Positions 1-64,000 of a DNA stretch of 64,000 nucleotides are shown here, in pieces. The notes beneath the pieces are model-generated. The model was not told the DNA's origin and made no database searches. It saw nothing but the letters and a program-made list of their open reading frames with translations. Positions within the stretch are counted from its first letter, which is position 1, and each line of letters opens with the position of its first letter. Origin of the DNA: Orobanche coerulescens (lineage: Eukaryota; Streptophyta; Magnoliopsida; Lamiales; Orobanchaceae); contig CM065814.1 of NCBI GenBank assembly GCA_033398695.1, forward strand, positions 107,138,501-107,202,500, given 5' to 3'. The position numbers and the translations under genes are program-made.

Positions 1-1510
1 TCCTCAAGTGGCGATGAAATTTCTAGCATGCAAAGTTGCCCTTGAACTCGCTGTAACCAAATCTCGGTCTCATGCTTTAGGAACTCTTGTTAAAGCTCCT
101 TCTGAACTGTTAAACGATCAAGCATTTGCTCCTGAACGGACTTACGGCTCAAGGCATCAGAGACAACATTTGCCTTACCTAGGTGGTATTAAATCTCAAT
201 ATCATAATCTTTAATCAGTTCGAGCCACCGTCTATGAAGCATATTTAACTCCTTCTGAGTAAATATATACTTAAAACTCTTATGATCAGTGAAAATCTGA
301 CAGGTGACGCCATAAAGATGATGACGCCAAATCTTCAACGCAAATACCACGGCCGCTAGCTCCAGGTCATGGGTCGGATAGTTGACCTCATAAGGTCTCA
401 GTTGCCGCGAAACATAGGCAATCACTTTTCCGTTCTGCATTAATACACATCCGAGACCTTGTCCGGACGCGTCACTATAAACCACGAATCCCTCCGTCCC
501 TTGTGGTAAGGAAAGGACAGGCACTGAGATTAAACAACTCTTGAGCTCCTCAAAACTCCGTGGACACACGTCAGACCACGTGTATTTCTTATCCTTCCGC
601 AAAAGGTTCATCATAGGTTGAGCGATTTTAGAAAATCCTTCCACAAATCGCCGGTAATAGCCTACTAATCCGAGAAAGCTTCGGATTTCCTTAACATTCT
701 TCGGAGGTTGACACGTACTCCATCTGATGAAATTACATGTCCGAGAAATGTCACCTCAGACATCCAAAATTCACATTTTGAAAACTTTCCATAGAGCTGC
801 TCTCGTCTCAACACGTCGAGAACCTGGTGAAGGTGAAATTCATGCTCCTCTGGGTCACGAGAATAAATTAAAATGTCGTCTATGAAAACAACCACGAACC
901 GGTCTAAATAGTCGATGAAAACTCGGTTCATCAACTCCATGAATACAGCAGGTGCATTAGTTAACCCAAACGACATTACCACAAACTCATAGTGCCCATA
1001 GCGTGTTCGAAACGCCGTTCTAGCAATATCCGACTCTCGAATTCGCAACTGATGATACCTAGATCCCAAATCGATCTTGAAAAATACCGAAGCTCCCTGA
1101 AGTTGATCCAAAAGATCATCGATGCAGGATAAGGGATATTTATTCTTGATCGTCACCCTGTTCGGCTCTCGATAATCAATGCACAAGTGAAATGAACCAT
1201 CCTTCTTCTTGACAAATAATACGGGTGCTCCCCACGGGGACGCACTTAGTCGGATATAACCCTTCTCGGTCAATTCCTCCAGTTGATTCTTCAATTCCTG
1301 CATTTCAGTTGGGGCCATACGATATGGTGCTTTCGATATTGGAGATGTACTAGGCTCTAACTCTATCATGAAGTCCACATCTCTCTGCGGAGGTAGCCCA
1401 GGTAACTCGTCTGGGAATACATCGGCATATTCTCTCACTATCGGGATATCCGCCAATGACACTGATGATTTCTCGGTCTTGGTCATATAGCACCAATAAC
1501 CAACACACCC
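1..1510 (-). pseudogene. pol: pol fragment of B: reverse transcriptase and RNase H, broken
   Basis: Minus-strand coding remnant of reverse transcriptase followed by RNase H, the enzymes that copy element RNA into DNA. The RT palm is recognisable: the catalytic FIDD box (the YxDD equivalent) lies near 875-885, and blocks such as [12 protein letters not shown] precede it. A frameshift near 700 garbles the segment after the DGVRV block, and a second reading block (189-644) carries the RNase H motif with YSDAS. The part from 188 to 1 shows the tether toward integrase with further changes. Compared with C, about a dozen residues around the QKTEA motif are lost at the frameshift. Non-functional as it stands. 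Lineage assignment rests on close similarity to A and C. Confidence 0.9.
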
Positions 1511-1954
1511 TTAATTGAGTAATTTCACTGCTTTCATCATATTGATAACTCTTCCGGAACAGCTGGGATTGCTCCCCTGAAATACATACTCGACTCCATC
1601 GTCTGAAATAATAGTGATCATACGCTTACGGACACTAAGGATGGCATCGTGATGATCCATCCAATCAATACCCAAAATAACGTCATCTTTAGGTAAATCT
1701 ACTACGATCAGGTCTGCCAACCAATCACGGCCATGAAGCTAAATCGGACAATTCTTAATCTCACGATCTTCGATAATTCTTCTACCGTCAGGTAGTCAAA
1801 TGATATAAGGTTCACAACTAGTAGCATTATCCAGATGAAGTCTACTCAAGCATGACTCGAAAATGAATGAATGTGATGCACCAGCACCAGTATCAAAAAG
1901 GGTACACACATGTTGAGATAAAATTTCGAGTGTACCTGAGATCATTCGGGCCTC
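1511..1954 (-). pseudogene. pol: Retropepsin (aspartic protease) region of B
   Basis: Minus-strand protease region between gag and RT. The catalytic motif FDTGAG is encoded at about 1880-1897 (DTGA at 1883-1894), followed by a serine- and histidine-containing stretch typical of retropepsins. The downstream half (1511-1720) includes the ILGIDWMDHHDA motif that marks Ty3/gypsy proteases. A stop separates this segment from RT near 1510, and stops or frameshifts lie between 1720 and 1880. In the living family this enzyme cleaves the gag-pol polyprotein inside the virus-like particle. Here it is a relic, but it keeps the active-site aspartate that A has lost. Confidence 0.85.
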
Positions 1955-2347
1955 CTAATCGTCGGCTCTCTTCATATCATAAATTCGGGGCTTGCCAGCC
2001 CCGGAACTGGATGCTCCTGTATGATAGCTGTGGGCTCCGCCTTTGTTTGCTCCCATCGTTTTAAACGACACGGACTGAGTGGTTTGATTCTGAACTGCTG
2101 ACTGCTTCGGGGCTTGAGAAGTCGCTGGAGGTTTGGAGTCTCTTCGGCAGAAACGGGCCTTATGCCCAGCAATCCCACAGTTATTACACGTGAGGGTTGG
2201 CTTCGGACACTTAGTACTGAAATGACCCTGTTCTCCACAGTTGTAATAGGTGATGGCCGAACTGGCCGCTCGGGACTGAGATTTTGCAAGTTTAGGCCCC
2301 GTAGGAGGTCGCTCAGAAAAAGTAGAGCCCGCATGAGGCTTCTTGAA
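1955..2347 (-). pseudogene. gag: C-terminal gag (zinc-knuckle part) of B
   Basis: Minus-strand gag tail that continues the gag segment found at 12339-13253 on the far side of element A. It holds two nucleocapsid-type zinc knuckles. The second is intact (CNNCGIAGHKARFC). In the first, the leading cysteine is replaced by tyrosine (YYNCGEQGHFSTKC), which should abolish zinc binding; A keeps the cysteine. A stop follows KRADD near 1955. Zinc knuckles package element RNA in the family. Confidence 0.88.
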
Positions 2348-2690
2348 GGTTGTGTAATACCCGGTTGTAAATTCATTTGTTATCATTCAGTAATTGCCAG
2401 TCAGTAAATTTTCACTCATTAATAATCATTCATCTTTCACGTTCATTCATTTGTATTCATCATTGGCGTATTTTAAGCTGTGCATCATTTACCGATCGTT
2501 ATTCAACTCCGTTTGACAATCGAGACGAGAGTATTATCATAATTATCGTGATTGGTAGTCTTGTGTTGGAAGTATCATCTATTGCATGTTCTTGGATTTA
2601 ATTACATTCATACACGTATGGTATGTCGGATCATTTATCAATTGTAACGAGAAGACGTAGTTGTCAAATTTTGTTATTTCCAGTAGTGAG

Positions 2691-3091
2691 TTATGACCGT
2701 AACTGATCATGCAGTACGACCATAACATACATTTGTGGAATTGGTGTCTTTCTGGATGAAGACAACTTACGGCCGTAAGTCATGCTAGTTACGGCCGTAA
2801 GCCGGAAGGTACGGCCGTATGTTTTGGAGACTACGGCTGCAGCATGCATTCATTGTTGCAGGAAGGTGTTGTCAATAAAGACAACTTACGGCCGTAAGTT
2901 CGGCAGGATACGGCCATAAGTGTTGTTGTTACGGTCGTAAGGTAGCTTTGGTTACGGCCGTAACCCAGTCAGTGCAGGCATTATTGTTTTTTCGCTGAAT
3001 CTTTGTTACGGACGTATGAAATGGATATTACTGCCGTAAGGCCATTGACTTGGGAAGTTACGGCCATAAGGTGGAAGAGTTACGGCCGTAA
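2691..3091 (+). repeat. Palindrome array, TTACGGCCGTAA type, in the 5' LTR of A
   Basis: Fourteen sites by eye related to TTACGGCCGTAA, six of them with the exact TACGGCCGTA core. They are separated by irregular, mostly unique spacers of about 8-60 bp. Variants mostly change one or two bases (TTACGGCCATAA, TTACGGTCGTAA, TTATGACCGTAA), as expected from C-to-T decay at the CpG pairs. The last copy ends 10 bp before the TATA box, so the array occupies the proximal promoter of U3. Confidence 0.93.
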
Positions 3092-3101
3092 CTCTGCGCA
3101 G

Positions 3102-3109
3102 TATTTAAA
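3102..3109 (+). promoter_or_regulatory. TATA box of the 5' LTR of A
   Basis: TATTTAAA, directly downstream of the palindrome array with a 10-bp gap and followed by a C/T-rich leader. In the 3' LTR the same position reads TATTGAAA, a weaker box. Confidence 0.7.
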
Positions 3110-3298
3110 GGCTTGAACGGGATTTTTGTGCTCATTTCACCACTTCTTCATTTTGGTCCCGAGAGAGAGTTTTTGTGGGAGAGATTTCTCATCATCAAAC
3201 ACATGTGTGTTCGAGTTTAATCATCTTTATCCGTTTGTGGAGCTTGGGAAATCGATCAACACTAGTTTTGACGGATCAAAGAGGTTGAATCTTCAAAG

Positions 3299-4378
3299 GT
3301 AATTTTCTCAAAACCTTAGATTTCGATTCTATGATGGAATATGATGTTTTGGATGTTATAGTCATGATATATGAAGAGGTATACATATGATTATGAATTT
3401 GTATGAATATTCATTGGATTATTGAAGGATTATTTGAAGAACACTTTGAATGTTGATTTGGATTTGGGGGTTTCGATTAGATGTTGTTGAAATCTCGAAT
3501 TGGGTATTCATATTGGATTATTGATTGTGTTGAAGACGTTTTGTTGGATTGTATCACTCCTTGGAGGTTTGGTATCGATATAATTGAGGATTGGTTGTAA
3601 ATATTCGAAGATTGGTTATAACGTGTTTGTTATAATGCCCCAATGAATTTGGTTTAGTCGTATCGACATTTTGAGTTGGTTGTGATCATGTTTGATTTGT
3701 ATATTAAGCAGATTGTTGGTAATTGTGTTATTCAAGGTTTTCCGAGCGACCGACATCCCATTTTAAGACGTTTGTTCGAGGAAGGACATTCTTCACTTGT
3801 GTTGTGTAAGTTAATTCTTACTCGGTTAAAAGGATGTTCATTCCTTTCGTTGTTGTTCATTCATATTCATAATTCATTCATGATATATTATTCATGTCGA
3901 GAATTGTAATTACCAAACTAATCATTCAATTCACGAGGAACGATGATACCCATCATTTCAGTGAGCTATCATTCATTTCATTATTATTTCATCTCGGTGA
4001 GTCATTCTTGACCCTTTGTCGATTTGTTATTCATTGATATTCATCATGGTCAGTTTTGTTCTGGTGACCTTTTGGGTTCATATTGTGTGGCCAGGTGGTT
4101 ATGTGTGGAATTTTTAGTCGGGCACACGATAGTCATGTGAATGGTTCACCGACACAATGGACTGTGCACACAGTAACGTGCCTCTGTGAGACTAACTAGG
4201 TACAAGGACGGGTGTGTCCGGACACTCGTCTTGTGCACTTGAACATCCCATTACGGGCGTACTATGATGCCCCTCTTCAGCTTAATTTCATGACTTATAT
4301 ATTTAATGATTGTGCTTGTTCAACTCATGAGTATTGTTGTTCTGTGTAACTGACCCCGTTGGGGGATATTGCTTTCAG
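3299..4378 (+). other. Predicted leader intron within the 5' LTR of A
   Basis: Donor context CTTCAAAG|GTAATT at 3298/3299 and acceptor context TGCTTTCAG|GTCATGG at 4378/4379 enclose a 1080-bp, T-rich segment. The same donor and acceptor positions are conserved in B, C and I. This is inferred from splice-site resemblance and conservation; no transcript evidence is available here. Confidence 0.5.
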
Positions 4379-4381
4379 GTC

Positions 4382-4552
4382 ATGGGAAGGCAAAGGCACA
4401 GGAAGAGAACGTTGACGGCGAAGAGTCCCAGTGATACTAGTAGGGGGCCCCAGTCCTTTTCAGTTGTTCATGTTTCTTCATTTTTATTTCCACTGCAAAT
4501 TTCCGTTTGGATGTTCATTTTATTCAGTGTTGTATATTTTATCTTCATATAA
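4382..4552 (+). CDS. Possible short leader ORF just after the predicted splice acceptor (A)
   Basis: ATG lies 3 bases after the predicted acceptor and opens a 56-codon frame starting MGRQRHRKRT, rich in Arg, Lys, Ser and Thr. Closely matching starts (MARQKHGKRT or MVRQKHGKRT) occur at the same place in the 3' LTR of A and in the LTRs of B and C, with differing tails. It precedes the gag start by about 830 bp, so it would act as an upstream ORF. It could equally be conserved only because LTR sequence is conserved. I do not recognise the peptide. Confidence 0.25.
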   Translation: MGRQRHRKRTLTAKSPSDTSRGPQSFSVVHVSSFLFPLQISVWMFILFSVVYFIFI

Positions 4553-4725
4553 AATATACAGGTATGTTGTATTACCTGGGTGTATTGTACTTAAAACTCC
4601 TCATCAGAGTATTGGTAATATACTGCAGTTATATTATTTAAATAATTAATTTTCATTCGCCTGGTGGGTCCTAGTCGGGGGTCCACGGCACTGTAATAGC
4701 CGCCTAGTTTGGGGTGTTACAGAGT

Positions 4726-4738
4726 TCGTATGAGAGCG
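4726..4738 (+). other. Degenerate primer-binding site of A (initiator tRNA-Met type)
   Basis: Four bases after the 5' LTR, TCGTATGAGAGCG aligns with the TGGTATCGGAGCG found in B and C, with three mismatches. The family is primed by initiator tRNA-Met, whose 3' end pairs with TGGTATCAGAGC-like sites. Confidence 0.6.
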
Positions 4739-5211
4739 TGATTTTGAATACTAACTTCCGAGTCATGTCTCATTTGAAATCATCGTTCATCTACTAGTAT
4801 CATTGGACTTTCGCGTCACGTGTGACCTGTGCAACGCCAAGCCCCTCAGACCAAGGAAACGGTATGATTTCTGACGCCATGGTATAATTTCCGGCAGTAA
4901 GAATCACTCATTCATCAATCAATAATCCTCAATCATCATTTTCATTTTTGATCATGTCGATCATGTTAACTCATTAATCACTCAGTTCATTTCATTACTC
5001 AGTTGTTGATCTTGTGGATCGTATCATTAATCTTGTTAACTTGTTCAAGATAATCATTTCAAGAATTTCATCAGATAATCATGTCACCTCAGTTGATCAT
5101 TCATGTAATCGTGGTGTTAGAGCGCATATGCTCAATATTATCATTTCATAACGTAATCATAATGCGGTACTCACGAGAACTATAATTATCATGTGACTTT
5201 CCTACTTCAGT

Positions 5212-6605
5212 ATGGAGAGAGCCGTTAGAGGACGCAGGGGAAGAGGCCGCGGTGCGGGCCGAAACCCGGGAGCTCATGTGAATACTTGTGTGAACGCGAG
5301 GACTAATGTCAATTCAACTAGCAGCGACGCTGCCACTCATTTACCTGGAAATAATCATTCACCGTCAGGAAGCCGTACCCGAGATACAGCTCAATCAGAA
5401 GGTGTTCGGGTCGACCCACTCGCTTTTATGCAGGGCATGATGGCCCAAATGACTAAGATGGCACGCCTCATGGAGACAATGCAGAACTCAACTGCTCATA
5501 ATCAACAGGCTCTTCCGCCGCTACCTCAGTGTCAATAGAGGAGTGTGAGCAATATTATCGGCGACATCTCTCGCCGGAGACCACCTACTTTTGAGGGCTT
5601 GTCTGAGCCGGCGGATATTGTCCATTGGATTGAACACTTTGAGAAGCTTTTTGCTATGGTGGATTGCCCTGAAGGGCATAAAGTTTCAGTCGCGGCTGAC
5701 TCTCTGGGTAAGAGCGCTCACTCTTGGTGGTTATCTTTGAATCCCACCGACGGATCTTGCACTTGGGATCAGTTCAAGACCCTCATGGTGGAGAGATATT
5801 ATCCGGCCCCCTCAGGGAGACCAAGTTATCAGAATTACTCATTCCCGACCCCTCAACGGAAGATGATGTTCTCGCCATTGCCGAGAAGTTTCAGGAGCTA
5901 CTTCCATTCGCCTCATCTATTATCCACTCCGAGGCGGATAAGATCAAGTACTTTAGTAAGAGGTTAAGACCTCGTATGCGGCTACAATTTCTTAATCATC
6001 ATTGCACCACTCTGGCCGAATTTATCGAGAAAGCTCTTGCTTATGAGCTTACTGCTAAGGAAATTGCTAAGAATCAAACTTCATCTTCTCGCAAGAAATC
6101 AAAGAATCGTAATCAGTCCGAAGTCAGTCAGGCAACCTTCAAGAAGCCTCTTGTGGGCTCTACTTTTTTTGAGCGACCTCCTATGGCACCGAAACCTGCA
6201 GAATCTCAGTCCTGAGTAGCCAGTTCGGCCATCACCTGTTACAACTGTGGAGAACAGGGTCATTTCAGCACTAAGTGTCCGAAGCTGACCCTCACGTGTA
6301 ATAATTGTGGGATTGCTGGGCATAAGGCACGTTTCTGCTGAAGAGACTCCAGGCCTACTCCAGCGACATCTCAGGCCCCAAAGCACTCAGCTGTTCAGAA
6401 TCAGGCCACTCAGTCGGCATCGTTTAAGACGACAAGAGCAAACAAAGGCGGAGCCCACATCTATCAGACGGGAGCATCCGGTTCCGGGCTTGGCAAGCCC
6501 CGAATTTATAAGATGAAGAGGATCGACGACCCGGAGGCCCGAATGATCTCAGGTACACTCGAAATTCTATCTCAACCTGTGTGTACCCTTTCTAAAATAG
6601 TGCAT
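5212..6605 (+). pseudogene. gag: gag and protease start of A, broken
   Basis: Starts at ATG 5212 with the Arg/Gly-rich head shared with B and C (MERAVRGRRGRGRGAG). The capsid-type retrotransposon gag domain covers about 5545-6060, with motifs such as SAHSWWLSL and TWDQFKTLM. Two CCHC zinc knuckles are encoded at 6237-6278 (CYNCGEQGHFSTKC) and 6297-6338 (CNNCGIAGHKARFC). Lesions: an in-frame stop at 5536, a frameshift near 5810, TGA stops at 6213 and 6339 (both CGA in B), and a small deletion at about 6588-6605 that removes the DTGA protease active site. gag forms the virus-like particle and packages RNA; this copy cannot. Confidence 0.9.
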
Positions 6606-8360
6606 CGCATTCATTCATTTCCGAGTCATGCTTAAGTAGACTTCACCTGGATAGTGCTTCTAGTTGTGAACCTTATATCATTAGTCTACCTGACGGTAGA
6701 AGAATTATCGGGGATCGTGAGATTAAGATTGTCTGATTCAGCTTAATAGCCGTGTTTGGTTGGCGAACCTGATCATGGTAGATTTACCGAGAGACGACGT
6801 CATCTTGGGTATTGATTGGATGGATCGTCACGATGCCATCATTAGTGTCCGCAAGCGTATGGTCACTATCATTTTCGATGATGGAGTCGAATGTGTATTT
6901 CAGGGAGGTAATCCCAGCTGTTCCGGTAGAGTCATTAATATGATGAAAGCAGTGAAATTACTCAATCAGGGGTGTGTTGGTTATTGGTGCTATATGACCA
7001 AGACCGAGAAATCATCAGTGGTGTTGGTGGATATTCCTGCAGTGAGAGAATATGCCGATGTATTTCCAGACGAGTTACCTGGTTTGCCTCCACAGAGAGA
7101 TGTGAAATTCACGATTGATTTGGAGCCTGGTACGTCCCCGTTATCGAAGGCACTGTATCGGATGCCCCAGACCGAAATGCAGGAATTGAATAATCAACTG
7201 GAGGAATTGACCGAGAAAGGTTATATCCGACCGAGTGGGTCCCCGTAGGGAGCACCAGTGTTATTTGTCAAGAAGAAGGATGGTTCATTTCGCTTGTGTA
7301 TTGATTATCGAGAGTTGAACAGGGTGACGATCAAGAATAAATACCCCCTACCCCGTATTGATGACCTCTTAGATCAACTTCAGGGAGCTTCTGTATTTTC
7401 CAAGATCGATTTAAGATCTGGGTATCACCAGTTGCGAATTCGAGAGTCGGATATCGCAAGGACGGCGTTTCGAACACGTTATGGGCACTACGAGTTTGTA
7501 GTGATGTCGTTTGGGTTAACTAATGCACCTGCGGTATTCATGGAATTAATGAATTGAGTTTTAATCGACTATTTGGATCAGTTCATGGTTGTTTTCATAG
7601 ACGATATTTTGATTTATTCTCGTGACCGAGAGGAGCACGAGGTTCACCTTCATCAGGTTCTCGACGTGTTGAGACGAGAGCAACTTTATGGAAAATTTTC
7701 CAAATGTGAGTTCTGGATGTCCGAGGTGACATTTATCGGACATGTGATTTCATCAGACGGAGTACGTGTCGACCCTCAGAAGACGGAGGCTATCCGAGAT
7801 TGGCAACCTCCGAAAAATGTTAAGGAAATCTGAAGCTTTCTCGGATTAACAGGCTATTACCGACGATTTGTGGAAGAATTTTTTAAAATCGCTCAACCTA
7901 TGACGAACCTTTTACGGAAGGATAAGAAATACATGTTGTCCGATGCGTGTCAACAGAGCTTTGAGGAACTCAAGAGCCGGTTAATTTCAGCACCTGTACT
8001 TTTCTTGCCACAAGGGACGGAAGGATTTATGGTTTATAGTGACGCGTCCAGACACAGTCTCGGATGTGTACTAATGCAGAACGGGAAAGTGATTGTCTAT
8101 GCTTCGTGGCAACTGAGACCTTACGAGGTCAATTATCCAGCCCATGACCTGGAGCTAGCAGCCATGGTATTTGCATTGAAGATTTGGCGCCATTATCTTT
8201 ATGGCGTCACCTGTCAGATTTTCACAGATCATAAGAGTTTGAAGTATATATTTACTCAGAAGGAGTTAAATATGCGTCAGAGACGGTGGTTTGAACTATC
8301 AAAGATTATGATATTGAGATACTTTACCACCCGGGCAAGGCGAACATTGTCACCGACACC
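6606..8360 (+). pseudogene. pol: pol of A: protease tail, reverse transcriptase, RNase H
   Basis: The segment 6760-6960 holds the C-terminal protease motif ILGIDWMDRHDA. RT follows from about 7060, with [25 protein letters not shown], the [13 protein letters not shown] block, and the catalytic FIDD at 7594-7605. RNase H starts near 7870 with VYSDAS. Stops interrupt at 7246 (TGG in relatives), 7555 (CGA in relatives) and 7831 (CGA in C), and there is a frameshift around 8300-8360. Domain order and residues match element C almost throughout. The product would copy RNA to DNA in the particle; here it is dead. Confidence 0.92.
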
Positions 8361-9928
8361 TTGAGTCGTAAGTCCGTTCAGGAGCAAATGCTTGCTCGTT
8401 TGACAGCTCAGGAGGAGCTTCAGCAGGAATTCCTAAGACCCGAGATCGAGGTTTGGTTACAGCGAGTGCAAGGGCAACTTTGCATGCTAGAGATTTCGTC
8501 GCCACTTGAGGAGGCGATCAGAGAGAATCAGGGTTCAGACCTATTTTTGTTGCGCATTCGAGAGGATGTGGCTCAGGGGAAAGACCCTGGATTTGTGGTC
8601 CACGAGGATTGCAATTTAAGAACCGGTTATGCGTGACGGCGGATGACGAGTTGAAAAACTCAATTTTGAGAGAAGCTCATGCTACCTCTTATTCCATTCA
8701 CCCGGGGTCTAGCAAGATGTACAAAGACTTGAAACAAAATTACTGGTGGAGTAATATGAAGCGAGAAGTCTTAAAATTTGTTTCGAGATGTTTAACCTGT
8801 CAGCAAGTCAAGATAGAACATCAGCGACCGGCGGGTATGTTGAAACCTCTCCTTATTCCAGAGTGGAAGTGGGAAGATATTTTTTTGGACTTCATCACGA
8901 GTTTGCCGACAAGTCGTCGTGGCATGAATACAATTTGGGTAATTATGGACCGCTTAACTAATTCAGCTCATTTCCTTGAGATTAAGGATATGTGGGGTCC
9001 CGATAGACTTGCCCAATTGGTCATCAAAGAGATAGTGAGATTGCACGGTACTCCTAAGAGTATCGTTTCTAATCGTGACGGGCGATTCGTGTCGCATTTT
9101 TGAAAATCAGTTCAACGTGCCATGGGAACTCAACTTAATCTCAGCACAGCTTTTCATCCTCAGTCCGACGAACAATCAGAGTGAACTATTCAGACGTTGG
9201 AAGACATGTTAAGGGCATGTGTCCTCGATTGGAAAGACGATTGGGAAGCCCAACTACCGTTGATTGAGTTCACGTACAATAACAGTTGGCATGCTTCGAT
9301 TAAGATGGCACCTTACGAGGCCTTATATGGTCGCTGTTGTCAATCTCCCTTATGTTGGGATGACTTATCTGAATCAATCGGCATCGGGCCCGATATGCTT
9401 ATAGCTGCCCGCGAGAAGGTAGCTTTGATCAGGAGTCGTTTGTTGACCGCTCAGAGTCGACAAAAATCTTATGCAGATAATCGTCGTCGACCATTAGAGT
9501 TCGAGGCAGGTGACCACGTTTTGGTCAAGGTATCCCCGAGTCGAGGTATCTTCCGTTTCGGGAAGCGGGGAAATTTGAGTCCGAGATTCATTGGACCGTT
9601 TGAGATTTTGGATCAAGTAGGCAGTCTGGCTTATCGATTGGCCCTACCTCCAGCGTTGAGCCGAATTCATAATGTGTTTCACGTCTCTCAGCTGAGGAAG
9701 TATGTTGCAGACCCGAGTCACATACTTCAGTTCGATGAAATCGAGATTGCGGATGATCATTCGTATGAGGAGCATCCTGTACGAGTCTTAGAGCGGCGTA
9801 TCAAACAGTTGAGGAACAAGACGATTCCATTGGTTAAGATTCAGTGGTCTAGACACGGAGTCGAAGAGGCCACTTGGGAAACCGAGGATAGTATGTGGGA
9901 GAGTTATTCAGAATTGTTCGACCCTTAG
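8361..9928 (+). pseudogene. pol: pol of A: integrase with C-terminal chromodomain
   Basis: HHCC zinc-binding head around 8680-8815 ([12 protein letters not shown] end), then a catalytic core with the first Asp in the LDFITSLP block. The second Asp is changed (SNRDGRF, where C has SDHDGRF). TGA stops occur at 9102 (Trp in C) and 9182 within the SER block that carries the catalytic Glu. The last stretch (9197-9928) is open and ends in the [14 protein letters not shown] block and a group II-type chromodomain (about 9780-9925) with [15 protein letters not shown]. Chromodomains of this lineage steer integration toward heterochromatin. The stop at 9926-9928 is the natural terminus, 20 bp before the polypurine tract. 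Confidence 0.92.
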
Positions 9929-9949
9929 TTTCGAGGACGAAACTCTTTT

Positions 9950-9962
9950 CAAGGGGGGAGTA
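9950..9962 (+). other. Polypurine tract of A
   Basis: CAAGGGGGGAGTA abuts the 3' LTR start at 9963. It is the primer for plus-strand DNA synthesis in LTR retrotransposons. The same motif is present in C and I. Confidence 0.85.
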
Positions 9963-12333
9963 TGTAACACCCAGTTGTAAATTCATTTGTTATCATTCTG
10001 TAATTGTCACTCAGTAAATTTTCACTCATTAATAATCATTCATCTTTCACGTTCATTCATTTGTATTCATCGTTGGCGTATTTTAAGCCGTGTATCAATT
10101 CCCAATCGTTATTCAACTCCGTTTGAGAATCGAGACGGGAGTATTATCATAATTATCGTGATTGGTAGTCTTGTATTGGAAGTATCATCTATTGCATGTT
10201 CTTGGACTTAATTACATTCATACACATATGGTATGTCGGATCATTCATCAATTGTAACGAGAAGACGGAGTTGTCGGATTTTGTTATTTCCAGCAGTGAG
10301 TTACGACCGTAACAGATCATGCATTATGGACGTAACATGCATTTGTGGAATTGGTGTCTTCCTGGACAAAGACAACTTACGGTCGTAAGTCATGCTAGTT
10401 ACGACCGTAAGCAGGAAGGTACGGCCGTATGTTTTGGAGACTACGGCCGTAGCATGCATTCATTTGTGCAGGAAGGTGTTGTCAACGAAGACAACTTACG
10501 GCCATAAGTTCGGCAGGATACGGCCGTAAGTGTTGTTGTTACGGTCGTAAGGTAGCTTTGGTTACAGCCGTAACCCGGTCAGTGCAGGCATTTATCTTTT
10601 TTCAATGAATCTTCGTTACGGCCGTATGAAATGGATATTACGGCCGTAAGGCCGTTGACTTGGGAAGTTACGGCCGTAAGGTGGAAGAGTTACGGCCGTA
10701 ACTCTGTGAAGTATTGAAAGGCTTGAACGGGATTTTTGTGCTCATTTCACCACTTCTTCATTTTGGTTCCGAGAGAGAGTTTTTGTGGGAGAGATTTCTC
10801 ATCATCAAACACTTGTGTGTTTGAGTTTAATCATCTTTATCCGTTTGTGGAGCTTGGGAAGTCGATTAACACTAGTTTTGACGGATCGAAGAGGTTGAAT
10901 CTTCAAAGGTAATTTTCTCAAAACCTTTGATTTCGATTCTATGATGGAATATGATTTTTTGGATGTTATAATCATGATATATGAAGAGGTATACATATGA
11001 TTATAAGTTTGTATGAATATTCATTGGATTATTGAAGGATTATTTGAAAAACACTTTGAATGTTGATTTGGATTTGGGGGTTTCGATTAGATGTTGTTGA
11101 AATCTCGAATTGGGTATTCATATTGGATTATTGATTGTGTTGAAGTCGTTGTTGGATTGTATCACTCCTTGGAGGTTTGATATCGATATAATTGAGGATT
11201 GGTTATAAACAATCGGAGATTGGTTATAACGTGTTTGTTATAATGCCCCAATGAATTTGGTTTTGTCGTATCGACATTTTGAGTTGGTTGTGATCATGTT
11301 TGATTCGTATATTAAGCGGATTGTTGGTAATTGTGTTATTCAAGGTTGTCTGAGCGACCGACATCCCATTTTAGGACATTTGTTCGAGGAAGGACATTCT
11401 TCACCAGTGTTGTGTAAGTTAATTCTTACTCGGTTAAAAGGATATTCATTCCTTTCGTTGTTGTTCATTCATATTCATAATTCATTCATGATATATTATT
11501 CATGTCGATACTTGTAATTATCAAACTAATCATTCAATTCACGAGGAACGACGGTTCCAATCATTTCAGTGAGCTATCATTCATTTCATTATTATTTCAT
11601 CTCGGTGAGTCATTCTTGACCCTTTGTCGATTTGTTATTCATTGATATTCATCATGGTCAGTTTTGTTCTGGTGACCTTCTGGGTTCATATTGCGTGGTT
11701 GGGTGGTTATGTGTGGAATTTTTAGTCGGGCACACGATAGTTATGTGAAGGGTTCACCGACACAATGGACTGTACACACGGTAACGTGCCTCCGTGAGAC
11801 TAACTAGGTACAAGGATGGGTGTGTCCGGACACTCATCTTATGCACTTGCACATCCCATTACGGGCGTACTATGATGCCCCTCTTCAGCTTAATTCATGA
11901 CTTATATATTTAATGATTGTGCTTGTTCAACTCTTGAGGATTGTTGTTCTATGTAACTGACCCCGTTGCGGGATATTGTTTTCAGGTCATGGCAAGGCAA
12001 AGGCACGGGAAGAGAACGTTGACGGCGAGGAGTCCCAGTGATACTAGTAGGGGGCCCCGTCTTTTTCAGTTGTTCATGTTTCTTCATTTTATTTCCACTG
12101 CAAATATCCGTTTGGTTGTTCATTTTATTCAATGTTGTATTTTATCTTCATATAAAATATACAGGTGTATTACCTGGGTGTATTGTACTTAAAACTCCTC
12201 ATCGGAGTAATTGTTAATATAATATGGTTCGGTACTGCAGTTATATTATTTAAATCATTAATTTTCATTCGTCTGGTGGGTCCCAGTTGGGGGTCCACGA
12301 CACTGTAATAGCCGCCTAGTTTGGGGTGTTACA
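9963..12333 (+). repeat. 3' LTR of element A
   Basis: 2371 bp, colinear with 2353-4721. It contains the same features: array at 10301-10701, decayed TATA (TATTGAAA near 10712), donor CTTCAAAG|GTAATT near 10908, and acceptor TTTTCAG|GTCATGG near 11986. It ends GGTGTTACA, followed by the GGTTG target duplication. Confidence 0.95.
10301..10701 (+). repeat. Palindrome array, TTACGGCCGTAA type, in the 3' LTR of A
   Basis: Fourteen sites in register with those of the 5' LTR. Individual sites differ between the two copies by transitions in both directions (for example TTACGACCGTAA here against TTACGGCCGTAA there), so both LTRs have been decaying independently. Confidence 0.93.
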
Positions 12334-12338
12334 GGTTG

Positions 12339-13253
12339 CGTGACTGCCTTCGGACTGATTCCGCTTCTTAGATTTCTTGCGAGAAGATGAAGTTTGATTC
12401 TTAGAAATTTCCGTCGCAGTAAGCTCATAAGCAAGAGCTTTCTCGATGAATTCGTCCACGGTGGTGTAATGATGATTAAGCAATTATAGCCGCATACGAG
12501 GTTTCAACCTCTTACTGAAATACTTGATCTTATCCGCCTCGGAGTGGATAATGGATGATGCAAATGGAAATAGCTCCTGAAACTTCTCGGCGATGGTAAG
12601 TACATCTTCTTCCATTGAGGGGTCGGGACTGAGTATTTTTGACAACTTGGCCTCCCTGAGTGGGGCCGGATAATATCTTTCCATCATGAGAGTCTTGAAC
12701 TGGTCCCACGTGCAAGATCTGTCGGTGGGCTTAAAAGATAGCCACCAAGAGTGAGCGCTCTTACCCAGATGGTAAGCCGCAACTGAGACTTTTCCCCTTC
12801 GGGACACTCCACCATAGAAAATAACTTCTCGAAATGTTCAAGCCAGTGAATAATGTCCGCCGGCTCAGATGAGCCCTCGAAGGTAGGTGGCCTCTGGAGA
12901 GAGATGTCATTGGTGATACTGCTCACACTCCTCTCTTGCCTCTGAGGTGGCGGCGGAGGGGCATGTTGAGCCTGACTGGCTGAGTTCTGTATCGTCTCCA
13001 TCAGACGTGCCATCTGAGTCATTTGGGCCATCATGCCTTGCATAAAAGTGAGAGAATCAACTCGGACACCTTCTGATTGGGCTGTATCTCGGGTACGACT
13101 TCCTGACGGTGAATGAATATTTCCAGGTGACTGAGTGGCAGTGTTGCTGCTCGTCAAATTAACATTATTCCTCGCATGAGTATTCATTCGAGCTCCCGGG
13201 TTTCGGCCCGCACCACGGCCTCTTCCCCTGGGTCCTCTGCCAGCTCGATCCAT
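12339..13253 (-). pseudogene. gag: N-terminal gag of B, broken
   Basis: Start codon at 13253-13251 gives the Arg/Gly-rich head (MDRAGRGPRGRGRGAG), then a Pro/Gln stretch and the capsid-type gag domain (12484-12807, motifs SAHSWWLSF and TWDQFKTLM). A frameshift near 12785 splits it, and a stop lies near 12484. The reading continues past 12339 into 2347 once element A is removed. The start agrees with A (5212) and C (26704). Confidence 0.9.
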
Positions 13254-13725
13254 ACTTAAGGTAGGGAACACATGATAATTATAGATCTCGCATGAATATC
13301 ACATTATGATTAAGTTAAGAAATGATAATAATGAGCATAAGCGCTCTAACACAATGATTGCATGAAGGATCAACTGAGGCGACATGATTATCTGATGAAA
13401 TTCTTGAAATGATTATCTTGAACAAGTTAACAAGATTGATAATACGATCCTCGAGATCAACAACTGAACAATGAGATTGACTGAGTGAAGAATGAATTAA
13501 CATGATCGACATCAAAAATGAAAATGATAATTGAGGATTGTTGACTGATGAATGAGTGATTCTTACTGCCAGAAATTATACCATGGCGTCAGAAATCATA
13601 CTGTTTCCTTGGTCTGAGGGGCTTGGCGTTGCACAGGTCACGCGTGACGCGAAAGTCCATTGATACTAGTCTGGTGAACGATGATTTCAAATGAGACATG
13701 ACTCTAAAGGTAGTATTCAAAACCA

Positions 13726-13738
13726 CGCTCCGATACCA
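13726..13738 (-). other. Primer-binding site of B (initiator tRNA-Met type)
   Basis: Minus strand reads TGGTATCGGAGCG four bases inside the 5' LTR boundary (13743). It is close to the TGGTATCAGAGC site complementary to the 3' end of initiator tRNA-Met. Confidence 0.8.
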
Positions 13739-14097
13739 ACTCTGTAACACCCCAAACTAGGCGGACATTACAGTGCTGTGGACCCCCGACTGAGACCCAC
13801 CAAGCGAATGAAGATTAATGGATTACACAATACAATGTAGTACCGAACCACATTATGTCATCAATTACTCCGATGAGGAGTTTCAAGTACAACACACCCA
13901 GTAATACAGAATACATGTATATTTTATATGAAGATAAAATATACAACACTGAATGAAATAAAAATCCAAACAGAACTGCAGCGGAAAAATACATGACAAA
14001 GAAACATGAACAAATGAAGAGACTAGGGCCCCCTACTAGTATCACTGGGACTCCTCGCCATCAACGTTCTCTTCCCGTGCTTTTGCCTTACCATGAC

Positions 14098-15220
14098 CTA
14101 AAAACAATATCCCCAATGGGGTCAGTTACACAGAACAACAATCCTCACGAGTTGAACAAGCACAATCATTATATATATATTAGTTATGAAATCAAACTGA
14201 AGAGGGGCATCATAGTACGCCCGTAATGGGACGTGCAAGTGCACAAGACAAGTGTCCGGACACACCCGCACTTGTACCTAATTAGTCTCATGGAGGCACA
14301 TTACCGTGTGCACTGTCCATTGTGTCGGTGAACCCGTATCACATGACTATCATGTGCCCGACTAAAAATTCCACACATAACCACCCGGACACACAATATT
14401 AACCAGAGGTCACAAGAACAAAAGTGACCATGATGAATATTAATGAATAACAATCCGACAAGGGTCAACAATGACTCACCGGGATGAAATAATAATGAAA
14501 TGAATGATAGCTCACTGAAATGATTGGAACCATCGCTCCTCGTGAATTGAATGATTAGTTTGATAATTACAAGTCTCAACATGATTAATACACTATGAAT
14601 GAATTATGAATATGAATGAACAACAACGAAATGAATGAGTATCCTTTTAACCGAGTAAGAATTAACTTACACAATACCGGTGATGAAATATCCTCTCTCG
14701 TACAAACGTCCTTAATGGAATTATCAGTCGCTCGAACAACCTTAAATAACATAATTACCAACAAACACTTAATATACGTATCAAGCAAGTTCACAACCAA
14801 CTCATAAGTCGATACAACAATATCCAAACTCATTGGGGCATTCGAACAAATATGTTGCAAACATTCATCCTTTGATGATAACCAATCCCAAATATATTGA
14901 AACCAACCTCCAAAATGAGTAGTTCAACTCCAACAAAACATCATCAACACAATCAAATAAACCAATAGGAATATTCTATTCGAGATTACGACAACATCTA
15001 GTCGAAACTCCAAAAATCCCAAAGTCAACCCTTAGGGTGTTCTTGAATAATTCTCCAAATACTCAACAAATCCGAAAAACACACCAATAAATCCATAGGA
15101 ATACATGCATCCATGGTAGATAATCCATTTATAACATATTCCAACATAATAGCAAGCTAACTCGTAGAGATCGGAATGAAAACACTCAAATCCCAAAATT
15201 CTAGATTCAAGCAAAGTTAC
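14098..15220 (-). other. Predicted leader intron within the LTR of B
   Basis: Minus strand: donor AATCAAG|GTAACT at 15221/15220 and acceptor TTGTTTTTAG|GTCATGG at 14098/14097. Length 1123 bp, AT-rich. It occupies the same position as the predicted introns in A and C. Confidence 0.45.
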
Positions 15221-15393
15221 CTTGATTTGGTGAGTTGGAGAGGATTAAATAGTGATTAATCCGAACTAGAAGCTTGAAGATGTTGATAGTTGATTGCAGC
15301 TCGAAGAACACTTCACAAAATGTCCAAAGTCGCCCAAAATCGCCTGTGAGATAATGTGAGATGTGAAAATGCCGTAACTGGACTCAACTATCC

Positions 15394-15401
15394 AATTTAT
15401 A
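15394..15401 (-). promoter_or_regulatory. TATA box of the LTR of B
   Basis: TATAAATT on the minus strand, 12 bp from the nearest palindrome (15414-15425). Confidence 0.65.
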
Positions 15402-15412
15402 CCTGAACCAGC

Positions 15413-15968
15413 TTAGCGCGCGCTAGCTCCTGATATTAGCGTGCGCTAGCGGGTTCACCGGCCAGTCCAGTGAGTTCTGACTGCTTCGTTAGCGTGTGCT
15501 ACGAACTTGGTAGCGTGCGCTAATGTCTTCTCGTTAGCGTGTGTTACCCAAAAATTAGCGTGCGCTAACTGATGTTGATACCCAAACAACTGGAATCCAG
15601 AACCTACTTTCCAAAGTCTGATCGAGCCTTAGCGCGCGCTACATTGATGTTTAGCGTGCGCTACCAAAATAACTCTTGCGTACGCTATACCCACTCCTAG
15701 CGTGCGCTAAGAATTCCACGCCTCAGTCTAGTACCTACTGGACTGCCTTCTCCCAAAACGCTAGCGCGCGCTGATGAAGCGATATCGTGAGCTACAACTC
15801 ACAACTAGCGTACGCTATCATTGCGTGCGCTACAAATCATCCAATTCAGTCCACTTCCTACTGGACTGCTTGCCACAATACATTAGTAGCGTGCGCTAAT
15901 GAAGTCCGATAGCGTGCGCTACCAGTACACAATTAAAGCGCGCTAAAAATAGTATGTAGCGTGCGCTA
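15413..15968 (-). repeat. Palindrome array, TAGCGYGCGCTA type, in the LTR of B
   Basis: Eighteen sites by eye; most are TAGCGTGCGCTA or TAGCGCGCGCTA, often extended to TTAGCG...CGCTAA. Spacers are irregular, but a word like CTACTGGACTGC recurs near 15740 and 15860, with a diverged relative near 15460, so parts of the array arose by larger duplications. The site nearest the TATA box is one of the perfect ones. Confidence 0.93.
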
Positions 15969-17404
15969 CTCAACACACACAGGATGCCAACAACGATGAT
16001 AATGATAATATTCTCAACTCGAATCTCAAACAATGATGAAAGGCGAATGATAACTGATCCAAGGTTCCAAATACGCCAAACGGTGAACACAATGAACAAA
16101 CATGAATGATGAATGATTATTACTGAGTGAAAGATTACTGAATGGCAATTAACTGAATGATAATGAATGAATTTACAATCGGGTATTACATAACTTGCCT
16201 CGATACCGATACGACAAGCCGTTACCAATTCCATTGCTTTTGTTTACAAGCTCCCCAGCCCGGACCAAAGCAATCTATGAACTCTTCAACCTCGACCGCA
16301 ATACAACGGTTATAATCACTGATCAATCATCACAACCTATCGCAATAACCGATTAACACACATTCGATAAAAATCAACCACCGATATAACCAACCAATAA
16401 AACTCAATGGTTCAACGATACCTCTATCATATACACAAAACCAAATAATCCAACTCAACAAATACGAACTCATATCCACAATACAAGCCGCAACTCGATA
16501 ATCATAATCAACAATCAATATAACCGATCAATAAACCCAACAGTTCCACAATATCTCGATTAAACACAAATCCAAACAACCTAAATCAATCAATAACGAA
16601 TCCATAACCGCAATATGTTTCCATATACCGATAATCATATCAATGATCAATTCATCTCGATATTAAGGATTTCATAACATACTCGATTCCAACTTCAACT
16701 TTAAACATGAATCAACAAGATTCCTTCTTCTTCATACTTGTAAATTTCATAGTAAAACAATATTATCAGCATAATAGACAATCTGAACTATCCAAATAGT
16801 TCAATACCATTCATAGTCTTGTTCGAAGATTAACCATAATCTTTCCGGATTCAAACTTGTTATCATGATTCATATTTCGTCAAGAACATACGAATTCTAC
16901 CACTACAATCAGCATAACATTTGTTTCAATCATCAAATCCATGATTATACTTAAAAACTATTATGTATCCTATCACATATTCCTCTTTGATGTGATATAT
17001 ACCAAGAATACCAAGAACACCAAGAATACCATGATTCCATAATCATGATTATAACGAATAACATAATTGAAGACATATGTCATCATATTCTTCAACATAC
17101 AATTCACATAACCTCAAGAATCACAACAACAACACCATAATCATCTTCATACGAATTATTCCTCAACAACGGCATCAAAATTCCGAATTCAAGGTGTAGA
17201 GTTGTTCAACATACCTCAAGAACATGAATAACACAATCAAACTCTTCAAGAATCATCAATATCTTCATATCCAAGCCTCAAATCCATGTTTCCAAGCTCA
17301 TAACCAAGTTAGAAGAGGCTTATTCTCACTTTACATATGCAGAGGGACGAAGTTGGGAGGAAAAAATTGGTTTCTTCTCGTGAAGAAATGAAAGAACAAT
17401 CCTT

Positions 17405-17412
17405 ATTTTATA
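17405..17412 (-). promoter_or_regulatory. TATA box of LTR E
   Basis: TATAAAAT on the minus strand, 14 bp from the nearest palindrome-like site (17427-17438). Confidence 0.65.
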
Positions 17413-17426
17413 ATCTGCATAGCCCG

Positions 17427-17813
17427 TTACGTATATTATAAACCATCATTAACGTACGTAATGCTCCCTAGCGTATGCTACATGTCCAACGTAGCGTACG
17501 TAACAATCATCCAGAGCTCACTGCCTCAGTTCGTATCTTGCATAACGTACGTAACACTTGTTCCGTAGCGTACGTAATACGTACGTTGACTTGCTACAGT
17601 ATATGCTCATATTACGTACGTAACAAGCTCTGCATAACGTACGTAATACATAGTTGATTTATCTTTTGACACGTCAGCCGATACCTGGGCTCCACATGGC
17701 AGGTATTGATTCCTCTGTCTGATTCCTCTCGTTACGTACGTAATATATTATACATAACTTACGTAACACGTAGCATCTTAGCGTACGTTATCTCATAAAC
17801 TTATGTATGTTAA
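17427..17813 (-). repeat. Palindrome array, ACGTACG type, in LTR E
   Basis: Thirteen sites by eye, mainly AACGTACGTAA or TTACGTACGTAA, with hybrids such as TAGCGTACGTAA that combine a TAGCG half-site with a CGTAA half-site. Spacers are irregular. Confidence 0.92.
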
Positions 17814-18116
17814 GGTCTCTATACTTAGCCATTTACAACTGTTCCTGCCTGTCGTCTCGTCATACCGAATACATTGACACGACATACTGAATATACATAC
17901 TTGTTCCAATAACATTCTCATACGATACACCTGATATCCAAATCACAACATCCTCATACACTATATCCTCAAATATAATAGTCAATCAGTCACATCCGTA
18001 AATACAGTTGTCTCCATTCTCAATTTATTTTATCCATACTGTATAGACACCAAGCTATACAATTTATCTCAGATAAAATAATGCCAAAAACTTATACTGA
18101 AAATTCGGGTATTACA

Positions 18117-19440
18117 GACAGATCATCTCTCACGCCTAGACCAGGACAACGCCCAAGAAGAGGAAATAAATGAAGTATTTCCATATGAACAACTATTACA
18201 AATCTCCAATGTTCTGGAAAAACAAAATGCACCATGGTATGCAGACATCGTAAATTTCCTTGCAAGTGGAATAATTCACCCGAATTTTTTCCACCATCAA
18301 AAGAAAAAATTTCTTCTCCGAGTTAAAATAATATTACTGGGAAGACACTCTCTTGTTCAGAAGAGAACCTAGTCAAGTCATCTGGAGATGCCTACAGGAA
18401 GAATAAATGGACGATATCATTCCTCTCCCTATGGAGAACATTTTGGTGCATAAAAAACAGCGGCAAAAATTCTTGAAGCGGGATTCTACTGGCCCACTCT
18501 GTTTAAAGATGCACATACACTTGTATCTAAGTGTGACCGGTTCCAAAGACATGGAAACATGTCAAAAACAAATGAAATGCCAATGAATTTCATCTTAGAG
18601 GTTGAAATCTTTGACGTTTGGGGAATTGATTTCATGAGACCCTTTCCATCATCTTTCTCTAATGAGTACATCCTTGTAGCTGGTGGATTATGTGTCTAAA
18701 TGGGTGGAGGTTGTTGCATTACCAACAAACGAGGCTAGAGTGGTGGTAAATTTTCTAAAGAAAAACATATTCACTCACTTCGGAACTCCGAGAGTTATCA
18801 TCAGCGGTGGCGGATCTCATTTCTGCAATCACCAAGTTAAGACTCTACTGACCAAATTCGGAGTAAAACATCGAGTTGCTACATCTTATCACCATAAACC
18901 AGTGGACAAGTTGAAGTCTCCAATCCTAAACTAAAATGCATACTAGAGATGACAGCCGATTCATCTTGAAAAGATTGGTCGAAAAAGCTAGACAATGCAC
19001 TCTGGGCTTACAGAACGGCTTTTAAGACACCAATAGACATGTCTCCATTTCGTTTGATTTTTAGAAAAGCATGTCACCTGTCGTTAGAACTTGAACATCG
19101 AGCATTCTGGATATTAAACATTAAATTTTGACAAATAGTTGGCTGGGAAAAATATATTGTTGCAATTGAATGAGTTGAATAAAATCCGACTCGACTCATA
19201 TGAATGCCAAAATTTACAAAGAGAAGACAAAAAGATGGTATGACAACTGAATTTTGAGAAGAGATTTTAAAGGAGGAGACTAAGTGCTCCTTTTAATGCA
19301 CGACTACGTCTATTTCCGAGTAAGCTACGATCATGGTGGACAGGCCCATACACAATTAAAGAGGTGTTTTCTCATGGAGCCGTGGAGATTTACCATACAG
19401 TGAATGAAAGTTTCAAAGTAAATGGCTAGCGATAAAAGTC
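18117..19440 (+). pseudogene. pol: Athila integrase region of F, inactive
   Basis: Three-frame reading shows an Athila-type integrase: a zinc head ending near 18545, then a core with the first catalytic Asp in GIDFMRPF (near 18630). The core continues through [17 protein letters not shown] (18686 on) to [10 protein letters not shown], where the second catalytic Asp is replaced by Gly. The Glu region is destroyed by stops around 18932-18970. The C-terminal block ([19 protein letters not shown], near 19340-19395) is typical of Athila. Several frameshifts and stops leave no usable frame. LTR E abuts the left end at 18116. Confidence 0.85.
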
Positions 19441-19684
19441 ATATTTGGGAGGAGAATTCTCGACAGTAAAGTCAATTGTAGCACTGGAAATGCCAATTTG
19501 ATCAGACAAGAAGTCAATCTAAGGACGTTAACAAAGCGCTTGTTGGAAGGGCACCCAATTTTTATTGTTTTTTGAAAAATAAATTTGGGGGTAGTGCAGA
19601 AAAAGTCAACAGCCGGAACAATGATCATCTAATTCACAGTCCAGGGAGTTTTTCTTGCATTATTCTCAATAATAAAAAATTGCA

Positions 19685-19934
19685 TTACGGCCATAAATCT
19701 TAACGTTACGTCCGTACATCTCATCATTTATACGGCCATTACGGTCGTATTCCATTAAGTACCACACACCAGATTTATGAGGTCATGTTATGGCCATAAC
19801 ATCTTTTCTTACGGCCATATGTTTCTGGGTCACTTTGGTCGAATTCGACGAAGGGTAGTTACGATCGTAACATATTAACTGCATCTTTGTCGTAGGCTTT
19901 CTATGGTCGTAACATAGTTGTGTTACGGCCGTAA
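19685..19934 (+). repeat. Palindrome array, TTACGGCCGTAA type, internal to Athila F
   Basis: Nine sites by eye between the integrase and the env-like ORF, ending in a perfect TTACGGCCGTAA at 19923-19934. Others are decayed (TTACGGCCATAA, TTATGGCCATAA, TTACGATCGTAA). This array is not inside an LTR. Confidence 0.88.
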
Positions 19935-19945
19935 CATTCTCCTGC

Positions 19946-19953
19946 TATAAAAA
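19946..19953 (+). promoter_or_regulatory. TATA box of a putative internal promoter in F
   Basis: TATAAAAA, 11 bp after the last palindrome and about 510 bp before the env-like ATG. The intervening stretch is T-rich and ends in an acceptor-like TAATTTCAG|GG at 20460, which suggests a leader intron. A donor could not be assigned. Confidence 0.55.
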
Positions 19954-20461
19954 ACGGCCCTTCACTTCATCATAACTCGGAATCGAGCAACAGAAAGAAG
20001 CAATAGGCGAATTTTTTCCACTTTTCGAACCCTAACTCGAATATACTTGAATTCATCAATACAAAACCTTCTCTTTTTCAATCTAAATGCTAAATCATCA
20101 GGATTTTTTAGAATTCTTGTCTCAATTTCATTTTTTTTAGTTTCTTAGTTTTGAATTGTTTTAGATTTCGAATTTGCAGTTAGTTTCTTTGATTTGGACA
20201 TAATTAATTATCGGTTTTGTTGATATTAGGGTGTTTATGGATTGTTATTTCGAGAACTTGTGATGAGTTGGAGAATTTGAGTTAGATTTTTTGGAAAACT
20301 TGTTAAATAACAATGAACTCAAGGTGTCCAACGAAATACGACAATGCAAATCTTTGAAATTTTTTGTGTTTTTTGATTATTTTACTTGATGATTATAGTA
20401 GTGTGAATGAAAGCGGCTTGCTAAGCACATAAATTATATTTATTTTTGAATAATTTCAGGG

Positions 20462-21065
20462 ATGGCACCAAAGAAATCTACAAAAAGAAAAGAAAAGGTC
20501 GGTTCTTCATCTCAAGAACCGGCACCACCTCAAAAGCACAAAATGCAGGGTGCATCAAGGAGCGGCTATTTAGATTGGAAGATTTCATTGGACAATCGGA
20601 CCTTGGCACTATCACGACATCATTCATCGAGAAATTCATCAACAACGGGTGGGAGAAGTTCATGTTTGACCTTCTAAACGGCAACCCCACCCTAACCCTC
20701 AACTTCTACAAAAAATTCAACAAATCAATTGGGTAGGAGGGGTCGCCCACGTATCATTAGACAACGGTGAAATGTGAAAGTTATAAATCTTTCAAGAGAA
20801 GTGATCAATAATTATTTGGGGGTAGATAGGACTAACGCGATTGCCATTTCCACCTTGCCTAATGAGGATGCGACCGACGAAAGGGTGCTACGATGGACAC
20901 TTGTGAGTGAATTGCATGGCAGTATCTGGATCATCAAACCCGGGAACAATCAATTGGACCTCATAGATGATGCATGGTTTATGGATGTGGGCCGCCAGGA
21001 GCATTTACCCGACATCGATTCTGACTATGGTTTCTATCGGCCATCTGAGAGGCGTATATGCTATC
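20462..21065 (+). pseudogene. Athila env-like (extra) ORF, N-terminal part
   Basis: Starts at ATG 20462 with a Lys/Ser-rich head (MAPKKSTKRKEK). A shift into the neighbouring frame near 20580 then gives NNGWEKFMFDLLNGNP and a TLNFYKKF block, followed by a segment from 20774 with REVINNYLGVDR. This pattern (Trp-Glu-Lys-Phe, then a Phe-Tyr block, then an IN-x-YLG block) is the plant transposon protein domain found in the third ORF of Athila elements. That ORF is often called env-like by position, though its function is unknown. Element C cuts it at 21065; it resumes at 37856. Frameshifts make it non-functional. Confidence 0.7.
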
Positions 21066-21423
21066 TGTAACACCCCAAACTAGGCGGATATTATAGTGTC
21101 GTGGACCCCCGACTGGGACCCACCAAGCGAATGAAAATTAATGAATTAAATAATATAATTGTAGTACCGAACCACATTATATCATCAATTACTCCGGCGA
21201 GGAGTTTCATTGCAACACACCCAAGATAATACCGAATACATGTATATTTTATATGAAGATAAAATACACAACACTGAATGAAACGGAGTATCCAAATGGA
21301 AAACTGCAGCAGAACAAAATAAAATGACAACATGAATGACTGAAAGGATTGGGGGCCCCTACTAGTATCACTGGGACTCCTCGCCGTCGACGTTCTCTTC
21401 CCGTGCTTTTGCCTTGCCATTAC

Positions 21424-22522
21424 CTGAAAACAATATCCCCCAACGGGGTCAGTTACACAGAACAACAATCCTCAAGGGTTGAATATACACAATCATGATA
21501 TATCTCAATTATGAAATATCCTTTAGTTGTGAATTTAAGCTCAAGAGGAGCATCATAGTACACCCGTAATGTTCTGTGCAAGTGTACAAGACGAGTGCCC
21601 GGACACACCCGTCCTTGTACCTAATTAGTCTCACAGAAGTAAACGTTACCGTGTGCACAGTCCAATGTATCGGTGAACCCAACACATGACTATCATGTGC
21701 CCGACTAAAAATTCCACACATCCGCACCCGGCCACGCAATATGAACCCAGAAGGTCACACGATCAAAAGTGACCATGATGATTATTAATGAATGATAATC
21801 CGACAAAGTCAAGAATGACTCACCGAGATGAAATAGTAGTGAAGTGAATGATAGCTCAATGAAATGATTGGAATCGTCGTTCCTCGTGAATGAAGTGATT
21901 ATTCGACAATTACAAGTCTCAATACGGTTAATACATTATGAATGAGTTATGATTATGAATGAACAACAACGAAAGGAATGAATATCCTTTTAACCGAGTA
22001 AGAATTAACTTACTCAACGCCGATGAAGAATGTCCTTCCACGAACAAACGTCCTAAATGAGATGTCGGTCACTCGAACAACCTTGAATAATACAATTACC
22101 AACAATCCGTTCAACATACGAATCAAACACGATAATAACTAACTCAAAACGTCGATACGACTAAACCAAGTTCATTGGGGCATTATATCAAACACGTTGT
22201 AACCAATCTTCGATTGTTTACAATCAATCCTTAACTATACCAATATCAAATCCCCAAGGAGTGTTCCAAACCAACAAAACATCCTCAATACAATCAATAA
22301 TCCAATATGAACATCCAAATTCGTGGTTACAACAACAACTAATCGAAAAACCCCAAATCCAACTCAATATTCAAAGTGTTCTTGAATAACCCTTCAATAA
22401 TCCAATGAATATTCATACACACTCATAATCATATGTATATCTCTTCATACAACATGATTATAACGTCCATAACATCATATCTCAACACAAAATCGAAATC
22501 TAAGATGTTTGAAGAATGTTAC
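21424..22522 (-). other. Predicted leader intron in the 3' LTR of C
   Basis: Minus strand: donor CTTCAAAG|GTAACA at 22523/22522, acceptor TTGTTTTCAG|GTAATGG at 21424/21423. 1099 bp, matching the intron of the 5' LTR copy once J is removed. Confidence 0.45.
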
Positions 22523-22713
22523 CTTTGAAGATCCAAACACTTTGATTCGATGAACACGAGTTAGATCGACTATCCAAGCTTCACAACCGAATGAAGATGA
22601 TGAAAACCGAACACCCAAGTGATTGATGATGAAAAATCTCTCCCTCAAGCTCTCTCTCTCTAGGATACAAGGTGAAGAAATGAGAAAATGAGCTCAAAGT
22701 CCCATCCAAGTCC

Positions 22714-22721
22714 TATATAAA
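22714..22721 (-). promoter_or_regulatory. TATA box of the 3' LTR of C
   Basis: TTTATATA on the minus strand, 10 bp from the first palindrome (22732-22743). Confidence 0.7.
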
Positions 22722-22731
22722 CTGCCGAACG

Positions 22732-23193
22732 TTACAGCCGTAACTCGGCCTACTTACGGCCGTAACATCCCAAGCCAACGGCTTACGGCCGTAACCGGCC
22801 ACCTCATACAGGCATAACTCGCCCTCGTCCAACACCTGCCGACGGTCATACGGCCGTATCCGCACGTGCCTTACGGGCGTAACTCGACCGATACGGCCGT
22901 ACCCGGCCAAACTTACGGGCGTATGAAGGTTTCGCCGAAACCGCCTGGGCACCCTGCCCGAATCATACGGCCGTAACCGGCCAAGCCTTATGGCCGTACC
23001 AGCCTCATCTTACAGCCGTATGCCGCAACCTTACGGCCGTAAGTCCTGTTCGTCCGAACTGTCCTAAAAACAACGAACGCATGTTACGGCCGTATCCGAC
23101 AATCCTTACGGTCATAACTCACCTTCGTCCAAAACCACCTTGAGCCAATGAATGCATGTTACGGCCATAATGCCTGACTAGTTACGGACGTAA
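22732..23193 (-). repeat. Palindrome array, TTACGGCCGTAA type, in the 3' LTR of C
   Basis: Sixteen sites by eye. Compared with the 5' LTR array (37074-37514) there is one extra unit near 23011-23037, so the two sister LTRs differ by a whole palindrome-plus-spacer step. Confidence 0.93.
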
Positions 23194-23543
23194 CTCGCTA
23201 CTGGAAGTGTCAAAAATCCGACAACTCCGTCTACTCGTTACAAACGGTGAAAGATCCGACGTACAATACTTGTATGATTGTAATTAAGTCCAATAACACT
23301 TGATGGATGATACTTCCAGCACAAGACTAAATTCACGATGATTATGATAATACTCTCGTCTCGACTCTCAATCGGAGATGAATGACGATCGGTAACTGAT
23401 ACACGGTTACAAAATGCCAACGATGAATACAAATAAATGAATCATGAATGATGAGTGATTATTAGTGAGTGAAAATTACTGAGTGACAACTACTGACTGA
23501 TAATTACTGAATGATAATGAATGAATTACAACCGGGTATTACA

Positions 23544-23559
23544 TACTCCCCCCTTAAAA
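23544..23559 (-). other. Polypurine tract of C
   Basis: Minus strand reads TTTTAAGGGGGGAGTA and abuts the 3' LTR. Confidence 0.85.
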
Positions 23560-23577
23560 AGAGTTTCGTCCCCGAAA

Positions 23578-25329
23578 CTAAGGGTCAAACAACTCGGGAT
23601 AACTCTCCTGCATACTATCCTCGGTTTCCCAAGTAGCCTCTTCGACTCCGTGTCTAGACCACTGAATCTTGACCAAAGGAATCGTCTTGTTCCTCAACTG
23701 TTTGATTCGTCGCTCTAAAACTCGTATAGGACGCTCCTCATACGAATGATCATCTGCAATCTCGATTTCGTCGAACTGAAGTATGTGACTCGGGTCGGCA
23801 ACATACTTCCGCAACTGAGAGACGTGAAACACATTATGAATTCGTCTCAACGCCGGAGGTAAGGCCAATCGATAAGCTAACTCGCCTACTTGATCCAAAA
23901 TCTCAAACGGTCCAATGAATCTCGGACTCAACTTTCCCCTCTTCCCAAAACGGAAGATACCTCGACTCGGGGATACCTTGACCAATACATGGTCACCTGT
24001 CTCGAACTCTAATGGTCGATGATGATTATCTGCATATAATTTCTGTCGACTCTGAACTGTCAACAAACGACTCCTGATCAAAGCTACCTTCTCACGGGCG
24101 GCCATAAGCATATCGGGCTCGGTGCCGATTGATTCTGATAAGTCGTCCCAACACAAAGGAGATCGACAATGACGACCATACAAGGCCTCGTAAGGTGTCA
24201 TCTTAATCGAAGCATGCCAACTATTATTGTACGTGAACTCAATCAACAGTAGTTGGGCTTCCCAATCGTCTTTCCAATCGAGGACACATGCCCTAAACAT
24301 GTCCTCCAATGTCTGAATAGTCCTCTCTGATTGTCCATCGGACTGAGGATGAAAAGCGGTGCTGGGATTAAGCTGAGTTCCCATAGCACGGTGAACTGAC
24401 TTCCAAAAATGTGACACGAATCGTCCGTCATGATCGGAAACGATACTCTTAAGAGTACCATGCAATCTCACTATCTCTTTGATGAACAACTGGGCAAGTC
24501 TCTCGGGACCCCATGTATCCTTAATCTCGAGGAAGTGAGCTGACTTAGTTAAACGGTCCACAACTACCCAGATTGTATTCATGCCACGACGACTCATCGG
24601 CAAACTCGTGATAAAGTCCATAGAAATATCTTCCCACTTCCACTCTGGAATAGGGAGCGGTTTCAGCATACCTACCGGTCGCTGATGTTCTATCTTGACT
24701 TGCTGACAGGTTAAACATCTCGAAACAAATTCTGCGACTTCTCGCTTCATATTACTCCACCAGTAATTTTGTTTCAAGTCCTTGTACATCTTGCTAGACC
24801 CCGGATGAATGGAGTAAGGGGTAGCATGAGCTTCTCTCAAAATCGAGTTTTTCAACTCGTCATTTGCCGGTACGCATAACCGATTCTTGAATCGTAATAG
24901 TCCATCCTTGTGGACCACAAATCCAGGGGCTTTCCCTTGAGCCACATCCTCACGGATGCGCAACAATGATGGGTCTGAACGCTGATTCACTCTGATTGCC
25001 TCCTCAAGTGGCGATGAAATCTCTAACATGCAAAGTTGCCCTTGCACTCGCTGAAGCCAGACCTCAATCTCGGGTCTAAGAAATTCCTGCTGAAGCTCCT
25101 TCTGAACTGTTAAACGAGCAAGCATTTGCTCCTGAACGGACTTACGACTCAAGGCATCGGCAACCACGTTTGCCTTACCCGGGTGGTACAGGATCTCAAT
25201 ATCATAATCTTTGATTAGTTCCAACCACCGCCTCTGTCGCATATTTAACTCCTTCTGAGTAAATATATACTTCAAACTCTTATGATCGGTGAATATCTGA
25301 CAGGGATGCCATAAAGGTAATGACGCCAA
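23578..25329 (-). CDS. pol: pol of C: RNase H tail, integrase and chromodomain, open for 583 codons
   Basis: Longest intact coding stretch of the window. Residues 10-60 are the end of RNase H ([19 protein letters not shown]). The integrase zinc head uses His168, His175, Cys205 and Cys208. The catalytic triad is present: Asp238 (SMDFITSLP), Asp299 (IVSDHDGRF) and Glu335 (DGQSERT), with the expected 35-residue gap. The HVSQLRKY block comes near residue 500, and the chromodomain occupies about 525-583 ([15 protein letters not shown]). The enzyme would join element DNA to the chromosome, with the chromodomain guiding it to heterochromatin. The nominal ATG is an artefact: a frameshift near 25310 disconnects it from RT, so in life this would be the C-terminal part of a longer polyprotein. 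Confidence 0.93.
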
Positions 25330-26034
25330 ATCTTCAACGCTAAAACCACGGCTGCTAGCTCCAGTTCATGGGTCGGATAATTAACCTCGTAAGGTCTCAA
25401 TTGCCGTGAATCATAGGCAATAACCTTCCCATTCTGCATTAATACACATCCGAGACCGTGTCCGGACGCGTCACTATAAACCACGAATCCCTCTGTCCCT
25501 TGTGGAAAGGAAATGACAGGTGCTGAAATTAACCGGCTCTTGAGTTCCTCAAAACTCCACTGACACGCGTCGGACCACATGTATTTCTTATCCTTTCGCA
25601 AAAGGTTCGTCATAGGTTGAGCGATTTTAGAAAATCCTTACACAAACCGCCGATAATAACCGGTTAATCTGAGGAAGCTTCGGATTTCCTTAACATTCTT
25701 CGGAGGTAACCACTCTCGGATAGCCTCCGTCTTCTGAGGATCAACACGCACACCGTCTGATGAAATTACATGTCCGAGAAACGTCACTTCGGACATCCAG
25801 AACTCACATTTGGAAAACTTTCCATAGAGTTGCTCCCGTCTCAACACGTCGAGAACCTGATGAAGGTGAACCTCGTGCTCCTCTCGGTCACGAGAATAAA
25901 TCCAAATGTCATCAATGAAAACAACCATGAACTGATCCAGATAATCGATGAAGACTCGATTCATTAACTCCATGAACACCGCAGGTGGATTAGTTAACCC
26001 AAACGGCATTACCACGAACTCACAATGACCATAG
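25315..26034 (-). pseudogene. pol: pol of C: truncated reverse transcriptase and RNase H
   Basis: Begins in mid-RT ([19 protein letters not shown]), directly fused to gag at about 26034. The catalytic FIDD is near 25905-25918, followed by IWIYSRD, where relatives have ILIYSRD. The thumb and connection with QKTEAIREW follow, and then RNase H with VYSDAS. A stop near 25624 and a frameshift near 25310 break it. The fingers of RT are missing, so it cannot be active. Confidence 0.9.
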
Positions 26035-26704
26035 CGATGGCGAGAACATCCTCGTCTGCTGAGGGGTCGGGAGTGAGTAGTTCTGATAGCTTGGCCTCTC
26101 TGAGTGGGGCCGGATAATACCTCTCCATCATGAGAGTCTTGAATTGATCCCAAGTACATGATCCGTCGGTGGGTTTCAACGATAACCACCATGAATGAGC
26201 GCTCTTACCTAGATAGTAAGCCGCAACTGAAACTCTGTGTCCTTCGGGACACTCTACCATAGCAAATAACTTCTCGAAATACTCGAGCTAATGAACAATA
26301 TCCGCCGGCTCAGATGAGCCCTCAAAAGTAGGTGGCCTTTGGTGAGAGATGTTGCCAATAATACTGCTTACACATCTCTCTTGCCCCTGAGGTGGCGGCG
26401 GAGGAGCCTGCTGATTCTGAGCTATTGAATTCTGCATCGTCTCTATGAGACGTTCCATCTGTGTCATCTGGGCCATCATGCCCTGCATAAAAGCGAGTGG
26501 ATCAACCCAAATACCTTCTGACTGAGCCGTGTCCCGGGTACGACTCCCTGACAGTGAATGATCATTTCTGGGTGAATGAGTGGCAGTGTCGCTGCTCGAT
26601 GAATTAGCATTATTCCTCGCGTTCGCGCGTGTATTCACACGAGCTCTCGGGTATCAGCCCGCACCGCGGCCTCGTCCCCCGCGTCCTCTGCCTACTCTCT
26701 CCAT
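26035..26704 (-). pseudogene. gag: gag of C, truncated before the zinc knuckles
   Basis: Starts at ATG 26704-26702 (MERVGRGRGGRGRGAG). Stops occur at about 26656 and 26287. The capsid-type domain ([18 protein letters not shown]) ends at DVLAIA, where the reading joins RT. Zinc knuckles, protease and the RT fingers are deleted. Confidence 0.9.
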
Positions 26705-27183
26705 ACTGAAGTAGGAAAGTCACATGATAATTATAGCTCTCGTACCAATATCACATTATGATTACGTCATGAAATGATGAAAATGAGCATACGCGCTCTA
26801 ACACAGTGATTACATGAATGATTAACTGAGGTGACATGATTATCTGATGATGTTCTTGAAATGATTATCTTGAACAAGTTAACAAGATTAATGATATGAT
26901 TCTCAAGATTAACAACTGAACAGTGAAATGAACTGAGTGATTAATGAGTTAACATGATCGTCCTGATCAAAATGAATGATGATGAGGATTGTTGACTATT
27001 GAATGATGAATGAATGATTCTCGTTGCCAGAAATTATACCATGGCGTTAGAAATCTTACAGTTCTTTCGGTCTGAGGGGCTCGGCATTTGCACAGATCAC
27101 ACGTGACGCGAAGGTCCAATGATACTAGTCCGATGATGATGATTTCAAATGAGACATGACTTGGAAGGTAGTATTCAAAACCA

Positions 27184-27196
27184 CGCTCCGATACCA
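27184..27196 (-). other. Primer-binding site of C (initiator tRNA-Met type)
   Basis: Minus strand TGGTATCGGAGCG, four bases inside the 5' LTR (27201). Confidence 0.82.
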
Positions 27197-30189
27197 ACTC
27201 TGTAACACCCCAAACTAGGCGGATATTACAGTGCCGTGGACCCCCGACTGGGACCCACCAGGCGAATGAAAATAAATGAATTAAATAATATAATTGTAGT
27301 ACCGAACCACATTATATCATCAATTACTCCGACGAGGAGTTTCATTGCAACACACCCAAGATAATACCGAATACATGTATATTTTATATGAAGATAAAAT
27401 ATAGAACACTAAATGAAACGGAGTATCCAAATGGAAAACTGCAGCGGAAAAAAATAAAATGACAACAACATGAATGACTGAAAGGATTGGGGGCCCCTAC
27501 TAGTATTACTGGGACTCCTCGCTGTCGATGTTCTCTTCCCGTGCTTTTGCCTTGCCATGACCTGAAAACAATATCCCCCAACGGGGTCAGTTACACAGAA
27601 CAACAATCCTCAAGGGTTGAATATACACAATCATGATATATCTCAATGATGAAATATCCTTTAGTTATGAATTTAAGCTGAAGAGGAGCATCATAGTACG
27701 TCCGTAATGTTCTGTGCAAGTGTACAAGACGAGTGCCCGGACACACCCGTCCTTGTACCTAATTAGTCTCACGGAGGTAAACGCTATTGTGTGCACAGTC
27801 CAATGTATCGGTGAACCCAACACATGACTATCGTGTGCCCGACTAAAAATTCCACACATCCGCACCCGGCCACGGAATATGAATCCAGAATGCACACGAT
27901 CAAAAGTGACTATGATGATTATTAATGAATGATAATCCGACAAAGTCAAGAATGACTCACCGAGATGAAATAGTAGTGAAGTGAATGATAGCTCAATGAA
28001 ATGATTGGAACCGTCATTCCTCGTGAATGAAGTGATTATTCGACAATTAAAAGTCTCAATACGGTTAATACATTATGAATGAGTTATGATTATGAATGAA
28101 CAACAACGAAAGGAATGAATATTCTTTAAACCGAGTAAGAATTAACTTACTCAAAACCGACGAAGAATGTCCTTCCACGAACAAACGTCTTAAATGAGAT
28201 GTCAGTCGCTCGAACAACCTTGAATAACACAATTACCAACAATCCGTTCAACATACGAATCAAACACGATAATAACTAACTCAAAACGTCGATACGACTA
28301 AACCAAGTTCATTGGGGCATTATATCAAACACGTTGTAACCAATCTTCGATTGTTTACAACCAATCCTTAACTATACCAATATCAAATCCCCAAAGAGTG
28401 CTCCAAACCAACAAAACATCCTCAATACAATCAATAATCCAATATGAATATCCAAATTCGTGGTTACAACAACAACTAATCGAAAACCCCCAAATCCAAC
28501 TCAATATTCAAAGTGTTCTTGAATAACCCTTCAATAATCCAATGAATATTCATACACACTCATAATCATATGTATATCTCTTCATACAACATGATTATAA
28601 CGTCCATAACATCATATCTCAACACAAAATCTGTAACACCCCCAGAATACGACCGGGAATGTCACACGCCGTAGACCCTTATCACAAGGATCTACCAGGC
28701 TAAGCTCCAAAAGACTACTCAATGATTGACCGACCGCGGTCAAAATTAAATGCAAAGCAGACCGACAAGGTCATTAACCAATTGAGAAAATAATGACATT
28801 CACATTACAATGACAATAATAAACTTGAACACCGAAAAGAATGACAACTCAATTTAATAAATGAAAACTACACCCATGCAAGGGTGAATACTCGAACGAC
28901 AGAGAAATACCGACCAACTGAAACAAAGGAAAAGACTCTGACTCTGGCGTGATTAGTATCATTGTCCTCCATCTCCTTCCAAGCCGATCCACTGTTGCTC
29001 CCAGCCGCCAAAACTGAGCGCATAACGGGCACCCACCCCACGAAAACTCGGGGGTTAGCAAACTGGAATTTTGCTAGTGCAAGTACATAATATACAAGAT
29101 ATACGAATAATAACAACACAAATCTCAACAGTCGTGAAGCCTTAACATAAACCACACATTCCCATAGTCCACACAGAATAGTATCACATACACAAAGTGA
29201 AAGATAATCACATGTCATATTCTCTGTACGGAACATAACACCAATGAAACTTTAAACGAGCCCAAGGAGTCAGAAAAATCCCTTTTTATACAAGGAAAAG
29301 TATTTTGATAAGAAAGTTTGAAAACATCATTATTGACTCAGGCCATCATGGGGTTTTGAAAATCAAACGGGAATACTTTTAGAAAATACTTCAAAAACTC
29401 TCGAATCCTCGACCCAACATGTGGAAAACAATTTACAAGAAAACCATTACAATGTTATTCGAGGTCCTCGACCCAATGCACAGAATAATCATCACAAGAT
29501 AATCAAAGGCACACCTCTCATTCGACAATTCGTGCTCAAGACCCTTGATTAATTAACCCTGGGAGATTTCGTCAATCATCATTGTTTAATTAACCCTGTT
29601 ACCAACGTTTTGAAAACAACTTGAAACAAGCTTTGAAAAACACGAATCACGATCTATATCGAGACCGGTATTTGGAAAGAGTTGAAAGAACTTTGAAATA
29701 CGAGGATTGTTCGATAGCAGAGGTCTTAGCTATCACTCGAATATCCGTTACCAATAAGCCTGCCAGGCGCCTCCCTTGCACACCTGTGCACCGGCGTTCA
29801 CTCCACTATGTTGGCCGCCCCTTGAACATGTCACCGCGCCGGCGATCACTCCTGACAGAGCCGCCCCTTGCACACGCATTAGGTAACACCGGTGTTCACC
29901 AAACATATGGAGCCGCACATTGCAGCGTACACCAGGCCGGAGTACACACCCCGCCCTCAGAGGTTCCCGGATACGACGTCTCTCACAACAAGTATTCACA
30001 TTATTACAAACATCAAGTACGCAATCAATCATTTCAACAATTATCAAATCAATACACCAATTCACACAATTTATCCGACAGTCCATAACCACACAATAAA
30101 CAATAACACGTATATTATCAATCAAGATCCAACACAATAAGCCTTCGGCACAACCAACCAACGCTACACACATATCCTTATATTGCGAC

Positions 30190-30470
30190 TCAACCGAATA
30201 TATATATAGATATATAAATATATATATATATACATATAACCTTACTATATTATATGAATAACTATAGTTCATCCATCAATCCAAGTTGAGTACGCCAACT
30301 AGTGTTAGCATTCACCACTCGTCGTTCACCGACATAGGCATATATATCAATATACGTATATACATACATATATTTAACATATAAATATATATAAATCTAT
30401 ATATATATATATACACATATATATATACACACACATATATATATATATATACATATATCCGTATAAATTC
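30190..30470. repeat. AT-rich microsatellite (TATA/CACA) in the 3' LTR of J
   Basis: Runs of TATATA with interspersed ACACAC. The copy in the other LTR is at about 35280-35560, with slightly different run lengths. Confidence 0.9.
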
Positions 30471-31091
30471 ATACACTTCGACAACGATGATTTTACGCAG
30501 TTACAATTCGTATATCAAGGTACTTGCCTTGGTAATCTCTCGCGGATACTCCGAAGGTACGGTCGGTTGGCAAAATCCGGAACTCCAACGAAAACAACGA
30601 TCGGAAGGGCTCAACACCAGATTTTTTTGTAGGGAAATCGTCCCTAATATCCTATCATCGAATAAACAATCAATCATACGAGGAAAAACATCACAAAACG
30701 ACCAAATTCCTCTCTGCGGCATTTCCCCGGACACCTTGAAGGCGTCAAACGGAAGTTCATATAATCGACGAATCGGAAATGGTAAAACCGTGGAAAGATG
30801 ATGAAAATGATAGAATACAACTTAATCTACAATTATCCATCAGTAATTTAAGTTCATAAGGCTCAAACGGACGAAATATACCAAGATCCCCAAATTTCCC
30901 AAAGTTTGGATTTTAGGAAAAACTAACCTTGATTCGGTCGATTGAAGTATGTTATGGATTGATCGATCAATGATATGGACTCAGGATCTTCGTGGTTTTG
31001 TTGTTCAACAACATGCCTTATCGCTCTCAAAACCTCTGGACGCGGAAGGAATAGAATTAAATGTAAAATGTGTTGAAACAGTGCTCGGTCA

Positions 31092-31099
31092 AATATATA
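31092..31099 (-). promoter_or_regulatory. TATA box of the 3' LTR of J
   Basis: TATATATT on the minus strand, 13 bp from the first palindrome (31113-31124). The 5' LTR equivalent is at 36189-36196, with a 12-bp gap. Confidence 0.68.
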
Positions 31100-31112
31100 G
31101 GCGATCACCGCC

Positions 31113-31370
31113 TAGCGTGCGCTAAGCGTGCAGCGGCGTCGCTAGCGGGCGACCATCGTCGATCCGAGGCTCTGGACCGATCCCTCGCCCAGGTAGCGCG
31201 CGCTAGATGCCGGCGGCGTGCGCTACGTTTGCCGGTTAGCGCGCGGCCGCAGCGTAGCGTGCGCTACGGCCACCTCTGGAGTCAGAACCTCGGGGCCTCA
31301 CCGCCCGGCCCCGGGTAGCGTGCGGCTGGTGCCGCATAGCGTGCGCTTACGATTCCGGTTAGCGGCGCAG
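31113..31370 (-). repeat. Palindrome array, TAGCGYGCGCTA type, in the 3' LTR of J
   Basis: About eight sites, including TAGCGTGCGCTA at 31113 and TAGCGCGCGCTA near 31193, in very GC-rich spacers. Several sites are shortened by small deletions relative to the sister array at 36209-36463. Confidence 0.88.
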
Positions 31371-31743
31371 CCTCCCGGCAGATGGCGTCGCTATGCCGGT
31401 CCTGCGCCGTCGGCCAGAGCCGGCCTACCGTGCGGTTCCTCCATAGCCGTCCGCCGGCGCCCGGCTGCCGTGCCGGTTCCTCCCGCAACCATCCGGCCAG
31501 CGCCCGGCTGCCGTGGCCTGACGACTCGATTCTTAAAAACGCACGGAACGAAAACGACGAAACGCTCGCGGACAACAACATCGATCCGAAATGAAAATAA
31601 TGTACAACAAATCACCACATATGGCCATAAACACAAAATCGATTGTCGAGAAAAAATAATACCAACGCTCGGAAACCGAGAAATTTCCGGTCTAAGAAAA
31701 AGAAAATTTCGAACAAATCAGAATAAAAATCTCGGATATTACA

Positions 31744-32125
31744 TTCTACCACCCTTAAAATAAGTTTCGTCCCGAAACTTAAAATAGAGAGTGGCGGAAC
31801 AATCAAGGAAATAACTACTTGCTCAGCCCCAAATCATCACGAGCAAAGCGCGAGTGCAAGGTTCCAGAAATACGATGAACTGACCTAGCAAGTACAAGGC
31901 AGTTTAAAATGGTCGAAAGGTGCGCAGATGAATTACCAACAACGAAAGTCGTCCCATACCGAAAATACTAAGAAGAGTACGGGTAATACATTCCCCCATA
32001 CTAAGAGGACATTATGATCCCGAAACTTAGAACAACAAGAGTTGGAAACGTAAAGCAATGAAACGAAATACGATCGAAGTCACGATTTTTTGAAACAGCA
32101 ACGATTAAGACATAGTACAAAATCT
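31744..32125 (-). other. 3' untranslated region and polypurine tract of J
   Basis: The first bases (minus TTTTAAGGGTGGTAGAA, 31744-31760) form a purine-rich tract next to the 3' LTR. A second similar motif (31985-32035, TACATTCCCCC followed by CCCGAAACTT on the plus strand) repeats the layout, which suggests a relic of another LTR junction. I see no gene. Confidence 0.5.
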
Positions 32126-32638
32126 TCATTCTCCCATGCTAGGATCTTCAGAAGGAAACATAGGATTTCGGGACACTTCCCGGTCCCTAGTTCTGCTCTC
32201 TCTTAGGGCGGCATTCTTTGCCAATTCGGAAACTGTCTCACAATGTTTCTCCCGATGACCTTCGCACCCACACCGGTAACAAGTCAAGAGTGGAAAGGGA
32301 CAATTTGCACGATCATGTCCCTGACGATTGCAGTTGAAGCACCTTCTCTTCTTACCGATAATCACCGATGTTGGCTTGGGATCCCCAGCGCTCACTCCCG
32401 ACCAAAAGGCAGCGTCCGAACGACGCGGGGGTTTGGGAGCCTTAGACTCTTCATCGCCCAAAAATTCCCCAGATGTCCTAGGTCTCTTCGTTTCGCTCGT
32501 GGGCTCGACCATTGAGGATATTTCATAGGATATCGTTTGATCTTGATACTCCTTCACCGTAGCATGAATCGTTGTCGTACGAACCACCTTGTCGCTTCCA
32601 CTTCCCTCATCACACTTACGTCCGCCAAAGCTCGACAT
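32126..32638 (-). CDS. gag: gag-like protein of J with two CCHC zinc knuckles
   Basis: Intact ORF on the minus strand. I choose the ATG at 32638-32636 (MSSFGGRKCDEG) because residues upstream of it are hydrophobic and atypical; the open frame extends to 32707. The product is about 170 residues: an acidic/basic head, a Pro-rich middle, then knuckles CFNCNRQGHDRANC (32300-32341) and CYRCGCEGHREKHC (32240-32281), and a charged tail. CCHC knuckles bind RNA. No capsid domain or protease follows, so it resembles the gag-only (TR-GAG) derivatives known in plants. It may help package element RNA into particles supplied by another element. Being open in a young element, it may be expressed. Confidence 0.7.
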   Translation of the reverse strand: MSSFGGRKCDEGSGSDKVVRTTTIHATVKEYQDQTISYEISSMVEPTSETKRPRTSGEFLGDEESKAPKPPRRSDAAFWSGVSAGDPKPTSVIIGKKRRCFNCNRQGHDRANCPFPLLTCYRCGCEGHREKHCETVSELAKNAALRESRTRDREVSRNPMFPSEDPSMGE

Positions 32639-32707
32639 ACTAATACATATAAGATCGTCAAAGATTATCAAATAATCAGTTGCGCAATATACCACAATTA
32701 TCAACAC

Positions 32708-33710
32708 AAGGTTTAGTTAACATCTATAGAATAACGTAAAGCATAAAGTTTTATGAAGTCAATTTCGAGTCCTTCGACGAGGACGATCATTATATGTATG
32801 CACTTAATGAAAACAAATTTTTGGGAAAGAGGGCTAGTCACGTTGCGCCCAAGACTCATAAATACTGTCTTTTATTTCGGAAGAGGAAGTTTATATAACG
32901 ACTCTAAAAATTATTTTCGAGTAATGTAAAAAAAATTCAAAATTGAATTGTAACTAATTTGAAATATTTCAAAAGTGTTAGATTCCCAAATACCACAATT
33001 CTGAAAATCTTTCCTCTTCTACCAAAATGTTTATTCGAAAGAATTTTCCACCGAGATACGTGACCATTTAACATGACGACATTAAATCATGGTTTTTCAC
33101 AATGTTAGAAAATTTCAAAGCACCACTTTAAAATATTCGTGATACTACAGCGTCGTGGGCCCCGTGCCGGAACCCACCAGGCTAAAAATCATTTTTAAAA
33201 AAATGTTCAAATTGCCAAAAAGGCCGATGTTGGTAATATTCTCGAATACTCACTAAGTCATTTATAAAAATATCAAATACCGTCATAAGAATACTATCAA
33301 AACGTGCAAGACCAAAATATCAAAACTCGGCTTACAAGATACCAAAATCTATTTCAAAATACTCACGCAGCGGATAAAATTAACACTCATAAATTTATTC
33401 TAATAAAGTGCAGAAATAGATAAATATGCTCGACTTCCGAAGCATATTACATAACCATTTTTGCTCGGACCGCATACGCATGTTATATCCTAAAACAATA
33501 ATATCACCAACAAGTTCCAATCCCTAGTTCACATTAAACACATTAGCACAATATAATCAAATACGTATATAAGGGGACTTACGATCGGGAGGCTTACCAT
33601 CACAGTTGCCTAAGATGATGTCGGAACCACGATACTAATCACAACTCTGATGCGCGCGACTTACACAAGACATGGACTTGACCCAACGGCCTAGGTTTTT
33701 CGCAAACCTT
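32708..33710 (-). other. Non-coding internal region of J with an old LTR-like relic
   Basis: No credible ORF. At about 33140-33180, on the plus strand, ACTACAGCGTCGTGGGCC and ACCCACCAGGCT resemble the start of the D and I LTRs, which suggests a decayed LTR fragment or shared ancestry. The rest is AT-rich leader sequence upstream of the gag-like ORF. Confidence 0.4.
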
Positions 33711-33722
33711 GCTCTGATACCA
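33711..33722 (-). other. Primer-binding site of J (initiator tRNA-Met)
   Basis: Minus strand TGGTATCAGAGC, the canonical 12-base complement of the initiator tRNA-Met 3' end, four bases inside the 5' LTR. Confidence 0.9.
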
Positions 33723-33726
33723 TAAA

Positions 33727-36700
33727 TGTAACACCCCCAGAATACGACCGGGAATGTCACACGCCGTAGACCCTTATCACAAGGATCTACCAGGCTAAGC
33801 TCCAAAAGACTACTCAATGATTGACCGACCGGGGTCAAAATTAAATGCAAAGCAGACCGACAAGGTCATTAACCAATTCATAAAATAACGACATTCACAT
33901 TACAATGACAATAATAAACTTGAACACCGAAAAGAATGACAACTCAATTTAATAAATGAAAACTATACCCATGCAAGGGTGAATACTCGAACGACAAAGA
34001 AATACCGACCAACTGAAACAAAGGAAAAGACTCTGACTCTGGCGTGATTAGTATCATTGTCCTCCATCTCCTTCCAAGCCAATCCGTGATCGCTCCCAGC
34101 CGCAAAACTGAGCGCATAACAGGCACCCACCCCGAAAAATCGGGGTTAGCAAACGGAATTTTGCTAGTGCAAGTACATAATATACAAGATATACGAATAA
34201 TAACAACACAAATCTCAACAGTCGTGAAGCCTTAACATAAACCACACATTCCCATAGTCCACACAGAATAGTATCACATACACAAAGTGAAAGATAATCA
34301 CATAGTCATATTCTCTGTACGGAACATAACACCAATGAAACTTTAAACGAGCCCAAGGAGTCAGAAAAATCCCTTTTTATACAAGGAAAAGTATTTTGAT
34401 AAGAAAGTTTGAAAACATCATTATTGACTCAGGCCATCATGGGGTTTTGAAAATCAAACGGGAATACTTTTAGAAAATACTTCAAAAACTCTCGAATCCT
34501 CGACCCAACATGTGGAAAACAATTTACAAGAAAACCATTACAACGTTATTCGAGGTCCTCGACCCAATGCACAGAATAATCATCACAGTACAATCAAAGG
34601 CACAGCCTCTCATTCGACAATTCGTGCTCAAGACCCTTGATTAATTAACCCTCGGAGATTTCGTCAAACATCCTTGGTTAATTAACCCCGATACCAACGT
34701 TTTGAAAACAACTTGAAACAAGCTTTGAAAAACACGAATCACATCTATATCGAGACCAGATTTGGAAAGAGTTGAAAGAACTTTAAAATACGAGGATTGT
34801 TCGATAGCGGGTCTTAGCTATCACTCGAATATCCGTTACCAATAAGCACCGGGCGCCTCCCTTACACACACATGCACCGGCGTTCACTCCACTATGTTGG
34901 CCGCCCCTTGAACATGTCACGCGCCGGCGATCACTCCTGACAGAGCCTCCCCTTGCACGCGCATTAGGTAACACCGGTGTTCACCAAACATATGGAGCCG
35001 CACATTGCAGCGTACACCAGGCCGGAGTACACACCCCGCCCTCAGAGGTTCCCGGATACGACGTCTCTCACAACAAGTATTCACATTATTACAAACATCA
35101 AGTACGCAATCAATCATTTCAACAATTATCAAATCAATACACCAATTCACACAATTTATCCGACAGTCCATAACCACACAATAAACAATAACACGTATAT
35201 TATCAATCAAGATCCAACACAATAAGCCTTCGGCACAACCAACCAACGCTACACACATATCCTTATATTGCGACTCAACCGAATATATATATATATAGAT
35301 ATATAGATATATATATATACATATAACCTTACTATATTATATGAATAACTATAGTTCATCCATCAATCCAAGTTGAGTACGCCAACTAGTGTTAGCATTC
35401 ACCACTCGTCGTTCACCGACATAGGCATATATATCAATATACGTATATACATACATATATTTAACATATAAATATATATAAATCTATATATATATATATA
35501 CACACATATATATATATACACACACATATATATATATATATATACATATATCCGTATAAATTCATACACTTCGACAACGATGATTTTACGCAGTTACAAT
35601 TCGTATATCAAGGTACTTGCCTTGGTAATCTCTCGCGGATACTCCGAAGGTACGGTCGGTTGGCAAAATCCGGAACTCCAACGAAAACAACGATCGGAAG
35701 GGCTCAACACCAGATTTTTTTGTAGGGAAATCGTCCCTAATATCCTATCATCGAATAAACAATCAATCATACGAGGAAAAACATCACAAAACGACCAAAT
35801 TCCTCTCTGCGGCATTTCCCCGGACACCTTGAAGGCATCAAACGGAAGTTCATATAATCGACGAATCGGAAATGGTAAAACCGTGGAAAGATGATGAAAA
35901 TGATAGAATACAACTTAATCTACAACTATCCATCAGTAATTTAAGTTCATAAGGCTCAAACGGACGAAATATACCAAGATCCCCAAATTTCCCAAAGTTT
36001 GGATTTTAGGAAAAACTAACCTTGATTCGGTCGATTGAAGGATGTTATGGATTGATCGATCAATGATATGGACTCAGGATCTTCGTGGTTTTGTTGTTCA
36101 ACAACATGCCTTATCGCTCTCAAAACCTCTGGCCGCGGAAGGAAAAGAATGAAATGAAAAAATGTGTTGAAACAGGGCTGCTCGGTCAAATATATAGGCA
36201 GACCGCCCTAGCGTGCGCTAGCGTGCAGCGGCGTGCGCTAGCGGGCGACCATCGTCCGATCCGAGGCTCCTGGACGGATCCTCGCCAGTAGCGCGCGCTA
36301 GATGCCGGCGGCGTGCGCTACGTCTGTCGGTTAAGCGCGCGCGGCCAGGCCGTAGCGTGCGCTACCGGCCAATTCTCGAGTCTGAACCTCGGGGCCTCCG
36401 CCGGCCCGAGTAGCGTCTTGCTGGTGCCGCATAAGCGTGCGCTTCTGCCGGTTAGCGCGCGAGCCTCCGGCGATGGCGTCGCTATGCCGGTCCTGCCGCC
36501 CGTCCGTCGAGCCCGGCTACCGTGCGGTTCCTCCGCAACCGTCCGGCGGCGCCGGCTGCCGTGCGGTTCCTCCGCAACCGTCCGTCGGCCGGCCCGGCTG
36601 CCGTGGCCTGACGACTCGATTCTTAAAAACGCACGGAACGAACACGACGAAACGCTCGCGGACAACAACATCGATCCGAAATGAAAATAATTTACAACAA

Positions 36701-36833
36701 ATCACCACATATGGCCATAAACACAAAATCGATTGTCGAGAAAAAATAATACCAACGCTCGGAAGCCGAGAAATTTCCGGTCTAAGAAAAAGAAAATTTC
36801 GAACAAATCAGAATAAAAATCTCGGATATTACA
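33727..36833 (-). repeat. 5' LTR of J
   Basis: 3107 bp, nearly identical to 28632-31743. Most differences between the two fall within 36209-36600, the palindrome and GC-rich block. Confidence 0.93.
36209..36463 (-). repeat. Palindrome array, TAGCGYGCGCTA type, in the 5' LTR of J
   Basis: About nine sites. It shows many one- to three-base indels and substitutions against the sister array, unlike the flanking LTR. Confidence 0.88.
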
Positions 36834-37055
36834 AAATCGAAATCCAAGATGTTTGAAGAATGTTACCTTTGAAGATCCAAACACTTTGATTTGATGAACA
36901 CGCGTTAGATCGACTATCCAAGCTTCACAACCGAATGAAGATGATGAAAACCGAACACCCAAGTGATTGATGATGAAAAATCTCTCCCTCAAGCTCTCTC
37001 TCTCGGATACAAGGTGAAGAAATGAGAAAATGAGCTCAAAGTCCCGTCCAAGTCC

Positions 37056-37063
37056 TATATAAA
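37056..37063 (-). promoter_or_regulatory. TATA box of the 5' LTR of C
   Basis: TTTATATA on the minus strand, 10 bp from the first palindrome (37074-37085), as in the 3' LTR. Confidence 0.7.
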
Positions 37064-37073
37064 CTGCCGAACG

Positions 37074-37514
37074 TTACGGCCGTAACTCGGCCTACTTACG
37101 ACCGTAACATCCCAAGTCAACGGCTTACGGCCGTAACCGGCCACCTCATACGGGCGTAACTCGCCCTCGTCCAACACCTGCCGACAGTCATACGGCTGTA
37201 TCTGCATGCGCCTTACGGGCGTAACTCGACCGATACGGCCGTTACCGGCCAAACTTACGGGCGTATGATGGTTTCGTTGAAACTGCCTGGGCACCCTGCC
37301 CGAATCGTACGGCCGTAACCGGCCAAGCCTTACGGCCGTACCAGCCTCATCTTACGGTCGTAAGTCCTGTTCGTCTGAACTGTCTTGAAAACAACGAACG
37401 CATGTTACGGCTGTATCCGACAATCGTTACGGTCGTAACTCACCTTCGTCCAAAACCACCTTGAGCCAACGAATGCATGTTACGGCTGTAATGCCTGACT
37501 AGTTATGGCCGTAA
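37074..37514 (-). repeat. Palindrome array, TTACGGCCGTAA type, in the 5' LTR of C
   Basis: Fifteen sites by eye, one fewer than in the 3' LTR copy. Where the 3' LTR has two palindromes around 23011-23041, this copy has one (near 37352). Confidence 0.93.
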
Positions 37515-37855
37515 CTCGTTGCTGGAAGTGTCAAAAATCCGACAACTCCGTCTACTCATTACAAACGGTGAAAGATCCGACGTACAATACTTGTATGATT
37601 GTAATTAAGTCCAATAACACTTGATAGATGATACTTCCAGCACAAGACTAAATTCACGATGATTATGATAATACTCTCATCTCGACTCTCAATCGGAGAT
37701 GAATGATGATCGGTAACTGATACACGGTTACAAAATGCCAACGATGAATACAAATGAATGAATCATGAATGATGAGTGATTATTAATGAGTGAAAATTAC
37801 TGATTGATAATTACTGAATGATAATGAATGAATTACAACCGGGTATTACACTATC

Positions 37856-38182
37856 TGCCGAGGAGTGAAAATGGATTTGGGAACTCACATTTATAATACC
37901 ATTTGCCACTATGCTGGCATGGTACCTACAGGACAGAAAATGCCACACCCCTGCCTTATTAGAGGTATTTGCAGAAGTCAAAAAGTTAAAATCCCGACAG
38001 GAGGCGATATATTGACACACGAGGACCGTCTCAACATCAGAAGCAGTATTATTCGCAGTATTCAATTGAGAAGCAAGCGAGCACGTGTGGAGCCGGAGGG
38101 GGATGCTAGTATGAGGAGGATTGGGATGCCGATGATGATGCTAGGGATACCAACACGCCTTTTGAGAGGGTTTGAGGATTAG
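37856..38182 (+). pseudogene. Athila env-like ORF, C-terminal part
   Basis: Continuation of 20462-21065 after element C. It encodes DLGTHIYNTICHYAG, then a Gly/His/Pro loop and CLIRGICRSQKV, matching the pattern of the C-terminal half of the Athila plant transposon protein domain. It then has an Arg/Ser-rich tail ending at a stop at 38180. The frame at the junction differs by one base from the frame before C, so a frameshift existed or arose near the insertion. Confidence 0.6.
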
Positions 38183-39523
38183 AGACGTCTCAGGCAGAGA
38201 TAGTAAGAGGCCAAATGAAATAATCGAGCATCATATTAGAGCGGGAAGTGCTTCAGGAAGCTTTTCCGCTATCTAAACATCCTTGACGATGCACATGTAG
38301 GATCACAAGGCTAAATTTCAGGGAGTATTCTATTTTTTTCCATTGCTTTTCATTTCTAAAAACTGAGGCCACTTGTTTCTATAAGCTCGGGGGTGGTGTG
38401 TTTTGAATATTTTTTATTTTGCTTTGCTTATGTGGTTGAATATTTGGTTTTGAATTATGTGGGTTGTTTGAATTATATTGAATATTTTGATTTTGGTGTG
38501 ATTGGTTTTCATAGTGAAGCTTGTTTGTTTAAATTGATTTTTGTTATTCTTGTGTGGTGTGATGTTTGGTTGGATTGGAGTGTGTGTATGTGTGTGTATT
38601 TTGTTTACCTTTTTGTGATTTCTAGATCTCTCCATAACACCAATAAGTTAGCTATATAAAAGTTTCTAAAATCGTTTTAACCGGTTAAAAAAATTGTATA
38701 TTTCAAAAATTTTGAGCCTTAATCTTTCTTTCCAAGCGTTGTAATTATCACTTAAATCGAGCCATTCGTTACCTTGTAAAAATAAGTAGAATCAGTCGGT
38801 TGGTGAAAGATAGAAGTGAAATTTACTTAATTTGAGGAGTTTTTGATTGTTCATGCTTAACTAATAAACGACTTTTCTACGAAAACTCTATTCCCTAAAA
38901 AAACATCTAATAATGTTTGTGTCACTACTTTCGTGCCTTTTTAGTTCGAGTTATTAAGTCTATAGGGTTTTTAACCTGATGCCCTGAGTGAAGAGCTTGC
39001 GAGTCGTCGACTAAACACTTGCTACATGGTCTAAGTTGAAAGTTTGACTATTTAGGACATTGTATTATTTTGTATTGATAAAATAAAAGGGATGTAGATT
39101 ATGAGCAGATTTGAATTATTTGGTGGCTAAATTTTAATACACTCAATTTCATGAACTATCACAATATTTGATGACGCCTATGAAATTCTACTTAAAATTG
39201 AGTCAAAAAAAAATCGAGTAATCAAGTACAACCATTTACGAGAATCGTGTGTCACGAATGGGAAAGAAAATAGTCGACCTTTTGGGGGAAACCCTGCATT
39301 TTGGAAATTACAAATAAAACTGAGTTTTAACTTCAAAATTAAAAGTAGTTTTATTTTGAATCTTGGTTCATTATCTACTGTATAAAGTTGGTTGTTGTGT
39401 AATAATTCTCTCTCTATATATAATTATTTTTTCTAAATTGTGTGTGTCTTATTCTTTTTCTTTATGTTGTGTTTGAAAAATAAAGGGTCTTGCTCGAGAC
39501 TAGCAAGAGTTCAAGTTTGGGGG
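38183..39523 (+). other. Non-coding 3' region of Athila F and polypurine tract
   Basis: AT-rich, no credible gene. It ends with AAGTTTGGGGG (about 39513-39523), the polypurine tract typical of Athila and Tat elements. A similar GCTCGGGGGTGG motif lies near 38386. Confidence 0.6.
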
Positions 39524-39965
39524 TGTGATAAGTGTCAATCTTATACACTTATCCATGAGTAGTATTGATAATTTTTACCGTAATTATGAGTTAGTATACT
39601 CATTTTTGCTTTAATTAATTAGTTAATTAAATAATTTTATTTTTTTGGGATGGAAATGTAAATTTAGCCTTAATCGGATTGAATTATTGATTTACTCAAC
39701 AAATAACATTTTTATAAAAGAATCTCTTTATTGGGTTTGTATGTATTCATGTTGTAGAGATTTATGAGACGAGTTCGACAGTCTTTCCGGATTCAAAATC
39801 AGAGTTACATATCAAAAACTATCATCCGAAGAAGGTTTGGGGCTAAAGCGCAAGAGTCAAAGAAATTCTGGGCTAAAAATGAAATCTGAAAACTCCTTAT
39901 GGCTGTACAACTATCTTCACATCCGTACAACACTCAGCAAACAAAATATCAAAACCGTAGCTTAG

Positions 39966-40020
39966 TTACGACTGTAAATGTCAATATTACGGCTGTAACT
40001 CCCTAATGTTACGGTCGTTA
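39966..40020 (+). repeat. Short palindrome cluster in the Athila LTR
   Basis: Three sites: TTACGACTGTAA, TTACGGCTGTAA and TTACGGTCGTTA. No TATA box could be assigned at a fixed distance. Confidence 0.7.
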
Positions 40021-40629
40021 CTTTTGACAGATTGTGTGATCTTATAGCTTTCACACGCTTTTGGACCTATATGGAGTGGGTGGCTTGTCTTTATCCGATT
40101 TGATGTGATAATGCTAAAGTTTTGGAACTAATCCATTCCATAATCATCTCTCATCTTATATCTTTCGTTTTATAAGTGTAATAAATTGTAATTTTTAGTT
40201 TTGTGTGAAGAACACACTTGTTCTTGAGTGTTGAACCATATGTTGTGGAGGGAGTTTATTGCTTATTTTACCTCTATCTAAAGGGAGTTAGTATCAATTC
40301 TTTCATGTTTTCAACTAATCATGGTTACTAATTCATGTAATATGTTAAATAAAGCCTTCGTGGCTAAGTCCTCCTAGTTGGGATTATAAACAAGGTTTAT
40401 CATGTTATTTAAATTTGTACAAAAATTCAATTTGGGTTACTTATTATTGTGTATGATTTTCATTGTTTTACAATCCTAATTTATTTGGCCAATAAATGAA
40501 GATATTTATGGTCTTCATATATTTTGAAAGAAAATTTCACTCCAAATTCTTCTAGGGGATAGAAATATACCTCTAAACCTTAGATGATTCCTAGAGTTAT
40601 TTTCATAAAACCTAATGCTATGTATTGAA

Positions 40630-42513
40630 TGTAACACCCCCAGGATATCCGAGGTATATTACAGCGCCGTGAATCCCTACATGGGACCCACCAGGCTGAA
40701 CAAGCATCATACTCATCGACTCACAGAAACAACAGAAAAATACCTCGTCATAAAGACGCCCAACAGAGTAATTCACCCGGTTTAACCGGTCAAACATGAC
40801 ACCATAATCCATCACAACATAATAAACAACAATACAACCCCGACAAGTAAAAGTTCTTAAGTACTCGAGTACTTCTATTAGTTGAAAGACCACAAAGGTA
40901 AAAGATGGAAAGCAACAAAACACCACTTGTGCACAATCATCACGCACGACCACCATCCGCATACTGGTCCAGCGCCCGCTCATCTCGATGAACCTGACCT
41001 GAAATTCATAAAACGAATTTCCCCAAGACGGGTCCCTAGAGGGGTTAGCAATTACGCTAGTACAAGTAACCAGATGAACGTCTTACATCTTACACATATA
41101 GTAATGCATGCAATTCAAGAAAACATAGTTCCAAAACACTCATTTCCGGAAATGCCAATATCAAATCACATTTGTAAAAATGCACCACAATTAACCGCGG
41201 ACCCACAGCTTCGTGGATCCCTGCCGAGACCCCGTCGGATCTAACCCACAGTGGTTAAAAGCAAGCTCGCGGTTCCACAGCTTCGTGGAGCCCTACCGAG
41301 ACCCCGTCGGATCTAACCCGCAGTGAGCATACACACACACACACGATTTCTCATACAATACTACTATGTCAAGATTGTAAGTTCATAAGGATACTTGCCT
41401 CGGTTAATAGACGATGATACGAACGGAAAGGAAGAGTTGAACACGACCGCAAGGAACCGGCGGAAATGAACCTAACGATTCGAATAACACAATCACAACC
41501 AACTCTAGACGATTACGGAAATGGAATACACCCGGAAACCCGCCTACGATTCATGTATATTCGTACCAAAAATAACAACGAGGGCGGACCACAACCAAAC
41601 CCTCCCGATTCCGTAAAATCCACAAAATATCCATGAATCCGTAGGAAAACTAAAGATACTAACAATATTAATCGTATACATCATGAATCCACCAACAAAA
41701 CGGAACGAATCGGAAGAAAAACCCAAAACCCCCAAATTAATCGAAAATAGGGTTTTAGAGTATTACCTTAGGAGATTCAAGTACCAAGATCCGTAGAACA
41801 CGCGTTAGATTGATTGCCCGGGCTTCACTACCGAAGAAAAATGGTGAAAATCAACCCCCCAATGGATAAAGATGAAGAACTCTTCCCCTCTCTCTCACTC
41901 TCTCTCGCGATGCAGGTGAAATGAAGGAGAAGACGACCGATCTCGTCTAATAAGGACGAGATTGCACAATTACCGCTTTGTGTGCCGCGGCACAGCCTAA
42001 GTGTGCCGCGGCACAGGCCAAAAATTACTCCCAGGTTTCGGCAGTGTGCCGCGGCACAGCCTGCGTGTGCCGCGGCACCCGGTACAGTTGGGTTTTGGTC
42101 GCGGAAGACACACGAGTGTGCCGCGGCACCGGACAGGTGTGCCGCGGCACTGGCTTGGCATTGTGCCGCGGCCCCGGATCGGTGTGCCGCGGCACAGTCT
42201 GCGTTTGGCCAACAATCAAGGAATTTGTGTGCCGCGGCGCACACACCTTGTGCCGCGCCCACACACCCCCTTTTGTGTCCCAAAATGATAACAATGATCC
42301 GGAAGAGAATAAAACGATAGGAATCAATATTTGGGGACTAATAACACGAAATGGATCCACGGCAACCCCGAAACGGCGGTTCCGCACAACAATAACGAGA
42401 ATACAGTTCAACAGTTTGACAGGAAGGACACGCTGAAAAGTACACGAGGGTCACTACGATCGAGAAATACACCAAAAACGAAAATACAAGGGAAAAAAAA
42501 TACGGATATTACA
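40630..42513 (-). repeat. 3' LTR of element D
   Basis: 1884 bp, TGTAACACCCCC to GATATTACA on the plus strand. Predicted intron: donor CCTAAG|GTAATA at 41767/41766, acceptor GAATTTCAG|GTCAGG at 40999/40998. A duplicated block with CCCGTCGGATCTAACCC (about 41215-41325) and a short AC run (41332-41343) lie in the intron. Confidence 0.95.
41982..42260 (-). repeat. Palindrome array, GTGCCGCGGCAC type, in the 3' LTR of D
   Basis: Ten sites by eye, seven of them exact GTGCCGCGGCAC, usually preceded by GT. A TATA-like TTATTAGA lies 27 bp away (41947-41954, minus) inside a small inverted repeat CTCGTC...GACGAG. Confidence 0.92.
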
Positions 42514-42548
42514 TTCTACCCCTCTAAAAATAAGTTTCGTCCCGAAAC

Positions 42549-44140
42549 TTAAGAAACAAACAACTCCGGGTACCTAGCACGCATGCTATCCTCGGTTTCC
42601 CAAGTTGCCTCCTCGACACCGTGTCTCGACCACTGCACTTTGACCAAAGGGATGGTTTTATGCCTCAGTCGTTTCTCACGATGCTCCAAAATCTTCAAAG
42701 GACGCTCCTCAAAAGTAATATCTTCAGCAATATCAATCTCGCCATAATCGATGACGTGACTAGGATCCGGAACATATTTCCTCAGCTGGGAAACATGAAA
42801 AACGCTATGAATGTGACTCAAGGCCGGGGGTAACGCCAAACGGTATGCTAACCCACCGACCCGCTCGAGAATCTCGAAGGGTCCAATAAATCTCGGACTC
42901 AACTTCCCCTTCTTCCCGAAACGGAAAACTCCTCTCGTCGGCGACACTTTCAAAGAAAGCGTGGTCTCGCCTCGAATTCTAAAGGTCGACGACGGACATC
43001 GGCATATGACTTCTGTCGACTCTGGGCCGTCAACATCCGTTCCCGAATTAATTCTATCTTCCGCCTCGTCTCTAAAACGACATCCGGCTCGGTCCCGACC
43101 AAATCGGACGCCTCATTCCAACAAATCGGCGATCGACACCGCCGCCCATAAAGTGCCTCATACGGTGCCATCCGAATCGACGCGTGCCAACTATTATTGT
43201 ACGTGAATTCGATCAATGGCAAATGCTCCTCCCAGTCACTACTCCAATCGAGGGCACAAGCACGCAACATGTCCTCGAATGTCTGGATAGTGCGTTACAT
43301 TTATCCATCGATCGGGATGAAAAGAGGTACTCAAATGCAAACGGGTACCCAACGCCTTATGCACCGCCTGCCAAAAGTGCGATACAAAACGGCCATCACG
43401 ATCCGAAACAATAGACTTCGGAGTACCGTGAAGTCTCACAATCTGCGCGATAAACACACGAGCCAGTTTCTCCGGGCCCCAAGTGTCCTTGATGCCCAGA
43501 AAATGTGCCGACTTGGTCAGACGATCAACAATCACCCAAACCATATTCATGCCCGATCTCGATCTCGGCAAACTCGTAATGAAATCCATCGATATATATT
43601 CCCATTTCTATTCCGGAACGGGAAGTGACTGCAAAAGCCTAGCCGGTCGCTGATGCTCGATTTTGACTTGCTGGCAAGTCAAACACCTTGCTACAAACTG
43701 CGCGACCTCCTCCTTCATGTCATTCCACCAGAAGTTCCTCCTCAGGTCCTTGTACATCTTACTCGAACCAGGATGAACGGAATAGGGTGTGGAATGGGCC
43801 TCACGCAAAATACTCTGTCGCAACTCTGGATCGTTCGGCACACAAAGCCGACTCTGGAATCTCAAAACACCATCCTCGTGAATCACAAACCCAGGAGACT
43901 TTCCCTTAAGAACGTTCTCTCGGATTTGAGTAATCATCGGATCTTCTAATTGTTTCAGCTTAATTTCATCGATCAAAGACGACGAAATCTCTAAAGCACA
44001 AAGTTGCCCGACAGCTCCAGGCAACAAAACCTCAACACCAAACTCAATCAAAGCCCGCCGAAGCTCAGACTGAGACGTAAGGATCTCAAGCGATCGCAAT
44101 GCAATCGGTTTCCGACTCAAGGCGTCGGCCACGACGTTCG
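42549..44140 (-). pseudogene. pol: pol of D: integrase and chromodomain, broken
   Basis: Reading from 44132 down: RNase H tail, then the zinc head ([23 protein letters not shown]) up to about 43608. The core has the first Asp ([13 protein letters not shown]) and second Asp (IVSDRDGRF) in 43239-43589. At about 43290-43320 the sequence of the third catalytic residue is garbled (HPDRWINVTHYPD), so the Glu is lost. The remainder (42549-43270) has [19 protein letters not shown], the [15 protein letters not shown] block and the chromodomain ([15 protein letters not shown]), with a frameshift near 42950. The terminal stop precedes the polypurine tract (42514-42531). Confidence 0.92.
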
Positions 44141-45494
44141 CCTTGCCCGGATGATAAAGGATTTCGAGGTCATAATCCTTAATCAGCTATAACCACCTCC
44201 TCTGTCTCATATTCAACTCCCGCTGAGTAAATATGTATTTCAGACTTTTATGATCGGTAAAAATCGACATGCGAGCCGAAAAGATCGACGCCAAATTTTG
44301 AGCGCAAAAGCATTGCCGCTAACTCCAAATCATGGGTAGGGTAGTTAAGCTCATACGGTCTCAATGTCTCGACGCAAAGGCAATGGTCTTGCCGTGCCGC
44401 ATTAATACGCACCCAAGACCACGACCAAGCATCGCTATAAACGGCGAATCCTCGTTGCCACACGGCAACGCCAAAACCGGAGCTGAAGTCAAACGCTTCT
44501 TCGGTTCCTCAAAGCTGAATCGCCTCGTCATTCCCGAGACGAACTTCTCGGATTCTGGGCGGTGTGTAAGTGGTCGAGCCGATTTCGAAACCTCGGCGAA
44601 CCTACGGTAGTAGCCAGCCAAACCCAAGAAACTACGGAGCTCTCTCACGTTTTTGGGCGGTGCCCAATCCAATACCGCCTCGATCTTCTGCGGATCTACA
44701 CGAACCCCCTCGGCTGAAATCACGTGACCCAAAAACATCACTTCCTTTAGCCAGAACTCACATTTCGAGAACTTCGCATAGAGTTGCTCGGCCCTCAAAA
44801 TGTCTAACACTATCCACAAATGATGGGCATGCTCTTCCTCGTTCCTCGAATAAATAAGAATATCGTCAATGAAGACGACGACACACTTATCCAAATACTC
44901 GATAAAGACTTTGTTCATCAACTGCATGAACACCGCCGGCGCATTAGTTAACCCGAAAGGCATAACTACAAACTCATAATGTCCGTATCTCGTCCGAGAA
45001 GCTGTCTTCGGCACATCGGACTCTCTCACCCGGAGCTGATAGTATCCCGATTTCAAATCAATTTTTGAGAATATCGCAGCTCCCTGCAACTGGTCGAACT
45101 AGTCGTCAATTCTCGGCAAAGGATACTTGTTCTTGATGGTCACCTTGTTTAGCTCGCGATAGTCGATACACAAACGTAGTGAACCATCCTTCTTCCGCAC
45201 AAACAGGACCGGTGCGCCCCAAGGCGAGGCACTCGGTCGAACATACCCCGAGTCAAGAAGCTCACTCAACTGCTTCTTCAACTCGGACATCTCTGAAGGT
45301 GCCATGCGATAGGGTGCCTTCGAAATAGGAGCCGCACCCGGCTCTAACTCTATAGCGAACTCGACCTCACGATCCGGTGGCAATCCCGGTAACTCGTCAG
45401 GAAAAACATCAGGAAATTCATTAACGATTGGGATCGACGAAACTCGACTCCACCACTCTCCGCCTTCAAGGCGTAGCACCAATAGCCGGTACAC
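44141..45494 (-). pseudogene. pol: pol of D: reverse transcriptase and RNase H, broken
   Basis: RT from 45494 ([14 protein letters not shown]) through [16 protein letters not shown], a stop near 45095, [13 protein letters not shown], the catalytic FIDD near 44860-44872 ([10 protein letters not shown]), then QKIEAVLDW. RNase H and its tether ([17 protein letters not shown]) lie in a different frame in 44248-44463. Several small indels break the frame. Residues differ from A and C throughout, which supports a separate family. Confidence 0.92.
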
Positions 45495-46230
45495 CCCTTT
45501 CGCAGGAGTCTCATCGCCTTCAAGGCGTTAATAACGAATTTCTGGTTCCCCCTCTTTCGCCCGGCGAAAGAGTGCTCGGTGCCATCATCGGCTAACATGG
45601 TGATGATTCTCGTGCGGTAGTTCATGATTGCACCATGCTGCTCGAGCCAATCATCCCCGAGAATTAAGTCCTCACCCTCAATACCCACAACAATAAGATT
45701 AGAGGGCCAAGCCTCTCGCCAATAAACACAGAACAATCTCGAACCTCCTGATCACCAACGATCCTATCACCGCTAGGAAGCTTAACGATGAAGGGCTCAC
45801 AAGGCGTCAAACGGTCGAGACTCAAACGGCGCACACAATCCAGTGATATGAACGAATGCGTAGCACCAGAATCGAAAAGCACACTGACAGGATGAGAAAG
45901 AATATAAACGGTACCTGTCGCTACGGTAGCCGCTGGATCATCGGCTCTCCGCATCTCATAGACACACGGGTGGGCTGAGCCGACGCTGGAAGCTCCCCCC
46001 TTAGAGGGCTGACCCCGACCTCTCCCCCGACTAGCACTCGGCGGAGATTGAGGAGCAAACGATCCCTGATTCACACTTGGTTCCCTAGGCGCTGGAGCAG
46101 GCCGGGCACCAAGGATTTTCTCCCTCTCGGCCAGACGGCCTTGTGACCCGACCCTGCCCGGATTACACGTCGGCAAAGGGTTCGGACAAATACGGCGATG
46201 TGGCCTGCGGCCACGGTTAAAGCATTTCAC
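45495..46230 (-). pseudogene. pol: Protease and gag tail of D
   Basis: The zinc-knuckle position reads CFNRGRRPHRRIC, so a cysteine and the glycine before the histidine are lost. A Pro/Ser/Gly/Arg-rich linker follows, then the retropepsin motif LFDSGATHSFIS, with DSGA at 45862-45873. The C-terminal DDWLEQHGAI motif is near 45625 in another frame. Both DSGA and DTGA occur in active retropepsins, so this site is plausible, but the frame is broken near 45730. Confidence 0.85.
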
Positions 46231-47137
46231 CTCTCGAGAAGGGGCACCGGCCTACGGAAACCCAGTAGATCGAGCCGGGCCACCACCACGGAAAAGTTAG
46301 CGATCAAATTTTTGCCGACCCCACCTTTGTGGCCCGAAAAATTCCCGGTGGACTTCGCTTCTTACTCTCGCGGCCGCCTCACTCGCCGTCACAGACATAT
46401 CATAAGCAAGGGCCCTGCTCTGGTAATCTTTCAAGGTAGTGCATACGAGCCCCGACATATAGTCCCGAATCGGCAACTTCATCCGTCTGGAGAAATGGAA
46501 AATCTTGTCACTCTCCTCGACAACTTGGGTCTTCACATAACCCAACTCCTTGTTAAAATCAGCAATAGCTTGAGATACGGGGATATCCCGCGGTTGAGCA
46601 TCATAAAAAGCATGTACCCGAGCCTGTTTGACTGGCCACGGGCAATATTCAGTCTCCATCAATTCTTGAAACTCAGCCCACGAAGCAGCATGATCTTTGG
46701 GCCCAACGGCCTCCCACCAGTCCGTAGCGTCCCCTGTGAGAAAGTATTGGGCAATAGGGACTTTACGTTCCTCGGGACAGTTAGTGGCAACGAAGATCTT
46801 AGATATCTCCTTGATCCACCCTTCCCAGCCAATCGGGTCTGAAGCTCCCGAAAACTGAGGAGGATGCATCTTGATAACATCTTGGAGCCAACGATCCGCT
46901 CCGCCCCGATTAGCGTGGGCCTGATCCGGGTTCTGAACCGCCTGAGCTATCGCCGCCATTTGGTTCACCATTTGCTGCATAACGGCCGCAATACCGAGGT
47001 CGGCACGCTCCTGAGAAGAAGCATGGCTATGACGGTCGCGTCGCTGCCGGCTCAAGATCGTGACGTGGCCGCCCCACCGCCCCACGTCCGGCCGCGTCCA
47101 CAACCACGGCGCGACCACGACCTCTTCCGGCATCCAT
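46231..47137 (-). pseudogene. gag: gag of D
   Basis: I place the start at ATG 47137-47135 (MDAGRGRGRAVVV, matching the Arg/Gly-rich heads of the other gags). A frameshift joins it to the long frame that covers HSHASSQERADLG to the stop near 46297. The capsid-type domain includes DATDWWEAVG and ASWAEFQELME. It would form the particle shell. Confidence 0.85.
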
Positions 47138-47354
47138 ACGGAGTTAAATAAGTAGCAAAAGCCATACGAGGGTAAGTACGAGAAAAGAACAATCACAAGT
47201 CGAGAATCAAAGGTACGATACAAGGAAATAATGAAGAGGAAGGAAAACTTACGGACACTGGTAGTACCGGAATCATGGCGGCGTGACGATGATGTGCAAA
47301 ACAAAACACCACAAGACCCAATAAACCGACAAGCCTAGGTATCCATAAACCTAG

Positions 47355-47366
47355 CGCTCGATACCA
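47355..47366 (-). other. Primer-binding site of D (initiator tRNA-Met type)
   Basis: Minus strand TGGTATCGAGCG just inside the 5' LTR boundary. One base shorter than the site in B and C. Confidence 0.7.
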
Positions 47367-47370
47367 TTTT

Positions 47371-49233
47371 CTTAACACCCCCGGGATATCCGAGGTATAT
47401 TACAGCCGCCGTGAATCCCTACATGGGACCCACCAGGCTGAACAAGCATCATACTCATCGACTCACAGAAACAACAGAAAAATACCTCGTCATAAAGACG
47501 CCCAACAGAGTAATTCACCCGGTTTAACCGGTCAAACATGACACCATAATCCATCACAACATAATAAACAACAATACAACCCCGACAAGTAAAAGTTCTT
47601 AAGTACTCGAGTACTTCTATTAGTTGAAAGACCACAAAGGTAAAAGATGGAAAGCAACAAGACACCACTTGTGCACAATCATCACGCACGACCACCATCC
47701 GCATACTGGTCCAGCGCCCGCTCATCTCGATGAACCTGACCTGGAATTCATAAAACGAATTTCCCCAAGACGGGTCCCCAGAGGGGTTAGCAATTACGCT
47801 AGTACAAGTAACCAGATGAACGTCTTACATCTTACACATATAGTAATGCATGCAATTCAAGAAAACATAGTTCCAAAAAACTCATTTCCGGAAATGCCAA
47901 TATCAAATCACATTTGTAAAAATGCACCACAATTAACCGCGGACCCACAGCTTCGTGGATCCCTGCCGAGACCCCGTCGGATCTAACCCACAGTGGTTAA
48001 AAGCAAGCTCGCGGTTCCACAGCTTCGTGGAGCCCTACCGAGACCCCGTCGGATCTAACCCGCAGTGAGCATACACACACACACGATTTCTCATACAATA
48101 CTACTATGTCAAGATTGTAAGTTCATAAGGATACTTGCCTCGGTTAATAGACGATGATACGAACGGAAAGGAAGAGTTGAACACGACCGCAAGGAACCGG
48201 CGGAAATGAACCTAACGATTCGAATAAAACAATCACAACCAACTCTAGACGATTACGGAAATGGAATACACCCGGAAACCCGCCTACGATTCATGTATAT
48301 TCGTACCAAAAATAACAACGAGGGCGGACCACAACCAAACCCTCCCGATTCCGTAAAAATCCACAAAATATCCATGAATCCGTAAGAAAACTAAAGATAT
48401 TAACAATATTAATCGTATACATCATGAATCCACCAACAAAACGGAACGAATCGGAAGAAAAACCCAAAACCCCCAAATTAATCGAAAATAGGGTTTTAGA
48501 GTATTACCTTAGGAGATTCAAGTACCAAGATCCGTAGAACACGCGTTAGATTGATTGCCCGGGCTTCACTACCGAAGAAAAATGGTGAAAATCAACCCCC
48601 CAATGGATAAAGATGAAGAACTCTTCCCCTCTCTCTCACTCTCTCTCGCGATGCAGGTGAAATGAAGGAGAAGACGACCGATCTCGTCTAATAAGGACGA
48701 GATTGCACATTTACCGCTTTGTGTGCCGCGGGTGCCAAAAATTACTCCTGTGTTTCGGCGGTGTGCCGCGGCCAAGCGTGTGCCGCGGCACCCGGTACAG
48801 TTGGGTTTTGGTCGCGGAAGACACACGAGTGTGCCGCGGCACCGGAAAGGTGTGCCGCGGCACTGGCTTGGCATTGTGCCGCGGCACCGGATAGGTGTGC
48901 CGCGGCACAAAGTACAGTTCGTTTGGCCAACAACTGAAGGAATTTGTGTGCCGCGGCGCACACACCTTGTGCCGCGTCCCACACCCCCTTTTGTGTCCCA
49001 AAATGATAACAATGATCCGGAAAGAGAATAAAATGATAGGAATCAATATTTGGGGACTAATAACACGAAATGGATCCACGGCAACCCCGAAACGGCGGTT
49101 CCGCACAACAATAACGAGAATACAGTTCAACAGTTTGACAGGAAGGACACGCTGAAAAGTACACGAGGGTCACTACGATCGAGAAATATACCAAAAACGA
49201 AAATACAAGGGAAAGAAAAATACGGATATTACA
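47371..49233 (-). repeat. 5' LTR of element D
   Basis: About 1863 bp. Its inner end reads CTTAACACCC where TGTAACACCC is expected, so the exact boundary is off by a base or two. Donor CCTAAG|GTAATA at 48508/48507, acceptor AATTCCAG|GTCAGG at 47741/47740. Confidence 0.93.
48721..48980 (-). repeat. Palindrome array, GTGCCGCGGCAC type, in the 5' LTR of D
   Basis: Nine sites by eye. Compared with 41982-42260, the TATA-proximal half is rearranged: one unit is missing and two are truncated (GTGCCGCGGGTGCC, GTGCCGCGGCCAAG). Confidence 0.92.
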
Positions 49234-49684
49234 TTGAATCTAATCGACATATAGATTGAATCAATATATAAGGGACGGTTTGATATTCAAAAGAGGAACG
49301 GTCTTTTTAAGGAAAATCGAATCTACACAATATAATAAGTAATACATCTTATGATCTCATATACATCTTCTATAAATAATGATAAATTGAGTTTGTAATC
49401 CCAACTATTTCTTTTTGCATTTTATAATTCCATTATTTTGTGCAATCATTTATTTCTATAATTTCTTGAACTATAATTGCAATTCCTTGCAATATTCAAA
49501 CTCAACTTTTAAATTGTGTGTTTCCACTCATCCTTGATAACTATAACAAAAGAAAAATAGTGTATAAATCAATTAATAACCATACTTCCAAGTGTGATCG
49601 ATTGACCGGACTCAAAAGTCCACTTACTACTTGATGCGATATCGTGCACTTGCGATAAGCTGCACCAAATGCGTGTCAAGTTTT

Positions 49685-49702
49685 TGGTACCATTGTCGGG
49701 GA
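49685..49702 (+). other. Athila primer-binding site (tRNA-Asp type), decayed
   Basis: TGGTACCATTGTCGGGGA aligns with TGGCGCCGTTGCCGGGGA, the tRNA-Asp complement used by Athila/Tat elements. All four mismatches are C-to-T or G-to-A transitions. Confidence 0.8.
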
Positions 49703-49785
49703 GTGTATTCGTGTTATTTTGAAATCTTACATTATTGACTATTGTTATATATACAACTTTTTCTTTGTTGTAGATTATCTTGTTT

Positions 49786-49893
49786 ATGCGAAGCATGTAT
49801 AATCGAGATTTAGTTTCACTAGATCCGGAGATTGAAGCCACATTCTCTTGTCTACACCAAATGCGTGTCAACTTCCCATCTAGTTTTTTATAA
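49786..49893 (+). pseudogene. gag: Start of an Athila gag, truncated
   Basis: A 35-codon frame opening MRSMYNRDLVSLDPEIEA. The LDPEIE motif just after the primer site is characteristic of the first residues of Athila/Tat gag. It ends at a stop after SSFL, and no further gag follows, so the element is cut here. Confidence 0.55.
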
Positions 49894-50648
49894 TGATGCG
49901 TTGATTACTCATTGAAATACGCAGTGAAGTTATCATGATGTAAAATATGAGATTAACATAATATAAGCCTTTTCTGTCGCACGTACGACAATTATATACA
50001 ATTAGGAATAAATATTAACTGGGAATAATAAATATAATACTGGATATTATATTTATGAGGAAATTAAATAAATAATATATATAATATTGGATATTATATA
50101 TATTGTATTATTTAATAACTTGAGGGGTAACTAAGCAAATACTAGATTCTTGAATCTAGGGTTACTTAGTATAAATAGGGAGTCTATGACAAGGAGTTGT
50201 CATAAGAAAACAAAAAGGAAAAATCGCCCACCCACCCCCCAAGAAGAAAGGAAAAATCGGACTCTTCCTCTTACAGTAGGAGAACGACGTCGGTCATCGA
50301 ATCTTCTTCCCTTAGTTGATCTTGATCGATAGTACAATCTTTCTAATAAGGAATTTGTGTTGTACTATTTATCAATATTATTCGTAAGGATCTAGCAATC
50401 CAGCTTGTGGAATTGTTCGTGTGTGGATCACCCAAAGAGAAAGGATATATTCATCTGCTTCTAGTCCGGATCTAGATCTGTTTGTCACATTAAGGTAATT
50501 CGATTAACCCTTTAATCAAACAATTAAATTACTGCATAAGATCCTAAATTGGGTTTTCGTATTAATTCTTCCGCTGCGTTTTACTCTTGTTTTATGTATT
50601 CGATGCCAAGAAAACCCAACAGATTATCCCTGAGACTCTGAAGAAGAG
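49894..50648 (+). other. AT-rich, promoter- or LTR-like segment upstream of K
   Basis: Holds a clear TATA box (GTATAAATAGGG near 50169-50180), a C-rich leader, then text resembling the end of a copia-type LTR (CTTCCGCTGCG near 50568, CCCAACA near 50615-50621). No primer site follows and no second LTR is visible. It could be a decayed LTR or an old host promoter. Confidence 0.35.
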
Positions 50649-52382
50649 ATGCAGATAGTCACTTCGGATGCACCTGCATCACCTAAAGACCAACAAACTC
50701 GTTCCACTGAGGTGATACCAGAGGTGATCCCACTCCTAACTCTTCCAAGCATTACTAAAGAAGAGGAAGCAGAAGATATCATTGAGGACACTGGATATTG
50801 CTTCAACCTCAAGGAGAACAACCTATTCAATCTTACCAAGGCCCAACTTAAATTTGTAAGACATCAAGTTATCAAGTATTCGTTTCCCAACATTTATGAG
50901 GAATTGAAGGAGTTGAAAACTCTTAGCTTTCCACATCTAAGAGAGTTTGTGTAAAGGAGTGGATGGGAACACCTCACTGTCACATAACATCTTATCATGG
51001 CCTTCTGTCTGAGACAGATGTGAGGATGTTGCTGGAAGAGAACTGGTTCAATTCCAATTTTAAGCAAAATATGGACCAACTCATTTTTAATAATATGGAA
51101 GCAGTAGCAAAAGGAAAAACCCTTGGTGAGGAATCTGAGGAAGAGAAGGAAGAGAAGAAAGAAAAAGAAATTATCACAGAAGAAGTAGTTGAAAAATAAG
51201 AGGAGAACAGGTAAAAAAAGAAAAAGAAGAAAATGATGAAAAAGAAATTGAAATATAAGAAGAGAAGAAAGAAGAAGTTGAAAATGAAGAAAATGAGAAG
51301 AAAGAAGAAGAAGAAAAAAGAAAGTGTAAATATGATGAGGAGATCAGAATGCACCTGATCAGGCCTCCAGCTCACATCTGCCCTCTGCAGATGATGAATC
51401 ATGGGAGCCAGACAAAACCCCAACAGATCAAGGAGCAGCTGACAGAAGACTACCATCTGAAAAATCCACTGCTTGGAAGCCAGCTGCAGAGGAGAGTTCT
51501 GCAGAGAACACAGCTCATGAAAAGGCACCTGAAGTCCAACTGCCATCAAACATCACTGAGTTGATCAAGGCAATAGTGGAAAAAATAGTTGCTAAACTCC
51601 TGACATCTGAAGTAAAACCTGAGTTGCGGTCCCTGAATGAAAAGATGGACTCTCTTCTCAACAAGAAGGAACCTTGTCCACCACCCACATCTTCAAGAAT
51701 GCCTCTTGGCATGACAAACTTTATGCTAAGGGTGGAGGAACAGCTAGCAAAAATTCTTGATGCTGGCAAAAAGAGGGAAGAAGAGAAAAGAAAAGAAGAG
51801 TTGAGAACCAAAGGGAAGCATAAGGCATTAACTTTAGTTTCAAAGAGCGCACCTCCAATCATTCATATTCCAGAGGCTGGAAATTCAAGTTCTCTAAAAA
51901 GGAAATAAATAGTTGCACCATCAGAAGAACCAACAGCTAAAAGAATGAGAACAAGGCATGAAGAACATCAACCACGACAATGGGAAGGAAAAGAACTATA
52001 CTATGTGGAAGAATTCCTACCTGTAGAAGCTGAACCTATGTGGGGAACTGCTAGGAAACAGTTTATTGAAAAATACTACCTACGGGAGATCGTTCAAGAT
52101 CTTGAGAGTTCCCTTCAGCAAATTTTTATTGACTTCATGGAGCTCAACTAGCCCAATTTATGGGAAATCTTGAAGAAGCATGTAAGAAAGCACTTCAATG
52201 CATATCCAAGGATACCAGACTTCAGACCTGAAGAAGCATCCACTCTCATGAGTGGAGAACTGGATGAGATTGCCCTTCAGGGAGAAATTAAAGAGGTATG
52301 CATTGAAAACAAGTACATTTCCCTTGAAGAACAAATATTTTCTTCCACCATAGTCAAAAAGAAAATGGGATTATACCAGTAG
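50649..52382 (+). pseudogene. Unrecognised gene-like region K, broken
   Basis: Begins MQIVTSDAPASPKDQQ and stays mainly in one frame (50649-50954 and 51561-52382), with a detour through another frame (50963-51199) and stops at 50952, 51906 and 52149. The product would be highly charged: an acidic N-terminus, a block with LTKAQLKFVRHQVIKYSF, a Glu/Lys-rich low-complexity stretch, a coiled-coil-like segment (ELIKAIVEKIVAKLL), and a basic patch (AKRMRTRHEEHQ) that could be a nuclear signal. I do not recognise the family. It lies between a TATA-bearing segment and the 5' LTR of H, so it may be an accessory ORF of a decayed retroelement or a host gene fragment. Confidence 0.4.
51110..51345. repeat. 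Purine-rich (GAA/GAAA) low-complexity tract
   Basis: Long run of A and G on the plus strand within K, encoding Glu and Lys. Frame changes of K occur inside it, as expected from slippage. Confidence 0.85.
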
Positions 52383-52554
52383 TGAAGAGGCCCATTGGAC
52401 CAAAGCCACTGAGGTCACTCCATCCAACTATAACCAGAGGAAAATCAAGAAGAAGAGGGAGATCAAATTCTGTAATTTACTTGTAATTTTCAGTTTAGTT
52501 GTAATTTTCATTTTACTTGCAATTTCCATTCAAGGACTGATGTACGGTAATCTG
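52383..52554. other. Spacer between K and element H
   Basis: Contains a purine-rich stretch (52440-52465) and three repeats resembling TTGTAATTTTCA (52480-52520). No gene seen. Confidence 0.5.
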
Positions 52555-52625
52555 TGTTGGATCATTATTTCTGTAACACATTTTGATGATGTTTAGAAAG
52601 TCAAAATTAACATATTTTTCATCAC

Positions 52626-53330
52626 TTAACGTACTCAAAACTTGCAGTATAACGTACGTAATTGAAACTCACCTGATGACAGATGACATGCTTTAACGTA
52701 CGTAACCGGTTTATAATAACGTACGTAACACATGAATTTTAACCGTTGAACATATTTTAGAAGGTCAACAAATCTGAACGGTCATTTACATATAAACGTA
52801 CATAATGTATACTTCCTCCGTTCTTTTATTATTGCAACGTGTTGACTATTACACTGCTCACATACTCTCTTTTGACCATTTTTGTGATTTATACATATAA
52901 AAAAAATATAGTCATGTAGGATCTTGTTAGATTCATATCGAAGTATACTTTCAAAATATCAACTTTTTATAATTTTTAAAAGTAAAGAATTGAAGATATT
53001 AATAATCAAAGTTGTGCATTGGCAAACGTGAAAGTCCAGATGTTGCATTTATAAGAGAACGGAGGTAGTATGTTATAATGTACGTAACGAGCTTTGAATT
53101 TGAATGTATGATCTAACCGTTGTTTTTCCAAGTGACGTCATCCAGTAAGTCATCATCCAACGGCTACTTTAAGGAAGCATAACGAACGTAATCCATGGAC
53201 AATTAACGTATGTAATAGTGAGCCAGAAGCTACTGCCGGATTTCGGACATAATATTACGGCTGTTACACATAAGGTGTAACGTACATTATAAGCATTACG
53301 GATATAACAGATGCTGCATAATGGACGTAA
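52626..53330 (+). repeat. Palindrome array, AACGTACGTAA type, in the LTR of H
   Basis: Twelve sites by eye, mostly TAACGTACGTAA, with a few TTACGG-type relatives near the TATA end (TTACGGCTGTTA, TTACGGATATAA). A 257-bp MITE splits the array at 52812-53068. Confidence 0.88.
52812..53068. mobile_element. Stowaway-like MITE
   Basis: Terminal inverted repeats CTTCCTCCGTTCTTTTATT and CTACCTCCGTTCTCTTATA (from the other end) extend about 27 bp with few mismatches. TA duplications flank it at 52810-52811 and 53069-53070. Size, TA target and the CTNCCTCCGT termini fit Stowaway (Tc1/mariner) MITEs. No coding capacity. Confidence 0.88.
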
Positions 53331-53371
53331 TGGAGGTTTCCTATTCCAATGGGAAAATGACCCCAAAGTGC

Positions 53372-53379
53372 TATAAATA
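53372..53379 (+). promoter_or_regulatory. TATA box of SIRE element H
   Basis: TATAAATA, 41 bp after the last palindrome (53319-53330). Confidence 0.75.
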
Positions 53380-53944
53380 TAAGCATTCCAAGGTGTTGAG
53401 ACATACACAAGAGTACACAAGAGTTTCATGAGATTATCAAGCAATTATCTTACTCCTTCAAGTTTTCATTCACCATTATTCTGTGAGAGATAACTATATC
53501 CGATACGAGAAGAATTGTATTAACAATCTTCTATATACATTCTTGTATCAATCTGAGCTATTATTTTGTAAGACGAGTAAGTGTACTCGCATCAATCTTT
53601 GTAATCTGTGAGGTTGTCTTGTAGCCTTAAAACAAGAGTAATTTAGTGTGGTTGTTCTTGAGCCCGGACATCAAGAAATTGAAGTTAAGTACTAATCTAG
53701 AAAGTGCTATTATAAAGAGTTGGCACTGAACTATAAACTGCATTCAGTTGTGAAGAAAAGTCCTAGTCGACAAACTAGGTAGGGGACATAAGCTTTTTGA
53801 TAGCCGAACCTCTTGAAGAATTTCTTGTATTCTTTCTTGTCCGCACTTATTTTACTCCGATTAATCGCTCCCGCACGAAAAGAGTTCATTACTCTTCCTA
53901 CCACTATTCAACCCCCCTTCTAGTGGCGGTACCAACCCAACAAT

Positions 53945-53956
53945 TGGTATCGGAGA
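53945..53956 (+). other. Primer-binding site of H (initiator tRNA-Met type)
   Basis: TGGTATCGGAGA two bases after the LTR; two mismatches to TGGTATCAGAGC. Confidence 0.8.
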
Positions 53957-54005
53957 TGGGTCTCTTTTTCACCGGTCTAACACCCGCTAGAGAAAAGATC
54001 CAGAT

Positions 54006-54351
54006 ATGGCCTACATTCATACTTCGCTTGAAGGTAACGCTCTTAATCGCCCTCCTTTCTTTGACGGTTCAAACTTTATGACTTGGAAGAAGAAAATGTC
54101 CATCTTCATCCGGGCTCATGATATTGAGATTTGGAAAGTCATCGATCTTGGTACAACGATTCCAAAGAAAACTGATGGTTCTCTAAAAGGCTTTGAAGAG
54201 TACGATGAAACCGATTGGAAGATGATCACTTCAATAGTAAAGCCACTCAACTGCTTTACTGTGCACTTAATCCCAAAGATCTCAACAGGATCTCATCCTG
54301 TGAAACAGCCAAAGAAATTTGGAAGATGCTTGAAATCACTCATGAAGGTAC
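54006..54351 (+). pseudogene. gag: gag of H, N-terminal part
   Basis: ATG 54006 opens MAYIHTSLEGNALNRPPFF, with the copia gag signature DGSNFMTWKKKMSIFI. A frameshift near 54265 diverts the frame, after which the sequence still encodes the HEG block typical of SIRE gag. Cut by G at 54351. The same signature occurs in G, so the two are close relatives. Confidence 0.85.
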
Positions 54352-54923
54352 TGTTGGAGCAAGATTGGTCGGAATCGCCGTTTGGGGATAGAGTTGTATA
54401 ACTCTTTCGCATTTCGGAAGCGATTTAAATATAGTGCAGAAAATAAATCAACACAAGGATTTATAGAGGTTCGTCCAGACGTGCCTACGTCCTCTATCGA
54501 TATCTTTTTCTATAGGCTTAAAATAAATCTCTGCACCTCTCTTCTATCGGTCAAGGGATAACCGTTACAAGCTCGTCTTCTATCGGTCCGAGTAAACCGT
54601 TATATTACTTGTCTTTATGTCGATCCAAGCTAAACCGTTTTCCTTTTCTATTGAACAAGGAATCAACCACTATAGCTTTCTATCGGTACTAGATAAACCT
54701 CACTTAGATATCTATTGCGATTCTAACAATGCCGGATCCTTGATCCTAATAACACCAAATGCAATCGTATCTTTTCTTTTACCTCTCGTGTAAGTGTTGA
54801 ATGTATAAACACTCAAACTATCAATATAAGCTCAATATCACAACAACAATAGAATTAATATAAATATCAAATCAATGTCTCGATTACTTGAAGTTGTTGT
54901 ATCTTCAATACCATAGGAAGTGG

Positions 54924-54931
54924 TACTTATA
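54924..54931 (-). promoter_or_regulatory. TATA box of SIRE element G
   Basis: TATAAGTA on the minus strand, 42 bp from the nearest palindrome (54974-54985). Confidence 0.6.
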
Positions 54932-54973
54932 GGCATTGGAGCCTCAACTATCCGTTAGCTTCTTTTGACTTGC

Positions 54974-55421
54974 TAGCGTGCGCTAGCTCTTCTTCATAGC
55001 TTGTGTTAACCCTGTTATGTACGTTGTTGCTGTCTTGTAGCGTACGTTATCGATTTCCAGTTTCAGTCCAGTAGCTTTCGTTTCTTCTTTTACGTACGTT
55101 GTTGCTTCATGTTACGTACGTTATCCTCTTGACGTAGCGTACGTTAATCATACAATGTAGCGTGCGCTAATCGTATATAGTCGTTGCCTGCATTTATCAA
55201 AGTGTCTGTTGCACTTGACTTTGACCCTGACTTTTCCCAACGTTCATCTGATTTGAAATGATATTATGTACGTTAACCAGTCTGTATTACGTACGTTAAA
55301 TGGCTTCGATAGCGTGCACTATCGTGTGCATATAACGTGCGTTAAGCTTGTCATCTGCAGTCAACTTTCCTACTCGTCTGATCAGGTAGCGTACGTTATG
55401 CATGTCTCATAGCGTACGTTA
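54974..55421 (-). repeat. Mixed palindrome array in the LTR of G
   Basis: Fourteen sites by eye mixing TAGCGTGCGCTA, TTACGTACGTTA and asymmetric hybrids such as TAGCGTACGTTA. Hybrids pair a TAGCG half-site with a CGTTA half-site. Confidence 0.9.
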
Positions 55422-55553
55422 TGCTTGCAAATTCTAGCTATTTGAGTCTTCGATTCCTACGTTGATTTACTTCGCCTCTTTGTTGTTTTGCTTTGTTTAG
55501 CAACTTAATCATCAAAACTCTATTAACGAATACTTGGAATAAATATTCCAACA

Positions 55554-55569
55554 ATCTCCCCCTTTTGAT
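55554..55569 (-). other. Polypurine tract of G
   Basis: Minus strand TCAAAAGGGGGAGATT, next to the 3' LTR start TGTTGGAAT. Confidence 0.88.
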
Positions 55570-56346
55570 GATTACAAAACAACCCTTGAATTGGATAAAA
55601 CCTGCAAAAATAAAAATATATATATTTATACAGATCAAAGTTTTTCGACTTTGTCCGTTTCGTTAGTTTCACCCAATCTTTTCTTTTCTGTCCTTTTCGA
55701 CTTCTCCTTTTTCTTCGAGTATTTCTTTTCTCCTCATTTTTGATTCGTACAAATATTTATTCTTCTCCTTTTCGACTTCTTCGAATATTTTTTGACTTCT
55801 TCGTCTTTTTCTTTTCTCCCCCTTTTTACTTTTTATTTTTCTCGTCATTTCTTCCATGACGCTTTTTATCCGATTCTATTCTTTTCTCCCCCTTTTTGTA
55901 TTCAGAAAAAAGTGTAAATCAAAATATACCAAATGATGTAAAAAAATATGCGATGCCAATTGATGGAAAATGTGCATGATAAGAGTATAACTCCCCCTGA
56001 AAATATTATCTCCCCCTTTGTAAAATATTAATTTGATAAAAATCAATTTTTGGGGATCCAACCGAGAGTTGGTTTTTCTTTCGACACATAGATAATATTC
56101 GGAATAAAAGTTCCTTTGGGAATCTAAGTCTTTTTAGTTTTTATCGTCCTTCGTGGTCTTTTGCAATTCGAAATGTGGTGCCCAATTTCAAACATTTTTC
56201 ACAATGGGGTATTTTGAAATTTACAGATTCGTTTTAAAATGTGGTTTGAATCCCAATCCCTGTTTATTTAAAGTATATTTTTGAACACAAAGCATTTGTT
56301 CAAATTTATCATTTCCACACGAAAATTTCTTCGTCAAAATTTTAAG
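55570..56346 (-). other. Non-coding remainder of G between gag and the polypurine tract
   Basis: No credible ORF. On the plus strand it is rich in TTTTC and CCCCCTTTTT runs (several near 55680-55900 and 55985-56020), i.e. purine-rich on the sense strand. This is where pol is missing. Confidence 0.6.
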
Positions 56347-57577
56347 TTAATCCTGAACTTTTAAAAGATTATTTTTCAAAATATTTTCATTCTCAACGCA
56401 TTTTGAATGATCGGTCTCGATAAATTTTCCCTTTTCAAGAATTTTAGAAATCTCGGTTTCCAATAATTTGTTTTTAGTTTGGAGGGATTTAATCTCGGAT
56501 AAAGCATTTTGGTAGTCCGTATGTAATAACTCAAATATTTCAAAAAGTTCATCGTAGGAGTTACTTACTTGACTTTCGACGTCACTATCGTCGAACGAAC
56601 TTCGGGCCATAAATGTAAGGTTATTTTGATCAATGAAATCATCATCAATATCTTCGTCACTCCATGTTGCAACGAGTACCATCTTCGGATTTGCTGCTTG
56701 GAAATTCTTTGCGAAATGGCCTGGTTTATCACATACTCTACATTATTGTCGAATTTCTTATATTTGCCCGTCTTGATGTCTTTCTTTCTCCGGTTTAATA
56801 AGTTTTGGAACTTATTAATATTTTTGGCATAATATGCCGATTCTTCGTCGCTTTCATCCACCGGGATTTCTTCTCTCTTGGACATCTTAGCCTTCATGGC
56901 TATCATTCTTTCCTTCGGCTTTAGTTTGGCATTCCAAGATTTAAGTACTATCTCGTAGTATATAAGTGAACCAACGAGAGCACTAAAATCAAGATTGTTT
57001 AAATCTTTAGATTCCATTATAGCCGTCACCATACCGTCCCATTCTCGAGGTAGTGATCGTAGGCTATTCTTTACTTTCTCACTACTCGAAAGTGGTTTTC
57101 CAAAACACGCCAATCCATTTGTGATGACCGAAAATCGATCGAGCATGATCGTGATGGATTCATCGTCCTTCATTTGAAATAGTTCGTATTCGTAAAGGAG
57201 CATGTTTTTTTCATCTCCTTAACTTGAGACGTTCCTTCGTGTGTTACCTCAAGCATTTTCCAAATTTCTTTGGCACTATCACACGATGATATCCGGTTAT
57301 GTTCTTCCGGATTTAAGGCACAATATAGAAGTTGAGTTGCCTTACAATTGTAATGGTCATTTTTTCAATCAGAATCGTCATATTCTTCGAAAGTTTTAAG
57401 CGTACCGTTGGAATTAAGAGGAATTTTCGGACCAAGACATCTTACTTTCCACAGCTCGATGTCATATGCTCGGACGAATATTGACATCTTTTTCTTCCAG
57501 GTCATGAAGTTAGATCCATTGAATAATGGTGGTCGGTTAAGAGCAAGACATTCGACCGGGGCAAGTTGAAACGCCAT
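56347..57577 (-). pseudogene. gag: gag of G
   Basis: Start ATG 57577 (MAFQLAPVECLALNRPP), then DGSNF-like and MTWKKKMSIFVRAYD motifs. Stops or frameshifts lie near 57365 and 57205. The 56565-57203 frame holds SLPREWDGMVTAIMESKDLNN and DESDEESAYYAKN. The zinc knuckle survives only as CDKPGHFAKNF in a shifted frame, with its last cysteine replaced. The tail (56347-56682) has VATWSDEDIDDD and a coiled-coil-like acidic stretch. It would shape the particle; here it is disabled. Confidence 0.85.
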
Positions 57578-57622
57578 TTGGATCGACTCCTCAGATGTAA
57601 AGTAGTTTATTGGAGGAACCTG

Positions 57623-57634
57623 GCTCCAATACCA
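57623..57634 (-). other. Primer-binding site of G (initiator tRNA-Met type)
   Basis: Minus strand TGGTATTGGAGC; two mismatches to the canonical site, two bases from the LTR. Confidence 0.8.
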
Positions 57635-57636
57635 AT

Positions 57637-57882
57637 TGTTGGAGCAAGATTGGTCGGAATTGCCATTTGGAGATAGAGTTGTAAAACTCTTTTGCGTTGC
57701 AGAAACGATTTAAATAAAGTGCAGAAAATAAATCGACACAAAGATTTATAGAGGTTCGGCCAAATATGCCTATGTCCTCTCTCGATATCTTTTTCTATAG
57801 GCTTAAGATAAACCTCTGCACCTCTCTTCTATCGGTCGAGGGATAACCATTAAGAGAAAGGATAATCATTACAAGCCTCGTT
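57637..57882 (-). repeat. Truncated 5' LTR of G
   Basis: Only about 246 bp of the primer-site side remain, colinear with 54352-54590 but with a short GATAACCATTAAG-like duplication near 57860. The U3, TATA box and palindrome array of this copy are deleted. Confidence 0.8.
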
Positions 57883-58978
57883 TGGCAAACCAATCACAAG
57901 TAGTGATAAAGCTAAAAAGATGCTAAGATCGCTACCCAGAGAATGGGATGCTATAGTAACGGCTATTATGGAGTCAAAAGACCTTAACAATATGGAATTC
58001 AGTGCTCTTATTGGATCCCTTATCAATCATGAGATTGTCATTAAATCTCAAAACTCTAAGATGAAGCCCAAAGAACGAGAAAGACTGATTGCCTTCAAAG
58101 CTAAAGAAGATACTGATTCGAAAAATGAGCCTATCGAAGAAGATGATGAAGAAGCTGCTTTCTATGCCAAAAACATCAAAAAATTCAAAAATATCCTACA
58201 GAGGCGATGGAGAGATATTTTACGGGAACCTAGGTATGAATCAAAAAAGACTCATTTCCCTCAAAACAAAAAGTTTGACAATACTTGTCGAAGATGTGGT
58301 GTCCCAGGACATTATGCAAAAGACTGTCCTGTTGCTGCTCCCATGAGCTGATCCAAACCTCTCATGAAAAATTCAAAAAGAAAGAGGTATATGTTGCTAC
58401 ATGGAGTGACGACGAAGATGATGAAGAACCACAAGTTCAAAACAATCTAGCTCTAATGGCTCGCAAATCTGTCGACAGCGACAGAGAAAGCGAGGTAAGT
58501 GATTCATCTCATGAAGAACTTCTTGATGCCTTCTAATCTTTAAATAATGAGTATGAAAAAGTTTGTATAATAAATAAAGATTTGAGAAAGAAAATAAAAT
58601 CTCTTGAATATGAAAAATCAAAAATTTTGAATAAAGACATTTCGCTTGATCATACATCTTGTCTAAAAACCGAGAAAAATCTGAGAGATGATTTACACAA
58701 CCTCAGAATGAACTCAAACTTTATATCATAAAATTCTCGTTTGGAAATGAGAAATTTGATCAACTCTTACCTATTCAAAGTTTTTCTCTTTCAAAACAAG
58801 GACTCGGATATAATTCATTTCCAATGAAAAAGTCCCTAGATAAAACTTCGACGAACTCGAAGAATTTAAAAATGGGAATCGCGTCATGTCCAAAATGTTT
58901 GAAAATTGGACATACTGAAACTTTTTGTACGAGATCTAGACAAACTATTAAGATTAAACAAATATGGGTACCTAAAGG
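57883..58978 (+). pseudogene. gag: gag C-terminus and pol start of H
   Basis: Resumes in gag with GKPITSSDKAKKMLRSLPRE, then MESKDLNNMEFSALIGSL. Zinc knuckle CRRCGVPGHYAKDC is at 58286-58327. After a stop at 58349, an acidic VATWSDDEDDEE segment and a coiled-coil-like Lys/Leu/Asn stretch follow. A second knuckle CPKCLKIGHTETFC is at 58887-58928, followed by KIKQIWVPKG, which marks the entry to protease/pol in SIRE elements. Interrupted by I at 58979. Stops at 58349, 58534 and beyond make it non-functional. Confidence 0.85.
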
Positions 58979-59354
58979 TGTAACACCCCAAAAGGCGGTT
59001 ATTACAGTGTCGTGGATCCCACATTGGGACCCACCAGGCGATACCAAAATGCAGATTAAATATGTATTACCTTGTGATACCAAACCACAATAATAGTCAC
59101 TACTCCGATTAGAAGTTTATTAATAGTATGGCCAACGGCCCTATTATACACAGGATCCGAATTACAAGTATAAACCATATGGAGATGGGGTATACTTTAA
59201 ATAACAATACAATCGGACAATAATGAAGCAGAATAAAGTAACATTACATGGTTTGAACATAACCGGACAACAAAAGACTTGGGGCCCCCGAACTAGTATC
59301 CTTCGAACCCTTCACCGTCACCATGCTCTTCCCGTGCCTTGCCTTTGCCTCGAC

Positions 59355-60933
59355 CTAAAATACAACACAAGTATTTTGCGCAAACCACAGGGTCAGAAAT
59401 ACATGATAAATAATTCTCCAGACATTATACAATTCACATATATTGATCTCAAAGAAAACATCCCGACTATTGAACATACCCCTCGGGCGTATGAACAATC
59501 AGTCACAAACCGTCGAACATATTCAATCATACATGAACTATGAACGATCAAATAATATGGCTCAAGATGGACATCACAGTACGCCCGATCCGGAAATGTG
59601 TTTGTGTACATGTCCACCCCGTATACGGAATCCAGAATATACGTGTGACAATGTACCTAATTAGCCTCACGAACTACGTCTCGTGTGCACAGTCCAATAC
59701 AGAAACATCCACGTATGACTATATATGTGCCTGGATAAAAATCCTACACAATAACCAATCGGCACGCATATATGATTCCAGATATGTCACGATACAACAT
59801 GACAACGAATTCAATAAATCACATATCCGATTAAGGATCAAGAACTCACCGAAGTGACAATAAGGATCAATGAGATCAACGATTCAAAGTGATGAACTTG
59901 GGAATGCAATCCCATGATGAGAAACGGAACATCATCAAGAACAATATTGAATTACGGATTATAGATTCAATAAGTGTTTCATATACACGAAACGTATAAC
60001 CATCAAAAGAATTCAATCATCATTATAACCCAGCAAGATAACTTGCCTTAATACGGAGACGAGAATAATCCTCCCTTGTCGAACGAACGGACGGTCCTGG
60101 ACTAATATCGGTCACTCGAACAATTGACCTTAAATGAAATACATTTCACTCAATAACACATCCATATAATTATCGATATCGAATTCAGTGAGACGGCACC
60201 CTAAATTCAATTGAATAGTTCAACTATCTCAAGATATCAAAATTCTATTCCAAGAACTCTTTACCTCCATTCATTCTTATGATCGGTTTACAAGGTATTT
60301 TCAAATACTCGATTGATTCTTTATGAATAAGAATTTCTCAAGAACATGTTAAACAATCATTTATGTTTGTTCATATCATCTTATATCGTTTAGCTTTCCA
60401 AGAACATCACCAATGATCAACAATATCTTCCTAAGAACATTATCAACTTATTATGATGTTCATTATATTCCTAAGGCATCAATACGACCGATTATCATGA
60501 ACATATAAGAGTTTGGTTGTCTTCAACATCATCTTTTATCATCTTACAAAGGCTTGGCTAAGCCAAAAGCAGAAATGAAGTTGAACTTTAGGTTCAAGAA
60601 CAACACTCTAAGTTCTAACATTCATCAAGGTGTTCTAATACATTTTATGTCAACAATACCATTGATTACCCTTAACTGTGATGAAACTAAGGATTATTAT
60701 TGTCTTAATGATGTTAATAATCTAGAAAGAAGAGTATGATTCTATTAAACATGATCATTACCATTAAAACATCAAGAACACCTCATTCCAAACCCTTAAT
60801 TACCATATTCATCAATAAGTGTTAAAAAGATTAACTACAAACATATTTTACTTGATTAATTCAACACTAGGTGTAGTATACTATATCACTACATCGTATC
60901 TATGAAAATATAGAGTAGAATCGTACAACATAC
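59355..60933 (-). other. Predicted leader intron within the LTR of I
   Basis: Minus strand: donor TCTGAAG|GTATGT at 60934/60933 (a textbook donor) and acceptor TGTATTTTAG|GTCGAGG at 59355/59354. 1579 bp, AT-rich, no gene. It is positionally equivalent to the introns of A, B and C. Confidence 0.5.
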
Positions 60934-61144
60934 CTTCAGAAACAAAGAACAAATCACCAAAACCATAAGAATACACTCCAAGCTACAAGAACAACTCTAA
61001 ACTTCCAATCAACAAGCTCCAATCCAAGATGCAAATCTCAAAGACAAGTTGGAAGGGTGTAAAAACGGTCTAGTGAGGCAGAGGGACGATTGTTGCAGAG
61101 AAAAATCAGAGTTTGGACGTGCAAAATGAAAGACACAAGCTGTC

Positions 61145-61152
61145 TTTTTATA
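61145..61152 (-). promoter_or_regulatory. TATA box of element I
   Basis: TATAAAAA on the minus strand, 14 bp from the first palindrome (61167-61178). Confidence 0.72.
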
Positions 61153-61166
61153 AACTGCACAGCTCG

Positions 61167-61490
61167 TTACGTACGTTATCGCATGAAGATAACGTGTGTA
61201 ATCCCCTTTACGTACGCTACACCAAAAGTGTTACGTACGTAATCTACCTTCAGATGTTACTGTCTCAAAACACTAACATCATTACGTATGTTATGGGAAA
61301 CGGAATTACGTACGTAATGTATGTCAACCTGGCTGTCTCGAAAAGGCCATCTATCCGGATCATGTCCGGCCCCCACGCCGAAAGTGAGATCAGATAAGAT
61401 TCCAAGCATTACGTACGTAACCAGCACTCCATTACGTACGTAAAGCCAACAAAATATGGTACGTTAGGTTGAATCCTTAGCGTACGTTAA
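61167..61490 (-). repeat. Palindrome array, TTACGTACGTAA type, in the LTR of I
   Basis: Ten sites by eye, four of them exact TTACGTACGTAA, others hybrid (TTACGTACGCTA, TAGCGTACGTTA). Confidence 0.92.
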
Positions 61491-61725
61491 GCACAGAAAT
61501 TCTAGCCCAAAAATGTAAAAATCTACACAACGTCAAGAAATCAACCACAATGCGAATGATAGTCATAATCAAATCTATTCTGCTATATCCCGACATCAAT
61601 AAACATTAACTGAATGTAACATGATTACAACGATGCTCAAATTATCCGAACAATACAACAGTAGATAAGAAATTACTGTCGGATATTACATACTCCCCCC
61701 CTTAAAAGGAGTTTCGTCCTCGAAA

Positions 61726-63524
61726 CTAAGGGGTAAACAACTCGGGATACCTCTCTCGCATGCTGCTCTCCATCTCCCACGTAGCCTCCTCAACTCCGTG
61801 TCGTGACCACTGAACCTTCACTAGGGGAATCGTCTTGTTCCGCAACTGTTTGATCCTCCTCTCAAGTATCTGTATGGGACGCTCCTCATACGAATGATCC
61901 TCCGCTATCTCGATTTCATCGAACTGAAATATATGACTCGGATCAGCAACATATTTCCTCAACTGGGAGACATGAAACACATTATGAATCTGACTCAGAG
62001 CTGGTGGCAACGCCAGATGATAGCCCAGATCACCTACTCATTCCAAGACCACAAACAGCCCGATATACCTCGGACTCAGCTTGTCTCTATTCCCAAAACG
62101 AAAAACATCTCGAGTAGGGGACACCTTAATTAGCACATGGTCGCCGACCTCGAACTCGAGCGGTCGTTGACGGTTATCTGCATAAAACTTCTGTCGGCTT
62201 TGAGTTGTTAACAAACGACTCCTAATCAGAGCGATCTTCTCTCGGGCTTCTAACGACATATCGGGTTCTGTACCCAAAGATTCAGACAGGTCATCCCAAC
62301 ATAGAGGAGACCTACAACGACGGCCATACAATACTTCATAAGGTGCCATCCGAATCGAAGTGTTCCAACTATTATTGTAAGTGAATTCCACCAAAGGAAG
62401 TTGGGCTTCCCAATCATCCTTCCAATCAAGAGCGCACGCCCTCAACATATCCTCTAAAGTTTGGATAGTCCTTTCAGACTGACCATCAGTCTATGGATGA
62501 AATGCCGTACTGAAGTTCAACTGCGTACACATTGCATAATGAACTGCTTTCCAGAAGTGAGACACGAATCGCCCGTCACGATCTGATACAATACTCTTGG
62601 GGTACCATGTAACCTTACAATCTCTTTAATAAACAGTTGGGCCAATCTCTCGGGTCCCCATGTGTCTTTAATCTCCAAAAAGTGGGCTGATTTGGTTAGA
62701 TGGCCCACAATCACCCAAATCGTATTCATCCCTCGACGACTCGTCGGCAAGCTAGTGATAAAATCCATCGATATATCCTCCCATTTCCACTGGGAAATCA
62801 GGAGCAGTTTCAGCATTCCTGCGGGTCGCTGATGCTCAATCTTAACTTGCTGACAGGTTAAACATCTCGAAACAAACTCTGTAACTTCACGTTTCATATT
62901 CCCCCACCAATAACATTGCTTCAAATCCTTATACATCTTGCTAGAATCCGGGTGAAATGAGTACAGGGTAGCATGGGCCTCTCTCAGGATAGAGTTCCTT
63001 AACTCTTCGTCTGCGGGTACACAAAATCGATTCCTGAAGTGTATCAATCCATCATCGTGGATCACAAATCCAGGGGCTTTCCCTTGAGTTACTTCATCCC
63101 AAACTCGAGATAAGAATGGGTCCGTAACCTGCTTCGATCTGATTCTATCATCTAGGGATGATGAAATCTCAAGTGTGCAGAGTTGTCCCTGAATATGCTG
63201 TAACCAGACTTCAATTTCTGGCCTCACAAACTCCAACTGCAATTTTCTCTGAACTGTCAAGCGGGCAAGCATCTGCTCCTGTACTGTCTTACGACAAATG
63301 TCCGGATGATAAAGGATCTCGATATCATAGTCTTTGATTAGTTCTAGCCACCTTCTTTGCCTCATGTTCAACTCCTTCTGAGTAAAAATGTACTTCAGGC
63401 TCTTGTGATCAGTAAAGATCTGACAGGTAACTCCATACATATAGTGACGCCAGATTTTCAAAGCAAATACCACGGCTGCTAGTTCCAAATCATGGGTCGT
63501 ATAGTTAACTTCATAGGGTTGCAA
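61726..63524 (-). pseudogene. pol: pol of I: integrase, chromodomain and RNase H tail, broken
   Basis: 63524-62517 runs from the RNase H tail ([13 protein letters not shown] block) through a small deletion at the DALSRK position (reads HPDICRK), the zinc head ([23 protein letters not shown]) and the first catalytic Asp ([14 protein letters not shown]). A frameshift near 62600 replaces the second-Asp block. The Glu region lies in a broken stretch at 62449-62516. 62038-62448 carries the NNSWNTSIRMAPYE and [13 protein letters not shown] motifs. 61726-62010 encodes [12 protein letters not shown] and the chromodomain ([15 protein letters not shown]). Ends just before the polypurine tract (61691-61708). 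Confidence 0.9.
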
Positions 63525-64000
63525 TTATCTCGATGCATAGGCAATCACTTTCCCTCCCTGCATCAGTACACATCCAAGGCCCTGTCTCGACGCGTCACTA
63601 TACACCACGAATCCCTCCGTTCCTTTAGGTAGAACCAAAACAGGTGCTGAAATCAATCGACTCTTGAGTTCATCAAAACTTTGATGACATGCCTCTGACC
63701 ACAAATACTTCTTATCCTTCCTCAACAGGTTAGTCATCGGTTGCGCAATCTTGAAAAAACATTCCACGAACCGTCGGTAATAACCCGCTAGACCCAGGAA
63801 ACTGTGAACTTCCTTCACGTTCTTCTGTGGGTCTACTCTCACCCATTCGGCTGATATCACATGCCCAAGAAAAATAACCTCAGGCATCCAGAACTCACAT
63901 TTGGAAAACTTCCCATAAAGCTGTTCCCGCCTCAACGCATCGAGAACTTGATGGAGATGACGTTCATGCTCTTCATGGTCACGAGAGTAAATCAAAATGT
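63525..64000 (-). pseudogene. pol: pol of I: RT end and RNase H
   Basis: The visible part starts in RT just after the catalytic box ([13 protein letters not shown]), continues through [12 protein letters not shown] and [12 protein letters not shown], lacks about ten residues at the QKTEA position, then RNase H with [15 protein letters not shown] stop separates it from the next frame at 63524. Cut by the window end. Confidence 0.88.

Follow-up and report, generated by a model that had tools for sequence, protein, structure and literature searches.

The window, a 64,000-nucleotide stretch of contig CM065814.1 from Orobanche coerulescens, carries fifteen stretches of clustered short palindromes associated with retrotransposons. 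Because elements A, B, D and F each occur twice, these represent 11 separate elements or long terminal repeats (LTRs).

2691..3091, plus strand: A5 array, TTACGGCCGTAA type, in the chromovirus-like LTR 2353-4722; TATTTAA at 3102, 10 bp past the last palindrome
3080..3108, plus strand: last palindrome of A5 with its TATA-like box, an example of the register
10301..10701, plus strand: A3 array, TTACGGCCGTAA type, in LTR 9963-12334, the second of element A; TATTGAA at 10712
15413..15968, minus strand: C array, TAGCGNNCGCTA type, 17 sites, in LTR 13741-16194; TATAAA at 15401, 12 bp on
17427..17813, minus strand: G array, TTACGTACGTAA/TAGCGTACG type, in 23-bp doublets; TATAAA at 17412, 14 bp downstream
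19685..19934, plus strand: 19685 array, TTACGGCCGTAA type, about 750 bp past an integrase-core fragment; TATAAA at 19946, 11 bp on
22732..23193, minus strand: B3 array, TTACGGCCGTAA type, in LTR 21064-23543; TATATA at 22719, 12 bp downstream
31113..31370, minus strand: D3 array, TAGCGNNCGCTA type, in LTR 28632-31743; TATATA at 31099, 13 bp downstream
36209..36463, minus strand: D5 array, TAGCGNNCGCTA type, in LTR 33727-36833; TATATA at 36196, 12 bp downstream
37074..37514, minus strand: B5 array, TTACGGCCGTAA type; TATATA at 37061, 12 bp downstream
39966..40020, plus strand: 39966 cluster, three TTACG-type sites, 21 and 22 bp apart
41982..42260, minus strand: F3 array, GTGCCGCGGCAC, pitch mostly 21 bp, in LTR 40632-42515; weak TTATTAG 28 bp downstream
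48721..48980, minus strand: F5 array, GTGCCGCGGCAC, in LTR 47373-49235; weak TTATTAG 28 bp downstream
52626..53330, plus strand: J array, TAACGTACGTAA type, broken up by AT-rich DNA; TATAAA at 53372, 41 bp downstream
54974..55421, minus strand: H array, a mixture of TAGCG, TAACG and TTACG halves at a 23-bp pitch; TATAAG at 54931, 42 bp downstream
61167..61490, minus strand: E array, TTACGTACGTAA type, within a Ty3 element's 3' LTR, about 58979-61680; TATAAA at 61152, 14 bp on

The LTR of B5 is found in two pieces (27199-28631 and 36834-37850), with element D between them. Elements A and B contain an SH3_Tf2-1 domain above the Pfam cut-off and chromodomain matches below it, a combination that fits chromovirus-like elements. 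Element E, with RT_RNaseH and Integrase_H2C2 above the cut-off, is of the Ty3 kind. An integrase core (rve) lies ahead of the 19685 array, where the original prediction named Athila; a host of the Ty3 type is suggested there solely by an H2C2 match below the cut-off. A copia-type gag ORF lies at a distance of about 1.1 kb from the H array, and the J array is upstream of an ORF that was called copia-type gag by eye and has no Pfam match. In L025 and L026, arrays are found near ORFs similar to those of the Ty3 elements in the window.

The strict motif TWRCGNNCGYWA, that is T[TA][AG]CG-NN-CG[TC][TA]A, matches the window 75 times, and 74 of these matches fall within the listed arrays; 50 dinucleotide shuffles of the window gave a mean of 0.44 matches and a maximum of 3. 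A relaxed score recovers 151 TWRCG-type and 17 GTGCC-type sites inside the fifteen stretches, along with 130 further matches scattered outside the arrays. The resulting 168 sites bear out the original prediction of about 170 palindromes, which are present in all fifteen stretches. The arrays are rich in CpG (observed/expected 1.44, and 0.99 in the rest of the window). It had also been proposed that all of the palindromes share one plan. This holds for the TTACG, TAACG and TAGCG halves, which mix inside single palindromes and form one class, but not for the GTGCCGCGGCAC class, which has a different half-site, different CpG positions and a pitch of mostly 21 bp. The GTGCC arrays do not conform to the TWRCG half-site.

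These motifs are abundant throughout the 3.65-Gb genome. Of three types counted genome-wide, TAGCGNNCGCTA is the most frequent with 1,320,899 copies (reversed control, 3,402); TTACGNNCGTAA has 412,278 (reversed control, 2,319), and the GTGCC-array count is 108,144 (control 1,023). Extrapolating from 200 sites in 250 kb gives a genome total of roughly 2-3 million dyads. De novo scanning covered 20 of 25 genome stretches.

The dyad geometry is narrowly defined. Counted on both strands, facing half-sites lie exactly 2 bp apart in 400 cases and at each of the other gaps from 0 to 11 bp in at most 30, while half-sites of the same direction recur at 23-24 bp. The spacers had been described as irregular, a description that the counts overturn: with one copy taken per element, 63 of the 112 successive distances in the window are 20-24 bp (15.9 expected), 2000 random placements gave at most 30 such distances, and across the 25 genome stretches, which were taken at fixed positions, 77 of the 167 gaps no longer than 300 bp are exactly 23 or 24 bp. 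Among the TWRCG arrays, the likeness of 11-nt spacers is 0.343 within an array and 0.346 between arrays; since spacers within an array are unrelated, the pitch is maintained without sequence copying. The same comparison gives no support to a single copied satellite, and the TWRCG arrays contain no head-to-tail unit that includes the spacer, as a tandem satellite or minisatellite would. Left and right halves of a palindrome are nearly independent (0.829 vs 0.810 and 0.795 vs 0.773 after re-pairing within arrays), with a slight symmetry excess that 39 and 22 out of 500 re-pairings also reached. Near-independence is expected if two monomers make separate contacts. The self-complementarity of the centre is lower than after re-pairing.

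Tandem-repeat (TRF) rows over the arrays are short, the longest being in F, whose spacers look similar by eye. Offset self-matches are seen in A and B.

The claim that the palindromes sit directly upstream of a TATA box is largely upheld. A TATA-like box, a term that here also takes in TATTTAA, TATTGAA, TATAAG and TTATTAG, follows 14 of the 15 stretches when these are read on the sense strand, and in 7 of the 11 elements the last palindrome ends 10-14 bp ahead of it. The boxes of A3 (TATTGAA) and of the GTGCC LTRs (TTATTAG, 28 bp) are degenerate, and the exception is the 39966 cluster, where the patterns used find no TATA-like box. In the sampled genome stretches, 9 of 29 arrays have TATAWA 9-14 bp from the array end (0.65 expected). 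Genome-wide, TAGCGCACGCTA is followed by TATAWA at 9-14 bp in 52,670 places, and this distance accounts for 68 of the first 100 listed matches within 30 bp. Only the distribution of distances is unusual, since the 160,887 cases of TATAWA within 30 bp are close to the roughly 158,000 predicted from a background rate of 0.00193 per position in the sampled stretches.

Where the centre is asymmetric, its sense-strand reading is mostly CA. Among the 15 of 29 sampled arrays to which an orientation could be assigned, the count is CA 44 and TG 2 in the class with the box at 9-14 bp and CA 27 and TG 1 in the 41-43 bp class; the polarity is not strict, with CA 3 and TG 4 at 20-22 bp. The genome matches give CA 37 and TG 10 at 9-14 bp and CA 0 and TG 12 at other gaps, among the 79 of the first 100 listed that remain after removal of longer matches that overlap and of rows holding two palindromes.

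To follow the sites between related LTRs, we compared arrays with at least four strict sites, a threshold that leaves out 19685, 39966, D, F and J. From 43 matching pairs, 11 diverged and 8 young ones were chosen by hand; some arrays belong to two pairs, and every pair was counted in both directions. Palindromes diverge less than spacers in all 11 diverged pairs (0.125 vs 0.354 overall, with ratios of 0.17-0.69), and the centres diverge by 0.24-0.25. Between A and B alone, changes affect 27 of 168 palindrome positions and 99 of 219 spacer positions (p = 1e-9). Palindrome divergence looks lower than it is because the sites were picked as intact in one sequence, a bias gauged by the young pairs, not all of which are the LTR pairs of a single insertion. 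These give 0.055 for palindromes and 0.076 for spacers, an overall ratio of 0.72, with values below 0.8 in 6 of the 8 pairs. In two LTR pairs, each from one insertion, the palindromes are not preferentially preserved. Transitions make up 25 of 32 changes in palindromes, which may reflect decay of CpG sites, although transitions are frequent in spacers as well (30 of 43).

Promoter blocks may also move as units. LTR C resembles A and B outside its promoter block, which has been replaced and carries another palindrome; in this one case the predicted exchange between elements is supported. In L025, a larger block with several palindromes has been duplicated as a 130-bp unit.

Inverted half-sites at one fixed gap, half-sites that are conserved and spacers that are free to vary are features of binding sites for a dimeric transcription factor. 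The arrays are probably cooperative sites for a dimeric, and likely host-encoded, activator acting beside the TATA machinery. They would act within the U3 region of the LTR as upstream activating sequences, with one dimer occupying each 12-bp dyad through two TWRCG half-sites that flank the 2-bp centre. Adjacent dimers, spaced every 23-24 bp or roughly two turns of the helix, could bind cooperatively, and the most proximal would be positioned to contact the TATA-binding machinery. A host-encoded activator, active wherever the elements multiply, is the most likely, since the Ty3 LTRs and the LTR adjacent to the copia gag share half-sites and blastn found no other similarity between them. Elements would gain transcription by retaining many good sites, promoter blocks could be exchanged between them, and after insertion the CpG-rich sites would decay, probably via methylation. 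The protein, its cooperativity, the activation, the host origin and the methylation are steps that we infer. The CA polarity counts against the dimer model, because a perfectly symmetric dimer would need no polar centre, and so does the pitch, as 23-24 bp matches no whole multiple of 10.5 exactly. We know of no member of the NAC, bZIP, SBP, CAMTA, LBD or FAR1 families that seems to account jointly for TTACGGCCGTAA, TAGCGCACGCTA and TTACGTACGTAA. A broader proposal, which we put forward tentatively, is that the arrays form a common LTR promoter switch of many lineages in one broomrape, read by one host dimer or a small protein family, in which oriented 12-bp dyads (roughly 2-3 million) with a 23-bp pitch and a fixed TATA register were converged on or traded as promoter blocks.

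Selection could instead act on RNA or DNA secondary structure, with hairpins in the transcribed U3 serving the element or feeding small-RNA silencing. In the 9 of 15 window arrays that were folded, array RNA is more stable than dinucleotide shuffles (z -1.2 to -8.1). Lengthened to 16 bases, the GTGCC dyad reaches -4.6 kcal/mol, and parts of PMC5311732 and PMC10760457 describe palindrome regions of Sireviruses as hotspots of small RNAs for which strong structure is predicted. As DNA, however, single TTACG palindromes fold at 0 and TAGCGCACGCTA at -0.7 kcal/mol, and selected hairpins sit poorly with halves that are almost independent and a centre less self-complementary than when re-paired. Structure alone leaves the fixed pitch and the TATA register unexplained, and we regard this explanation as unlikely. 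It is quite unlikely that the arrays are docking sites for anti-silencing, at which an element- or host-encoded protein strips methylation, as at the targets of VANC. The motifs are dense in CpG (1.44 against 0.99) and lie in non-coding promoter DNA, and they change between related LTRs (C against A and B), much as the tandem repeats targeted by VANC vary between related elements (PMC5735166 and PMC10398659, in part); yet VANC is element-encoded, whereas the half-sites here are common to different kinds of element, and the fixed distance to TATA and the polar centre both suggest the transcription machinery.

The original prediction offered a dimeric host factor or a silencing factor, and the gap-2 half-sites, their conservation and the TATA register support binding sites for a dimeric protein. 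Recruitment of a host silencing factor, with arrays that reflect host targeting and bring the element no benefit, is consistent with the symmetric CpG sites found in every palindrome type. It is very unlikely, because half-sites are kept between diverged, multiplying elements, where loss would be expected, yet are not preserved after insertion in the two LTR pairs. Most improbable is an origin as functionless, minisatellite-like products of tandem duplication: the 130-bp unit of L025, the offset self-matches of A and B and the likeness by eye of F spacers agree with it, but the TWRCG spacers are no more alike within arrays than between them, half-sites are conserved where spacers are not, and the TATA register is present.

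The original prediction knew of no named element that matched, and here a close counterpart exists. Sirevirus LTRs contain palindromic RM boxes upstream of the TATA box (Bousios 2010, PMC2829016). In the parts of that paper examined, the boxes are reported as Sirevirus-specific, with no occurrence in other copia elements, a CGG-CCG core is present in 12 of the 13 RMs of its Table 3, env-bearing Sireviruses have additional copies upstream of the env gene, and the authors found no single known binding factor. Like RM boxes, the arrays described here repeat a palindromic motif many times within an LTR and form a CpG-rich cluster ahead of TATA in the LTR's upper half. In contrast to RM boxes, they occur in Ty3 LTRs (the chromovirus-like A and B, and E), only TTACGGCCGTAA contains the CGG-CCG core, which is missing from TAGCGNNCGCTA, TTACGTACGTAA and GTGCCGCGGCAC, and their half-site code and scale differ; the 23-bp pitch, the 10-14 bp TATA register and the CA polarity do not appear in the examined parts of PMC2829016. 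Similar clusters were known from one retrotransposon group, the Sireviruses; what differs here is the Ty3 hosts, half-site code, pitch, polarity and scale, which make up a regularly spaced code common to several kinds of element. A 2016 study of maize Sireviruses, as cited in parts of PMC5311732 and PMC10760457, explained a highly variable, palindrome-rich LTR regulatory region through secondary structure and small RNAs. The region and its variability are similar to those seen here, whereas here a single TTACG or TAGCG dyad shows little tendency to fold, and the halves are nearly independent. The ONSEN/COPIA78 LTR carries a heat-response element driven by a host factor, and HSFA2 bound this LTR in vitro (PMC3907296, in part); the arrays resemble it in having candidate host transcription-factor sites and differ in having numerous dyads with CpG, set at a fixed pitch. 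VANC, the anti-silencing protein encoded by Arabidopsis VANDAL elements, also targets short repeated non-coding motifs that differ between related elements (parts of PMC5735166 and PMC10398659), while the motifs here are common to several retrotransposons and tied to TATA. Literature matches for the TTACGTACGTAA, TTACGGCCGTAA and TAGCGTGCGCTA strings included no plant-LTR paper by title, those listed for Tekay palindromes and for Orobanche (15 of 211) included no report of such arrays, and the main text of PMC4381496 contains neither "palindrom" nor "promoter."

Few cases are known of what activates plant LTR retrotransposons. The arrays offer a countable grammar (half-site, pitch, TATA register and polarity) in a large, retroelement-rich genome of a parasitic plant, which could provide a bait for purifying the factor and a sequence-only predictor of transcribable LTRs. 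It would also show promoters of unrelated elements converging on, or exchanging, one host input.

EBNA1 sites in oriP are paired at 21 bp, with dimer sites about two helical turns apart; EBNA1 is a viral protein, and we know of no plant relative. The Qp EBNA1 site of Epstein-Barr virus contains TAGCGTGCGCTA (PMC2921154, in part), and this likeness, together with the paired dimer sites, is treated as coincidence and as a geometric analogy only. A protein query of viral contigs found no relative, and a scan of viral contigs for paired palindromes matched seven, five of them with a single pair each, L001 with one pair and a lone site, and L002 with four sites.

The stretches named in the original prediction are rich in palindromes by both a strict pattern and a relaxed score, each palindrome consisting of two facing 5-bp half-sites (TTACG, TAACG or TAGCG and, separately, GTGCC) around a 2-bp centre. 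The strict pattern T[TA][AG]CG-NN-CG[TC][TA]A has 75 hits in the window, 74 of them within these stretches; 50 dinucleotide shuffles average 0.44. The relaxed score identifies 151 TWRCG-type sites and 17 of the GTGCCGCGGCAC type inside the stretches, and 130 scattered matches outside them. Self-comparison of the window shows two LTRs each for A, B, D and F, so the 15 stretches represent 11 separate elements or LTRs:

2691..3091 (A5) and 10301..10701 (A3), LTR pair A
15413..15968, array C
17427..17813, array G
19685..19934, array named by its start
22732..23193 (B3) and 37074..37514 (B5), LTR pair B
31113..31370 (D3) and 36209..36463 (D5), LTR pair D
39966..40020, cluster
41982..42260 (F3) and 48721..48980 (F5), LTR pair F, GTGCC type
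52626..53330, array J
54974..55421, array H
61167..61490, array E

The lineage labels Tekay, Athila and SIRE are those of the original prediction. Elements A and B contain SH3_Tf2-1 above the Pfam cut-off and a chromodomain match below it, and element E contains Ty3-type RT_RNaseH and Integrase_H2C2. The 19685 array is preceded by an integrase core, suggested to be of Ty3 type; array H has a copia gag at a distance of about 1.1 kb, and an ORF near 52626 resembles copia gag by eye, without a Pfam hit. Element D (28632-36833), nested within LTR B5, has LTRs of 3.1 kb and an interior of just 2 kb, and is probably non-autonomous; in the one interior ORF scanned (32126-32716), the sole matches are to zinc fingers, below cut-off.

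The arrays follow a regular spacing grammar. Facing perfect half-sites are separated by 2 bp in 400 cases (both strands); no other gap between 0 and 11 is seen more than 30 times. Half-sites in the same direction are most often 23 bp (167) or 24 bp (57) apart, and no other distance in the 5-39 range exceeds 26. In the window, 63 of 112 successive distances fall at 20-24 bp, against a null mean of 15.9 and a null maximum of 30. The spacing, originally described as irregular, is thus regular inside runs, and longer linkers divide the runs. The eleven-base spacers show no greater similarity within one array (mean 0.343, 61 pairs) than between arrays (0.346, 2,084 pairs); a larger block duplication, with a 130-bp unit, is present in one sampled genomic stretch (L025). 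The linkers of A5 (2868-2885) and A3 (10478-10495) contain the inverted repeat GTTGTC-N6-GACAAC, and those of C contain two copies of CAGTCYA-N8-TGGACTG (15724-15745 and 15847-15868); these repeats may be bound by a second factor.

The palindromes are abundant in the 3.646 Gb genome, where TAGCGNNCGCTA occurs 1,320,899 times (reversed control pattern 3,402), TTACGNNCGTAA 412,278 times (control 2,319) and GTGCCNNGGCAC 108,144 times (control 1,023). In 25 sampled 10-kb stretches at fixed genome positions there are 200 sites, compared with two for the control pattern, and 15 of the 25 have at least three. When every 5-N2-5 palindrome in the first 20 sampled stretches is counted, with no motif chosen beforehand, and half-sites seen at least five times are ranked by observed/expected, TAGCG comes out at the top (86 seen, 460-fold), followed by TTACG (17, 114-fold), GTGCC (5, 82-fold), TAACG (6, 67-fold) and then AT repeats.

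The predicted position upstream of a TATA box holds, if TATA-like boxes are counted, for every listed stretch except the 39966 cluster, for which the sense-strand search found no TATA-like box after the last palindrome. The box follows the last palindrome by 10-14 bp in A, B, C, D, E, G and the 19685 array, by 41-42 bp in J and H, and, as a weak box, by 28 bp in F. TATAWA lies 9-14 bp from an end in 9 of 29 sampled arrays (0.65 expected), with further boxes at 20-22 and 41-43 bp. The gaps seem to group into classes of about 11-14, 21 and 42 bp (20-22 bp examples being in sampled stretches L028 and L031), resembling helical steps. Genome-wide, TAGCGNNCGCTA with TATAWA at most 30 bp downstream occurs 160,887 times, about equal to the background estimate of 158,000, so the TATA argument rests on position: among the first 100 matches listed, some of them overlapping, 68 have a gap of 9-14 bp, and in 49 the gap is 11 or 12. 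TAGCGCACGCTA with TATAWA at 9-14 bp is found at 52,670 places, more than three times a background of about 15,300 that assumes a TAGCGCACGCTA centre in every TAGCG palindrome.

Asymmetric centres are also oriented. The promoter side is known for 15 of the 29 sampled arrays, several of them related; in these, sense-strand CA:TG is 44:2 in the 9-14 bp class and 27:1 in the 41-43 bp class, and the 20-22 bp class lacks this polarity (CA 3, TG 4). Among 79 listed genome matches, CA:TG is 37:10 at 9-14 bp and 0:12 at other gaps. The polarity may be functional, or may be left over from a CG centre that mutated with a strand bias.

Comparison of related elements whose arrays have diverged gives differences at 295 of 2,369 palindrome positions (0.125) and 1,853 of 5,231 spacer positions (0.354), palindrome divergence being the lower in all 11 pairs; the two centre bases stand out (0.24 and 0.25). 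Young pairs differ at 93/1,697 (0.055) in palindromes and 320/4,231 (0.076) in spacers, with palindromes lower in seven of eight, a residual difference that includes bias from selecting intact sites. A versus B gives 27/168 palindrome and 99/219 spacer differences (p = 1e-9). Within single insertions, with sites chosen by motif, palindromes are not preserved in the LTR pairs of A (14/156 vs 20/245, p = 0.85) or B (16/180 vs 14/261, p = 0.18). The simplest reading is that selection acts on the half-sites while elements are active, followed by drift. Methylation-driven decay of the palindromes is a suggestion, since C-T and G-A changes within A and B make up 25/32 in palindromes and likewise most (30/43) in spacers.

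We consider it reasonably probable that the arrays are cooperative sites beside the TATA box for a dimeric activator, probably host-encoded. Selection on secondary structure, as hairpins or small-RNA sources, would fit the better folding of whole arrays relative to shuffles, but single TTACG and TAGCG dyads fold poorly and the two halves of each palindrome are nearly independent, which argues against hairpins; a small-RNA role would be a less probable alternative.

Exchange between elements, also predicted, finds one example in LTR C. Its identity to A3 starts at 0.84 over the first 100 bp, is 0.66 over the following 100, falls to 0.37-0.48 over 200 to 1100, the part holding array and TATA, and returns to 0.74-0.94 beyond 1100 (blastn resumes at about 964-978); in the 200-1100 block, C has TAGCG palindromes where A3 has TTACG. 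A versus B identity is 0.58-0.90 along the whole length. At least one promoter block was therefore replaced as a unit. Among the blastn matches listed, none joins the 19685 array to other LTRs or array H (54974) to the Ty3 arrays, which fits convergence, or an exchange too old to see.

The claim that no named element matches needs revision, as Sirevirus LTRs provide a close parallel: their palindromic RM boxes (repeated motifs), upstream of TATA with a CGG-CCG core, are called Sirevirus-specific in the portion available of PMC2829016, and related maize work on such LTR palindromes is cited in later papers. The window arrays resemble RM boxes in their way of working but, as far as the available text describes these, miss two defining features, and we class the Orobanche arrays as a distinct variant of this kind. 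In the available portions of the literature surveyed, we came across no account of such a pitch, register to TATA or polarity, nor of the half-site code or its presence across Ty3 elements. TAGCGTGCGCTA, a common palindrome type in these arrays, is also contained in the EBNA1-bound Qp site of Epstein-Barr virus, according to the accessible part of PMC2921154; we take this as coincidence.

Nuclear contigs of the genome contain 42 MatK_N matches, many on chromosome-size contigs, representing frequent plastid DNA insertions. A matK gene in this assembly shares 92% identity with that of Orobanche hederae and 89% with O. austrohispanica, ahead of the O. gracilis (83%) and O. minor (77%) entries, which places the plant in Orobanche or a near relative. 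An ORF in a sampled stretch (L018:4611-5186) encodes a carlavirus-type nucleic-acid-binding domain (PF05515 and PF01623, both over cut-off) and is a possible endogenous RNA-virus fragment. A viral contig (L002:5761-5886) carries four TWRCG dyads with starts 22, 46 and 46 bp apart, close to the plant-array pitch.
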